A stretch of DNA of 64,000 bases, taken from assembly GCA_001931905.2 (NCBI GenBank), contig MSJI02000167.1, forward strand, positions 1 to 64,000, given 5' to 3'. Position 1 is the first letter of the stretch; each line of letters begins with the position of its first letter. This DNA comes from Cladosporium sp. IMV 00045. Lineage: Eukaryota > Ascomycota > Dothideomycetes > Cladosporiales > Cladosporiaceae. Positions 1 through 64,000 of the stretch are shown in pieces. The notes under the pieces were generated by a model. That model was not told the DNA's origin and searched no databases. It was given only the letters and a program-made list of their open reading frames with translations. Position numbers and translations under genes: made by a program.

Positions 1-1295
1 CCCTTGACCTGTTTCCGTAGCTCTTCAAGCTGAGATTGAGACTGCTCCACAAGCTCCCTCAACTCCCGTTTGCGCTCTTCTTGTACGTCGCGCAACGCAC
101 GCTGGAGGCCGTCCACGGTTGATCCTTGTGTTTCCGCTTCGTTCTTGACGCGCTCGAAAGCCTCTCGCTGGGTGCTCAATTGTTCATCCAGCTCTTGTGC
201 CCGCTCTTCCGCGCCTTCACGGCGTGAGCGCTCCTCGGTCGCAAGAATTTCCCAGTCCTGCATGGCTTGTCGCGCTACCTCGTACTCTTCACGTACATAT
301 GCCTCTCGTGAGATCAACTCGTCACGCTCTTTCACCCAATTAGATGTAGAAACATTCGTCCGTGATCGGAGGGTCTCGATTTCCGAAGCTTGCGATTCGA
401 TTTGACCTTTCAACTCTTCCACAGAAGACTTCAGTCCCTCTTTCTCTTCGTTTGTGGTGGACTGTTCCTGTTCAAGTTCTTCAATCCGTCCTCTTGCCGT
501 CTCGAGCTCTTCGGCATCTGCTTTGAGACGTTCGCCCAATTGTGACCGGATGGTGTTGACCTTGCTCATCAGGTCGCGATATCGTGTTTCAGCATCCTCT
601 TTCTCCTCCTGTGTTTTTTCGAGCTCTTTCTGTACATCCGAGATCTCTTCCGTGTGCTTCGCTTGTAGCTGTTCAAGGGACTCTCGCAGTTGGGTGACCT
701 CGGCACGCAAGCTGTCTCGCTCCTGTTGCATAGCGTCTAGCCGCGTTGTCGCATCTGCGTCGCTTGTGGTGTCCTGATCAGATGGTGTTTCAGTCTTCGA
801 CATACTGCTCGGGGCGCTTCGCATGTCCTGTAGCTCGTCCTGATCTGCCTGCGCGCCATTCTGAGCCGGCTGCTCATTGGGCGGTTTCGCAGGACTCGAT
901 GGTTCTGGTGGTGACGAGGGCATGTGCAAGGTGTCCTCGCTCTTCAATTGCTCTTGCCTCGAAGTCTTCTGCCTGTAATTAGCGACGATCGTGTTATCGA
1001 AGTGCTATCGCGTACCGCTGTTGTATCGGGAGCTTCATCTTCGTCGTCCTCGTCATCCTCCCCGCCCGCAGGTTGATCTTTGACACCATTGACATCAGAA
1101 GGATCTTCTCCAGCACCAGACTTGCCATTTGCCTTCTTCTTGTTATTCTTTTTCTTTTTCTTCGCCGCTACAGATGCGCCGCGTCAGCCGAGTGGTTTGG
1201 ATTGGAGGATTGGCAGGGCCGCAAGAGCACTGAACAGGATAGGATATGGTCTTACCCGATTTGCTTATCGAATCCGAGGCATTTGTAGCGGACAT
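1..1295 (-). CDS. Golgin-like coiled-coil protein, 5' part (runs off the left edge)
   Basis: Three exons read on the minus strand: 1256-1295, 1016-1167 and 968 down to base 1, where the gene leaves the window. The start codon at 1295 is followed by a short Ser/Asn segment. A Lys/Asn-rich basic stretch comes next, then an acidic Asp/Glu run, a Pro/Ser/Gln-rich linker and a long heptad-type coiled coil rich in Glu, Gln, Arg and Leu. Introns are 88 and 47 nt with GT..AG ends. Coiled-coil organisation after a basic N-terminus, with a segment resembling NWVKERDEL, fits the fungal RUD3 / 'M protein repeat' golgins, which tether vesicles at the cis-Golgi. The diagnostic C-terminal GRAB/GRIP-like region lies outside the window, so the family call is inference. 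Other long coiled-coil proteins remain possible. Confidence 0.6.
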
Positions 1296-1543
1296 TTTTG
1301 GCATACAAAAGGAGAGTTACTTAAAGACAACGATCTGGCGACATAGGGTGTATACAATCTGGCATCTTCCGCCTGAGGCAGCCTCTACGCTAGCGAAGCT
1401 TAAAGCGGAGAGCAAGTATCACACAAGACAACAGCAGCATTGTAACGTATCCTCATCACAGATCTCAGAGAGTGGAGACAAGCTACAAAGATACACACAT
1501 CTACAGGGATCATACCATGCCATTTGCCTCCAGCCCGCGTGTC

Positions 1544-2689
1544 TCAGGCTTCCTGCATGAGAGACAAGAGATCATTCGACGCGACGAACTCCTCCCACGT
1601 CTTGAGGTGTAGTCCGGGAAGCTTCGCTCCGTATCAGCACAGTTTCATTAGAATATCTCCATCAATCGGACGCTCTTACCTGGCTCGCTTGAACGAAATC
1701 CGGATGGTCATAGATCATACCACATCCTTCGAAGATCATCAGCTGCTCGGTAAAGTCCAAAGCAGTGACCGCTCCCATTTTCGCCTCCAACTTCTCGCGG
1801 AATTGGTTTTCGGGTACCTTCTCATAGCGCACGGGAATGTTGTAGGCTGCGGCATCATTAGGCATGCGTTGCGTATCATCAGGACATCCAGAGCAACCAC
1901 TCACCTTGGGCAAGAATCTGGAGCTTTTCCAACTCGCCAATGGACTGTGCATTGAACGCAACTGTACGCTTGTGAAAGTCGTCACCGCGCTCGATCAAGT
2001 ACTTTACCAGCTTGCCGGTGTCTGAAATGGCCGAGTTTGGGAGCGGGGTCTGACCCTCCAAGCAGAATGAACGCACGTAAGTCCCATCCGCTTGCTGTAA
2101 GACTCATCAGTATTTGAGAGAGTCTTGACCTCGGCGATGATGACCTGCAACTCACTTTCACAGGCAGATAGACGCTTGGGTTGGTCACGCAGTTCTCGAA
2201 GTAGTTTGGAAACAGTATTTCGATCGTCTTCGCCCACAGAGCCGGCTTTTGTGTCCGCAGATACTCTGTCAGAGCTGCCTTACTTTGCCAGTGAAAGATG
2301 TTGGCATACTTCCCTTCCGACAAGGCTTTCCCATCAGGCAGGGATGCCCAGACAAAATGCTGTAGCTGAGGCAGGGCCTCTGCTATGTTTGCGATCGATA
2401 TCGCTTGTTTGAGCTCAGTATCGGCGGACATGCTCTGCCAGAAGTCTGTCATGGCATAGATGACATGGGCACCTTCAAAAGCATGCTCCAGACTTTCCGA
2501 ATCGTCCAGATTGGCTTGAACGACATCGACGCCCTGCGATGCCAATGCTCTGCTCTTGACAGACTGGGTGTTTCTTGTCAGGCCGTGAATGTGGTACTTT
2601 GAGGGCTCCCTGAGGAGCTCCTGGACGACAGAGCCTCCCTGTTGGCCGGTTGCGCCGAGAACAACGACATTCTTCTGGACTGGGGCCAT
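1544..2689 (-). CDS. NmrA-like NAD(P)-binding oxidoreductase/regulator
   Basis: Exons are 2156-2689, 1905-2094, 1680-1846 and 1544-1621, giving 322 residues; the introns are 61, 58 and 58 nt. The N-terminus holds the Rossmann glycine motif (VVVLGATGQQGGSV, about residues 7-20). The typical NmrA-type segments follow: a TDFW-like motif near residue 92 and HFVWASLPDG near residue 120. NmrA-like proteins are atypical short-chain dehydrogenases that bind NAD(P); some sense redox state and control nitrogen metabolite repression, others are enzymes. A longer upstream reading exists, but the start at 2689 is the first to put the glycine motif at the usual distance from the N-terminus. It is divergent from an FAD monooxygenase across a 746-bp shared upstream region, which suggests co-regulation. 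No frame damage is seen. Confidence 0.85.
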
Positions 2690-3435
2690 TGATTGGGTAA
2701 TCGTGAGTTTTGAGTTGCTTGTTTTGCCAGCGTGATCAGATTCGAATACGCGAGAAGAAAGGTCACACGACGACTTTATATGTGAAATTATAGAAATACA
2801 ATGCAACTCGCGGGGTTGCTCGTAATTGATTATCAGGAAAGTACGTCGTCGAGTTGAGCAGCAGCGGAATGAGTGCGTCGACGACCCACGATCTTAGCAA
2901 TTAATGGCGACAAGCGTGCGCATTGATGCAGGGAGATCGGATCACGGATCTACGCAAATACCAGTGCCTCACGCCCGAAAACTGCCAGCACGCACCGACT
3001 TCTGCTCTCGCAAATGCGCAATCATGCTTGCGTGCTCTAGGCCAAATGGTCAAAAGCTCTTGTGCCATCAACCTGTCAATTGTTGCAGTGGATGTAAGGA
3101 TCTAGTTTGGACATTCGGGGTTTGATGAAGTCCCGAAGAGCATTTAGACTTTCAAAGTCGCCAAATCCGGAGCGGTAGAGCGAGCTGCAACAACGCCGAT
3201 TGCTTGCAACGTCAGAACACTTTACAACTCAACTTGGCACCAAGAATCATTCTCAATCAGCGAAACTGCGTGAATCGCCGTCCTGCGCCCGAAAGCACAT
3301 TCCTCAGCCACCGTGTTGACTCCAACCGCAAGGCTATATAAGAAGCATGAAAAATCCAACTTGCAAGCGAAATGATCAATACATCAACTTGACAAGCAAC
3401 AAAACCGGACGAACCATTGAACATACAAAGCAAAC
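2690..3435. promoter_or_regulatory. Shared divergent promoter region, NmrA-like gene / FAD monooxygenase
   Basis: No coding frame with family resemblance is seen in these 746 bp between two divergent starts. A TATA-like TATATAAG lies at 3335-3342, about 95 bp upstream of the monooxygenase start. No operator could be assigned. Confidence 0.6.
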
Positions 3436-4821
3436 ATGTCTCTCAAGCTCAAAATCATTGTCTGTGGCGCTGGTATAGCCGGGTTGTGCACCGGCATTGC
3501 ATTAGCAAAGCAGGGCCATCAGGTTATCATACTCGAGCGAGCTCTTGAACTGTCGCCTGCTGGAGCCGGAATCCACCTTCCACCAAATGCTACCTTACTC
3601 CTTAAACAATGGGGCATCTTAGAAAAACTCGCCAGTAAAGCTGTTGTACCTGCAGGATTCATCTTCAGGCGCTATGCGGATAGCTTGGTTTTGGCCAAAT
3701 CTGGCGGCAGGAAACCGCAAGAGGTTCCTAAGTCGCCGTGAGTTTCTTTTCAAGATAGACCTCTAACAGAAGTTAATCGATTCTCTAGGTACCTGTCGAT
3801 CAAGCGCGCCGACTACCAGCAAATCTTACACGAGGCTGCAATTGAAGCAGGCTGTGACCTCCGCTTAGGTCAAAAGGTGTCAGGCATCGATGAAGATGCA
3901 CCGGGCGTGGAACTAGACGGTGGCGATATTATTCATGGAGACCTCGTGGTGATAGCTGATGGTGAGTTCTAACGTATACCGTTTGCCTATGACCTAGACT
4001 TACCGTAGATTGCAGGCATCAAGTCAACTCTTCGGCAAAAGATCATTCCCGAAGAAGATGTCGCGGCTCTTTCGCAGCCGTTATCAACGTATCGAGCTTG
4101 GGCACCAATGGAAGAGCTCAAAATAGACCTTAACGTAGCTGGAATCCTCCATGAGCCAGCAACAAATGTATGGCTCGGCCCGGGTCGACACATGATCGTT
4201 TATCCAGCAGAAGGAGGCAACATCTTAGCGATCAACGGCACCTACCCCTCGCGCAACAACGGTGCAGGCGACTGGAACCATCCAGCAAGCGTGGAAGAAA
4301 TTCAGACCCGGTTTCACGACTTCGACCCAGTTGCCAAGAGTATCTTATCGAAAGCGAGGGATTGCAAATCATGGGCTCTGGCGGAAGTTCCACGGCTCCC
4401 CAGATGGAGATCAAAGTCTGGCAAAGTCGTCTTGATCGGAGACGCCGCGCACGGCATGTTGCAGTTTCTAGCTCAGGGTGCGGCTATGGCCACCGAAGAT
4501 GCCGGTGCTCTTGCCGAGTGCATTAAAAGTGCGAGCACCGCCGAGCAAATACCACGCGCCATGTACTTCTATGAGAGAAGTCGGAAGTGGAGATGCGAGA
4601 AGGTGCAAGCGCAGGCGAGACGAAATGGGGAGTTTATTCATATGCCAGACGGGGAAGAGCAGGAACATAGGGACAGGAAACTCGCGGGCAAATCACTGCC
4701 TAGCGATCAAGAGGTGGATTGCGGTCCGCTCATGGATCCGAAGTTTACCTCCTGGCTGTACGGGCATGATACCGTCGAGCACGCTAGACGGGTCTTGTCT
4801 GATCAAGCCTCAAGGAATTGA
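3436..4821 (+). CDS. FAD-dependent aromatic monooxygenase (salicylate hydroxylase-like)
   Basis: Exons 3436-3737, 3789-3961 and 4016-4821 join to 426 residues, the usual length of class A flavoprotein monooxygenases. The N-terminal FAD Rossmann motif GAGIAGL lies near residue 10 and is followed by an acidic end of strand 2 (ILER). The second FAD/NADPH motif reads GDAAH and is followed by the expected Gln-Gly-Ala-rich helix (QGAAMATEDA). Enzymes of this family hydroxylate aromatic acids with NAD(P)H and O2, and are used in aromatic catabolism or in secondary metabolism. The substrate cannot be told from sequence. Introns are 51 and 54 nt with GTGAGT donors. The position opposite the NmrA-like gene hints at a small redox-related gene pair. 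All exons are intact. Confidence 0.9.
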
Positions 4822-5070
4822 TTGACTGAATCAATGCTGTACAAAGCGCGGTGGTTGTTTCAGAATTCATTGCATGGTATATTACTCGTCTTCTTCCGCC
4901 TCGCATGCATAAATGCCAAAATTTAGGCGTATAGAAATACCAAAACAGAGCCCTTGCCCGAAACGATCACAAGCAAGCATACCTCCCGGTGAGAAAAATC
5001 GGAAGGAAATAAAACAAACCCCATCAGCGATTCGCAAATAATACCAACCAATGGAGAGAGATCATCGTTC

Positions 5071-7288
5071 TCAACGACCCCAAGCAAACTGGTTTGCCCC
5101 ATCAAGAGCAAGCAAAGCGAAGTGACCACCAGCCACAGGTCTCGCCTTGTAGATGTCCCAACTGCCGACTTCGTGGCCATTCCCATTGCCGTCAGCTTGA
5201 TTCGCGGTGTAGAACCTGTCTCCAAACGGGACATGATTTTTGCCATTCGTCATGTAAGCGTGGACGTCGTTGACGAACATGTCACGCACACGCTCATTTT
5301 CGACACCCGGTGCCACGGCGGAAGCTGCAGCGAAGATCATCCAATCCGTCTTGGTCCAGACGTCTCTGCTGTCGAGTGGCACACCAGCCTCGCGTCGGAC
5401 GGACGGATAGAAATCGGTCTGCATCCTGTAGGCCTCGACGGGGAAGGTGTTGAGCTCAAGCAAGATGTCCAGGTAGAGGTTGAATTGCAGAGCCCAAGAC
5501 TTGTCATCATTCAGGAACATAGTGAAATGCGTGCGCTCAGGATCGGTCCCCACCGACTGATTGTACAGCGTATCCGCGAAATGCTTGCCGGCGGCAGAGT
5601 ATTCAGCTTGGTCGGTCATGACTCCATATGCGTTGAGTCCGATCGCTGATTTCACCGCGAGACCAGTCTGGTTGGCAGAGACACCGGCACCATCGTCGGT
5701 CGAGAACTGCCTTGCAGTGTAAAGACCGTTGTTCACGAGGTAGTCGGCGTAAGTCTTCAAAATTCCGGAGAACTGCTCTTTGTATGAGGTGTCACCAGAA
5801 GCACGCTCATACATATACATGAGAGCAAGAAGATTGCCGCTTTCCTCAACGGGCATTTCCTCGGCCTTACCATCATCATGACCGGTGGCATTCGGGTAGT
5901 TTTTACCCATGTCATGGATGGTGTAGTCGTGAGGCCAGGCGCCGGAGTCAAGGTAGTGCAGGACCGGGTGCAGCAGTAGGCGTATATAATCAGGCGCCAG
6001 AACGTAGAAAATGGGCGCCATCGGCATGATGACATCGACGGTATTGACATTGCCGTTGCTGCTTGACCGTCAGTATTTGTACTCTGAGTGAGTGTAGAAA
6101 CAGCAAACACAAACCTTGAGATTTCTTTGACAAATGCTAGAACGCTATTTGTGTCCAAGCTATCGGACGGGATCGTGAGCTCCATGGTGCCAAACACCTG
6201 TCGTGTGGACAAAGCCAGGATGTTGCTGTGGTTGGCGCCACCTGTTTTCACCCCTGCAATGAATGCGTCCAGACTGCGTGACTCTTCGTCTGCTGCATGC
6301 AGGTCATCAAGAGCGTGCATACAGCCGCAACCGGTGTCCTCGCAGATAGCCTGAAAGTAGTTTGAGCGGTCATTTCCAAGATAAACCACAGACTCGTTAC
6401 GGACATGACCAATGACAAACGTGACATTGCTGGTGCCCTCCAGAGGGCCAAAGTCATGGCTGAAAGCGATCACGCTGCCGGGACGGAGATCTTTGTCGTC
6501 ATCAAGTCTTCCATTGGCTGCAAAAGAGTCCCGCACAGTCTCACTGATGCCGATGGTTTTGCTGAGCTTGGAAGCGTTCTCCCTAGTGCAGTATACCGCG
6601 GTACCCCAGAGAGCCATCTCGACACTTTCCGTGAACCTGTCCGATCCCACAGGACTGAATGTACTGACATGTGCCTCGCGGGATCCCAAGAATGAGGAAT
6701 CCAGCTGAACATCCACACCAAATTGACCGAGCCAAGAGTTGTCAATGTCGGAGTAGACTTGTACACTGGGAGTCTCAGAGCTTCTACTTCTCGTGGATAC
6801 CGTGAGGTAGCTGTACGGCATGCTTTGTCGGCTGTAGTTGTGTGGCGAGACGGGAGAGAAGAAGTCAAGAACAAACTCGACTTGCTCGACGGCGAGTGTG
6901 AATGTTGTATGGGTCGCGGTGAAGTCGGCCGATGTGAGATTACCAGGCTGAATGCGATGACCCGGCCGCGGGACACCGAAGAGACTGTAGGATTGACCAT
7001 CAATACGCGCAATCACTGACCAGGTGAGCTGCTGGCCGTTCCAGAACTGAGCTACAGAGAACGGCAGGCTGGCGACTTCGTTTCCTGGGAGCCATGCTAC
7101 AAAGGAGGTCACCTAGGGTCTATACTGGCATCTGAGAATGACTTACCTGAAAGATAGGGGTTGCGGACTGCGAGAGGATAGGACGGCGGCAAGACTGGAG
7201 TGAAGAAGGCTTGCGCAGCGGTCGAGTCGATGAGGAAAACGAGTGCACAGAGCACAGAGGCGAGGACGCGGGCGATAAGACTCGCCAT
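5071..7288 (-). CDS. Secreted glutaminase A-like protein (DUF4965/5127/1793 type)
   Basis: Exons 7147-7288, 6115-7096 and 5071-6061 give 704 residues; the introns are 50 and 53 nt. The N-terminus is a clear signal peptide (MASLIARVLASVLCALVFL.., cleavage probably near residue 25). The order of recognisable segments is that of Aspergillus GtaA-type glutaminases. It runs from the N-terminal PPSYPLAVRNPYLSAWLPG region, through a central segment rich in Asn-X-Ser/Thr sites, to a C-terminal alpha/alpha-barrel. That barrel contains MPMAPIFYVLAPDYIRLLL, EEMPVEESGN and WTKTDWMIFAAA. Known members are extracellular enzymes that hydrolyse L-glutamine to glutamate and ammonia; many related proteins are untested, so activity is inference. 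The gene starts just after a short AT-rich leader, and no frame defect is seen. Confidence 0.88.
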
Positions 7289-8330
7289 CGTGAACTGGTT
7301 GAACGATGCTGGATATCAAGACCACTTTGAGTTAAACGAAGGACGAGCTTGCTTTGTGATGTTGAGAGACCTATGCTGGTTGACAAGGAGAGCTTGCGAT
7401 TTATAGGAATAACAACCTACCTGCATTCACAGCTAGACAAAAGGCCCCATGACTTGTTCGCCAAAGAAGCTCTCATTGCATAGCAGCGGCTTAAGAAAGG
7501 TGTCATTGACCTTTGCCTTGTTAAGGATATAACTTCATGGTGCCGTAAAGTAACAGTAGTCAAAACATTAATAAGATCCTTGGTCACATGCTGATAAGAG
7601 TGAAGGCCTTCAGACAATGCCGTTTGGAGCCTTTTCCACACGTCGTTTCAAGAGATGAATTTTCGGCGCAAGAGGTGAACAAGACAAATGACAGAAGTGC
7701 GGATCGCAACCTGGCTTCAAGATATGGCGCTTGCGTATCCGACTGAGTTAATCAGCATTCTTCCGGATCTCTCTGATGATATTGCTGATGTAAGAGAACC
7801 GGAGCATCAATATCTTGCCAACTCGTAGATTTCCGGAGACTAGTTGCGTGGCTCGTAACGACGATCATATGATGGTGGCCACGGTCCGGAAGTGAACTTC
7901 TCATTCATCCTCCGGGTGCTGAAGGAGTTTGTCAAACTCGAAGCAGCCGACTGCTCATCCGTGCGGCAGAAGGCAAACAGGACATCGAACCAACCCACGG
8001 GTGACATTTCTGCAAGAAAGATCATTTGAAATGCCGTAAAAAGTCCCTGATGATATTCCGTGATGAGGTTGTCAGAAACAAGATGATGCAGAGGTCAAAA
8101 GAGTGAAGCGAGGCATCCGACTCTTGGCACCGTGCCGTCTCCACCAAGAGATCGACCACCATTCTCCTTGATGCAACCCCTCTTACACATCAGCCGGCAT
8201 CCCACGGAAAGTCGGAGCTGATTGTGAATAAGCAACGAAGTCCGAAGACTTCTGACTGCGCGATGTTTATGTTCATATCTTCTACCAAAGACAAAGTGAC
8301 TTGGCCCAGGTATCAAGTTGTTAGCTCAAC
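7289..8330. other. Intergenic region between divergent glutaminase-like and amidohydrolase genes
   Basis: This 1.04-kb stretch serves as the upstream region of both neighbours. Several frames of 60-75 codons occur, including one on the minus strand at 7840-8025 with a Pro/Tyr/Arg-rich end. None resembles a family I know. I see no RNA gene or repeat here. Confidence 0.5.
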
Positions 8331-9938
8331 GTGAACATGACTTCTTCGACAGATCCAAAACCAGGCGACAATGGAACTGCCTACATCAATGGACGTATCT
8401 ATACTGTCAACCGTCAACATCCATGGGCTGAAGCGCTTACGGTATCTTCCGACGGGCTCTTCACAGCTGTCGGGAGCAACGATGAAATTCAGAGCAAGGC
8501 GAGAGAAGACAACCTCATCATTTGTGACCTCCAGGGTCGGTTTATCATGCCCGGCATTCACGACGCCCATGTCCACATGCTGGTTTCCGGAATAGCGCTC
8601 ACTTCCAACGTACATCTATCCGAGCAAGGGCTCACCAACGACAACGTGTCCGAAGAGCTTCGCAAAGGCAGTTGCGCGTGCAAGTATGCCAACGTCAACG
8701 AAGACTGGCTCATGGCCAACACGTACATGATCGAAGACTTCGATCGGAAAGCTCTAGACAGCGATTTCCCTGACACGCCAGTCCTAATCCGCGGCGGCGC
8801 CGGGCACAGTGCTTTCTTGAATAGCACTGCCCTCAAACGAGCGGGTTATGATGTGAAAGCCGAGCCGGAAGCACAGGGAACCTTTTACGCGCAAGATTCT
8901 GATGGGTGTCTGACAGGCGAGGTGGCTGAGAACGGCTTGAACAAAGTAATGATTTCTCTCCCACAGCCGGGCTTGAAACATGTCAAGCGAGTACTCGGTG
9001 CAGCGCAACAGAAGTTACACGCTGCCGGCGTGACATCTTGTCAAGAAGCTTCTGCAAATTCCCTCTTTCTACAGGGATTACAAGCTCTGGAGTCGACGAA
9101 CTTGCTCAAGCTCGAAATATTCCCTCATATCGTGTATGCCCCTGACTGGATTGGTGAAGAGAACGCCTCAAGCCTGCATTCCCTGATCGACCGTGCGGAG
9201 AGTTTTAGATCCTCCCATGTCGACACCCGCTTCGTCAAGATCATACTCGATGGAGTACCTCTAGCGCCATACTGGACGCACGCTGCTCTCAAACCGGAAG
9301 ATGGCAAGGTTGACGAGTCGAAGCTTCTCATGCTCAACGTAGCTGAGGCTGTCAAGAAGTACGACGAGCGGGGCATATCCATGAAGATTCATTGCACGGG
9401 GACTGGCGCGACTCGAACTGTTCTCGATGCATATGCCGCTGCCCGGGAGAGCAACCCGGAAGGTCCGCGGCATGAGATCGCGCATTGCAGTGGCGTACAC
9501 GACCATGATTACCAGCGCTTCAAAGAGTTGAACGTCACAGCCGAAATGTCACCTGCCTTCTTCTTTGACCACCCTATCACGCATGCCAACAAAGGCTTGA
9601 TGAACTGGGATTTCGCCAAAATGCTCGCATCAGACGCGCACATGACGATTGGAAGTGATTGGGGGGCAGGCCCATCGCCAGATCTACTACCATGCTTGGA
9701 TAGCACTGTAGAGATCTTAGGCCAGGGTGATAGGCAGAGAGGAGGTGAGATCATGTGCCGGATACTCACAATGGCCGGTGCAGAGGCTGTAGGAAGAGAG
9801 AAAGACCTTGGTAGCATTGAGGTTGGGAAAAGGGCCAATTTCATTGCTGTCGATCAGGACCTGAGTCAAGGCGAACTCAAAGGTGCAAGTGTATTGACGA
9901 CTTGGTTCGAAGGAGACATCGTGTACGAGAAGGAGTGA
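8331..9938 (+). CDS. Amidohydrolase family 3 protein (YtcJ-like)
   Basis: This single-exon gene encodes 535 residues. An N-terminal strand segment with AYINGRIYTVNRQHPWAEAL is followed by the metal-binding HDAHVHM motif (about residue 78), where the family consensus is HxH. Later come KIILDGVP, HCTGTGA and HCSGVHDHDY, which supply further histidines, and the closing IGSDWGAGPSP with the conserved Asp. The C-terminus has the small beta-sandwich signature (GSIEVGKRANFIAVDQD). Such enzymes are metal-dependent hydrolases acting on amide or ester bonds, and in fungi are often encoded beside permeases. The next gene, convergent and about 110 bp away, encodes an MFS permease, which fits uptake plus hydrolysis of one compound; the substrate is unknown. 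Start 8331 is chosen as the longest frame; a second Met lies two codons on. Confidence 0.88.
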   Translation: MNMTSSTDPKPGDNGTAYINGRIYTVNRQHPWAEALTVSSDGLFTAVGSNDEIQSKAREDNLIICDLQGRFIMPGIHDAHVHMLVSGIALTSNVHLSEQGLTNDNVSEELRKGSCACKYANVNEDWLMANTYMIEDFDRKALDSDFPDTPVLIRGGAGHSAFLNSTALKRAGYDVKAEPEAQGTFYAQDSDGCLTGEVAENGLNKVMISLPQPGLKHVKRVLGAAQQKLHAAGVTSCQEASANSLFLQGLQALESTNLLKLEIFPHIVYAPDWIGEENASSLHSLIDRAESFRSSHVDTRFVKIILDGVPLAPYWTHAALKPEDGKVDESKLLMLNVAEAVKKYDERGISMKIHCTGTGATRTVLDAYAAARESNPEGPRHEIAHCSGVHDHDYQRFKELNVTAEMSPAFFFDHPITHANKGLMNWDFAKMLASDAHMTIGSDWGAGPSPDLLPCLDSTVEILGQGDRQRGGEIMCRILTMAGAEAVGREKDLGSIEVGKRANFIAVDQDLSQGELKGASVLTTWFEGDIVYEKE

Positions 9939-10051
9939 GTTGACAAAGGTTATTGTCGAAACGAAGCTAGCCACCGCTATCAATCTCTGATTTTGATTGC
10001 GCAGTGGTGTCATGTCATCTCCATATCGCGCTTCGCCCCGCGATTCTGTCA

Positions 10052-11693
10052 TCATCTCGCAAACCTGAAACGAGGGCTGTCATCACCGAGCGCTTGAATC
10101 TCTTCTTCACTCTTTCCTTCGACGAGATGATCTCTCTCCCCTGCCGCTCGTTTCTTGTTCTCCATCCCGAAGTAAAAGTAACACGACGTGTATAGCACGC
10201 AGCCTGTCGCGACCATGGCCATCGTCACTGCGTGGCCACGAACATAACGTGGACTTTCATCGGTGCTGTAAAGCTATGAGAAGGTCAGTCGGCCTGCACC
10301 GGGCGAAATAGCAATGGGCAATGTCGAGACTTACGAATGGTGCCATGATACCGGCGCAATTTCCGTAGGTCAACTGCAAGGCAGTGGCGGTCGTTCTCTT
10401 GCCATACCTCGGGCAATTTGTCGGAAGCCATGCAATAGGGATGCCAACAACAACGTAAAGACCCAGCGCGACCAGGAAACAGCCGCCGTAATGGGCGTTA
10501 GAGCCGCTGTCGGAGACGAGTATCGCATAGCCGACCACAGAGATCAGGCCAAACAAAACCACAACCGGTCCACGGGATTGACGCCAGTCGCTGTACCTGG
10601 CGACGATCATGTATGTAATAGCACCTAGTGCATAGCAAGGAATGGTCAGAACTTGCACCTCTGCGTTCGTTGCATCCGGCCTGATTCCTCGAATGATCGT
10701 TGGCAGAAACGTCGAATAGCCGTAGAGCATAGTGTCAACACAGAATAAGCCGGCGCAAAATGTGTGGACCTTCCAATCCGTCAATGCGCGCTTCACATCC
10801 TTCCACTCAAATGTCTCCGAGATGCCGGTCTGCCGGGCTCGTCGAATGAGCACTAACTCCCTTTCCTCATCGTTGAGGTAATACGCAGTATCCGGATCGT
10901 CGGCAAGGAAGAACCAGCAGATCACACCCAAGATAACGGTAGGTATACCTTCGATGATGAAGATCCAACGCCAGCCGCTCAAGCCTGCCAACCCGTCCAT
11001 GAAGCCAATTCCGTAGGCCAACAGTCCACCGAACGCCCCGGCTAGAGCGGATGAAACAAATAGATAGCCGATACGCAAAGCGAGTTCCCGTTTTGTGTAG
11101 AAGAAGGTGAGGTAAATTGCACAGCCCGGAAATAGGCCGCCTTCAACGAGCCCAAGAAGCAGACGGCATGCCAGCAGCGAGGCATAGTTGTGGCATAGTC
11201 CCATCAGCGTGGCAATCAGGCCCCAAGACACGGTGATGAACGAGATCCAGCGTGAGGGCGAGACGTAGTGCTTGAGGATGATGTTTGAAGGCACCTCGCT
11301 CAGCACATAGGTGACGAAGAGCAGCGAAACTGCCACTTGGAACTGATTCTTCCCCATGTTGAGGTCCTCTTCCAAACTGTAAAGTCTGGCATTGCCAATG
11401 TTGACTCTGCGATACTGTCAGCTGAGCTGGCAAAATTACGGCTGTCCACAGGAAAGGTATTTTTACCTGTCGAGGAATGACATGAGGTAGAGCAGCATCA
11501 TCATTGGGACGATGTAGCGATCGAGCTTTCGCACGAGCTGACGCTCTTTCTTCTTGTCGATGGCAGGAAGACCATCTTCATCTGACTCCACGGTCTTTGG
11601 CTCTTCCGAGGCTGGCATATTCATTGGATCCGCTGATGATGTGCGCAGCGACTTCTGGAGGCGCTGCGCGATGACTTTGAAAGAGGATGGCAT
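10052..11693 (-). CDS. MFS permease, anion:cation symporter (allantoate/nicotinate permease-like)
   Basis: Exons 11467-11693, 10335-11406 and 10052-10273 give 506 residues; the introns are 60 and 61 nt. A hydrophilic N-terminus of about 60 residues precedes twelve predicted membrane helices. Family signatures are visible: YLMSFLDRVNIGNARL at the end of helix 1, the LSEVPSNI motif in helix 2, RLLLGLVEGGLFPG in helix 4 and GWRWIFIIEG at the middle loop. The last exon restores the expected YVRGHAVTMAM segment, which supports the final splice. Relatives import carboxylates such as allantoate, nicotinate or pantothenate at the plasma membrane by proton symport. Specificity cannot be read from the sequence. 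It is convergent with the amidohydrolase gene. Confidence 0.9.
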
Positions 11694-12153
11694 CTCAGAG
11701 TGAGTGCGAGGTCTGCATATCAGACCTGTTTTAGCTCGTCGGGCTTATCATGTCAGCATCCCACGGTGGCCGGTGGCATTGTCCGTGCTGTGTCACGTCG
11801 TTGTGTCACCGTTTTTCTGAGTCGACGTTGGGATCGTGTTGTCTCCCCACGTTATTTTTTTCCACGGCCCGGCTTTCTGATTGGTCCAGCCCCAGTACCG
11901 AAGGCATATCGAGGGTCAAACGTTTACGAGGATGGCAAATGCATTGAATGACGACAATTTGTGACCGCAAGCAATAAGATTATCATGATTTCGTATAGAA
12001 AATCGTAAGTTCGAATCACTGATAGCTAGTGAATATAAACGACGAAGCTGGCAGCAGATATCTACACGCAATATGTTCCTACTTCTATTACTGTCATGAA
12101 ATGCTCCTCATGTCTGTCTATGATTTATATGTCTAATCCAAGATTGTGAACGT
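11694..12153. other. Intergenic region between two MFS permease genes
   Basis: These 460 bp form the upstream region of the permease starting at 11693 and the 3' flank of the next permease. The frames at 11700-11951 show no family resemblance. The part from 11960 to 12110 is AT-rich. Confidence 0.5.
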
Positions 12154-14165
12154 CTAGTGCGAGAATCTGACGTTGAGTCGCTTGCTACCGGTATCGGCGG
12201 TGGTGGCAAGATAATGTTCTTGCTCCTGTTATTGAGGTCAGCCAATGTGCAACCATCTAGAACATATGACAGAACACTTACATCTTTTGTCATATTATCC
12301 CATTTCTGAGCCTTGGTCTTATTGCGCCACATGTAGTACCCTTTGCCCAGGAGGTAGATGCAAACGTTCATGCAGCAGATGGCGATCAAAACGCGGTTAC
12401 CACGTCGATAGACAGGTCGATCGTCCTCTCTGTAGATATTCGCGTAAATGACGCGAGAAAGTTGAACCAGCATATTGTACAAGGCTGTGCTGATTGCTCG
12501 CGTCCGCACTGCATTGGAGTTACGCGAAGCCCAACTGACGTGGATCGCATGAGGCGACGGGTAAGAGAGGAGCACAGTGGTGACAGCAAACGTGTTCCAG
12601 ACGTTTCCTCCTGGGATGTCGTTGCTGAATGATCCTGCAGGAAGATGGTACAAGGCAATCAAGCAGGGGAGGACCCAAAGCTGCGTCATTATACCGCAGA
12701 ATGCGCGCTGATTCCAGCGTTCCGACAGATAGGTCATTCCGACGATCGTAACTGCCGCTCCAGCCTGTGCTGGGATGGTGAGCAAATTGGTTTGGAATGT
12801 GTCGAATCCGGCCGCTCTCAAAGTCAATGTGAGGTAGTTGTCCGGAGGACCTGGTGGAATCTCCCAAACCAAAGCAAATGCGTAGATTGGCCACAAATCG
12901 AAATCACATAAAGATTTCCAAAGCAATTTGAGGGTGATTGCTTGTCGATTGTGCATATCACCCTTTGTCGGATCATCCCTAATGATGCGGTTGACCAAAA
13001 TCTTTTCTTCCCGCTCGTTGAACCATCCGTTCGGGCGATGCCATTTCTTGGTCTGTGTTGGCGATGGGACCATCATGAACCATGACCAAGTGCCAATGGT
13101 TAGCATAATGCAGCCCTCAATCAAGAACAGCCATCGCCACCCTGGACGACCATGCAAGCCTCTCATTCGAAGGATGCCAAACGCCAGGATTGGCGCGATA
13201 ATATCAGTCACGCGACGCACAGCCCAGAAGAGTGCAAGGCGAAAGGGCAGCTCGGAGGACTTCAGAAAATAAGTGAGGTAAAGAACGACATCAGGTATGA
13301 AGCCTCCCTGGAGCATACCGATCAAGGCTCGTGTAGCGAAGAAGGATGCACGACCACTGAGGAAGAATTGTGCGCCGCAGACAATAGACCACGCGCATGA
13401 GATGAATGGAATCCAGCGGTCGGGCCCGATCTTCTTTGAGATCATTTGCGATGGAATCTCGGCGCATAGGAAAGCAATTTGGAAGATCGTAACACCCATA
13501 TTGTAATCATTAGTGTCCATTCCAAGATCGTCAAGAAATTCTGAGATTGATTGTCAGCATTGAAGTGATGGAACTTGTGCACGCACCAGGAGGTGAATGA
13601 CCGGGGAAAGATGGTTTTACCGTCACTGTTGGCTTGTGCTAGGTTGCCCCGGCCGAGGTCGAGTCCGAAGAAGGCGATGCATGCCCAGATTGTGATTTTC
13701 AAGTCGATGCGGTTGAGAACTTTCTGATTGAGTGTGAGCCGGCGGACAAGCGCGGAATATGCAAGGATTGGTCTTAAACTGATAACTTACCATCTCCTCC
13801 CTCCATGTCCATCGTTCAGCCGGATCGAAGCGATGCAGGTTCTCGTACTTGGGGTGTGGTGCAAAGTACTTCCCAAGGCGAGGGTCGTCATAGATGGAGG
13901 GCTGCGTGGCAGTTTGATCCAACCACTCATTGTCGTTCTTCATCCACAGTGTTGCGCCAGGGATTGTCGGTCCCTTGTCTTTCTTGAGCTCATCTTGCTT
14001 CTCTTCATTTTCATTGACGATGCGAGCTTTGAGGGTGGCGATTTCTTCTTCGGTCAATTCCTTGTCGGGTGGTGTATTGACGCCAGATGAGCTTTCATCC
14101 GTAAGGTAGATCTGTGTTGGATCAGGGGCAGCAGTACCTGCCTTGCCTTCGAGATCTCCGGCCAT
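12154..14165 (-). CDS. MFS permease of the ACS family with long N-terminal tail
   Basis: Exons 13791-14165, 13621-13723, 12282-13540 and 12154-12225 give 602 residues; the introns are 67, 80 and 56 nt. A hydrophilic tail of about 125 residues is unusually long for the family. It is followed by the first helix (ITIWACIAFFGLDLGRGN), then FLCAEIPSQMISKK in helix 2, ALIGMLQGGFIPD in helix 4 and GRPGWRWLFLIEG at the central loop. The last exon supplies the common C-terminal EQEHYLATT segment and supports the splice. The protein belongs with the allantoate/vitamin permease-like symporters of the plasma membrane; its substrate is unknown. It resembles the neighbouring permease only at family level. 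A TATA-like sequence (TATATAAAG on the minus strand) lies near 14231-14239, about 70 bp upstream of the start. Confidence 0.88.
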
Positions 14166-15886
14166 TTGTTAGGGTTCGTCTTTGGATCTGCAACTCGTGG
14201 CATAACTTTCGATTCGCAAGTGCTTGCGACTTTATATATCAGAGCATTCTGCAATTTTCTTCAAGTCTCACGCCATGTAGGGTCGATCCTAACATGTTGA
14301 ACCGACCCGCAGTAGCACGAAAAAGCGATTGCTTGGACATCTTGGAAGTAGCTCGGCAAATCTATGCTTTATTATCGAGAAGGTGTGGGCCCTCATCACT
14401 TAGAAGAGTTGCGGAGCCGGTGCGGACAAAGAGAAGGCAGGCAATAGGGCTGAATGGATGCGGTAAGGCAGAGGCACGGCCTGGCTCCTCAAGTCAAAGA
14501 ATAGCTGCTGTAAACTCCTACTAATGTCAACTTCAGGCCACTTGTGAGGTTGCTCGTCGATCGACTTATCTGATAAGAAACACCTACGTTATTCCATCTA
14601 AGCCTGTCATTATCATGCGGAAGTCAGAGGGCATGTCTAAAGCGCAACGACCACAGTGTAAGCGAGCCAGTTGATGTCAAGACAGGGGCCGCGAGAGAAC
14701 GATTTCTCGGCTGAGTGGCATCCTCATCAACCATTGCGCCATTGCAGATAACGAAGAGCTGTGGTGGACATGGTGCCTTGGTGCTGATGTGACGGCAAGG
14801 ACAAGCCATCAAGCGTATCTTCCACGCAGCGAACAATCAACACACAGACGTCAAACGGTCTCGAAGTCGCATGCTGAGAGATTTGGCATTCTTGTGCGTG
14901 GTCTTAGTCGCCTTGGGAGTAACAGCTCGCCATAAGTGCGAGTATGGTGTGATCGCTTGGCGTGAACAAACGGGAAGTTTTGGGTCGACATGGAGTAGGC
15001 GTGGTGGTGGTCAACGGCGAGGCAGCGAAGCGACCGCACGGGCGAACGGTGAGCTCATATTACCATATACTTCAGATGGATCCAGTAGCATTTGTTTGTC
15101 GCGGCATGTACTGTCGGTCAATCTTGCCCATGGCTTGGTCTTATTGTCCTTCAGTCCGACATCGTGTCCTGAACTCATGTTTTGAGCTTCACTTGTGTGC
15201 TTATTCGCATCTCATCAAGCTGTACAAGCTGAGTTTATGGACATTGTAAGTGATGCTGTGGTATTGGCGTGTTGGCTGATGTTATTATTGTTCTGGTTTT
15301 CTCCTGACGTCTATGACGATTCCTGGAGAAAGCCAGCCTGAGAGCTGGAGAAATTCATCAGCCTCATCAAATTCACTTTAGTACAATACAACCCCTTGCG
15401 AGATACCGTTTGTGCATTTAAGACACAAGGCTGACGAGTGCAGAATATATGCTGTTTGACATAACTGAGGTTGCCAGCAAGCTACTTGATGGAAGGGCGA
15501 GCGAACTATCGTACCCTGGACGATGGGCAACATATTGCAGCCCTAACGACGGCACAAACAAAGCAACCATGCTTTACCCCTCAGCAATCGAGACTATCTA
15601 GACCATGCAGAGCACACGAAGCCCAAGAGGCAAGTTTCAGCCACATCGGGAGCCCGTTAATTTCAACGCACCTTGGGATTAAGGTGCAGTAGGCGCAGGA
15701 GCTTCGAGTCCGTCTTTATCCCCACCTACCTCACATAGGTAGGTAGTCTTATCTTCTGGATAAGCTGACTCTCCCTGAACTACCAACCACTTTCATATGT
15801 GGGAGGCTTTTCTCTCTCCTCAATTCGCTCCAGCGGAATCAGAAAGCGCGATACCACTTCTTCACCTTGCTCAGGGAGTATCAAGC
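14166..15886. other. Long intergenic region, no gene recognised
   Basis: About 1.7 kb separates two divergent transporter genes. I found no coding frame with family resemblance, no tRNA-like fold and no clear repeat. A short palindromic run around 15724-15750 (CCCACCTACC...GGTAGGTAG) lies about 140 bp before the next start and could be regulatory. Confidence 0.45.
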
Positions 15887-17560
15887 ATGGGACCTCAAGG
15901 ATCTGCCGAAAAGGACAAAGGCGCTGACGTTGCCATCGGGCCTGTTCAAGCTCGGTCTACTGATTCACCAAAGAACCCGTACAGCGATGCAACAATGGCG
16001 TTCGAGGAGGAGGCGGTTGTTGCTAATCAAGGTCGCCTGAGGCGCCTTTTCAGTTTCGTACAATTGCTTGCCTTTGCGCTCACGTTCATGTCTAGTTGGG
16101 AGGTGGTTGCTATGTGAGAGATTGCTGAGTCTTTGCGCCGCTCCACATTTTGGCTGACTGGCAATACCAGGAATATGGGCGCCTCGTTGCTGAACGGAGG
16201 ACCGCGAGCCCTCGTTTGGGGCTGCCTTCTTGTTGTTATTGGATCTCTTGCTCAAGCTCTTTCCATGGCGGAGCTAGGATCAATATTGCCAATAGCTGGA
16301 GCCCAGTACCACTGGACCGACATGCTTGCTCCAGAACGATCGAGGAGAACGATCACCTGGTTTCAAGGCTGGGTGACATGGTTCGCATGGGTTTCTGCAC
16401 TTGGCGGCAGCAGTTCTAGTCTGGCATTCAGTCTACAAGGCATCATTGCGGAGAACCTTGAAGGCTATGCCAATGCACAGCAAAGTTGGCATCTCGCTCC
16501 GATCATGATCGCTATACTGGTCACGACAGGCCTTATCAACTCATTCGCCTTTCGCATCGTGCCATGGCTCGAGCTCGCCTCTGGTATATGTCATGTCCTC
16601 TTGTTCTTCATCTTCGTCGGTGTCTTCGCTGGCCTTGGATCCGGAAACAGTGCTGCCTTCGTCTTCACCGACAGCACAAGTTATTCTGGATGGGGAAAGT
16701 TCGTCGCTTTCAACATCGGCATGCTGGTTCCTGCTTGGGGGTTTATCGGCTTCGATGGTGTCAATCACATGTCTGAAGAAGTCCGTCGAGCCCGGCATGC
16801 AGTCCCGCGTGCCATGGTGTATACCATCGTCATCAATGGTACTCTAGCCTTCGTCATGGCTTTAGTGATCATGTTCCAGATGGGCGACGTCACTCCATAC
16901 CTGGAATCCGGCTACCCAATCATTCCCATGTTCATAGCAATAGCTGGTACCAAAGCAGCCAATGCTCTCGTTTCAGGCCTGCTCATTATTACATACTGCG
17001 TGGTGGCAGCGTCGCTGGCTTCAGTAGGTCGTATTACCTGGGCCTGGTCTCGGGATGGAGCTCTTCCAAAATACTTCGCCAAAGTCGACCCGAAACACAA
17101 AGTACCGGTTCGAGCCCTGTGGCTCCCAATCGTCATAGTATCACTACTGTCGCTCCTGAACATCGGCTCTACAGCCGCAACAGCATTCTCGGCCTTCACG
17201 TCGCTTTCCTCACTGGGTCTGTACACCTCATATATCATTGCCATAGCATGCCTGCTGCATGCTCGATTGACTGGCCTTCTGGGCGAAACATCAACAGCAC
17301 GGGTTCAATACGGCGAATGGCGTCTCCCCAAGTCCCTGGCTGTGCCCATCAACGTCTATGCTCTAGTGTGGACAATATACATCACCATCTACCTCCCCTT
17401 TCCAACAACCAATGAAGTCGATGGGACTAACATGAACTACGCTCTTCCAATATATGCACTTGTCCTCCTTTCCGCCACGATCGGCTGGTTCGCATGGGGA
17501 CGCAAGCATTGGTCTGGCTTGAATGCCTCAGCAATTGCTTTGGTCAGGAAAGAAAGCTGA
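15887..17560 (+). CDS. Amino-acid/choline (GABA permease-type) transporter
   Basis: Exons 15887-16113 and 16171-17560 join to 538 residues with one 57-nt intron. The protein is a member of the APC superfamily, fungal amino acid/choline transporter group (relatives Hnm1, Uga4). A hydrophilic N-terminus is followed by the first helix with FALTFMSSWEVVAMNMG. Later come SMAELGSILPIAGAQYHW, GFDGVNHMSEEVRRARHAVPRA (the conserved loop after helix 6) and RITWAWSRDGALPKYF. About twelve membrane helices are expected, in the plasma membrane. A Met at 15797 in the same frame would add 30 residues; I prefer 15887 because the extra segment is not typical of the family. The transported solute (choline, GABA or another amine) cannot be decided here. 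Confidence 0.88.
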
Positions 17561-17828
17561 GTAGTCTAGTCAAGCTTGTCAGCCCGTTTGATGGATGGAA
17601 ACGACAGTATTCAGACCGACAACACATTGTCAAGACTACTTTGCGTCATTGCAATATATGTTGACCGGCCATTCTTGGCACAGACGTATGTCAATAGGGC
17701 CGTCAGATCAATCGACGTTGGTGTATCAGTTCTGCATGATCGATTTTCACCCAATGATGCGATTTTCTTCAAAAAAATAATATAATGTGTGGTGTTGCCG
17801 TCTCCTCAGCAAATCCACTTGATTTCAC

Positions 17829-17934
17829 GGTGAGATGGCCGAGCGGTCTAAGGCGCTAGCTTAAGGCAATGTCTTCGGATATTATCAACAATCGCTAGTC
17901 CGAAAGGGCGTGGGTTCGAATCCCACTCTCATCA
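17829..17934 (+). tRNA. tRNA-Leu (anticodon AAG), with intron
   Basis: All arms can be folded by eye. The acceptor stem GGTGAGA pairs with TCTCATC (one G-U) and is followed by discriminator A. The D arm has GCC/GGC. The anticodon stem CTAGC/GCTAG closes the loop TTAAGG-C with anticodon AAG. The variable arm is of the long, type II kind expected for leucine. The T arm is GTGGG-TTCGAAT-CCCAC. A 26-nt intron lies directly after the base 3' of the anticodon, the standard position. It is transcribed by RNA polymerase III and decodes CUU. Confidence 0.93.
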
Positions 17935-18616
17935 ACATATTCTTTTGTCTTTTTCAATGGGCGCTACGATGGGCTATCTGGCACCGTAGCATGGCCAGCA
18001 GAGCTATCTTTGACGGCGGATGTGAGTGGCTTCTGGCTACTACATGTAAGCTGCTAACGTTTTAGCGAATTTTGACAACGATGTTTCGTTTTCTTGTGGA
18101 CGCCTGGAAGATGAAGGTGTGCCGGGTTGAGTAAACCAATGCCTCAGCACATAATGAACTAGAAGTTTTTCCTGACGATAAATTGGCTGATTCAGGAGTA
18201 TTTCCTGGATCTATGGCACTGTTCACTTTGTTGATGTCGCTTTTGGGAGAGAGGGCTCGTCTCGCATTCAGCGTGGTATGTGTAGGCTATAGGTATCTAA
18301 CGAAACGGTCGCTTGAGATGCAATTTGAAAGCATGCCGAATCAAACATGGGGCGCTGAATTTTTAAGAAATCGTTTCGAAGTCATCAGGACTGGTTGATT
18401 ATTCGTGAGCACGTTCAGGACAAGATTGTCCTTTGTTGGGATGTTGTGAAGTCCGACAAGGGAGGTCTGAGCTGGCTTGGCAGCTAACGACTTCACGACG
18501 TGGATCAAACCAATCGAACGGATCTCAACATGCCAATCAAACCATGTGCCATCACCGAACAACCTACACTAGATGAAGCAACTCGTCACAGTTGTGTCCA
18601 AATCGGTACCTAGAAG
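17935..18616. other. Intergenic region between tRNA-Leu and GPI10
   Basis: The 682 bp hold only frames of about 70 codons without family resemblance. A T-run (TTCTTTTGTC TTTTTC) directly after the tRNA, about 17940-17957, is a likely polymerase III terminator. Confidence 0.5.
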
Positions 18617-20651
18617 ATGAGCTCGCCACGAGGAGACCCTTCGGGGCTCATCGTCTTCGGACTCCTGCTCGCATTCCGCATCGTCAATGCACTGAGCATC
18701 AAGACGTTCTTCCAGCCAGACGAGTACTTTCAATCACTCGAGCCCGCATGGCGTATTGCATTTGGCGCTGACAGCGGCGCATGGAGTACTTGGGTTTGTC
18801 ATATTGAATTCTACACGTACAAAACACCTATCTGACTGACCCTCAGGAATGGCGCGAAGGCCTGCGTACAGCGCTACATCCTTGGATCTTCGCTTTGGTA
18901 TACAAGGTCACTGATGCTATGTCGACTCTCGAGGGCGCTGGTCGGGCCGGCAGAGCTGAACATCTGCTCATTGCTCCCAAGATTGCGCAGGCGGTTTTTG
19001 CGGCTGGCGTGGATTTCTACACGTGGAGGCTGGGTCAGACGGTTTATGGAGCAAGTAGCTCTGCAGCGACGGCAACGGTAAGTGTGGGATGGCTTTCATC
19101 GATGACATTGCGCTGATTCCCGACCCTTGTAGCTACTTCTTACGATCTTCAGCCCATGGCAGTTCTTCACGTCGACGAGGACGTTCGCGAACTCGTTTGA
19201 GACGACATTGACGGTCTTTGCTCTTTATAACTGGCCTTGGAAGTGGTTCCTGAATGCACCATCGGACGGAAGCTCGAAGAGGAATGACAAAGGTGACGCT
19301 TCAGTTGAGTACGTCAATTCTCGTGACAAGTCTGGATACATCACTGACCTCTCGTCAGACTTAAAGACTTTCTAGAGGGCAAGAATGTTGAACCCTCAAA
19401 TCCAACTACTCGAACTGAAGGCGGATCAAATTCGAGTGCACCAAGCTGGAGGCTGCACATTGCCCTCGCAGCAGCAGCGCTGGCTTGCATTCTGCGACCG
19501 ACGAACATTATCATCTGGGCTACTATCGCCTCCGCCATTGTGATTCGTTACAGCAACGCGGCGAGGAGTTTTGTTCTCTTGCGCAATGCGGTCGTTGTTG
19601 GGTATCATCCCTCCCAGTCCCCATGACTCCTTTCGCATAAACCTCTAACGAGCCTTCCAGCTCCATCATCCTCACAATCTCCCTCCTCGTCGACGGCCAC
19701 TTCTACAACCGATGGACCATCCCACCCCTGCGCTTCCTCTACCTAAACATCATGCAAGACCTCGCCATCTTCTACGGCCAAAACAGACCCGACTACTACT
19801 TCACGGAAGGCCTCCCCCTCCTCCTGACCACGGCCCTCCCCTTCGCCGCCCTCGGCCTCTTCCAAGCCCTGCGCCCGCGCCCCGACCGCCCCCACCTCCC
19901 AGGCTTTGTCCAACGCCAAACCCTGCACATCCTCGCCCTCGCCGTCACAACCACCACCCTGGCATTTAGCCTAATAGCCCACAAAGAAACCCGCTTCATC
20001 ACCCCCCTCCTCCCCATACTCCACCTCCTCGCCGCCCGCCCCCTCGCGGAATTCTTCTCCCCCTTCCCTCTCCCCCGCTCGCACCTCAAACTCCTCCTCC
20101 TCCTCTTAGGAGTGACTTTCAACGTCCTCCTGGCCGCCTACGTCAGCACCGTGCACCAGCGCGGCGTGGTCGACGTGACGCACTGGCTGCGGCATGAAGC
20201 GGAGACGGAGGCGGGGGGTGCAAGGAACACGTCGGTGGCGTTTCTCATGCCTTGCCATAGTACACCTTGGCGGAGCCATTTGGTGCATGCGGAGATTGAC
20301 GCTTGGGCGTTGACGTGTGAGCCGCCGGTGGATGTGCCGAGGGGGGAGAGGGAGGGGTATTTGGATGAGGCGGATGTGTTCTACATGCATCCTGGGGGGT
20401 GGATTGATGGGAATATGCAAGACAGGAAGAGTGTTTTTGTCGATTCACCTCTGGAGTTGGATGGTGGGGAGGTGGAGCAGAATGGGAGAAGACCTTGGCC
20501 GGAGTATTTGGTTTTCTTCGAGCATTTGGAGCCAGTCATGAATGCCGTGTTGGAAGGAACGAGGTATGAAGAGTGTTGGAGGGGGTTCAATTCGCATTGG
20601 CATGATGATTGGAGGAGGAGGGGGGATGTTGTTGTGCGGTGTTTACGGTGA
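18617..20651 (+). CDS. GPI10: GPI mannosyltransferase 3 (GT22 family)
   Basis: Exons 18617-18793, 18847-19077, 19133-19308, 19359-19601 and 19661-20651 join to 605 residues. The gene encodes a multi-span ER membrane enzyme that adds the third mannose to the glycosylphosphatidylinositol precursor, using dolichol-phosphate-mannose. The luminal first loop carries the catalytic-type [14 protein letters not shown] segment, with the Asp-Glu pair of GT22 enzymes. Further on come [26 protein letters not shown] and the diagnostic HKETRF motif. The last exon changes character sharply: cytosine-rich up to about 20150, guanine-rich from about 20200 to the stop, while the frame and the protein stay family-like. 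All five exons are intact. Pig-B/Gpi10 is favoured over the related Smp3 and Alg enzymes because of the HKETRF context and length. Confidence 0.9.
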
Positions 20652-23278
20652 TCATGGGATGGGGATGGCAAGGCGGGAAGGTGACTGTGAGGGTCACACA
20701 TTTGCGAAGCAACACGCAGAACCGCATGGCCTGAGATTCACCCCGTGTTTGTGTGCGTGAGTGAGGTACATACGGACAGTACAAAATCCACACAGATAAA
20801 ACCCAATCCTGACAAAGCAAGACAAGGCAACATAAGGCAAAGAGATCAATTCAAGTCAAAAACCAAATCAGCTGATCAACATGCCCATCTTCCCTCACAT
20901 GACATCTTCCGTACATACCTTCCATACCAGCACGTTGCACAGCCTCCGTGGCCTCACCGGGCACAAAACGAAAATGATGAAACGCACGAGGCCGCGAGGC
21001 CAACTCCAAACTAACTCACAAGGAAGAAAGCCTCAAGTCCCGGCACGGTACCTACAGTACTATAATCCTTAGTCTTTAGCTCGCCTCGTCCTTGCGTGGA
21101 TGACGAGACAAAACCTGCCTAAGCCCAGCCGGGTAGTCGGGACTTGAGGATGTTCGAGAAGGCGTATGGAAGGGAGCACTAAACAGTACGTAGACGCAGG
21201 AGGGAAGATTGGTGAGTCAGTTAATGGCGAACAAGCCACAGAAATGGGAGAGAAGGCAGACAGGCAGACACGCGAGGCCCGGTAGGGCGGTAGGTAGCAC
21301 GGCCTCATCAAGTCAGAGAGATCTGCCTTCTCGAGATCGCCAATGGTTGTATCCGCGAAAGGTGGCTATGTCGGATCTCTCGGCCACATCACCATGCGTG
21401 TGCCTGGCGGTAAGAGGCCTTCGAGAAGATCCATCGAAGGACGCTAGGAAGGTGATTGCCGTATGGGCATTAGTGATAAGCACATGAGGACCACCAAAGG
21501 CAATCAATCCACTCATTAGTCAGGTCCAGGTACGCGAGGCTCGTCGAGGGGAGAGCCTCGTAAGGCGTAGCGGCGTGGCATGCCGTGACATAACACGTTA
21601 TCGTGTGCTTGTGATCAAGTTGTACCTGGCGGGCCGGGATTCTAGTTACCTTAGTGTTGATGATGGAAGGTTATTGCTTCCAGTTGCTTTTTTCGTGGCT
21701 GTGCTTGACATTCCATGCCGTGCCGAGCATGCGTGGTTTCACGAGACGTTTACGGACGGCATGTGCCTGGCGTTGATGGAGTGTTGATTGGGTTTTTGCC
21801 AGGCTGATGACTTGCGTTAGTGGGGGGAGGATTTGGGAAAGGAGGCTGTGCAAGAGAGAAAAAGGCAAGCACGGCAGGAAACACGCGCTGGGTTCTGCGT
21901 TTCGTGATTGAGGCTGGGAGTTCTCCGTGGCTTGAACGGCACGGGTTGGGTTTGGCATTATTGTTGCACATGAAGTGATGTGGTTGATGTGTTGTGACGT
22001 TTGATGATATTGCTGAAGTTTCGGTGGTTGATCGGGCTGGGTAGAGGGGGTTCTTATCTTATCTTGATGGCTTCCATGAGACTCTTCTCTGGTCATACCG
22101 AATGGTTATACAGGTCATTTACTGTTTTAACAGGTTCTTGTCTATTCAATTGGTTTCCTACTAGCTTCACCTTCCATCTCCCTTCCTCGTTCAATCAATC
22201 ACAAACAAGATCAGACGAAATCCGGTGAGATGAACTGGATGAGGGCTTGACTCGCTTGCAGGAGCATCAGCTAACCGCCAACCGAAAAAGGCCATGCAGC
22301 AATGGTGGGGCTCTGATTATTTCGGGGCTATGTTTGGGCAGTTGGTGCTAGGGTGGTGCTAGGGTGTGCATGGGCGCTTTTTGCGACGATGATGATGATG
22401 ATTCACGAAATAATAATCAACCACCCAAATCAATCACTCCACTCCTGCCCGTCGCGCATCTTCAATCTGTACACCGTATCGGTCGCATGATCGGGCTGTG
22501 TCGGGAGACTTCCATCTCGTGGCTTCTCTTGCGTGCCTGATAGCAGTATCGTCCCTCATTCACGGACGGAGAGAGACATCGTCCAGAGAGCTGAACGTAG
22601 CTGATCGTCATACACCAAGGGCAGAAGAAGAACAGAGCATACTTTTGCTCCTAAGCTGCAACCCAACTCGTCGGTCCACTGGCCGTGCCGACCGGCAAAG
22701 AAGCACTACTGTGAGTTACAAGTGCTGTAACTGCTACAGACAGACCTCCACCATCTCCACACCGGCGAACACCTCACCGACCACACACACGGCACAACAA
22801 CGTCCTGGCTGCGTGCTGCGCCTCCTTCACTAACTGCACCCGAACTGCTGCAGCCTGCGCGCTGCTTTGCGCTGCCTCTCTCCTCTACCGTCTCACCTCC
22901 CGCTCTTGCAAGGCAGGCCTGTCACGTTACCCTGTACGCTTCTTGCTTAGACGCAATCCTTCGCGGCTGCGACACACACACAGCACACACATCATCATCA
23001 CCACCTCTCCCTCTCTTGACTGGTGCGCACATTGGCTTGCAGCAGCCTCTTGCTGCGCCCTCCTTCAGCTTTCACCACCTCTCGCCTTAGCGCCAAACCG
23101 ACTGGCCCAAACCTTCTGCTCGCTCTGTCATCCTTGACCTGTCTGTCCCTAAACCTCTCGCGCGCTTCGTCTCCCCAGGCTCCAAGGATAGCATCAGCCT
23201 CACTGCTCTACCTCACCCGTCCGCGCTCCGCCCACTGCCCACCTGCACCTCCGTTGCTCTGCGCTCCCATAACCCACC
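20652..23278. other. Long non-coding region upstream of CRZ1
   Basis: About 2.6 kb without a recognisable gene on either strand. The last 700 bp are rich in C, with CT, CA and CAT microsatellite-like runs (for example CATCATCATCACCACC near 22990). This is typical of a long 5' leader or promoter of a regulatory gene. A GATGATGATGATGATG run lies near 22387. Several upstream ATGs exist; whether they are transcribed is unknown. Confidence 0.5.
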
Positions 23279-23594
23279 ATGGATCCGAACTCGCGTGGCC
23301 GCTCGCCGTCGGCCAACAATGCCGCCCATTTAAGACACACGCCCTCCGCCTCGCCGCACCCGCCTTACACTCAATCCTTCGCCGACTCCTCTCTCTTACC
23401 CACCGACTCCTTCCAAGCTCTGAACAATAACAACAACACCAACCAACCCGCGTCCCACCTCACCGACCCGAGCTTCACCCAAGACATCCACCAGCACCAG
23501 CCCGACTACTCGCTCGGCCACTTCAACAGCTCTTTCAAAGACCAGCAGCAGGTGCCCATCGTGCCTTCCCAAAACACCGACGTGTCAAACCATA
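23279..23594 (+). CDS. CRZ1: CRZ1-type zinc-finger transcription factor, N-terminal fragment (cut by gap)
   Basis: This reading frame of 105 codons begins MDPNSRGRSPS, the characteristic start of dothideomycete CRZ1, and is rich in Asn, Gln, Ser and Pro. It stops at a run of 20 N. Its last 142 bases recur exactly at 39077-39218, where the same frame continues through the zinc fingers. The two pieces are therefore one gene interrupted in this assembly, and the joined product would be about 790 residues. CRZ1 is the calcineurin-controlled transcription factor of the calcium and cell-wall stress response; it is held in the cytoplasm when phosphorylated and moves to the nucleus when dephosphorylated. 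The N-terminal region is disordered, as is usual. Confidence 0.88.
23453..23594 (+). repeat. 142-bp exact repeat, left copy (contig-end overlap inside CRZ1)
   Basis: It is identical base for base with 39077-39218, ending at the N run. It marks the point where the left contig should connect directly to the sequence after the second gap. Confidence 0.95.
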
Positions 23595-23614
23595 NNNNNN
23601 NNNNNNNNNNNNNN
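23595..23614. other. Assembly gap (20 N)
   Basis: Twenty unresolved bases inside the CRZ1 reading frame. The constant length, equal to that of the second gap, suggests a placeholder rather than a measured distance. Confidence 0.98.
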
Positions 23615-24582
23615 GGACTATTCCGGTTCCTATTATTATATAAATAATAGAACTACGACTTACTTACTACCTCCTCTTTACCGATATCTTTTACTCGGCC
23701 GACCTCGCTCTCGCTTACCCGCGACCGTCCTCCTATACTCCTCGATCGCTACTTTATACTAAATATTATTATTTACTACTATCTTTAAGAACCGCCTCGA
23801 AATCGCTCGCTATCGTAGTCTCGAGTAAGTAAGAATAGCCCGTAGTAAGTAGACTACTAGGTAGATTAGGCTCGCTAATAGTAGGCGTAGGAACGGTTAA
23901 GGCAGTTAAGCGGTAAAAGCGCCGAGAAAGACTATTAAGAGTAGCAAAAATATAAAGGCCGTAAAGGCTTAGTAGATATAGGGCTAGGGGGGGTATCGCC
24001 GTAGGTAGAAGCTAGGAAGTAAGTAAAACCGTAGCCGGTAAAGCGTAGCCGGTACTCGCTAACGATTAATCTAGCTATCGCTCTCCGTAAGATCCGTCGC
24101 TACTAGAAGACGACTAATCTCCTTATCCCTAAGACCTCGTTCGCGCGCCTATACCGTAAAGTTACGTAGGACGTAAGCGTCTTAGGTTAAGGTTTGCGCT
24201 TTACTACGACTACGTTAGGTGCGATCTAGGAGGTAGCCGAGGCGTTTCTAGTCTCCTAATTTAAAAGCAAGTAAAATAATTAACGATTTATATAGCGATT
24301 AATACTAATCTGGATTTCTTAGTAGTAAACCTAGCTACTATCCACGTAAAGCGCGTAACTATTATATAGAAGGATTTCTAATTAATTAATAGGCTACGTA
24401 AGAGTATAACTAGGTAGCGAATCGGCATAATAATAGAGTAAAATGGGTTATTATTATGTATTATAGGCGACGATTAAACGATTAATTAAGTGATAACTAT
24501 ATTAAATGAAGTTTGGATTTTGGCACTTTAGTATTTTTCATATTTTTGGCACTTTTGTAGGTATGGCCGACCGTCTTTAGCA
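23615..24582. repeat. RIP-mutated AT-rich tract
   Basis: CA and TG dinucleotides are strikingly rare, while TA is very frequent (TAGTAAGTAG, CTATTATTATATAA). CpG-containing words such as TCGCTCGC survive. This is the pattern left when CpA is turned to TpA on either strand by repeat-induced point mutation, a meiotic defence of ascomycetes against duplicated DNA. The tract ends where homology to the other copy begins. The right part contains a decayed CenH3-like gene; the part before 23900 gives no recognisable protein. Confidence 0.85.
23900..24417 (+). pseudogene. RIP-degraded centromeric histone H3 (CenH3)-like pseudogene
   Basis: One frame, interrupted only by TAG/TAA codons, runs from about 23900 to 24270. 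It gives first a Lys/Arg-rich tail, then a histone-fold sequence. Visible pieces are ALRKIRRY*KTTNLLIPK, SFARL, GLRF and AEAFLVS. After an apparent 52-nt intron (24271-24322, branch TACTAAT) the frame shifts and reads NLATIHVKRVTII*KDF*L, then RLRKS before a stop at 24415. All internal stops of the histone fold fall where H3-family proteins have Gln and are explained by CAG/CAA to TAG/TAA change; Glu to Lys changes fit the same process on the other strand. LLIPK and I*KD (Gln-Lys-Asp) match CenH3 rather than canonical H3, which has LLIRK and MPKD. The exons do not join in frame at the apparent intron. It is not functional as read. Confidence 0.82.
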
Positions 24583-25164
24583 CGGCTCGCACGGCTAGTT
24601 CTGTAGTCATTGTGGATATCGCGCTGCTGCTGCCCTTTATCCGGCAAGACAGCCAGCTCTCGGGGACGTGGACATCTATCTCCACCGGGTTCGTTCGTGG
24701 GCTCTGCAGTACCCCATATGATGGACCACGGTTGAAGAGGTGCTATGAAACTTTCTGCAAGCATGTTCGGCTGTTCTGGTTTTCTTTGTCACAAGACTCA
24801 CTAGGGGCGCTAATCTGGTGGAAATAATAGGTCCAGGCATACCCCCATGAGAGGTGTTCAAAGAAAGTAAGGTAGGTGGTGCCTCTCGGGGAGAATCTCC
24901 TGAGGCCAAGAGTGTTGGTGTTACGGGCATGGCACCACTTTGACACACACGAACATTCCTTACACTCAGCTTGAGATCAATTCAATGCAATGGACTTGTT
25001 CGAGGTCTGGGTTTTGGGGTGTTGAATGTTTGCTGGAGTGAATATGGTGTATATAAGGACAATGGAATCACTGTTCGGTCTGGAGATTTGCCAGGCCTCT
25101 CAACAACCATCCATCGATCAATAGAACCAGACAGCTATACCAATACCGTCTCACATCAATCGAC
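24418..25164. other. Upstream region of the phospholipase A2 gene, copy 1
   Basis: No gene is seen. From 24583 on it aligns with the region upstream of the second copy, with small insertions and deletions. A TATA box (TATATAAG, 25050-25057) lies about 108 bp before the start codon and is conserved in copy 2. Confidence 0.6.
25050..25057 (+). promoter_or_regulatory. TATA box of phospholipase A2 gene, copy 1
   Basis: The sequence TATATAAG is conserved at the same distance in the second copy (45165-45172). Confidence 0.6.
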
Positions 25165-25776
25165 ATGAAGTTCACTCTCCTAATGATCCTGCTAGGCCTC
25201 TGCGCCATCACCCTTGCCTTCCCTGCAGATCTCGATTCCATGCCCGAAGTGAAGAGAGATGCCGAAGCAGAAGCCGAATCCTCCGCCGCAGCGAACCAAT
25301 GCACCCTCACGAAGCTCAAGCAAATCTTGACTGACTACAGTAAGTAGACCACCAAGAGCCCCTCCAGCATGACGGCGCGGATGTAGCTCCCCACCCACTA
25401 ACACCTACCCCTCCTTCTCCCACCAGGCATGAAAGAATTCCAATCCGCCCGCAACGCCAACAACGGCAAAGGCAACCCAACCTGTTTCGTCTGGAGTTCC
25501 GACAACTGCAGCAACAGCCCCGACCGGCCCGCGGGGTTCAATTTCATCCCGCCTTGTCAGCGTCACGATTTCGGCAGCCGCAATTACAAGAAGAAGAACC
25601 AGTGGAATCCCGTCAGTAAGCTGCGGACCGACACGAATTTTTTGAAGGATATGAACAAGGTGTGTTGGGATCTGAAGGGTTGGAATAAGTTGAAGATCCC
25701 GGCGTGTTTGATTGTGGCGCAGAAGTATTTCGAGGCGGTCGTGGTGATCAATCCGCCGCAGGATTTGAAGGAGTAG
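25165..25776 (+). CDS. Secreted fungal phospholipase A2 (group XIV), copy 1, intact
   Basis: Exons 25165-25339 and 25427-25776 join to 174 residues. An N-terminal signal peptide (hydrophobic core LLMILLGLCAITLAF) is followed by a short propeptide ending at a Lys-Arg processing site near residue 31. The catalytic segment CQRHDFGSRNY carries the His-Asp dyad (about H105/D106) of the prokaryotic/fungal phospholipase A2 fold. Five further cysteines can form the usual disulfides. Such enzymes are secreted, calcium-dependent lipases releasing fatty acid from the sn-2 position of phospholipids, and are linked to nutrition, development or symbiosis in fungi. The second copy has a frameshift; this one is complete. 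Confidence 0.88.
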
Positions 25777-26054
25777 GCTGTTGGCAGTGGGGTAGGTGGA
25801 GGGTCATGGCTGTGGCGGTGGTTGGTTGGTGGTCGGATCAGTGCTGTTGTTTATGTTATTTGCTTCTTCGCCTAGGTCGATTCGAATATTCATGATTAAC
25901 GATTCTTTGTCCTCCAAAAGTTTCCAGGCAGTGATCGTGTCAGCCGCCCGGTGCTAACAGTCGTCTAATCCGTTTGAATGTAACCATTCATCTCAGGATG
26001 GTCATTCGCAAAATCACAGCAGAACTCGCGTGAACGATCAATCCGAGGAGCGCG

Positions 26055-26792
26055 CTACGCATCTCTGACTCTCGTGTCAAGCGCAAGTCGATCCGGGACG
26101 CGCAAGTCAATAACACCTTCCACGTTCTTCTTGAAGCTCTCCAATTCTGCAATAGCCTGGCTTGCAATCGCCGTGTTCTTCCTGTCCGCCATCCGGACGG
26201 ACACTTCGACCAGATACGTCCCACTTGCATCCAGAACTTGCAGCTCGGTTATACTAAGAGGCGGTCCGTCGAGTACCTTATCGGCAGGCAATTGCTGCTG
26301 CGTCAGAAGCACACGGAAGATACGGACGACGACGTTCCCCTTCACGAACCGGTGGCCGAGAATGTAGTGATGACCAATATACCTGTAAGCACTTGCGTCC
26401 TTGTATTCCTTTGTGTCCAGAAGATTCTTTTCGGTAACCTCCCTGGCAATGTGATCTTTGATACTCGGATCCGGGGTCTGTTCGACTCGCTGTCGCCACG
26501 ATTCAGTAGCTTCGGGCGTCACATCTGCAGTGATCTGCACCAAGCGAGTAAGCTTGTGCATCCACTTTTGCTGCTGTTGTTGCAGATTGCCGGGTTGTGG
26601 AGTTCCAGTTTGGGCTTTCTTCTTCGAAGCGGCGACTTCCGGGGTGCGGAGTTGAGCGAAGAGCGCGTTCTGGTCTTGGTAGGCGAAGGGTTGTGATCCC
26701 GTGACTCCGGCTAGGACGTTGAGAACCTGGTTATGGCGGGATGGTGAGATCTGGCTGAAGAGGAGGATTTCGTGCATTTTTGTGGTGTCCAT
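26055..26792 (-). CDS. MED18: Mediator complex subunit 18, copy 1
   Basis: The single exon encodes 245 residues. The start MDTTKMHEILLFSQISPSRH is typical of fungal Med18/Srb5, which begins with a MHELLLF-like strand. A Gln-rich linker near residue 71 follows, then a C-terminal half with GHRFVKGNVVVRIFRVL and TYLVEVSVRMAD that fits the Med18 beta-barrel. Med18 is part of the Mediator head module and forms a dimer with Med20, contacting RNA polymerase II in the nucleus. It is divergent from KGD4 across about 580 bp. It differs from copy 2 at only about seven residues, which gives a measure of background divergence between the two blocks. Confidence 0.88.
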   Translation of the reverse strand: MDTTKMHEILLFSQISPSRHNQVLNVLAGVTGSQPFAYQDQNALFAQLRTPEVAASKKKAQTGTPQPGNLQQQQQKWMHKLTRLVQITADVTPEATESWRQRVEQTPDPSIKDHIAREVTEKNLLDTKEYKDASAYRYIGHHYILGHRFVKGNVVVRIFRVLLTQQQLPADKVLDGPPLSITELQVLDASGTYLVEVSVRMADRKNTAIASQAIAELESFKKNVEGVIDLRVPDRLALDTRVRDA

Positions 26793-27376
26793 CTTTGTAG
26801 TTCAGTCCTATTGATTTCTTCCTGGTGCGTTGGCGATAGTGTTGCTGCTGCGTGGTGCTCAAGAGAAGCCAGCTATCGTGCCCTACAACGGCCACATGCA
26901 CCTCGTCACGTCCTGCAGAGGTGAGATAGACCAGATGGTGTTGTCTTGACCTAGTCGAGCATGTGAACGCGGGACTCGTAAATATTGCCTGGGGATTTCT
27001 GGGGTGACCGTTCTGCGAGCGCGGGTTGGTGAAGTGAAGTTCGCCTGTTCTGTCAAGTCCAGCCGACCCCGAAAAGCTTCCCGAAGCCGGAAGCTGGCGA
27101 ACACCGCGCTTGCCTGCTTGCTTGCTATCACCGCGAAGAGTAATCCAATTGACTTTCCTTTGACTTGTACGCCGTGTCCGCCTTTGATCCTCTATACCTC
27201 ACGCACCGGGAGTCATATACCAGACCTCTTCGACAGGCTGCCGTCCACCTTTCAACCTTTTCAGCCCAAACACTCCTTCGATCGCGCGCCCCGAATCTTC
27301 CCGGTCAAACGGCTCTTTCAACCACCACTACCACCACCACCCCCAACACCGACATCTTCACACCACACTAGCAGAT
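26793..27376. promoter_or_regulatory. Divergent promoter region MED18/KGD4, copy 1
   Basis: These 584 bp between two divergent housekeeping genes are strongly conserved in copy 2 (46909-47491). A frame crossing most of the region on the plus strand is conserved only because the DNA is conserved, and resembles no family. Confidence 0.55.
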
Positions 27377-27825
27377 ATGCGCGCCACCAGAGTCCTCTTC
27401 AAGCACACTCCTTTGATCAAGTTCATTGGTCGCCGCTCAATCCCCAAGCGTAAGACTTCCTGCAGAATACCCTCAATCCACAAGAACCCGCAACCCGATC
27501 TAATCTTCCAACCACAGAAATCGACCACACTCCCCAAGTCCACCCCGCCTCTCCCGCCGAGTCCCTCCCCGAGTCTTTCGCCCAATACCGCCAGAAAGCC
27601 AGCCAGCATGGCCCGATGATGCGCAGCAGCGGCAGCTCCGCCAGCAGCGCGGCGCCGCAAGCCTACGGCCTCGTGGGCGGCCGTTCGGGCCGCCAGATGG
27701 GAAGCGTTAACCCGAAAGAGGGCGAGTTCTGGGACCGCAACGAGCTGCCGAAGAGGTTCAGACGGACGGTGTACAGCGACGCCGAGATGGAGGCGATCGA
27801 GAGCGGTGGTGCGAGCTTGTTCTAA
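27377..27825 (+). CDS. KGD4: Kgd4/MRPS36-like subunit of alpha-ketoglutarate dehydrogenase, copy 1
   Basis: Exons 27377-27449 and 27518-27825 join to 126 residues. The N-terminus MRATRVLFKHTPLIKFIGRR is basic and amphipathic, as in mitochondrial import signals and in known Kgd4 proteins. The middle reads DHTPQVHPASPAESLP, and the C-terminus holds the conserved ELPKRFRR motif and an acidic tail ending in SGGASLF. Kgd4 (yeast Ymr31) was first listed as a mitochondrial ribosomal protein and is now known to tether the E3 subunit to the 2-oxoglutarate dehydrogenase core. The intron is 68 nt here but only 57 nt in copy 2. Confidence 0.87.
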
Positions 27826-28930
27826 GCTTGTGTGAGAGCTGGGAAAGGAAAGAGATGGGAGGAAATATTTGAGGATTGGATGGTAGGTGAAGGAAAGAGA
27901 AGGCATTTGTTTGTTTCTGTTCGATTTTTGTAAAGCTCATGAGCCATGGCTAGCTACAGAGAGCGAGGTATACCCAAATCTTGCAACTTTTGTACATCAT
28001 CATGGATGGACTGCGCTTCTCAGGATGTCTTGTGGGTTGTGCTGTCTCTGCGGCGATCATAGAGTGAAACGGCAGTACAGATTTCGACTTGACTGCAACA
28101 ATCGGAAAGCCAATGGCTGGACTGGTGGATGTCCATGGATTCTTGGGCCCGTGGTAATTCTCTCTGGAAGCAGTCGAGATGCCCATTTGATTGTGCTGCT
28201 CCTCATCATACTTTGGAATATACTATCTATCACACAACCAGATTTCAAGACCAAGAACTTATCTTTCCGTCTGACAATTCTCAATCTCAACCCAAATGCG
28301 ATCGAATCATGCCTCATCTTCCACCTGAAGATGGACCGTGCTTTACAAGGATCGCATGACCGATAGTACACTCTACGCCAATGCCTTTCGCAGTGTTTGA
28401 TCCAGTATTCAAATAAACCTAGCTCTTTTGGCTAGAGATCCACCAAATATACCAATTTCAAGGGTAGGTAGACAACACAAAAGTGAAGCTCGGCCAAGTC
28501 TTTCAGGATAAAATAATAGCCCTTCACCACAGAGATAAATCACGCCTTGCCGTACGGACCGCAACGGCCCCAGCCTTCTGACGAGACGAGAAAGACCCCG
28601 CCCGAGAGCTCTCCTAGCAACACTATCAGCTCCTCCAATGGATTGATGGATGCTTCTCCACGCGCCCTGCTTTCTTGCGATGATCGCGAACGCAAGCTGG
28701 TGCCGTGGCGTCTTCAAGCGAGACCGCACCTGCTTTCGCTCGTTCTCTCACTTTCTCACTTAGCCGGTGACCGCTTCTCCTCTCTGTCTCTCTCCTGTGA
28801 TTACTTATTTGCTTGTACCAAAACCAAAAGGGCCGAAGCAACGGTGCTTAAGCCGTGGATTATTGCGCTTTTCAAATCAATACTTCCCTCTACTGCGACT
28901 TAGCGATTCATTGAGTGCATATCCGAAAAC
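27826..28930. other. Intergenic region KGD4-peroxiredoxin, copy 1
   Basis: About 1.1 kb, well conserved in copy 2 (47933-49012). Conserved frames exist on both strands, but their differences between copies include stops and indels, so I see no gene here. Confidence 0.5.
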
Positions 28931-29827
28931 ATGGTCGAGCTACGCAAACGTCCCGCTCCTCCTCCAGCTCCTCCCCCAGCAAAGAAAAAGGCCGCACCGA
29001 AAAGCAAGGCAAAGAAAGACGAGCCTGTAGCTGAAGAGCCTGCTGCGACTGCTGGTGCCGATGTGGCCGCTGACGACGCTGCCAAAGATGTGATCGCCGA
29101 GACCGCAGCGAAGAGCTCTTCAAGTCCGGCATCGCCACCCAAGCAAGGCGACAAGATCGAGCTCGAAGGCTTCGGTGGCGAGATCGAGACGAACGATGGA
29201 CAGAAAGTCACGCTCGCGCAGCTCGTGCAGAGTAGTAAGAAGGGTGTGGTTTTGTTCACGTATCCGAAGGCGAGCACTCCGTAAGTCCACAGTTACATGA
29301 ATTCATCAAAAGTATTAGGAAATCACAAAATGCTAACAAAAGGTTATCACAGTGGCTGCACCACCCAAGTCTGCCTCTTCCGGGACTCCTACGCGCCCCT
29401 AACCGCCACCGGCCTCGCAATTTACGGCCTCAGCTCCGACAGCCCCAAAGCCAACACCACCTTCAAAACGAAGCAGAACCTCCCCTACCCTCTCCTCTGC
29501 GACCCGAGCGCCAGCCTCATCCAAGCCATCGGGTTCAAGAAAGTTCCCAAGGGCACCCAGAGAGGAGTGTTCGTCGTCGATAAGGAAGGTAAAGTTCTGG
29601 CTGTCGAGGCGGGCGGTCCGGCCGCGACTGTGGAGGTCGTCAAGGGGATTGTGGAGGCCGAGGGCGTGGATGAGGTTGATGGCGGGTTGGAGAAGGCGGA
29701 GGAGAGGGCGGTCGAGGGGGAGGGGGAGGAGGCTGAGAGCCATAGGATTGCTGATACTGCGGCGGAGGTGGCGGATGTGGCGAGGGGGTTGGATGGGACG
29801 CCGTTGGTTGGGACGCCTGCTCGATGA
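28931..29827 (+). CDS. DOT5: Dot5-like nuclear peroxiredoxin (PrxQ/BCP type), copy 1
   Basis: Exons 28931-29280 and 29353-29827 join to 274 residues. The first 60 residues are Pro/Lys/Ala-rich with a basic run (KKKAAPKSKAKK) that could direct the protein to the nucleus, as in yeast Dot5. The thioredoxin-fold peroxidase domain follows. The catalytic segment is split by the intron and reads PGCTTQVCLFRD, with peroxidatic Cys119 and, five residues on, Cys124 as the likely resolving cysteine (CxxxxC, the atypical 2-Cys PrxQ pattern). The enzyme reduces alkyl hydroperoxides with thioredoxin. The C-terminal 60 residues are acidic and repetitive. Coding strand composition shifts from C-rich to G-rich inside exon 2. 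Confidence 0.88.
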
Positions 29828-29835
29828 GATGGGAT

Positions 29836-29904
29836 GAGTGGGATCATCTCTATCGTTTGAGAAAAGCTACCTAATGCGCTTCACGTTTCGTGTCATCAGA
29901 CTAA
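29836..29904 (+). repeat. 69-bp imperfect repeat, left copy
   Basis: It matches 30506-30574 over its whole length with about a dozen changes. Both end in TGTCATCAGACTAA. The right copy contains the end of the NLR reading frame (minus strand); the left copy is a displaced duplicate on the far side of the inserted element. Confidence 0.75.
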
Positions 29905-30494
29905 GGCTTTGCATACTTTGAAATCGGATTCAGGTCAGACCTGCCCTATCTGATTTTTCTTAGGTCGTAGTCTAACAGATTATTTTCAGATTAGCCAAGC
30001 CCCGTCAGATTCCCTGTATAGTAATTTCCGAATCTGATCTGGATGTGATCTGAATCTGATGCCGTCGAAGTATGCATGATAACAAGGCTCCGTACTCTTC
30101 GGGGGTTAGATTCAGATCAGGATGTAGGATAGAGCCAAGGGTTACCTCTTCCTCAGATCTAAGCGAGTGTCAGAAATCGTAGCCTATCCTAATAAATGCA
30201 TACTCTTCGAAAAATTAGTACATAGAGTGTTATTCTAATAGCTTAAGAATTTCCGACCTAGGTATCTTGGATTTTTGCCTGATCCTAATAAGAAATGAGT
30301 AGGATAGCATCCTACGGCGTATCCTAACCTGGCTTCAAGATGTACCTTTGTACCTGATCCTAAGCTGCTACTGGTTTCGAAGAGTACGCAGCCTAAATAT
30401 CAAGTTCGGCAACTGTTCATACGCTGAGACTGGATTCCTCTTTTTAGGCAAGGATCTGATTCTGATGTGAATTTGACGCGAAGTATGCAAAGCC
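29905..30494. mobile_element. MITE-like element with 14-bp perfect terminal inverted repeats, containing a nested element
   Basis: The ends are GGCTTTGCATACTT (29905-29918) and AAGTATGCAAAGCC (30481-30494), exact inverted complements. The similarity of the ends extends further inward, with variants of GATTCAGATCAG. Within it a second pair of inverted ends, GTACTCTTCG near 30092-30101 and CGAAGAGTAC near 30377-30386, suggests a nested insertion. There is no coding frame, so it would be non-autonomous. No clear short target duplication is seen; a diverged 69-bp repeat flanks the element. Copy 2 has no such element. Confidence 0.7.
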
Positions 30495-30505
30495 TGATAA
30501 CAACA

Positions 30506-30574
30506 GAGTGGGATCACCTGTATCGTTTGAAAATAGCTACTCAATGCTCTGAAAGTCTCGTGTCATCAGACTAA
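30506..30574 (+). repeat. 69-bp imperfect repeat, right copy
   Basis: Partner of 29836-29904. It overlaps the last codons and the stop of the NLR gene on the minus strand. Confidence 0.75.
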
Positions 30575-33500
30575 ATCGATATCCGTCCCCATGGGAAACC
30601 ATCCATTGGGACCTCCTTCAAGATGCGTGCGGTCGATGTGCCCAGGATAGCTTCCCAGCTCCCGCGCCCTTTCCATCATTTTCGTTGATGAGACAGAAGA
30701 TCTTCCCTCGGCTTGCAAAAGGAGGTCAAGCACTTCTTTGTGATCTTTCATTGCGGCCAGATAAACGGCGACTTTGAAGAAAGAACCAGAAGGTTCCAGT
30801 GAGAAGAAATCGCGCAGGACCAACCCACGCCTTTTAATGTAGCTCTCGGCATTTGAAAGTATGTCAGTTGCCGGACTGGTCACCTTCAAGCACTCCCACA
30901 GCATCAACAAATGTTTGACTGCGTCAACGTGACCTACTTCTGCAGCCGCCTGCAGAAATCGTTGCACGTGGTCGTGAGTCTTGATGTCAGCTTCAAGTGC
31001 AAGTCGTCCGAGAAGTATCTGCGTTTTCTCGAGCTCTTTGGTCACGACAGCAAGTTCGGTCTCTATGCGATGGATTGTCGCCTTCGTAACGTGAATTGTA
31101 GTCTTTGCGAGATCTTTCAACCGACGTTTCCGCTGGTAACGCAGGATCTCGTGGTAGAAAGCAAGGTAATCCATGGGCAGCCAGCCTCTAGAGTCTTCCA
31201 CTACAGACAGCGTCTTTAGATGGAGAATACTGTCTGAAAGCACCTGAATGACATCTGGGTGGCGGTTCTTGCACGCAATGCAAAAACTTGTTTCGCCTTC
31301 CCAACCTCTGATGTGCATTTCCTTTTCCTCATCGAATTTTGGATTCTTCAAGATAAGCTTCGCCACCGCGGGAAAACCTGTAGCACTTGCGTGCCACAAA
31401 AGCGTCAGACCTTGATCGTCTTGATCGTTGGGGTGACCTTGCAGAATTGACTTGGCCACCCTGATGGCTAGTCGCCTCTCTGGAAGTAGCTGGCCAGGTA
31501 CAATAGGATTCTGCGGGCATTTCGTGCTCTCGTAAGGCTCGTTGTGCCCGAAGTTGTATACCAAAGAAACAAGAATATCCCAACGCTCTAAACGTAGGGC
31601 ATATTCAAATGGCGATAGGCCGCGATGATCGTTCACGGAGCTACTATCAGGGTCCTCGATGACCAAAAATCTGACGACTTCCTCTTGCCCGCTCCGTGTA
31701 GCCAAATGTAGCGGATTCGACCCGTCCTTGTCACGGGCGGAGGTTTGTCTTGGGGCTACCCGTGTCATCAATCGACAGCAATCCAAATGGCCAAACTCGG
31801 CCGCATAGTGCAGCGCATATCGTCCATGTTGCTGACACCTGGCATCCACATTACACGCGGGAAGCAATTCTACCAAAATGGCACTGTTGCCTTTCTTGCA
31901 GGCAACATGGAGTGCAGGTAGTTGCCCGTGATTTGCCAGTAGTCCATCGACGATGCGTTCGGGCAGTGCTTCTTGTTGACTCAGGACAAGTTTCAATAAA
32001 GGAACATGTCCGTACGCGACGCTGAATGCGAACATCTCAATGCGGTGCTGATTCGGTGTCAGTGCTGACCACGGATGAACCTTCCAGCTCTCATTTGGCT
32101 CCAGTGCTATTTCAGCGAACAGTTTCCAGTGATCTGCCGTACAAAACCTCTGAGCAATTTCTCGGTGACTTTCGATCCAATTGGCAGTCGCATATTGAAG
32201 AAAGCCCCCTTCTGCGGGTGCCGTGCGGCGTCGGGGGGAAGGAAACTTGGTTTTGGCAGTAGGAAGTCTTGCAGTACGGGTCAAAAGAAGATTGAGGGGC
32301 TTCTGCAGGCTCGAGGGAAGACTGAAAGCGGTTTTCGAGACCTCTAGTCGTGCAGCCTCTGTTGGAGCGACCAAGGCTCTCGTCGCTCTGCGTTTGATGT
32401 GGCGAAGACACAGGTGGCCAAGTGCCATTTTTACAGTCAGTTCACGTGCGTAAGTCGAAGGCATATCGAGGGATGGATCTAAATCTGGCATGTAATTGAT
32501 GCTCGGCATCGCAGCACGAGCACTGTCTGAAAAGATGAAGCTTCTGACTGAATCATGGATGGGAACAATGATCCGCTCAGTCAAGTCAAAAGTCACCAAT
32601 CCAACTCCCGAAAGCACAAGGTCCGCTGTGGAGATCAGAGCATCTTCCGTGTAATCGTAAGTGTCCTTGTCCAGCGCTAGCAGTTGCCTGAGGGCTTGCT
32701 CCTGCATCGGAGTGGGTGCGACGCATACCATGCAGAGCAGTTGAAAATCACACAGCGGCCCCCTCTCGCTGGTACGGCGTAAACAAGTCTGATACATCTC
32801 TTGCAGTCGACCCGGTAGGGCTGACAGAGATCTCATGACGTCCTTTGGTTTGGTGCAGTCGTTGAGTATGATGTAAAGGACAAGATGTACCCAAAGGAAC
32901 CTACTTGAGTCAGCTTTCAGAACCCTTGAGGCCTATCAGACTTTAGCGTATCTACTACTTACATTCCTTGGGCTCTCTTTTGTATCTCCTTTTTCACCCT
33001 ATTCCTCAAGGCTAAATCGAAGAACAATTGATCGTGGCCCGATTTGAGAGCTAATTGGGAGTCGATATAGACGTCGATGTCTTCTTTGTTCAGGTTGCCG
33101 TCGATAGGAACACGTCGAAATCCAGGTAAATGTCCATCGACATTGGTGCCGTCCTCGCTGCTAATCACAAGCCTCACATGCCGAAGGTCCAACATCTTTT
33201 TTAGGTACGTCCACAAGACCGCTTGTTCCGGCAGGTCGCAACAGTCAATGCCGTCAAGGACGATGATAACTCCTGAGAAAACTGCAAGAAGCGGGATCAA
33301 GATGTCTGCCACAAGTTCGTTAACTTCCGGCTGTCGGTTAGCTGCTCCAAAGTCTTCTTCAATCTGTTCACATATGTCATAAGGACATGGCTTGCCGATA
33401 TTGATCAAAGCTGCGAGTAGCTGCTTCACAAGACTGCGGAAGCAATTGATGCCTAGGCGGTCGGGGATTTGGTAGAAGTAGGCCAGAACGACATCAGTCG

Positions 33501-35270
33501 ATCTGTCAGGAAAAGCGCGCAGACTCTCTTCCAACAGTGTAGTCCTGTACCAGGAACAAATCAGTGCACTTGCGGCGCGGAGATTGGTGTTTGGGTCACT
33601 TACATCAGAGTGCTCTTGCCCGAACCGACTGCCGCATATTATGTCAGTCGTTTCCTTACTGCACGTCAAACAAATTCTTACCTTTTCCGGAAATCCACAG
33701 ACGAGGCTTGGAGTTGTCTGCGCTCAACCACTCTTGGATAGACACATTGGTGCGAAGCCATTCAGTTGTGCCTTCGCTCTTTCGGTTTGCCAACCGTCGG
33801 CAAACCTGTTTGGCGTCGTACGTGGAAATGCGGTCGAATATCGCAAAATCGACTTTGGCTGTATTGGAAAAGCGGTTAGTCAGACGCGCTGATCAACTTA
33901 GTCTCAAGTAAGAGCCAAGTTACAAACATTTGTCTCCCTTCGCCAAATGCCATCCTGAACTCTTTAACCAAGAAAGGAGGCGTTCTGAGTCTTGATTCGG
34001 GAATTTGACCAGGGATTTGGCTAAAAGGCAAGTCAGCCAACGAAACTCATGCAGAAGCAATCCGACTGGAAAGAATAGAGCGGTGTAGTTTGAGAGCTGA
34101 GAAAAACTCCAAGGGCTTGAATTGCATCATGGGCTATCTGTACATACTTTGTTGACTGGCCTCAGGAGCTGCCATAATCGGCTCGCCTAGCATCTTCGCG
34201 CACCTTCTGATTGCTTGAAACACGCTTTGCTCTTCCAGATACACATCGGTAAGTTCCTTGATCCTCGCAGCCTTCTCGACCTCTTCGAGACCAATTGCTG
34301 CAAGGCCTCTGGGGACGTTGAACCGGTAATATTTCATCTCGTCGTCAAGATCAGAGTGGGACCGATGGAACTCGGTTGCTGTGGTTTGTGTCTCGGTACT
34401 CATATCCAGCAAAGTCTTGCTGATGGCGAGATGGTCGTTTCCAAACTCTTTCAAGTCAGGCACGCCCGTGCCGATTGACACGATTGTGCAGATATTCTGG
34501 GCAAGCTTGAAACCAGAGCTATCGCAGAAAACATCTGACGCTTCGTTCCAGAGTTGCCGGATGGGATTGTTTGCTCCGGTCCCACCATCGAGGAACTCCT
34601 GTTTCAAAGGGCCTATTGCTATCGGATCGAAGAACGAAGACGCAGCAGAGGTGGCGCGGGCGGCCTCCCATATTCTAGTACTTTGGTACAGGTCTGGCGA
34701 TTCGCGAATCGGAGGGTAGCTTCTCAAAACAGATGACAGAGCCACTCCCTTGCTGGTAGCGCACACGAACCTGGAGCTTGTCAGCTTTTACGTAGGCGCA
34801 AGGATCGAAGTCGCTGACACTTTGCAAGCCTGAGGAGTGGCGTCCTTCAGCAGCGTATCTTTATCAAATCCCCTCTCCTGGATTACTCCTTGCACAGCAT
34901 TCTGCAGCTCCTCGCTGCTGTATCTGGCTTTGATTTTGCCTCTTATCGTCACAGGGCTGAAATGTTTTTGCTGAAATACTCTCTCTGAAAGCTTGATGTA
35001 TGCTTCGATGCATTCGTCCACCGACATGCGCAGTCGGCCGAGCATTATCGCAATGAGGCTGTCGACTGCTAAGTTTTGGCTCATATGCGACAGGTGCACT
35101 ACCACTTACCCGCCAGTGCTCGTGCCTCCAATCATGTCGAAGTAATCGCATGGCTTCGGTGGGTTCTCTGGATCTTTGGCGAGCATCAACCTTTGCAGCA
35201 CGTAGAGAGAAGACAACCCTCTCACGCCTCCTCCGTCAAGGCTCAAGAGGTTGAGCTTCTGATTCGACAT
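30566..35270 (-). CDS. Patatin-NACHT-ankyrin NLR protein, copy 1
   Basis: Eight exons: 35110-35270, 34819-35058, 34148-34770, 33928-34020, 33682-33858, 33604-33628, 32963-33544 and 30566-32900. They close in frame to 1411 residues. The N-terminal patatin domain has the oxyanion motif DGGGVRG (residues 12-18), the nucleophile motif GTSTG (Ser51) and the partner Asp in DGG (about Asp195), so the lipase centre looks intact. The NACHT domain has Walker A GSGKST (Lys436), encoded alone on a 25-nt exon, and Walker B IIVLDGID (about 533-540). AQGMFLW follows at the start of exon 8, then a winged-helix-like segment. Degenerate ankyrin-type repeats fill about residues 920-1390. Fungal NLRs with patatin domains act in programmed cell death and allorecognition (for example Neurospora PLP-1). 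The partner and trigger here are unknown. Confidence 0.9.
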
Positions 35271-36289
35271 CTCGTCCAGCCACCGCGAGTCGAGGATATG
35301 ACTAGATCATAGAGTACAGACAAACGACCAGTAGTGCAAGCTGGGGGCATTCACCGTCGCAAACAGTCTTCTTGTCAAGAAGTTGTCGTGAAAAGGTGCG
35401 TTCTTGCACGAAGTGTCAGCGCTGGATGTCCGCCGTAAGCCAGCCTTTCGGCCGGTGTGGGCGTTCTAGCCCTGTTACACCTCAGCTGAGCTACGTGCAT
35501 GAGAGTGGTATGCGTTGGAAGGACGTGAGCGAATGATGAACGCCACAGCGGCAAAGTACTTGAGGTCCAAATGTGCACAGCTCAGTACACATCAACAGTT
35601 GTACATCCCTCATACCATTGTGGTTGCGGAAGGCGCGCATGCGCTTGTGATGTTACGCATGGCGGCAGGGCACCATCATCTACCGGGAGGCGCTTTTCGG
35701 GATGACTCTTTGGAAATGCTGGAGGAGTACTCGGTCACAGTGAGATGAAGGATTGTTGGTACTCTGATGCGTTGAGTCGATGGTGTCTGTTTTCATTAAC
35801 CGCTTTAAGGGATAGCATCATCCCCGGCTCAAACATGGCCGAGATCGGCACACCATTGATGGATGCTGACCGAGGCGTTCGTGCGGGCTTGATGCCACCG
35901 AGTGAACCCTTCGTCCAGCGGTGTTACTGAAGTTTGCAGAATATCTGAGTTCCATACGCTCCTTCAATGTCTTCAAACTTTCAGAGTGATGGGATCTTCT
36001 CCGGCTCCTTGCTATGCGGGGAAGGCCCACCAGGGCAGGGCGCGCCAGGACATCTCACTGGATTAAATCGCCGTTGCACCGGAGTGTGTCATTCATGTGT
36101 GTGACATCGCGTCAGCTCTTTATCTTGAGGAAATTATTTCTTTGGCATTGCCGTCGTTCTTCGCTTGTCGTGTGTTGTCTGGAAACTTTGCGATCGTCAA
36201 CAGCGCTCAAATACGCCTCAGCCAAGCTCGTCGAGGTCGAAAGGCCCACTCCACCGTGCTAAGACGCCTGCCAACAGCGATCAAGCAAG
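35271..36289. promoter_or_regulatory. Divergent upstream region NLR/MFS transporter, copy 1
   Basis: This 1-kb region separates the NLR start from the MFS start and is conserved in copy 2. A frame of about 60 shared codons (35550-35748) is kept in both copies, but many of the base changes there alter residues; I do not call it a gene. Confidence 0.55.
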
Positions 36290-38197
36290 ATGGCCTGGGG
36301 ATTCGGGAAGAGCGAAAAGGAGTCGAGCTCTTCGACTGACAACAACGAGATCCGTTATGCTCAAAATTATCCCGGCGCAAACGACGAGGCTTTCGCTGGA
36401 GATCCCGCGTACCAGCAGGATATCGCGCAATGTCCGCCACACACGACGGAGCGCAAGCTGCTGGCGCGCATCGACTTGCACGTGATTCCGTTCCTCGTCT
36501 TGCTATACTGGTTGGCTTTCTTGGACAGGTTCGCGGGATCCTCTTCTCTGGAAATTGAAGACGAGAAGCTCACATATCTGCAGAGTGAACATTTCCAACG
36601 CCAATGTTTTCGGTCTGTCAGATGATCTCGGCCTTCAAGGTGTTGAATACAACACCGCCCTGGTGATCTTCTTTGTGCCTGTACGTACCTTTTCCTGTTG
36701 TTATGCAAGAGAAACGCTAACATCCTTATAGTACGTATGTTGTGTCGATAGGTCTTTGCACAGGCCAGTCCACGATGATCTTCTTCCACCAGCTAACAGT
36801 CTTAGGTTCTCTTCGAAATCCCGGCGAACATATTGATGAAGGTAGGCAGCATTGCTTCTCTGGAGCCCATGCATTCTTGCTGATTTTGATATAGAAATTC
36901 ACGCCTCACGTGTGGCTCTCTGCCAACATGGTTCTCTTCGGTTTCGTGACAATCATGCAAGGTCTCGTTAAAAACTATGCAGGATTACTCGCCACTCGTT
37001 TCTTCTTGGGCGTGTTCGGTAAGTCAAGTTCTCCCGTTTCTAGGCTTTCGATATCTCACTCTCATTCTACTCGAAGAGCATGGACCCCAGTCGTACTGAC
37101 CCTTTCATCTACAGAGGCGGGCATGTTTCCCGGATGCTTCTATCTTATCGGAATGTGGTACAAGAGACAGGAAGCTCAAAAGAGGTTCTCATTCTTCTTC
37201 TCTTCGACCACGCTTGCAGGAGGTTTCGGCGGACTCATTGCGGCTGGTATTGGCGAAATGGACGGTATGCGAGGGTATGAAAACTGGAGATGGGTGAGTA
37301 CCAGTTCTCGTCTTCGTGACAAACTATTTTACTGATTTTGAGCTCTAGTTGTTCATCATTGAAGGTGGATTTACGGTCGCTTGCTCTGCGCTCGTCTTTT
37401 TCTTCCTCTCCGATTTCCCAGAAGAAGCCAAATGGTTGAAACCGTCAGAGAAAGAGTTCGTCTCTGCGCGTCTGCGCGTTGATGTAGGCGAATCAGCACG
37501 ACACCACAAGACAACCGCGAAGGGCATATTCAAGATCCTCAGCGAGTTCAGAGTCTTGATTGCTGGTGTCATGTACTTTGGTCTCATCGTACCTGCGTAC
37601 AGCTACGCGTACTTCGCACCTACGATCATCAGGGGCTTCGGATACTCACCGATTCAGACACAACTGCATTCTGTCCCACCATGGGCGGCAGCCTTTGGTT
37701 GGTCGATGATTACGGCTACATTTTCGGACATGAGTCGCCATCGTTTCGCATTTATCATCGGAGGAGTTTGCATTGCCATCGCCGCCTTCGGAATACTCAT
37801 CTCTATCCAAGACAACACCGAGGTCCAATATGCAGCTCTGTTCCTGGTGGCGATGGGATGCTACAGCACAATGCCATTTATGGTTTGCTGGTTCAACATG
37901 AACATAGGCGGCCACGTGAGGAGATCCGTCTGCTCTGCGTGGCAGGTCTCCTTCGGCAACATTGGCGGCATCATCGCGGTTTTCGCTTTCTTCCCGTCCG
38001 ATGCGCCAGGTTACCGCACCGGTTATAGCATTTGCATTGCATTCGCCGTTCTTGCGATGATTGCGTCGATACTTTATGGCATATCTTGCATTAGGGAGAA
38101 CAAGAAGCGAGACAGGATGCCCACCGATTTGAACCTGTCGGAGGCACAGAAGGCGGAGTTGGGAGACTTGAGTCCCGAGTATAGATACCTGTTGTAA
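36290..38197 (+). CDS. MFS permease (Tna1/allantoate permease-like), copy 1, with a 3-nt microexon
   Basis: Exons 36290-36528, 36584-36680, 36732-36734, 36806-36841, 36895-37018, 37115-37293 and 37349-38197 give 508 residues. Signatures of the anion:cation symporter family appear in order: YWLAFLDRVNISNANVFGL, VPYVLFEIPANILMK, RFFLGVFEAGMFPGCFYL and NWRWLFIIEGG, with about twelve membrane helices. The Tyr of PYVLFEIP is encoded by an exon of only three bases flanked by two complete introns, each with a GCTAAC branch site. Leaving it out would delete a residue that the family keeps. Relatives import nicotinate, allantoate or similar acids; the substrate is unknown. It is divergent from the NLR gene. 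Copy 2 differs by about 2% of residues and has the same exon plan. Confidence 0.88.
36732..36734 (+). other. Three-nucleotide microexon (TAC, Tyr)
   Basis: It lies between CTTATAG| and |GTATGT. The left intron (36681-36731) and right intron (36735-36805) each have a branch site GCTAAC and their own acceptor. The same layout is present at 56821-56823. Confidence 0.75.
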
Positions 38198-38827
38198 GGT
38201 GTAGGTAGAAGACACGAAAGTCCCAAGGGCCTTTACAAATAGCTATCGATTAGTAAATAATTGAATGGCCACGCCATAACATTCGAGATGCCTTCGTTGA
38301 ATCAGCACGTGCAAATGTCGAATTGATGGAATACATATGTAGCTGTTATCGGAATCGGTGCGACAACACAAATCACATTTCGCCGTATGAAACGATGTTG
38401 GAAGGGAGCCGCTCTTCGTGAAGGTTGTTGTTCAGTGAAATGCCGAGCCAGCCAATCCAGTCGCAAGGCATAGAGCGGCGTTTCTTCGGTACATGAGCTT
38501 TTGAAGCCTGAGGCACTAAGGCAAGACAAGCGCCAAGGCTTGAAGCACTCCGCGAGAATTCGACGAATTCGACGTCTCCAATTGCAGCCAGTTCTCTCGA
38601 GGCCGACGACGAAACGACCCTCACGACGACCCTTCGACACATCGCAATACCGGTGAGTCTCCCCATATCGACACCTTCAGCACAATTCGCATCTCTGGCA
38701 AATTCTTCGTCGAGACCGAACATCGCACTCCACCCGCACTACGACCCCGAAATTTCGCACCACTTCGCGCCACCATCCGACGAAAACTTCCCAAGGACTT
38801 CAATACTGACGATACTGGATAGCAAAC
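38198..38827. other. Region between MFS gene and RPS23, copy 1
   Basis: The 3' flank of the MFS gene up to about 38280, then a stretch of about 160 bp that aligns poorly with copy 2, then the conserved RPS23 promoter and leader. A GGTGAGT donor near 38651-38657 may start an intron in the 5' untranslated region. Confidence 0.45.
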
Positions 38828-39056
38828 ATGGGTAAAGGACAGCCGAGAGGTCTTTTGGCCGCGCGCAAGCTCCGCGACACTCGTCGTGAGAACCAGTGGG
38901 CCGATCTTCACTACAAGAAGAGACTGTTGGGCACGGCCTTCAAGTCTTCCCCCTTCGGTGTACGTACAACCTGGACACCCCGACGACGCCACGGCGATGA
39001 ATGAAGAGGAGGCGGATATGATGGAAATGGCTGTGGCGATGAAGGGAATTGGGACT
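38828..39056 (+). CDS. RPS23: Ribosomal protein uS12 (Rps23), copy 1, truncated by gap
   Basis: Exon 1 (38828-38959) encodes 44 residues, [20 protein letters not shown]... to [14 protein letters not shown], the standard start of eukaryotic Rps23. The following intron begins GTACGT at 38960 and runs into the N gap at 39057, so the rest of the gene is not present. The equivalent complete gene is at 58953-59578. The gap is a break of the contig; there is no sign of a biological truncation. Confidence 0.9.
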
Positions 39057-39076
39057 NNNNNNNNNNNNNNNNNNNN
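39057..39076. other. Assembly gap (20 N)
   Basis: Twenty unresolved bases join the first intron of RPS23 to the middle of the CRZ1 coding sequence, a junction without biological sense. Confidence 0.98.
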
Positions 39077-39218
39077 TCCCACCTCACCGACCCGAGCTTC
39101 ACCCAAGACATCCACCAGCACCAGCCCGACTACTCGCTCGGCCACTTCAACAGCTCTTTCAAAGACCAGCAGCAGGTGCCCATCGTGCCTTCCCAAAACA
39201 CCGACGTGTCAAACCATA
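39077..39218 (+). repeat. 142-bp exact repeat, right copy (contig-end overlap inside CRZ1)
   Basis: It is identical to 23453-23594 and begins directly after the gap. The CRZ1 frame continues beyond it. Confidence 0.95.
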
Positions 39219-41331
39219 CCTTTCTGCAGTCCGCGCAGGGCGGCGACAACTCCTACGGCTTCAATCAGCCTGCGCAAGGTAACAACCACCTCTCGCCTGG
39301 CGCACTCAACCACGGCGCTCCGCCTTCTGGCGCAAACAACACAGGTTCCAACAACTTTCCCTCCTTCGACTTCAACCAGTCCACATTCGACCACAACAGT
39401 GCTCTCGACCCCACCTTGCTCAACCCGAACGGCTTGGACCTCCTTCAGCCGCAGCCACTGCAGCTGAACAACTCGCTAGACCCCATGGCCACCACAGCTA
39501 TGCAGTCGCATACTCCCACGCCTCCCCACCTTTTCGATCCCACTCATCGACAATCCCTGAGCCCGAGCCCTCATGCTTCGCCCAATCCGCAGCAAGCGCA
39601 ATATCAACACATGAACAGACCGCGCAATACATCAGAGTCACTCGACCCTTCGAGTGCGGCATACCCACAGGGAAATGGAAACGAATGGCTGGGAATGAAC
39701 GCCTACAGGGCGCATCAGAGATCGCCTTCGGATCAAATATCTGAAGTTTCGTCACAACAAAACTCCCCCTACATGCAGACGCTCGACAGCTTTGATATCA
39801 ACGCTCATTCTTCGCCCATGCTGAATCCGTCCTCCGATCCAAGCCTCAACGATGGGCTTGGGCTTGGTCAATTCAGCTTGAGCGATCCACACCACAACTA
39901 CTACGGCCCAGGTCATAGCCCGCACATTTCCCCGAGACTAAATCCTCAACAGATCGAACTGCCCGCATTTACCGCCGAGAACAACTACGGAATGGCTCCT
40001 GCGATGAGTGGACAATTCATGCAACAAGAGAGCATGGATTCTTTCCCAAGCCTCAATCACGAACCCTTTCCCTCATACAGCAACCAGCCTACCAGCCCTA
40101 GCGATCTCGGCGCGGCAGACCAGATGAGCCCCCCGGAAATCAGCATCGACTATGCGCCACCCGCTAAACACAACAATGTCGTTCCTCGTCCTTCGAGCAA
40201 CGCTGATGACACCCTGAGCCCGCCTTTGAGAAGTATGCTTGTCCTTTTCCGTGACATTCTCAATGTGTGTACTAAACAAACAATACAGGTCCGAGTCGTA
40301 ACCGCATACGCGCGAAATCAGACTCTCACGCAGGTTCGCGACCAATGACATCCTCTCACCCAGCTGGTCGTGGACGCTCGCCCTCCCTCCAACCGCAAAC
40401 ATCAAGAGATTCGCTTGCTCCGTTTGATAGCCGATCAACTTCCTCACGATCGCCTTCACCAGCAAGAGGTCGCAATGGCTCTCTTGGTTCCCGCCACCGT
40501 AGCACTAGTAACGCATCCGATCAACGAGACTACATCCTTGATCTCGCCAATCCCGAGCGAACACCTTCCAACGGAGCAGAGAGCCGCAGGCAACAGAAGC
40601 ACCCCGCTACGTTTCAATGCAATCTCTGTCCGAAGCGATTCACCAGAGCATACAACCTCCGCTCCCATCTGCGCACTCACACTGATGAGCGACCTTTCGT
40701 CTGCACTGTCTGCGGCAAAGCGTTCGCTCGTCAGCACGACCGTAAACGCCACGAAGGTCTACATTCCGGTGAGAAGAAATTCGTCTGCAAGGGCAGTCTG
40801 CAAACCAACGCGCAATGGGGTTGTGGCCGCAGGTTCGCACGTGCCGATGCTTTGGGCAGACACTTCCGCTCTGAAGCCGGACGCGTCTGCATCAAACCCC
40901 TCCTGGACGAAGAAGCCGCCGAGCGACAAAAGGCCTGGATGGAAGAACAGCAGCACGCCCAAGTCGCCGCAGGTCTAGTAGCGCCACAGCCAATGATGCC
41001 CCAACCACACGTTGACATGATGAACAACTTTCTCCCCGCCGCGCTGCTTCAGCAATACCCCGCCCTCGCCGGCATCGACTGGGGTTCAATGCCACAAGGA
41101 CCACCTCCCGACGAGGAAGTCTACAGCGGCCGCAGCTCGTTCGACGCTTCAAGTGGTGGCGAGCTTCACGAAGACATCAGTGAAAATGAAGTGGGCTCTT
41201 TCCACGGGTCCGATCAGAGCATGGGCGGCATGGGAGGGCAGAATTATGGCATGCAACAGCAACAGCAACAGTCGGCGCAGAATTTCGGCAACCAGGCTGG
41301 TGACTATATGAACGGCTTTGAGGGCCGATGA
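39077..41331 (+). CDS. CRZ1: CRZ1-type zinc-finger transcription factor, main part
   Basis: Exons 39077-40232 and 40289-41331 (intron 56 nt) give 732 residues without a start codon; the start lies at 23279 across the mis-joined block. The long N-terminal region is rich in Asn, Gln, Ser and Pro and holds possible calcineurin docking and phosphorylation sites that I cannot define exactly. Two classical C2H2 fingers follow, [21 protein letters not shown] and [22 protein letters not shown] third, degenerate one contains [17 protein letters not shown]. This finger order is diagnostic for CRZ1. The C-terminus has Gln-rich segments, including six Gln near 41260. The protein activates calcium and stress genes in the nucleus. 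Confidence 0.92.
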
Positions 41332-42979
41332 CGATCATGACAACAAAACATTCGATGACGAGTCGCTTTTGTTGAGAAGGGCTCGTGCGTCTTTTAACGA
41401 CTTCTACTTCTGGGAGGCCGCGGCCTTTGATGTGCTGCTTGGGCCATGATTTTTATCTTCTTCTTTCCATCCTGCTTTTGCTTTTCTTGGAGACGGACTT
41501 TATCTGCCTTCTTTTTTACTTTGCAATTATTCGATACCACTGCTTGCTTACCTGCTATACGACGCGAATGCGATGAGGCACAGGCATAGAGGAGTTTATC
41601 TCTTGCTTTTTATGTTTGTTGAGGGAGCGAGGGGAAAGCGTTTTGGATACCATACCTCCCTCCCTCCCTCACACTTTCTTGAAGATTTCGTTCTTGAATT
41701 GCCGGATTTGGCCACACATTTTTTCTTGTTTCTTTTGAGATACCACCTTCGCTATGACGAGTGCAAATGAAAGCGAATATATGATTCGCATATCCACGAT
41801 TCGCAGGATCGCAATATACGTGTCACTGATTTGCTGTACCGTTTCGATCAACTTCGCAAACGAATTCTCACGTCTAAATACCTCTCTCAGAATGGCAGCC
41901 ACGGCGTCGAGCTAGTGTTTTCACTGCAGCTGTGCCCTCACAAGACTTTTTCTTGACGCAAAGTCAGAGAGGCGGTTTCGGAAAGATGGACTTTTGTCGG
42001 CTTCCGATCCACACCGTTGATGATAGTGATAGATATCCAATACTATATTTCCTCGCCTCTCCAAAGCTTCCTACTTTGATTCTCCGTTTCGCTCTTCCAC
42101 GCTTTGTTTGCTTTTTTCTCATTTGCATGGACTCGCAGGGTAAGGTATGTGATGTATTTGCTACAACATTCACCGTGGATATGGGCAAGGAGAAGTTTCA
42201 ATCGGAGAAGTCAACGTCTCATTTCGACTTCCTTGTACATGTATTTGTCAGGCCTGTTAATAGAGAGAAGGATGGGAGGAGATCACCGGCTACCTTGCAG
42301 TTGTGATTTTGCTTTTTCCTTTCTTTTTGCTTTTGCGTGTCTTCCGCTGGAGGTTGAATAGTTCTTCCAGTCGGACCCTGGAGTTTGGGGAAATACCTTA
42401 AGCGGTTGGAAGGTGTGTTGGGTCGATAGTTCGAGGCATCTGAATCGGTGTTCGACCTTGCTGTGTTTTGGAAGAGATGCGATGTAGAGCGAAAAGGGAA
42501 TGCTTTAGTGAGCATGATCGAGGGAAAAAGGAAAAAAGGTGCTGCGATTGGTGGCGCTGGAGAGCATGTAACGGTTGCGTTGAGGCTTTTGGATGGTGCG
42601 TGAAGGGAATGTGGGTGAAAGAGGAAGTATGGAAACTGTATAGTAAGGTAGTATGTCTGGTGTTTTGCCTTGGAGTTATGACAATAAGGCCTGGCAAAGA
42701 TGCGTAAATCCGACTTCCTGCCGTGTGCGTTTCATCCTGTCATGAGATCTATCGTGAGGTTTGTATCTATGTTGTGTATATGCTCGTTATCCCGGAAAGG
42801 AGATCCAATAATAGAAACAGGAAACGAAAACCATTCAGTCCGAAAAAAACGCCCGTCCGATATGCTGGGAGAACAACGTCAGCGACTTTACAGATCCACG
42901 AGTGCCAGAGAGGAAGAAGAATCTCTCACCATTTAACCCCCCAAGCCCAGTAAGGAAACAGAAAAGGAAAGCCAACTTC
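41332..42979. other. 3' flank of CRZ1, no gene recognised
   Basis: About 1.65 kb, rich in T and A, with polypyrimidine runs (CCTCCCTCCCTCCCTC near 41656). No reading frame on either strand resembles a family, and no RNA gene was recognised. Confidence 0.5.
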
Positions 42980-43297
42980 TTATGCAACAACAGGCACCTC
43001 CCTCACCGGCAACACCTTTTCCGTCCTCACCTCCTCCCTCACCGTCCGTACTTCCTCCTTCACCCCCTCCACCTCATCCATCGCACAACACTCGATCGTG
43101 CCGCCATTCGGCACGCCGCAATCGTCGACGGCGGAGCCTCCGGGCAGGACCGTGTTGTTGTACATCAACGCCAGGGGAGTTTCGCCACTGGACATGGAGT
43201 TCACTTGGTTCTTCAGGCAGTCGACTTGCGTGAAGGGGTCGATGACGCAGGTCAGGTCGGGTTGCCCCGAGATCTTGAGGAGGATGTTTTTGACCAT
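42980..43297 (-). CDS. Small ubiquitin-fold protein without C-terminal diglycine
   Basis: A single-exon frame of 105 residues. Residues 1-72 can be laid on the ubiquitin beta-grasp pattern. They run from strand 1 (NILLKISG), strand 2 (LTCVID) and the helix (TQVDCLKNQV) to the segment LALMYNNTVLPGGSAVDDCGV, which matches the LIFAGKQLEDGRTLSDYNI region, and strand 5 (GTIECCAM). The C-terminus is a charged Glu/Val/Arg-rich tail with no Gly-Gly end, so it would not be conjugated like ubiquitin. A TATA-like TATATAAAG lies about 290 bp upstream (43582-43590, minus strand). The function is unknown and the fold assignment is by eye. The reading frame is short, but its amino-acid content is natural. 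Confidence 0.62.
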   Translation of the reverse strand: MVKNILLKISGQPDLTCVIDPFTQVDCLKNQVNSMSSGETPLALMYNNTVLPGGSAVDDCGVPNGGTIECCAMDEVEGVKEEVRTVREEVRTEKVLPVREVPVVA

Positions 43298-45279
43298 TTT
43301 GAGGGATTTGTCTGGGTGTCGTGGCGAATTGATTGGTGGGTGGTGGTGAGTTGGGTTCTGTTGTGGGGAAGGGTTGGTGGAGGTGTGGTTTTAGAGGTGT
43401 TTGTTGGTCGGTAGTCCTTGGGAAGGGTGTTGGGACGTTCTTCAACCGGGTTATGTTAAGGTAGAATGCCAGAGGTGCTGAGAGTCGAAGACGGCAGGCA
43501 GCAATGAAGCAAAATGCAGCAGAAGAAGTCAACGTAGAGATGGCCGGCTCCGAGCAGAGCTGCTACCGCTTCCACTGCTCTCTTTATATAAACCACATCT
43601 CCTAGCATTCAAAACAACCCCGGACCCATTGCCGGTTCGGGGGTTATCCACAGTTTCTTCTGCATGTGATGTAGCTTTGCGAGAAATTTGACCCTCGATC
43701 CCCCAACATTCACAGCGATCGAGGGTTGTATCGTGATCCTCACCAGCTGCCCTCCGCATGGCGGGGAGGAACTCGTTGCAGCGGTGCAGGTGCTATGGTG
43801 TCATTGCATTAAGACGTTTCGCTTTTAATGGAGCCCTGGGGCCTTTTTTCGTGGAGCTTTTCGGGGAAACGAGGGGGGAAAAGACGTGCTAGAATTTCAT
43901 GTCATGGGGCTCTGCGGGTCTGGCAATCGGCGAACGTCCTTTTTCTTGCGCGAGAGAGATCTGCAGGGGAGTGATACCGTGTGGGATTTTGTCGGAGGAA
44001 ATGTGGTGATGGGGCCTTTTGTCCGTGAAAGTTCAGTACCTGCTTGAGAATGCCTGGTGGTTCCATTCTTTGAGCTGGTTTGTTTCATTCTGGCTGAGAC
44101 AAGAATCGACAATGGGCGTACGCCTCTGTTCCAGCGACCCGAGGTCGTCAAACTGCCCGTGACACCTTAAGATCTGCACTTTCATATGTAGGGCCAGCAC
44201 ATTTCTAACACCGAGGTGAAGCTTGAGATGACATTTGATCTCTGAAAGCGAATAGCTTAGCGTGCTTGGTGCATAGCCGAGAATACCATTTTAGTCATGC
44301 AAGCCGACGTTACCTCCATAGGAGGTACCAGATAATGCTATCTCGCAGCCTCTGCTGGCCAGACCTGCCACCACGAGAGTGCTCTCCTCAAGACCCTGTC
44401 AAATATCATCAAACGGAATGGTCGCACAACCATTTCGACGCCAACACCCATTGAAATTTCCGCTCGACACGTTCAGAACCTGTGAAGCTATCGAGCTGAA
44501 AACCCGCCAAGCCGAGGTCGATGTCGTACAGCAGCGACAGCACCTACAGTAGTATGGGCTGCGTTGGCTCCCTAGCCGCCCACGCCGTCCTCCTGTGGAG
44601 CCCCAGAGAAACCCACACCAACTTCACACGTTCAAGCGTTCATGCGTTCGTTCTCCGCTGTCGATGGTGGCAAACACAGAACGATCGCGGGGTTTTTGGC
44701 GCTTTAACACGGCTCGCACGGCTACTTCTGTAATCATTGTGGATATCGCGCTGCTGGTGCCCTTTATCCGGCAGGATTGCCAGCCTCGGGGCGTGGACAT
44801 CTCCACCGGGTTCGTCCGTGAGCTCTGCGATGATATGGTCAACCAGCCACGGCTGAAGAAGTGCTATGAAACTCTCTGCAAGTATGTTCGGCTATTCTGG
44901 CTTTCTTTGTCACAAGACTCATTCAGGGCGCTAAACTGGTGGAAATAATAGGTTCAGGCATACCCCCATGAGACGTGTTCAAAGAAAGTAGGTGGTGCCT
45001 CTCGGGGAGAATCTCCTGAGGCCAAGAGTGTTGTGTTACGGGCATGGCACCACTTTCACACACACAAACATATCTTACACTCAGCTTGAGATCAGTCCAA
45101 TGCAATGGACTTGTTCGGGGTCTGGATTTTGGAGCGTTGGATGTTTGCTAGAGTAATTATTGTGTATATAAGGACAATGGAATCACCGCTCGGTCTGGAG
45201 ATTCGTCAGGCCTCCCAACAACCATCCATCGATCAATAGAATCAAACAGCTATACCAATACCATCTCAGGTCAATCATC
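43298..45279. other. Region between ubiquitin-fold gene and phospholipase A2, copy 2
   Basis: No gene is seen. From 44707 it aligns with copy 1. The part 43298-44706 is unique and contains no RIP-like tract, in contrast to the equivalent position of copy 1. A TATA box (TATATAAG) lies at 45165-45172. Confidence 0.5.
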
Positions 45280-45785
45280 ATGAAGTTCGCTCTCCTCACG
45301 ATCCTGCTAGGCCTCTGCGCCAGCATCCTTGCCTTCCCTGCAGATCTCGATTCCATGACCGAATTGAAGAGAGATGCCGAAGCAGAAGCCGAATCCTCCG
45401 CCGCAGCGAACCAATGCACCCTCACGAAGCTCAAGCAAATCTTGACTGACTACAGTAAGTAGACCACCAAGAGCCCCTCCAGCATGACGGCGCGAATGTA
45501 GCTCCCCACCCACTAACACTCCCCCTCCTTCTCCCCCCAGGCATGAAAGAATTCCAATCCGCCCGCAACGCCAACAACGGCAAAGGCAACCCAACCTGTT
45601 TCATCTGGAGTTCCGACAACTGCAGCAACAGCCCCGACCGTCCGGCGGCGTTCAATTTCATCCCGCCTTGCCAGCGTCACGATTTCGGGAGCCGCAACTA
45701 TAAGAAGAAGAACCAGTGGAATCCCGTCAGTAAGCTGCGAACCGACACGCAGTTTTTGAAGGATATAAGGTGTGTTGGGATCTGA
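45280..45785 (+). pseudogene. Secreted phospholipase A2, copy 2, frameshifted near the C-terminus
   Basis: Exons 45280-45454 and 45541-45785 read 139 residues. The signal peptide, Lys-Arg site and catalytic CQRHDFGSRNY segment are all kept. Compared with copy 1, four bases are missing between 45766 and 45767 (after GGATAT). The frame is shifted and ends after a few foreign residues. The downstream DNA up to about 45885 still resembles the copy 1 coding end (WNKLKIPAC.. to QDLKE), so the deletion is recent. Two C-terminal cysteines are lost, and the product may not fold. A sequencing or assembly error in this copy is an alternative explanation. Confidence 0.8.
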
Positions 45786-46170
45786 AGGGTTGGAACAAAT
45801 TGAAGATCCCGGCGTGTTTGATTGTCGCGCAGAAGTATTTCGAGGCGGTTGTGGTGTTGAATCCGCCGCAGGATTTGAAGGAGTAGGCTGTTGAAAGTGG
45901 GCTTGTTGGATGGTCAAGGCTGCGGTGGTGGTTGTTTGGTTGGCGGGTGGGTGTTGCTGTCGATGTTATTGATCTTTTCGCTTGGTCGATTCGGGTATTC
46001 ATGATTAACGATTTTTCTGTTTGCATTTCTCGAAATCACCTAGGCAGTGATCGTATCAGTCTCCCGATGCTAAGAGTCGTCTAATCCATTAGAAGGAAAC
46101 CATTCGTCTCAGGATGGTCATTCGAAAAGTCACAGCAAAACTCGCGTGAACGATCAATCCGAGGAGCTTT

Positions 46171-46908
46171 CTACGCATCTCTGACTCTCGTGTCAAGCGC
46201 AAGTCGATCCGGGACGCGCAGGTCGATAACGCCTTCCACGTTCTTCTTGAAGCTCTCCAATTCTGCAATGGCCTGGCTTGCAATCGCCGTGTTCTTCCTG
46301 TCCGCCATGCGGACAGACACTTCGACCAGATACGTCCCACTTGCATCCAGAACTTGCAGCTCGGTTATGCTCAGCGGTGGTCCGTCGAGTACCTTATCGA
46401 CAGGCAATTGCTGCTGCGTCAAAAGCACACGGAAGATACGGACGACGACATTTCCTTTCACGAACCTGTGGCCGAGAATGTAGTGCTGACCAACATATCT
46501 GTAGGCACTTGCGTCCTTGTATTCCTTCGTGTCCAGGAGATCCTTTTCAGTAACCTCCCTGGCAATGTGATCTTTGATACTCGGATCCGGGGTCTGCTCG
46601 ACTCGCTGTCGCCACGATTCGGTAGCTTCAGGCGTTACATCTGCAGTGATCTGCACCGAGCGAGTGAGCTTGTGCATCCACTTTTGCTGCTGTTGTTGCA
46701 GATTGCCGGGTTGTGGAGTTCCAGTTTGGGCTTTCTTTTTCGAAGCGGCGATTTCCGGGGTGCGGAGTTGGGCGAAGAGCGCGTTCTGGTCTTGGTAGGC
46801 GAAGGGTTGCGATCCCGTGACTCCGGCTAGGACGTTGAGGACTTGATTGTGCCGGGATGGAGATATTTGGCTAAAGAGGAGGATTTCGTGCATTTTTGTG
46901 GTGTCCAT
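46171..46908 (-). CDS. MED18: Mediator complex subunit 18, copy 2
   Basis: A single exon of 245 residues, the same length as copy 1. It has identical N-terminal (MDTTKMHEILLF) and C-terminal ends and about seven substitutions, mostly conservative (for example Ile/Val, Asn/Asp). The Gln run near residue 71 has the same length. There is no sign of relaxed constraint, so both copies look functional. The divergent position relative to KGD4 is the same as in copy 1. Confidence 0.88.
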   Translation of the reverse strand: MDTTKMHEILLFSQISPSRHNQVLNVLAGVTGSQPFAYQDQNALFAQLRTPEIAASKKKAQTGTPQPGNLQQQQQKWMHKLTRSVQITADVTPEATESWRQRVEQTPDPSIKDHIAREVTEKDLLDTKEYKDASAYRYVGQHYILGHRFVKGNVVVRIFRVLLTQQQLPVDKVLDGPPLSITELQVLDASGTYLVEVSVRMADRKNTAIASQAIAELESFKKNVEGVIDLRVPDRLALDTRVRDA

Positions 46909-47491
46909 CTTTGTCGTTCAGTCCTATGGATTTCTTCCAGGTGCGTACGCGATAGTGTTGCTGCTGTGGGGTGCTCAAGAGAAGCCGGCTATCATGCCCT
47001 ACGACGACCACATGCACTTCGTCACGTCCTGCAGAGGTGAGAAATATCAGATGGTGTTGTCTTGACCTAGTCGAGCATGTGAACGCGGGACTCGTAGACA
47101 TTGACTGGGGATTTCTGGGGTGACCGTTCTGCGAGCGCGGGTTGGTGAAGTGAAGTTCGCCTGTTCAGTCAAGTCCAGCCGACTCCGAAAAGCCTCCCGA
47201 AGCCGGAAGCTGGCGAACACCGCGCTTGCCTGCTTGCTTGCTATCACCGCGAAGAGTAATCCAATTGACTTTCCTTTGACCTGTACGCCCTGTCCGCCTC
47301 TGTCTCTCTATACCTCACGCACCTGGAGTCATATACCAGACCTTCTCGACAGGCTACCGTCCACCTTTCAGCCTCTTCAATCCAAACACTCCTTCCCACG
47401 CGCGCGCCGCGAATCTTCCCGGTCAAACGGCTCTTCCAACCACCACGACTACTACCACCAACACCAACATCTTCACACCCCGCTAGCCAAT
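46909..47491. promoter_or_regulatory. Divergent promoter region MED18/KGD4, copy 2
   Basis: Strongly similar to 26793-27376. A long open frame (47120-47932) passes through it into KGD4, but only the part from the Met at 47492 is family-like. Confidence 0.55.
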
Positions 47492-47932
47492 ATGCGCGCC
47501 ACCAGAGTACTCTTCAAGCACACTCCTTTGATCAAGTTCATTGGTCGCCGCTCAATCCCCAAGCGTCAGGCTCCCTCTAGAAATCCTCAAATCACAGCCC
47601 GATCTAACCTTCCAACCACAGAAATCGACCACACTCCCCAAGTCCACCCCGCCTCCCCCGCCGAATCCCTCCCCGAGTCCTTCGCCCAATACCGCCAGAA
47701 AGCCAGCCAGCATGGTCCGATGATGCGCAGCAGCGGCAGCGGCGCCGGCAGCAGCGCCGCGCCGCAAGCCTACGGCCTCGTGGGCGGCCGTTCGGGACGC
47801 CAGATGGGAAGCGTGAACCCGAAGGAGGGCGAATTCTGGGACCGCAACGAGCTGCCGAAGAGGTTCAGACGGACGGTCTACAGCGACGCCGAGATGGAGG
47901 CTATCGAGAGCGGCGGTGCGAGCTTGTTCTAA
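47492..47932 (+). CDS. KGD4: Kgd4/MRPS36-like subunit of alpha-ketoglutarate dehydrogenase, copy 2
   Basis: Exons 47492-47564 and 47622-47932 join to 127 residues, with the same mitochondrial-type N-terminus and ELPKRFRR motif as copy 1. The intron is 57 nt, a multiple of three, contains no in-frame stop and has the weaker donor GTCAGG. Failure to splice would therefore yield a protein with 19 extra residues instead of a truncated one. In copy 1 the intron is 68 nt with a GTAAGA donor. A short Gly/Ser indel (SGSGAGSS) distinguishes the two proteins. Confidence 0.85.
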   Translation: MRATRVLFKHTPLIKFIGRRSIPKRQAPSRNPQITARSNLPTTEIDHTPQVHPASPAESLPESFAQYRQKASQHGPMMRSSGSGAGSSAAPQAYGLVGGRSGRQMGSVNPKEGEFWDRNELPKRFRRTVYSDAEMEAIESGGASLF

Positions 47933-49012
47933 ACGTGCTTGAGCGCTGGGAAGGGAGAAGGGATGATTTATTGAGGAGGCCTGAATGGCAAGGAAAGGGA
48001 AGGCATTTGTTTGTTTCTGTTCGATTTTGTAAAGCTCATGAGCCATGGCTAGCTATAGAGAGCGAGGTATACCCAAATCTTGCAACTTTTGTACATCATC
48101 TTGCATGGACTGCGCTTCTCGGGATATCTTGCAGGTTGAGCTGTCTCTGCGGCGATCAATAAGGGAAACGGCAGTGTATATTCCGATTTGATGGCAACAA
48201 TCGGAAAGCCAATGGCTGGACTGGTGGATGCCCAAGTTCTTGGGCCCGTGGTAACTCTCTGGAAGCAGTTGCGATACCTATTGAATTGCGCTGCTCCTCA
48301 CCATATCTTGGAGATACTCTGTATCACAACCAACAAATTTCAAGACCAGAAAAGCATCCCTTCGTCTGACAATCCTCAATCTCAAACCAATTGCAATCGA
48401 ATCATACCTCATCTTCCACCTGAAGATGAACCGTGCTTCACAGGGATCGCATAACCGATAGTAGACCCTGCGCCAGTGCCTTACGCAATGGTTGATTCTG
48501 CGTTCAAGTAAATCTAGCTCTTGTGACTAGTAATACACCAAGTACAACAGTTACCAGGATAGAGATCGCAAAAAGTGAAGCTCGGCCAAGTCTTTCGGGA
48601 TAAATTAATAGCCAGCACCACAAAGGTAAATCACGCCTTGCCGTACGGACCGCAACGGCCCCAGCCTTCAGACGAGAAAGAAAGACCCCGCCCGAGAGCT
48701 CTCCTAGCAACAGTATCAGCTCCTCCAATGGATTGATGGATGCTTCTCCACGCACCCTGCTTTCTTGCGATGATCGCGAACGCAAGCTGGCGCCGTGGCG
48801 TCTTCAAGCGAGACCGCACCTGCTTCGCTCATTCTCACTTTCTCACTTAGCCGGTGACCGCTTCTCCTCTCATCAATTCCTCTCCTGTAAAACATCTGTT
48901 TGCACATACAAGAGGCGAAGCAACAGTGCCTTAAGCTGTGCATTCTTGCGCCTTTGAAATCATTACTTCTCCCTCCCGGACTTAGCGATTCATTGAGTGC
49001 ATATCCGAGAGC
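47933..49012. other. Intergenic region KGD4-peroxiredoxin, copy 2
   Basis: Aligns with 27826-28930 with many small indels. No gene is recognised. Confidence 0.5.
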
Positions 49013-49906
49013 ATGGTCGAGCTACGCAAACGTCCCGCTCCCCCTCCAGCTCCTCCGCCAGCCAAAAAGAAAGCCGCTCCGAAAAGCAAGGCTAAGAAAG
49101 ACGAGCCCGTAGCTGAAGAGCCTGCTGCTACTGCTGGTGCCGATGCGGCCGCTGAAGACGCTGCCAAAGATGTGATCGCCGAGACCGCAGCGAAGAGCTC
49201 TTCAAGTCCGGCGTCGCCACCCAAGCAAGGCGACAAAATCGAGCTCGGAGGCTTCGGTGGCGAAATTGAGACGAACGATGGGCAGAAAGTCACCCTTGCC
49301 CAGCTCGTGCAGAGTAGTAAGAAGGGTGTGGTTTTGTTCACGTATCCGAAGGCGAGCACGCCGTAAGTCCTCAGTTACATGAATTTCTCAAAAGTATTAG
49401 GAAAGCAGAAAGTGCTAACAAAAGGCTATCACAGTGGCTGCACCACCCAAGTCTGCCTCTTCCGGGACTCCTACGCGCCCCTAACCGCCACCGGCCTCGC
49501 AATCTACGGCCTCAGCACCGACAGCCCCAAAGCCAACACCACCTTCAAAACGAAGCAGAACCTCCCCTACCCTCTCCTCTGCGACCCGAGCGCCGGCCTC
49601 ATCCAAGCCATCGGGTTCAAGAAAGTGCCCAAAGGCACCCAGAGAGGAGTGTTCGTCGTCGACAAGGAAGGTAAAGTTCTGGCTGTCGAGGCGGGCGGTC
49701 CGGCCGCGACTGTGGAGGTTGTTAAGGGGATTGTGGAGGCTGAGGGTGGGAGTGAGGTTGATGGCGGGTTGGAGAAGGCGGAGGAGAGGGCGGTGGAGGG
49801 TGAGGGGGAGGAGGCTGAGAATCATAGGATTGCTGATACTGCGGCGGAGGTGGCGGATGTGGCGAAGGGGTTGGATGGGACGCCATTGGTTGGGACGCCT
49901 GCTTGA
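49013..49906 (+). CDS. DOT5: Dot5-like nuclear peroxiredoxin (PrxQ/BCP type), copy 2
   Basis: Exons 49013-49362 and 49435-49906 join to 273 residues. The domain order is as in copy 1: a basic Pro/Lys/Ala N-terminus, a peroxidase fold with Cys119 and Cys124 in GCTTQVC, and an acidic tail. It differs from copy 1 at about ten positions and by loss of the final Arg. Exon-intron structure is identical, with a 72-nt intron. Both copies look functional. Confidence 0.88.
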
Positions 49907-50647
49907 TGAGAAGAGATGGTCGGGATTGACCGCCTTTCGCTCTACGGTAAAAGGTAGTTTTCCGTACGTCTATGGAAGTTAACAATCTTGCTGCAACAGT
50001 CACGGACCTTGGTATGGGTAATTTTCATCGTTCTAAATTTCCCCATACCAACAGGCTTACCCATAAGCCACCCATGTTGCTCAGCTCTGTATCAAAAAGG
50101 ATTGAGAGTAGATGGGGGTTTCAAGATTCTCTTGATCTGGAACTAATCGCTTACCCTCAAGATTTAGACGCTACTGGACGACCCGTTCTTTTGATAGACA
50201 AATGTACTACGCGAGGAGCTTAGAAAAAGAAAAAAGGAGGGGAGACAAACACCATCGACTTAAAAATCAGACGAAGTTATTTGTATCGCTTTCTATACAT
50301 TAGAGTGTAAAGAAACAAATAGCTAAACTGTTCATACAAAGAAATGCTTACTCAGATCTTTAGGATTCTATTTAGATGGATAATATCTAAGACATTATGT
50401 ATTGTTACCTAACAGTTCACGACACAAGAGAAACATTCATTTATGAATCTTGCTCCTACACATATGTAGGCAAAGCCATCTGCTGAAGCGGAGAAATACT
50501 CTACGAGAAAGGAACAGAGTCAGTCGTGAATTACTCCGAAAGTTTATTCGTGAATCATTATTCCGACGTGGGAGCCTTTTCGATTTCTTCACTCCCAAAG
50601 TGGTGGAAGTTGATAACATGCGGTCAGGTCAACCGTAACGTCTGCCA
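49907..50647. other. AT-rich spacer between peroxiredoxin and NLR, copy 2, unlike copy 1
   Basis: The 741 bp do not align with the equivalent spacer of copy 1, which carries the MITE-like element. A long imperfect hairpin lies at about 50014-50052 (GGTATGGGTAATTT / AAATTTCCCCATACC). No coding frame is recognised. It may itself be a transposon remnant. Confidence 0.5.
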
Positions 50648-53600
50648 TTACTTTACTATCAGCACATGCGTCTCTTGTGAAAACCAACCACCAACGCCGC
50701 TTGTAATACTAAACACGCCAAGGTGCCCTGGATAGCTTCTCAATTGACGCGCAGTCTCCATGAGTCTGATTGATGATGAAGGGTCTTCGGATTGTAACAG
50801 GAGCTGAAGCACTTCTTTGTGCTGCTTCATCGCAGCCAAGTAAATGGCCACAGGGAACGTCGAATCAGCAATTCCTAACGACGAGAAATCCATTCGGCTG
50901 AGTCCGCGCTTCCGAAGGTACCTGTAGGTATCAGCAAGTAGAGGTGTGCGAGGCGGCCGATTCACTTTCCCGTTCTCCCATTGTAAAAGCAAGTGTCTGA
51001 CTGCATCAACGTGATTCACCTCTGAAGCTGCTTGCAAGAAGCTTTCCAAATCACGGAAATCATTGAGGTCGGCTGCAAATGCAAGGTGCCCGAGCATTGA
51101 CTTCAAGTTTTGAAGCTCGCTGGGAATATCATTGGGGACAGTGACCACCAATTGCGGACTCGCAGATGGGCGCTTATCCCTTTGGGTCGGAATATGGCTA
51201 GATAGGAACCCATCTTCTTCAACGAGACGCAGAGCCTCATGGTGCAAGGCAAGAGATTCGATTGGCAGCCAGCCGAGCCAGTCGCGAATCACAGAAAGTG
51301 CCATTAGTTTGGTATTCAAGAAGACCTGAACGACGTCCAATTGACGATTTTCGCACGCAATGCCAAGAGCCGTTTGACCTTTGGAATTCCTGGTATGCAT
51401 TTCCTTTTCCTCATCGAATGCCGGGTGCATCAGGAGATGCTGGGCTACTCTAGCGAACCCGGTAGCACTCGCGTGCCACAAAAGCGTCAACCCATTTTCA
51501 TCTCGATCGTTAGGATGACCTTGCAGACGTAAGGCAGCAGCCTTGATTGCTAGTCGCTCCGCTGATCTTGGATGATCTGACATAGATAATGCTTGGTTTG
51601 CTGCGTCTTCAGTGTCGATTGGTGGCTCATTTGGTTCAATGGCGCCTATCAAAATGTCAAGCAGATGCCAATGGCCTAAGTTCAAGGCAGAAGTCAGGAG
51701 TGATTCGCGGGAAATGCGCGTCATGGAGCGACCGGTGTTGTCGTCTCGAAGTAAAAATTCAACAACGTCTTGATGCCCGTTCTGCGTGGCCAAATGGAGG
51801 GGAGTCAGATTGTTCATGTCATGGGCAGAAATTAGCTGTGGTTTCGCCTGCGCCATAATATGACAGCAATTCAGATGGCCAAACTCGGCCGCATAGTGCA
51901 ATGCGCATCGTCCGTGTTGCTGACACCTGGAAACCACGTGGCATACGGATAACAACTCTATCAAAACGGCGCTGTGGCCTTTCTTGCAGGCAACATGGAG
52001 TGCAGGTAGTTGCCCGTGATTTGCCAGTAGTCCATCGACGATACGTTCGGACAGTGCTTTCTGTTGACTCAGGAAAAGTTTCAGTAACGGAACATGTCCG
52101 TACGCGACACTGAACGCGAACATCTCAATTCGGTGCTGATTTGGTGTTTGCGCCGACCACGGATGAACATTCCAGCTTTCATTTTGTTCCAGTGCTATTG
52201 CAGCGAAAAGTCTCCAGTAGTCTTGCGTGCAATACGCCTGAGTAAGTTTTCTGTTGCACTCAATCCAATTATCGGTTGCATATTGGAGAAAGCCCCCTTC
52301 TGCGGGTGCCATGCGGCGTGGGGAGGAGTGAAATCTAGCTTTGGCAGTTGGAAGCCTTGAAGTACGGGGGAACAGAAGATTGAGGGGCCTCTGCAGACTG
52401 GAAGGAAGACTGAAGGCGGTCGTCGAGACATCTAGTCGCACGGGATCTGCTGGAGCAACCACGGTTCTCGTCGCTCTGCATTTGATGTGTCGAAGGCACA
52501 GGTAGCCAAGTGCGTTCTTTGCGTTCAGTTCACGTGCATGGGTCGAAGACATGCCCGGCATGATGGACGGATCCGAATATGGCATATGATTGATTTTCGG
52601 GTTCACAGAAAAAGCACTGTCTGAAAAGATGAAGCTTCTGACCGAATCATGGATGGGAACAACGATCCGGTCAGTCAAGTCAAAAGTCACCAATCCAACT
52701 CCCGAAAGCACAAGGTCCTCTGTGGAGATCAGAGCATCTTCCGTGTAATCGTATGTGTCCTTGTCCAGCGCTAGCAATTGTCTGAGGGCTTGCTCCTGCA
52801 TTGGAGTGGGTGCGACGCATACCATACAGAGTAGTAGAAAGTCACACAGAGGCCCCCTCTCGCTGGCACGGAGTAGACAAGTCTTATACATCTCTTCCAG
52901 TTGACCCGGAAGGGCTGACAGAGATCTCATGACGTCCTTTGGTTTGGTGCAGTCGTTGAGTATGATGTGGAGGACAAGGTGTACCCAAAGGAACCTATTT
53001 GTGTCAGCTTTCAAAACCCTTAGGGCATATCAGGGTTTAGCGGAATTACTACTTACATTCCTTGGGCTCTCTTTTGTATCTCCTTTTTGACTCTACCTCT
53101 CAAAGCTGAATCGAAGAACAGTTGATCATGGCCCGATTTGAGAGCTAATTGCGTGTCGATATAGATGTCAATGTCTTCTTTGTTCAAGTTGCTGTCGATA
53201 GGAACGCGCCGAAATCCAGGTAGATGTCCATCGACATTGGTGTCGTCCTGGCTGCTGATCACTAGTCTCACGCGTCGAAGGTCAAATATTTTTTGGAGGT
53301 ATCTCCACAAGATCCCTTGTTCTGCAGGTTCGCAACAGTCGACTCCGTCAATGATCATGATGACCTCTGGAAAAGTAGCAAGAAGCGGAATCAGTATGTC
53401 TGCGACAAGTTCATTAATTTCCGGCTGTCGATTTGATGCTCCGAAATCTTCCTCAATCTGTTCGCATGTGCCCCGAGGACATGGCTTGCCGACATTGATC
53501 AAGGCGGCGAGTAGCTGCTTCACAAGACTGCGGAAGCAATCTATGGCTAAGCGGTCCGGTAATTGATAGAAGTAGGCCAGAACGACAGAAGTCGATCTGT

Positions 53601-55361
53601 CAGGAAAAGCGCGCAGACTCTCTTCGACCAATGTAGTCCTGTACCAGGAGCAAATTAGTGCGCTTGCGGCGAGGAGATTGGTTTTTGGGGTTACTCACAT
53701 CAGAGTGCTCTTACCCGAACCGACTGCCGAACATTGTGTTAGTCGTTGGCTTACTGCACGTCAGATGAATTCTTACCTTTTCCGGAAATCGACAAACGAG
53801 GCTTGGAATTGTCTGCACTCAGCCAGTCTTGAATAGACACATTGGTGCGAAGCCACTCAGTTGTGCCTTCGCTCTTTCGGTTTGCCAACCGTCGGCAAAC
53901 TCGTTTGGCATCGTACGTTGAAATACGGTCGAATATCGCAAGATCGACTTTGGCTGTGTTAAAAACACGGTTAGTCAGACGCATTGACATATTTAGTCTC
54001 AAGAAAGAGTCGTATTACATTTGTCATCCTTCACCAAATGCCATCCTGAACTCTTCATCCAAGAAAGAAGGCGTTCTGAGTCTCGGTTTGGAAATTTTAC
54101 CAGTGATTTGGCTAAAAGGCAAGTCAGCCAACGAGACTCATGCAGAAGCAAAACCGATTGGAAGTATAACACTGGTTTCAATTGGGACCCTACGAGACCT
54201 TTGAGGGAGTGGATTGTATCATGAGTTATCTGTACATACTTTGTTGACTGGCCTCAGGAGCTGCCATAATCGGCTCGCCTAGCATCTTCGCGCACCTCCT
54301 GATGGCCTGGAATATGCTTTGCTCTTCCAAATACACATCGGTAAGTTCCTTGATCCTCGCAGCCTTCTCGGCCTCTTCGAGACCAATTGATGCCAGGCCT
54401 CTGGCGACGTTGAACCGGTAGTATCTCATTTGATCGTCAAGGTCGGAGTGAGAACGATGAAATTCAGCTGCTGTGGTCTCTGTCTCGGTACTCATATCCA
54501 GTAAAGTCTTGCCGATGGCGAGAGGGTCGTCTCCAAACTCTTTCAGGTCGGGCACGCCGGTGCCGATTGACACGATTGTGCAGATATTCTGGGCAAGCTT
54601 CACACCAGAGCTATCGCAGAAGACGTCTGAAGCTTCGTTCCAGAGTTGCCGAATGGGATTGTTAGCTCCGGTCCCACCGTCGATAAACTCCTGTTTCAAA
54701 GGGCCTATGGCTATCGGATCGAAGAACGAAGACGCGGCAGAGGTAGCGCGGGCAGCCTCCCATATCCTCGTTGTTTGGTAGAGTTCCAGCGATTCGCGGA
54801 CCGGAGGATAGCTTTTGAGAATGGACGGAAGAGCCACTCCCTTGCTGGTGGCACATACGAAACTGGAGCCTGTCAGCTTGATATAGTAGCAGGGTATGAA
54901 GTCGCAGACACTTTGCAAGCTTGGGGGGTGGTGTCCTTCAGCAGCGCATCTTTGTCGAGTCCCCTCTCCTGTATTACTTCTTGCACAGCATTCTGCAGCT
55001 CCTCGCTACTGTACCTGGCTTTCATTTTGCCTTTAATCGTCACAGGGCTGACATGCTTTTGCTGAAATACTCTCTCTGAAAGCTTGATGTATGCTTCGAT
55101 GCATTCTTCCACCGACATGCGCAGTCGGCCGAGCATGATCGCAATGAGGCTATCGTGGATTCAGTCTGAGATCAGACGCGAAAGATGCCCTACCACTTAC
55201 CCGCCAGTGCTTGTGCCTCCAATCATGTCGAAGTAATCGCATGGTTTCGGTGGGTTCTCTGGATCTTTCGCGAGCATCAACCTTTGCAGCACGTAGAGAG
55301 AAGACAGCCCTCTCACGCCTCCTCCGTCAAGGCTCAAGAGGTTGAGCTTCTGATTCGACAT
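50648..55361 (-). CDS. Patatin-NACHT-ankyrin NLR protein, copy 2
   Basis: Eight exons: 55201-55361, 54910-55149, 54240-54862, 54019-54111, 53777-53953, 53699-53723, 53057-53638 and 50648-52994. They close in frame to 1415 residues. The first seven exon lengths equal those of copy 1 exactly; only the last exon differs, by 12 nt. Patatin motifs DGGGVRG, GTSTG and DGG, Walker A GSGKST and a Walker B-like IMIIDGVD are present. Divergence from copy 1 is about 11-13% of residues in the patatin and NACHT parts. It rises through exon 8, where the last 400 residues (ankyrin-type repeats) agree at only roughly half of the positions while keeping repeat-like motifs such as [12 protein letters not shown] and [12 protein letters not shown]. 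No frame damage is seen. Confidence 0.9.
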
Positions 55362-56378
55362 CTCGTCCAGTCACCGCGAGTCGAGGATATGACTAGATCA
55401 TCGAGTACAGACAAACGACCAGTAGTGCAAGCTGGGGGCTTTCACCGTCGCAAACAGTCGTCTTGTCAAGAAGTTATCATGGACAGGTGCGTTCTTGCAC
55501 GAAGTGTCATCGCTGGATGTCCGTCGTAAGCCAGCCTTGCGGCCGGTGTGGGCGTTCCAGCCTTGTTACACCTCAGCTGAGCTACGTGCATGAGAGTGGT
55601 ATGCGTTGGAAGGATGTCAGCGAATGATGAACGCCACAGCGGCAAAGTACTGAGGTCCAAATGTTCACGGCTGAGTATACATCAGGAATTCTACATCCCT
55701 CGTGCCATTGTAGTTGCGGAGGGCGCGCATGCGCTTGCGATGTTACGCATGGCGGCAGGGCACCATCATCTACCGGGAGGCGCTTTTCGGGATGACTTTC
55801 TGAAAATGCTGGAGGAATACTCAGTCATAGTGGAATGAAGGATTGTTGGCACTTTGACGCGTTGAATCATGGTGTCTGTTTCCATTAACCGCTTTAAGGG
55901 ATAGCATCATCCCCGGCTTAAACATGGCCGAGATCGGCACACCATTGATGGATGCTGACCGAGGCGTTCGTGCGGGCTTGATGCCACCGAGTGAACCCTT
56001 CGCACAGCGGTGTCATCGAAGTTTGAAGAATGTCTGAGTAGGGTATACTCGTTCGATGTCTTCAAACTTTCGGAGTGATGGGATCTTCTCCGGCTCCTTG
56101 CTATGCGGGGAAGGCCCACCAGGGCAGGGCGCGCCAGGACATCTCACTGGATTAAATCGCCGTTGCACCGGAGTGTGTCATTCATGTGTGTGACATCGCG
56201 TCAGCTCTTTATCTTGAGAGAATTATTTCTTTGGCATTGCCGTCGTTCTTCGCTTTTCGTGTGTTGTCTGGAAACTTTGCGATCGTCAACAGCGCTCAGA
56301 TACGCCTCAGCCAAGCTCGTCGAGGTCGAAAGGTCCACTCCACGGTGCTAAGACGACTGCCAACAGCGATCAAGCAAG
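55362..56378. promoter_or_regulatory. Divergent upstream region NLR/MFS transporter, copy 2
   Basis: Similar to 35271-36289 throughout. The similarity here is clearly higher than in the 3' half of the adjacent NLR gene. Confidence 0.55.
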
Positions 56379-58309
56379 ATGGCCTGGGGATTTGGGAAGA
56401 GCGAAAAGGAGTCGAGCTCTTCGACCGACAACAACGAGATCCATTATGCTCAAAATTATCCCGGCGCAAACGACGAGGCTTTCGCTGGAGATCCCGCGTA
56501 CCAGCAGGATGTCGTGCAGTGTCCGCCACACACGACCGAGCGCAAGCTACTGGCGCGCATCGACCTGCACGTGATTCCGTTCCTCGTCCTTCTGTACTGG
56601 CTGGCTTTCTTGGACAGGTTCGCGGGATCCTTCTTTTTGGAAACCGAAGACGAGAAGCTCACATATCTGCAGAGTGAACATTTCCAACGCCAACGTGTTC
56701 GGTCTGTCAGATCATCTCGGCCTTCAAGGTGTCGAATATAACACCGCCCTGGTGATATTCTTTGTGCCAGTACGTATCTTCTTCTGTTGTTCTGCAAGAG
56801 AACCGCTAACATCTCCATAGTACGTACGTTGTGCCAATAGGTCCTTGCATATGCCAGTCCACGATGGCCTTCTGCCTTCTGCCACCAGCTAACAGTCTTA
56901 GGTTCTTTTCGAAATCCCGGCAAACATATTGATGAAGGTAGGCAGCATTGCTTCTCTGTAGCCCATACATCTGTGCTGATTTTGATACAGAAATTCACGC
57001 CTCACGTATGGCTCTCTGCCAACATGGTTCTGTTTGGTTTCGTGACAATCATGCAAGGTCTCGTGAGAAACTATGCAGGACTACTCGCCACTCGTTTCTT
57101 CTTGGGCGTTTTCGGTAAGTCAAGTTCTCGCGCCTCTAGACTTTCGAGATCCTTCGTACATTCGTTCAACTCGAATAGCATTGCTCAAGAAAGGGCAACT
57201 AGTCATACTGACCTTTTCATTTATAGAGGCGGGCATGTTCCCCGGATGCTTTTACCTTATCGGAATGTGGTACAAGAGACAGGAAGCTCAAAAGAGGTTC
57301 TCATTCTTCTTCTCCTCGACCACGCTTGCAGGAGGTTTCGGCGGACTCATTGCGGCTGGCATCGGCGAAATGGACGGCATGCGTGGGTATGAGAACTGGA
57401 GATGGGTGAGTACCAGTCCTCGTCTTCGTGACAAACTATTTTGCTGATTTTGGGCTCTAGTTGTTCATCATTGAAGGTGGATTTACGGTCGCTTGCTCTG
57501 CACTCGTTTATTTCTTCCTCTCCGACTTCCCAGAAGAAGCCAGATGGTTGAAACCGTCAGAGAAAGCGTTCGTCTCAGCGCGTCTGCGCGTAGATGTAGG
57601 CGAATCAGCGCGACACCACAAGACAACTGGAAAGGGTATAATCAAGATCCTCACCGAGTTCAGAGTCTTAATCGCTGGCGTCATGTACTTCGGTCTCATC
57701 GTACCCGCGTACAGCTACGCCTACTTTGCACCGACGATCATCAGAGGCTTCGGGTACTCACCGATCCAGACACAATTGCATTCTGTCCCACCATGGGCAG
57801 CAGCCTTTGGTTGGTCGATGATCACGGCTACGTTTTCGGACATGAGTCGCCATCGTTTCGCATTCATCATCGGAGGAGTCTGCATTGCGATCGCCGCCTT
57901 CGGAATACTCATCTCGATCCAAGACAACACCGAGGTCCAATATGCAGCTCTGTTCCTGGTGGCGATGGGCTGCTACAGCACAATGCCATTCATGGTTTGC
58001 TGGTTCAACATGAACATAGGCGGCCACGTGAGGAGATCCGTCTGCTCGGCGTGGCAAGTCTCGTTCGGCAACATTGGCGGCATCATCGCGGTTTTCGCTT
58101 TCTTCCCGTCCGATGCGCCAGGTTACCGCACCGGTTATAGCATTTGCATTGCATTCGCGGTTCTTGCGATGATTGCGTCGATTCTTTATGGTATATCTTG
58201 CATCAGGGAGAACAAGAAGCGAGACAGGATGCCCACCGATTTGAACCTTTCAGAGGCACAGAAGGCGGAGTTGGGAGACCTGAGTCCCGAATATAGATAC
58301 CTGTTGTAA
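56379..58309 (+). CDS. MFS permease (Tna1/allantoate permease-like), copy 2, with a 3-nt microexon
   Basis: Exons 56379-56617, 56673-56769, 56821-56823, 56902-56937, 56991-57114, 57227-57405 and 57461-58309 give 508 residues, the same length and exon plan as copy 1. The microexon TAC is again framed by ..CCATAG and GTACGT, and both neighbouring introns keep a GCTAAC branch site although their lengths differ (51/51 and 71/78 nt). Protein differences are about 2%. The transporter looks functional. Confidence 0.88.
56821..56823 (+). other. Three-nucleotide microexon (TAC, Tyr), copy 2
   Basis: Counterpart of 36732-36734 with diverged flanking introns, which supports real use of the tiny exon. 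Confidence 0.75.
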
Positions 58310-58952
58310 GGTGTAGGTAGAAAACACGAAAGTCCAAGGGCCTTTACAAATAGCTAGCGATTAGTAAATAATTGAATGGCCACGCCATATAACATTCGAA
58401 GTGCCTTGGCTGAACCAGGACGTATAGAGGCTGAATCCATCGAACAGCTCTTACCGAAAGCGGCGCCAAAGTTCACCGACGCGACAAAAGAAACCACGTT
58501 TTGTATGAGACGATGTTGTCAGAGAGTCGTACTTCGTGAGAGTCGTTACCTTATCAAGAAAGATGTCGAGCCAGCCAATCCAGTCGAAAGGCATAGAGCG
58601 GCGTTTCTTCGGTACATGAGCTTTTGAAGCCTGAGGCACTGAGGCAAGACAAGCGCCAAGGCTCGAAGCACTCCGCGAGAATTCGACGAATTCGACGTCT
58701 CCAATTGCAGCCAGTTCTCTCGAGGCCGACGACGAAACGACCCTCACGACGACCCTTCGACACATCGCAATACCGGTGAGTCTCCCCATATCGACACCTT
58801 CAGCACACTTCGCATCTCTGGCAAATTCTTCGTCGAGACCGAACACCGCACTCCAAACCCGCACTACGACCCCGAAATTTCGCACCACTTCGCGCCACCA
58901 ACCGACGAAATCTTCCCAAGGACTTCAATACTGACGATACTGGACAGCAAAC
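58310..58952. other. Region between MFS gene and RPS23, copy 2
   Basis: 3' flank of the MFS gene, then about 200 bp that align poorly with copy 1, then the conserved RPS23 leader with a possible 5'-UTR intron starting at the GGTGAGT near 58775. Confidence 0.45.
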
Positions 58953-59578
<626 letters not shown>

Positions 59579-61470
59579 AGAATTACGAGTGCATGGACGA
59601 AGGCGTTTTTGTCATGGGCTCTTGATACACTGCTCCGAGCGGCCCGGCTTAAAAGGCTAGCGGGCGCCGTGAGATGCTGAAATGTGAACAAGCGATCCTC
59701 TGCGTTTCTTGCGAATACTTCTCAGGGCCTTTTCACAGTGCTTTCCCCCTTCTGGTTATGTCCTTGATACCACAATGAGGGAAAGCCACATCAGTCCGAC
59801 TGTCGCAAAGGCTGCCATCGGTAGGCTGGTCAATTGCGTCAGGTCAAATATACATCCATCGCTACAATGGCTCACTAAATGTATCAAAGTTCATCCGCCG
59901 AAACATCCGTGGTCGCTTCAATTTGTGATTGCAACTAAGACTAAAACCCATAAAGAAGTCGGAAGGAACCACCCACCCGCCTCCTTCCTCGACTAGGATT
60001 GAATTTCTTACTTCGACTTCATCTTCACTCCGCTCCATAAACACGACCCCGTAACACACAAACACATCATTTTTCCGACCAACAACCCCCTAGATATCAA
60101 TGCAGAGCATTGATTAGAGTGCGAATATCCATTAGCTTACTGCACCAGTGACCAACCCTGCGACGATCACACTGCTTTGTTCCACCCCGAGGCTAAAATG
60201 CCACCAAGTACCAAACATAACCGTCATCTCGTCAATCATCACACTAAGCGCTGGATTCGCTTCCGCAGTGCATGCCATGCAGACACTACCCGGCTGCCAA
60301 ATGGACTCGAAAACCAAACTGCTCTAGGTTGATGCGGCCACCGACAAGGGGAGATCAACATGAATTGCCCACCATCACACGTACAGAGGATCGAGCCATG
60401 TCTGAACACCTTGGGTCACTCAGTAGAGGTGTCGACGTGATGTTACAAGCACAGTCTTCGCTGCCCGACAGATCATTTGGGCGAAGGCTTCAGTGTCTCC
60501 AACTTCACCAGCAACATTGATGAATACTCAAAGCAGTCGCTAAAGGCAGCAAGCGTATGAATAAGAGTATCCATATCCCGCCAAAACGAAAACGGCGATC
60601 AGCCCGCCTAATTGGAAGAAACAAACTGGATAACAGGTTACACTTCGTGCTCACCCGCCCATCTCCCTTCGAGCTGGTGCCTTGCGCAATCCACTACTTA
60701 CACGCCGCGCTCTCGCCACCTTTGCCGCCATCCATTATCTCTAACTCGGCAAAACAAAGTCTTTGTACCATACGTCTGCATCGCCAGCAAACAAACGCTC
60801 TCGGCACCGACACACCGTACAACGCTTCAGATTCATCGGAGTACAAACAGGCGGCAAGACAGCAATCGTGTTCGATGCCCGTATTCACACCTAGAAGCAC
60901 AATATACCTGGGAGTCGGGACGAGACAACAATTCTGCGGTAAGATCATCTTTTCATGATATCAGACTACCGCTATCTGTACAAGTATATGCGCAAGAGCT
61001 GTCTTGCGCAAGCGCTCAATAAGGGTATACTTTGGAGCCCGGATCGCCCATCTCCCACAACAAAAGAAATCAGAGGTACAGTTCGTCAGCCTTCCTATCC
61101 TAGGCCACCTGAAAGTGGACGGCATGACATTTTTTCCAAGACCCTGCGCCCTTTCCCATCCGAATTCCAGAACGCCCAATCTTACAGGGCTTCCCATTTC
61201 CTTTTGAATTTTTCCCATATCTCATTTCCGTAAATCCCATTCGCTTTTTTGTTCGTCCGCCCATTCGCGGAGAGCGCCTCGCTGGCTTATCAAGAAGCAT
61301 TTCAACACAAGCAGAATCGAAATGCAACAGGCGGAGCGCTCGCACTGGCGACTCTACGCGCTTTGCCGTGAGATCGTAAGTCATTATCGTTGTAACATGT
61401 TGGTGTATGCTGAAAAGAAAAAATCAATGTCATTAAAAAAACATCGTGCGCGCAGACCAAGATTGGCCTT
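59579..61470. other. Intergenic region RPS23 to Ser/Pro-rich gene
   Basis: About 1.9 kb with only short frames lacking family resemblance on both strands. It contains the 3' flanks of the two convergent genes. Confidence 0.5.
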
Positions 61471-63112
61471 TCAACGACGCACGCTGAATGTGGAGCGACC
61501 AAGCAGCGAAGAGGGATCTGTGAAGAGCCTCAGGAAGCTTGGTCGTCGTGTTGGTTGCCTCTGAACCCTGGCATACTGGACCATTGGGCCGACGATGTCG
61601 GCCTCGTCGATCTTGGGGAACTTGGATGGCTGCTCAGGGTCATTCAAGGTGGGCATCTTGGGCAGTGGTGCCGTTTCGGCCAGAGATTTGTATACTGGAC
61701 TCTCTTCCGGGCCACCTGCCTGTGCACGCGCCATTTCGTGGTTTGCACGCCAGGTGGCATCGATCTCTGCCCACTTGCGCTCCGCGAGCTTGAAGGTGCG
61801 AGACGTGGGACCGTAGTGCTCACTGATAGGGGCTGCCTGACGCATGTAGTCCATACGCGCTGCCTCCCAGTCTGCGAGCAGACGATGACAGGAACTGGCG
61901 TCGCAGTAGTCGGGGAAGTATGGCTCGGGCGTGACGTGGAAGTTTGCATGGCCGAGCCTAGCAGCCCAGGGATCGTTGTCGTCACTTAAAGGCATAGGCG
62001 GAATGTCTGCTCCTAGGCCGGTCGGGTCTGATCCTGTCCTGTGGAAGGAGGCGATGGAGGCCTTAGTCGACAGTGGAGGGGTTGGGATGCCAGGAAGATT
62101 GGGTGTTGACCTCAGAGCTTGAGCGAATGTGCCGTCTGACGCGATTGTGGGTGATTGAAGAGGCGACTGGATTTGGCTGCGTCGTTTGCCATGGCCAGAT
62201 TCCATCATAGGGGGAAGAAGAGGAGTTGACGCAAGCTCGCGGTAATCAATTGGGTCCTCGACCTCGTTTCCTGGAACGTCGATTGGTGCTGGGACGACTT
62301 TCGACGTCCGGGCGGAATCCGATGCTGGCATATTTGGCTCAACTGGAGTGAACGGTGGCGTACGAGATTCGCTCTGAGTGCCAAACGCTTGCTTCCGGCT
62401 GCTCAAGCGCAAGGAGGACGTCCGTGATGCGGGCGCGCTTCTGATAGAAGGATTGGATGCTGAAGTTGTTGGTTGATCTTTCCATCGCTTCGACATCGAT
62501 GGAAATCTGCGGCTCATCCGCGATGCTAGTGATTCACTGCTGCGTTCCTTGGAGTCCCGACGCTTGAAAGATGATTGTGTCGAGAGATCATAGTCGTCAC
62601 CTGGCGTCCACTCTGGGGTTGCTGATACGACATTCGACGGTGCATCTTGGCTGATCTGATGCGAACAGAAGGGCGTGTCGCCTAATTGAATGTCAGCACT
62701 GGTTTCAAAGAAGGAGACTACGACGACGAATAATCATACAAATACACAGGGGACCGTCGTCGTTCCCATATTCCAGTCCCTCGTCACCATCCCTCAGTAT
62801 CTCAAACGATCCATCGTCTCTTTCCTCTGGGTCTTCAGGCAGATCATGTAACGGCAACTTGGTCAGATTCACAGGTGACTCTGGAGTTGTGCCGAACGAA
62901 GAATTCGAATTCTGCCACAATCCATGGCTTCGGTTGGAGAAAGTCGGTGTACCGGGTGTTGAAGAACTAGAAGCTCCAGAAGACTCGCGTGAATGCGATG
63001 TCCCGAATTGATATGGCGATCCGGATCCAGCCATTGAATCGTCCTGCCTTTTCGACGATCCGATCTTTGGCAGGGAGAATGAGCGCATCCTGCTCATATT
63101 GTAGCCCGGCAA
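61471..63112 (-). CDS. Ser/Pro-rich fungal protein of unknown function
   Basis: Exons 62740-63112 and 61471-62681 (intron 58 nt) join to 527 residues. The protein is largely disordered and rich in Ser, Pro, Thr and Arg. A better-ordered block near residues 370-450 contains WAARLGHANFHVTPEPYFPDYCD, DWEAARMDYMRQ and ERKWAEIDATWRANHE, with aromatic and charged positions typical of a conserved alpha-helical region. The segment resembles widespread, uncharacterised ascomycete proteins often labelled only as serine/proline-rich. No catalytic motif, signal peptide or membrane helix is seen. Splicing between the exons is supported by the clean continuation of the frame and a CTAATT-type acceptor region. 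The function is unknown. Confidence 0.78.
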
Positions 63113-64000
63113 TCCCTCGCTTCAGTCCGAGATCAGCGTGACAAACCAGGCATCATCGAGGACAAAGGACAATTGCGGTACATGCACGCGCGTTCGTTTG
63201 TGGCTCTGAAGGAAGTTTCAAGGTGACACCAAGTCGTCAGGCCGAGGTGCAATCAATGAGCTGGCAAAGGTCGTGTGCGAGACACAGATTGTTTGGCGGG
63301 ATCGGTTCGAGCAGGCGACGGAATGGCAGCAAAAAGTGTGCGGGTGAAACCAAGGATCTGGAACAGTCTGCTTCGGGAAGGACGTCTGGCGCGTGGCAGT
63401 AAGGCAGTAGGAGTGGTGGGGAGCAAGGCCGGCGCTGCGCAGAACCACAAGTCTCAAGAGCAGGATCGCTGATGGGTAATCATAGAAGCCCACGATGGGC
63501 CTTTCGCAACGGGAATGACGGTTTGGTCCGCGCGAGTCGGTGGGCGGGCGCAAAGCTTTTGTGGACTTTGATGCAGCGACATGCAGGTCTAGCGTAAACG
63601 GAAGAACTGCAACGGCAAACGCTTGGAACTGTACCTGGCACTAACGCAGGCGCCGCGGCCGGGGCTAACGTGCAGCCAGCGAGCCGACAGCGATGCCGCC
63701 GCCTGTCATCGGGATGCGCCTCAGATGTCTGCCCTTGCTATGATGTTGTTGATTGAGCCCATCCGCATTCAGACACAGCACCTGCGGGGCTCGACATGGG
63801 CGCGAAAGACGTGCCGCGTTGTGAAAGCATCTTAGAGTGCTTGCAGCCCATAACCTCCGCTCTGCCACCGTGTCTCGAGCGTGTCTATGTGATGCTATCA
63901 CATGCCCGGTGGCTGGGTTTTAGGAAATGCGAGCCATCTCATGTAGCTACTACTGTAGCCAGCTGATCGCCGGCTTGAAACACAAGGCGCACCCAGGAAC
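63113..64000. other. Upstream region of the Ser/Pro-rich gene
   Basis: No gene or RNA is recognised in these 888 bp; they probably hold the promoter and leader of the minus-strand gene starting at 63112. Confidence 0.5.

What the first reader, a model, noticed from the sequence alone, without database searches (positions are those of the whole stretch)
30566..55361. Hypervariable NLR between two otherwise conserved haplotype blocks: candidate allorecognition or immunity locus
Between the copies, MED18, peroxiredoxin and MFS proteins agree at about 97-98%. The patatin and NACHT parts of the NLR agree at about 87-89%, and the C-terminal ankyrin part at roughly half of positions. Both copies remain fully open over more than 1,400 codons with the same first seven exon lengths, so the divergence is not decay. 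Sharp, domain-limited divergence in the sensor end of an NLR is what diversifying or balancing selection at a recognition gene would produce. Fungal patatin-NLRs are already known to trigger cell death in allorecognition. This pair may be an undescribed incompatibility locus.
Basis: partly seen in the sequence, partly recalled or inferred. Interest (0 to 1): 0.88.

Follow-up and report, generated by a model that had tools for sequence, protein, structure and literature searches.

The report
Fungal immune receptor, two ancient tails
A fungus carries two versions of one immune-type receptor gene that are alike except for the sensing tail, and one of those tails is closer to a tail found in another database sequence than to its own partner, which suggests that old alternative sensors are being kept by selection.

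Summary
The window has two copies of one patatin-NACHT-ankyrin NLR (1411 and 1415 aa, both open), about 92/86% identical in the patatin/NACHT parts and 46-47% in the C-terminal tail. They are almost certainly not side by side in nature: gaps, a 142-bp exact overlap and a transposon broken across two contigs show that block 23,615-39,056 is the second haplotype, inserted by the scaffolder. The divergence is a step at residue ~1007, and silent sites jump too (dS 0.36 to 1.27; dN/dS 0.20 to 0.36). So the tails are much older than the rest of the gene; there is no dN/dS peak. The tree changes there as well: in the tail copy 1 groups with P0242, an unnamed database protein, excluding copy 2 (AU p=0.0009); upstream the two copies group together (95/93; the alternative is not rejected, p=0.07). 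This fits old sensor types kept by balancing selection, as at known fungal het genes. Allorecognition is unproven: both alleles in one isolate argue against a simple allelic killer pair, and an immunity receptor fits at least as well.

The parts
1..23594 (.). contig A: phase-switched mosaic of the two haplotypes, matching C42 up to ~10 kb and C619 after it
   Evidence: at 1681 sites where C619 and C42 differ A equals C619 (1222) or C42 (459), and 3 further sites are unique to A
23595..23614 (.). scaffold gap (20 N)
23615..39056 (.). contig B: the second haplotype (continues C42 through a transposon), wrongly scaffolded between A and C
   Evidence: A's last 142 bp equal C's first 142 bp at 100%; C42 ends and B begins inside an element with matching inverted ends at the homologous site 44702-44716
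23615..24575 (.). right part of a multicopy transposon-like element, absent from the other haplotype
   Evidence: 34 matches in the genome, counting itself and one match of the flank; inverted ends read at C42 end and B start
30566..35270 (-). NLR copy 1 (1411 aa): patatin - NPHP3_N/NACHT-type NTPase - ankyrin repeats; 8 exons
   Evidence: motifs GTSTG, DGG and P-loop present
30569..31783 (-). divergent C-terminal tail of copy 1, residues 1007-1411; groups with P0242
   Evidence: breakpoint residue 1007; AU tests
29845..30565 (.). 3' intergenic stretch of copy 1, not alignable to the other haplotype; holds a ~600-bp low-copy repeat flanked by 69-bp direct repeats at 84%
39057..39076 (.). scaffold gap (20 N)
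50648..55361 (-). NLR copy 2 (1415 aa), same architecture and exon pattern
50651..51871 (-). divergent C-terminal tail of copy 2, residues 1009-1415
26055..26801 (-). MED18, haplotype B (flank, conserved)
   Evidence: Pfam Med18 E 3.9e-29; 97.6% to the other copy
46171..46917 (-). MED18, haplotype C
   Evidence: Pfam Med18 E 5.2e-30
49367..49906 (+). peroxiredoxin 3' ORF, haplotype C; the sharp edge of the divergent tract lies just beyond it
   Evidence: AhpC-TSA; 93.9% to copy B; alignment ends at 29844/49926
57461..58309 (+). MFS transporter exon, haplotype C (other flank)
   Evidence: MFS_1; 97.9% to copy B; dS 0.248, dN 0.009

Best explanation
One recognition locus, one copy per haplotype, in a heterozygous (probably hybrid diploid, or heterokaryotic) Cladosporium-like fungus carries two old, structurally equivalent forms of a patatin-NACHT-ankyrin NLR. 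Shown: same place and flanks in both haplotypes; both copies open with their motifs; the old difference is confined to the ankyrin tail and 3' region; the copy 1 tail groups with a tail from another source to the exclusion of copy 2. Inferred: the tail is the sensor that binds a ligand or guarded protein, the NACHT-type domain then oligomerises, and the patatin lipase damages membranes and kills or arrests the cell. Also inferred: two tail specificities have been kept for a long time by balancing (rare-advantage or changing-ligand) selection, while recombination homogenised the effector and NTPase parts and the flanking genes.
For: Step at residue ~1007 in three measures: synonymous, nonsynonymous and grouping of sites. 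Four-fold site differences 0.16-0.23 before and 0.49-0.61 after. Exon-8 N part: NLR1-NLR2 78%, P0242 62/64%; C part: NLR1-P0242 66%, NLR1-NLR2 46%, NLR2-P0242 47%. C-part tree NLR1+P0242 support 100/99; NLR1+NLR2 rejected, AU p 0.0009 with 9 rows and 0.0017 with 4 rows. Flank baseline: dS 0.11-0.51 in 7 genes of C619 vs C42 and 0.11-0.25 in 3 genes of B vs C. No third copy or donor tail found in the 49.9-Mb assembly. Tail under constraint: omega 0.36, hydrophobic positions 58% identical (87 of 151) vs polar 35% (70 of 198). Both tails are predicted with a closely similar ankyrin-type helix order. Footprint of about 2 kb resembles het loci in A. fumigatus (PMC11138114, Results section read).
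Against: P0242 has no name or genomic context here: it may be a paralog, not an allele, and its being another species is inferred from its distance only. In the N part the alternative grouping NLR1+P0242 is not rejected (AU p 0.07 with 9 rows, 0.19 with 4 rows). Only two alleles of the window's own species are known. dS in the tail is near saturation, so age is only 'much older', not measured. Copy 1's own exon 8 is not among the 120 listed hits, where copy 2's is (P0241).
Confidence: 0.6

Rival explanations
1. Allorecognition (heterokaryon incompatibility) locus: the two tail types trigger cell death when hyphae of unlike type fuse.
For: Patatin-NLRs (PLP-1) and NACHT-ankyrin genes are tied to incompatibility in other fungi (PMC12881547 passages; PMC11138114 Results and passages); narrow footprint and a tail shared with another source, as at those loci.
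Against: Both alleles, each open, occur in one isolate, so they are not plainly lethal together unless the culture is mixed or expression differs. No second divergent stretch in the 176 windows compared, and no SNARE among the 30 of 60 listed ORFs scanned. [quoted passage not shown]
Confidence: 0.25
2. Gene conversion or unequal crossing-over with a paralogous NLR (now lost, or absent from this strain) replaced one tail; no selection for two types is needed.
For: Sharp edges on both sides; 69-bp direct repeat and low-copy repeat at the 3' edge of copy 1; NLR1-P0242 tail path (0.54) is shorter than their N-part path (0.76).
Against: No donor found in this genome: the best other tail match is C752, 38% over a short piece. 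Both tails remain homologous in frame along nearly their whole length, with a similar helix order.
Confidence: 0.25
3. Ordinary interspecies divergence in a fast-evolving domain: the strain is a hybrid and the tail simply evolves faster.
For: Haplotypes differ by about 6% (median window identity 0.944 in C42-C619); the tail does evolve somewhat faster (P0243: 49% in N part, 38-40% in C part).
Against: Silent sites jump with the replacement sites, and the grouping changes at the same point. Faster protein evolution explains neither.
Confidence: 0.08
4. Assembly chimera: the tail of one copy was joined by mistake.
For: The scaffold does hold errors (B misplaced, A phase-switched). Copy 2's exon 8 is listed in the protein collection (P0241, 2 contigs), copy 1's is not among the 120 listed.
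Against: No N run inside either gene; each tail was found once in the assembly, so no alternative source sequence was seen; both are open in frame.
Confidence: 0.05

Closest known systems
[not shown]
   Same: PLP-1 has an N-terminal patatin lipase, a STAND NTPase and C-terminal repeats (PMC12881547 passages)
   Different: PLP-1 has NB-ARC and TPR repeats and acts with SEC-9; here a NACHT-type NTPase (NPHP3_N) and ankyrin repeats, with no SNARE found in the ORFs scanned
hetC (patatin-like) and hetE (NACHT + ankyrin candidate) of Aspergillus fumigatus
   Same: trans-species alleles; for hetA-hetD the footprint ends within some hundred bases of the coding sequence (PMC11138114 Results)
   Different: there the divergent stretch covers the gene; here it covers about the last 29% of the protein plus the 3' region. 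hetC has a patatin domain without the other NLR parts and no hetE gene was validated
het-d/het-e (HNWD) of Podospora anserina and other NLRs with highly conserved repeats
   Same: variation sits in the C-terminal repeat sensor (PMC4986451 passages)
   Different: those change by exchange among near-identical repeats; no such repeats here
C752 paralog in the same genome
   Same: patatin-NACHT-ankyrin gene
   Different: one place only; 62% in patatin, 37% and 29% in the two parts of exon 8

Membership tests
fungal NLR (STAND receptor) | N-terminal effector domain, nucleotide-binding domain, C-terminal superstructure repeats | tested here: met
   copy 1: Patatin E 6.4e-25, NPHP3_N E 1.8e-20, Ank_2 E 2.8e-35; copy 2 alike; P-loop present
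fungal NLR (STAND receptor) | lipase dyad motifs kept in the patatin domain | tested here: met
   DGGGVRG, GTSTG, DGG in both copies (motif meaning recalled)
[not shown]
   NPHP3_N/NACHT and ankyrin
[not shown]
   none among 30 of 60 listed ORFs of 150 aa or more scanned with Pfam; spliced genes were not modelled
het gene under long-term balancing selection | narrow divergent tract with neutral flanks | tested here: met
   8 of 176 windows under 70%, all contiguous
het gene under long-term balancing selection | alleles shared across species | tested here: inconclusive
   tail grouping with P0242 significant, but its species and locus are unknown
het gene under long-term balancing selection | even allele frequencies in populations | not testable with these tools
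   no isolates of this species at hand
het gene under long-term balancing selection | incompatibility phenotype when alleles meet | not testable with these tools
   both alleles in one assembly speak against strong lethality
NLR with highly conserved repeats (HNWD-like) | near-identical tandem repeats in the sensor | tested here: not met
   TRF at score 30 finds only short periods of 6-12 nt

The most novel reading that the evidence does not exclude
A receptor whose sensor tail behaves as an exchangeable cassette: two or more ankyrin tails older than the species split are kept by balancing selection, while the killing and switch domains are homogenised by recombination that stops inside the ankyrin array (residue ~1007). 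Here both types live together in one hybrid without killing it.
Probability: 0.3. Interest if true: 0.72.

Novelty: new member of a known kind. Interest (0 to 1): 0.52.

Why it matters
If confirmed, it adds a patatin-NACHT-ankyrin locus from a Cladosporium-like fungus to the fungal recognition genes with old shared alleles. It also gives a sharp intragenic boundary between sensor and effector. And it poses a direct test: can two old receptor types that should differ in what they detect live in one nucleus or cytoplasm, as they seem to do here?

Tried and rejected
Tandem duplication of a 20-kb segment: rejected, since gaps, the 142-bp overlap and the split transposon show two haplotypes scaffolded in series.

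Three haplotypes (A, C42, C619): rejected, since A is a two-part mosaic of the other two.

Diversifying selection read as omega above 1: not seen; highest 100-codon window 0.52 at residues 701-798, outside the tail. Pairwise NG86 only; no site model was run.

Tandem or concerted repeats in the ankyrin array: none.

Whole-genome doubling as the simple reading: not clear. Rpb5 C-terminal domain and MAT alpha box were each found once, and 59190-64000 has one copy, so heterozygosity is partial or redundant contigs were filtered. The MAT1-2 idiomorph was not searched.

Close full-length homologs: none found. The search with copy 1 (words from its first 500 residues, 7989 candidates scored, 120 of 1136 listed) gave 37% over 74% of the query for its top hit; higher identities there cover the patatin part only. 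P0242 (771 aa) falls below that search's length limit.

Naming the species: failed. The nearest named amidohydrolase is Cladosporium fusiforme, 81%; an unnamed one is 93%. Rachicladosporium/Cryoendolithus was only a guess from genome size and paper passages.

Grouping of NLR2 with P0243 in the tail, first suspected by eye and entered in a note: not supported (held together it is 9.3 log units worse, AU p 0.065).

Rows dropped: five mechanical ORFs were computed but left out of the flank baseline. Four had no Pfam match, one of these antisense to MED18; the fifth (49485-49982 +) overlaps the peroxiredoxin ORF in another frame and was not scanned. One further entry gave no row because it holds stops.
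Full report
WHAT IS THERE. The window is the start of contig C165 of a 49.87-Mb, 954-contig assembly with no name. Two 20-N gaps divide it into A (1-23594), B (23615-39056) and C (39077-64000). The last 142 bp of A equal the first 142 bp of C exactly, so A runs on into C and B was put between them by the scaffolder. B aligns to C in two strong pieces, 24575-29844 to 44702-49926 (90.0%) and 31139-39056 to 51227-59181 (87.2%), with a weak one (64%) over the tail between them.

TWO HAPLOTYPES. Contig C42 (29,528 bp) is collinear with A and with the start of C, at 93.7% and 88%. It ends inside an element whose end (GGTCGGCCATA) matches, inverted, the end of the element with which B begins. The two halves meet at the same target site in C, with what reads by eye as a short TTTAG repeat. 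The element's right part gives 34 matches in the genome, counting itself and one match of the flank. So B continues C42, and A-right plus C continue C619. A itself switches phase near 10 kb: where C619 and C42 differ it equals C42 at 459 sites (457 of them before 10 kb) and C619 at 1222; 3 further sites are unique to A. The stretch 59190-64000 has only one copy, and Rpb5 and the MAT alpha box are each found once. The isolate is therefore partly heterozygous, or its assembly was filtered. Diploid, heterokaryon and mixed culture cannot be told apart here. The nearest named relative of one flank gene is Cladosporium fusiforme at 81%. In another black fungus highly heterozygous hybrid diploids are known (Hortaea werneckii, PMC7325687, passages).

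THE GENE. Each haplotype has one open gene of 8 exons: 1411 aa at 30566-35270 and 1415 aa at 50648-55361, both on the minus strand. Exons were set by hand from the sequence; there are no transcripts. Domains are patatin, NPHP3_N (NACHT-type NTPase) and ankyrin repeats. Patatin and P-loop motifs are present in both. AlphaFold models of exon 8 (mean pLDDT 78.9 and 75.9, with 79 and 104 residues under 50) show a closely similar order of helices in both copies: a helical part, an ankyrin stack, a helix pair (shorter in copy 2) and a second helical stack. The 50 PDB matches listed for the copy 1 model are ankyrin-repeat or DARPin structures, so far as their titles and my knowledge of them tell, though with low TM-scores over the whole model (0.17-0.28). 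The genome searches found no further close copy; the nearest is a paralog on C752, 67% over 1 kb of DNA.

THE DIVERGENCE. Patatin: 0.918 aa identity, dS 0.335, dN 0.040. NACHT: 0.857, 0.429, 0.075. Residues 1031-1412: 0.470, 1.306, 0.449. Split at residue 1007: dS 0.361 to 1.272, dN 0.072 to 0.454, omega 0.20 to 0.36. Four-fold sites differ at 0.16-0.23 in the four segments before and 0.61 and 0.49 in the two after. Best breakpoints: residue 978 (synonymous; 969-1018) and 1010 (nonsynonymous; 1006-1010), each reached by 0 of 200 shuffles. Flank baseline: in seven genes, some over part of their length, C619 vs C42 has dS 0.109-0.508 and dN 0.006-0.058; in three genes B vs C has dS 0.112-0.248 and dN 0.009-0.031 (five mechanical ORFs were left out, see Tried and rejected). 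So the patatin and NACHT parts lie within the flank range in dS, and the tail lies far above it. The tract also takes in the 3' intergenic stretch and stops sharply at the end of the peroxiredoxin ORF (29844/49926). Of 176 windows of 250 columns, 8 are under 70%, all in this tract.

WHAT THIS MEANS. There is one, but silent sites rise with it, so the two tails have been apart far longer than the rest of the gene and its flanks. A test with other sequences agrees. The exon-8 search of both copies gave 189 proteins among 7991 scored candidates (120 listed). P0242 and P0243, from an unnamed source coded 'lgn', are the nearest apart from the window's own P0241, which is copy 2; copy 1's own exon 8 is not among those listed. 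In residues 635-1006 NLR1 and NLR2 are 78% identical and P0242 is 62/64% to them. In residues 1007-1411 NLR1-P0242 is 66%, NLR1-NLR2 46% and NLR2-P0242 47%. Of 305 sites informative among the three, the best break is at residue 1007, with a gain of 46.5 log units; 0 of 1000 shuffles reach it. Trees of nine rows: N part NLR1+NLR2 at 95/93, with NLR1+P0242 not rejected (AU p 0.0695); C part NLR1+P0242 at 100/99, with NLR1+NLR2 rejected (AU p 0.0009). Four-row tests: N part p 0.19 for NLR1+P0242 (not rejected); C part p 0.0017 against NLR1+NLR2; the two halves of the tail alone give p 0.0016 and 0.048. So the tail grouping is well supported. In the N part the case rests on distances more than on the AU test.

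HOW IT MOST LIKELY WORKS (inference). The ankyrin tail senses a ligand or a guarded protein, the NTPase oligomerises, and the patatin lipase acts on membranes. The patatin-NLR PLP-1 of Neurospora triggers death on meeting an unlike SEC-9, and needs its patatin domain and ATP-binding motif to do so (PMC12881547, passages). The architecture here differs: NACHT-type NTPase and ankyrin instead of NB-ARC and TPR. In Sordariales patatin NLRs are almost all NB-ARC (146, 95%; PMC12258605, passages), but patatin-NACHT-ankyrin proteins occur in other fungi, so the architecture is not new. Old shared alleles with a footprint of some hundred bases are documented for het genes of Aspergillus fumigatus, among them a patatin-like gene; a NACHT-ankyrin candidate there is also shared across species (PMC11138114, Results section read).

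ALLORECOGNITION OR IMMUNITY. For allorecognition: the kinship and the footprint. Against a simple allelic pair: both alleles are open in one isolate, and no other divergent stretch was seen in the windows compared. [quoted passage not shown] I put allorecognition at about 0.25. The wider statement, old sensor types kept at a recognition NLR, I put at 0.6. The main rival is a tail swap with a lost paralog. No donor was found in this genome, but copy 1's 3' edge does bear a 69-bp direct repeat and a low-copy repeat. P0242's locus and species are unknown.

NOVELTY. A new member of a known kind. Paper searches made; their listings (3 to 15 papers each) name no such locus in titles or abstract starts, and I claim no more than that.

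Noticed in passing
23453-23594 and 39077-39218: 142 bp exactly repeated on either side of the misplaced contig B: a scaffolding error that makes two haplotypes look like a tandem duplication.
   Followed up: yes
window 1-23594: Contig A switches from one haplotype to the other near 10 kb, so even this single contig is a chimera of two real haplotypes.
   Followed up: yes
23615-24575: Right part of a multicopy element with inverted ends, present in one haplotype only; 34 matches in the genome, counting itself and one match of the flank.
   Followed up: partly
29836-29904 and 30506-30574: 69-bp direct repeat (84%) flanking a ~600-bp low-copy repeat (3 other weaker matches in the genome) at the 3' end of NLR copy 1; by eye, GGCTTTGCATACTT recurs inverted at its ends.
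   Followed up: partly
59190-64000: Single copy in the assembly, directly after a stretch where the haplotypes reach 99.6% identity: homozygous or filtered.
   Followed up: partly
50651-52930 (P0241): The protein collection lists copy 2's exon 8 (2 contigs, source not shown), while copy 1's exon 8 is not among the 120 hits listed: another data set of this fungus may hold only one tail type.
   Followed up: no
G000 C517:19972-20126 and C220:35811-35964: Two 5.8S rRNA genes with clearly unlike scores (165.8 and 144.3 bits): second lineage, pseudogene or foreign sequence.
   Followed up: no
G000 C752:27900-32900 (L046): Diverged patatin-NACHT-ankyrin paralog found at one place only, unlike the window's gene.
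   Followed up: partly
17829-17934: tRNA gene longer than usual (106 bp), probably with an intron.
   Followed up: no
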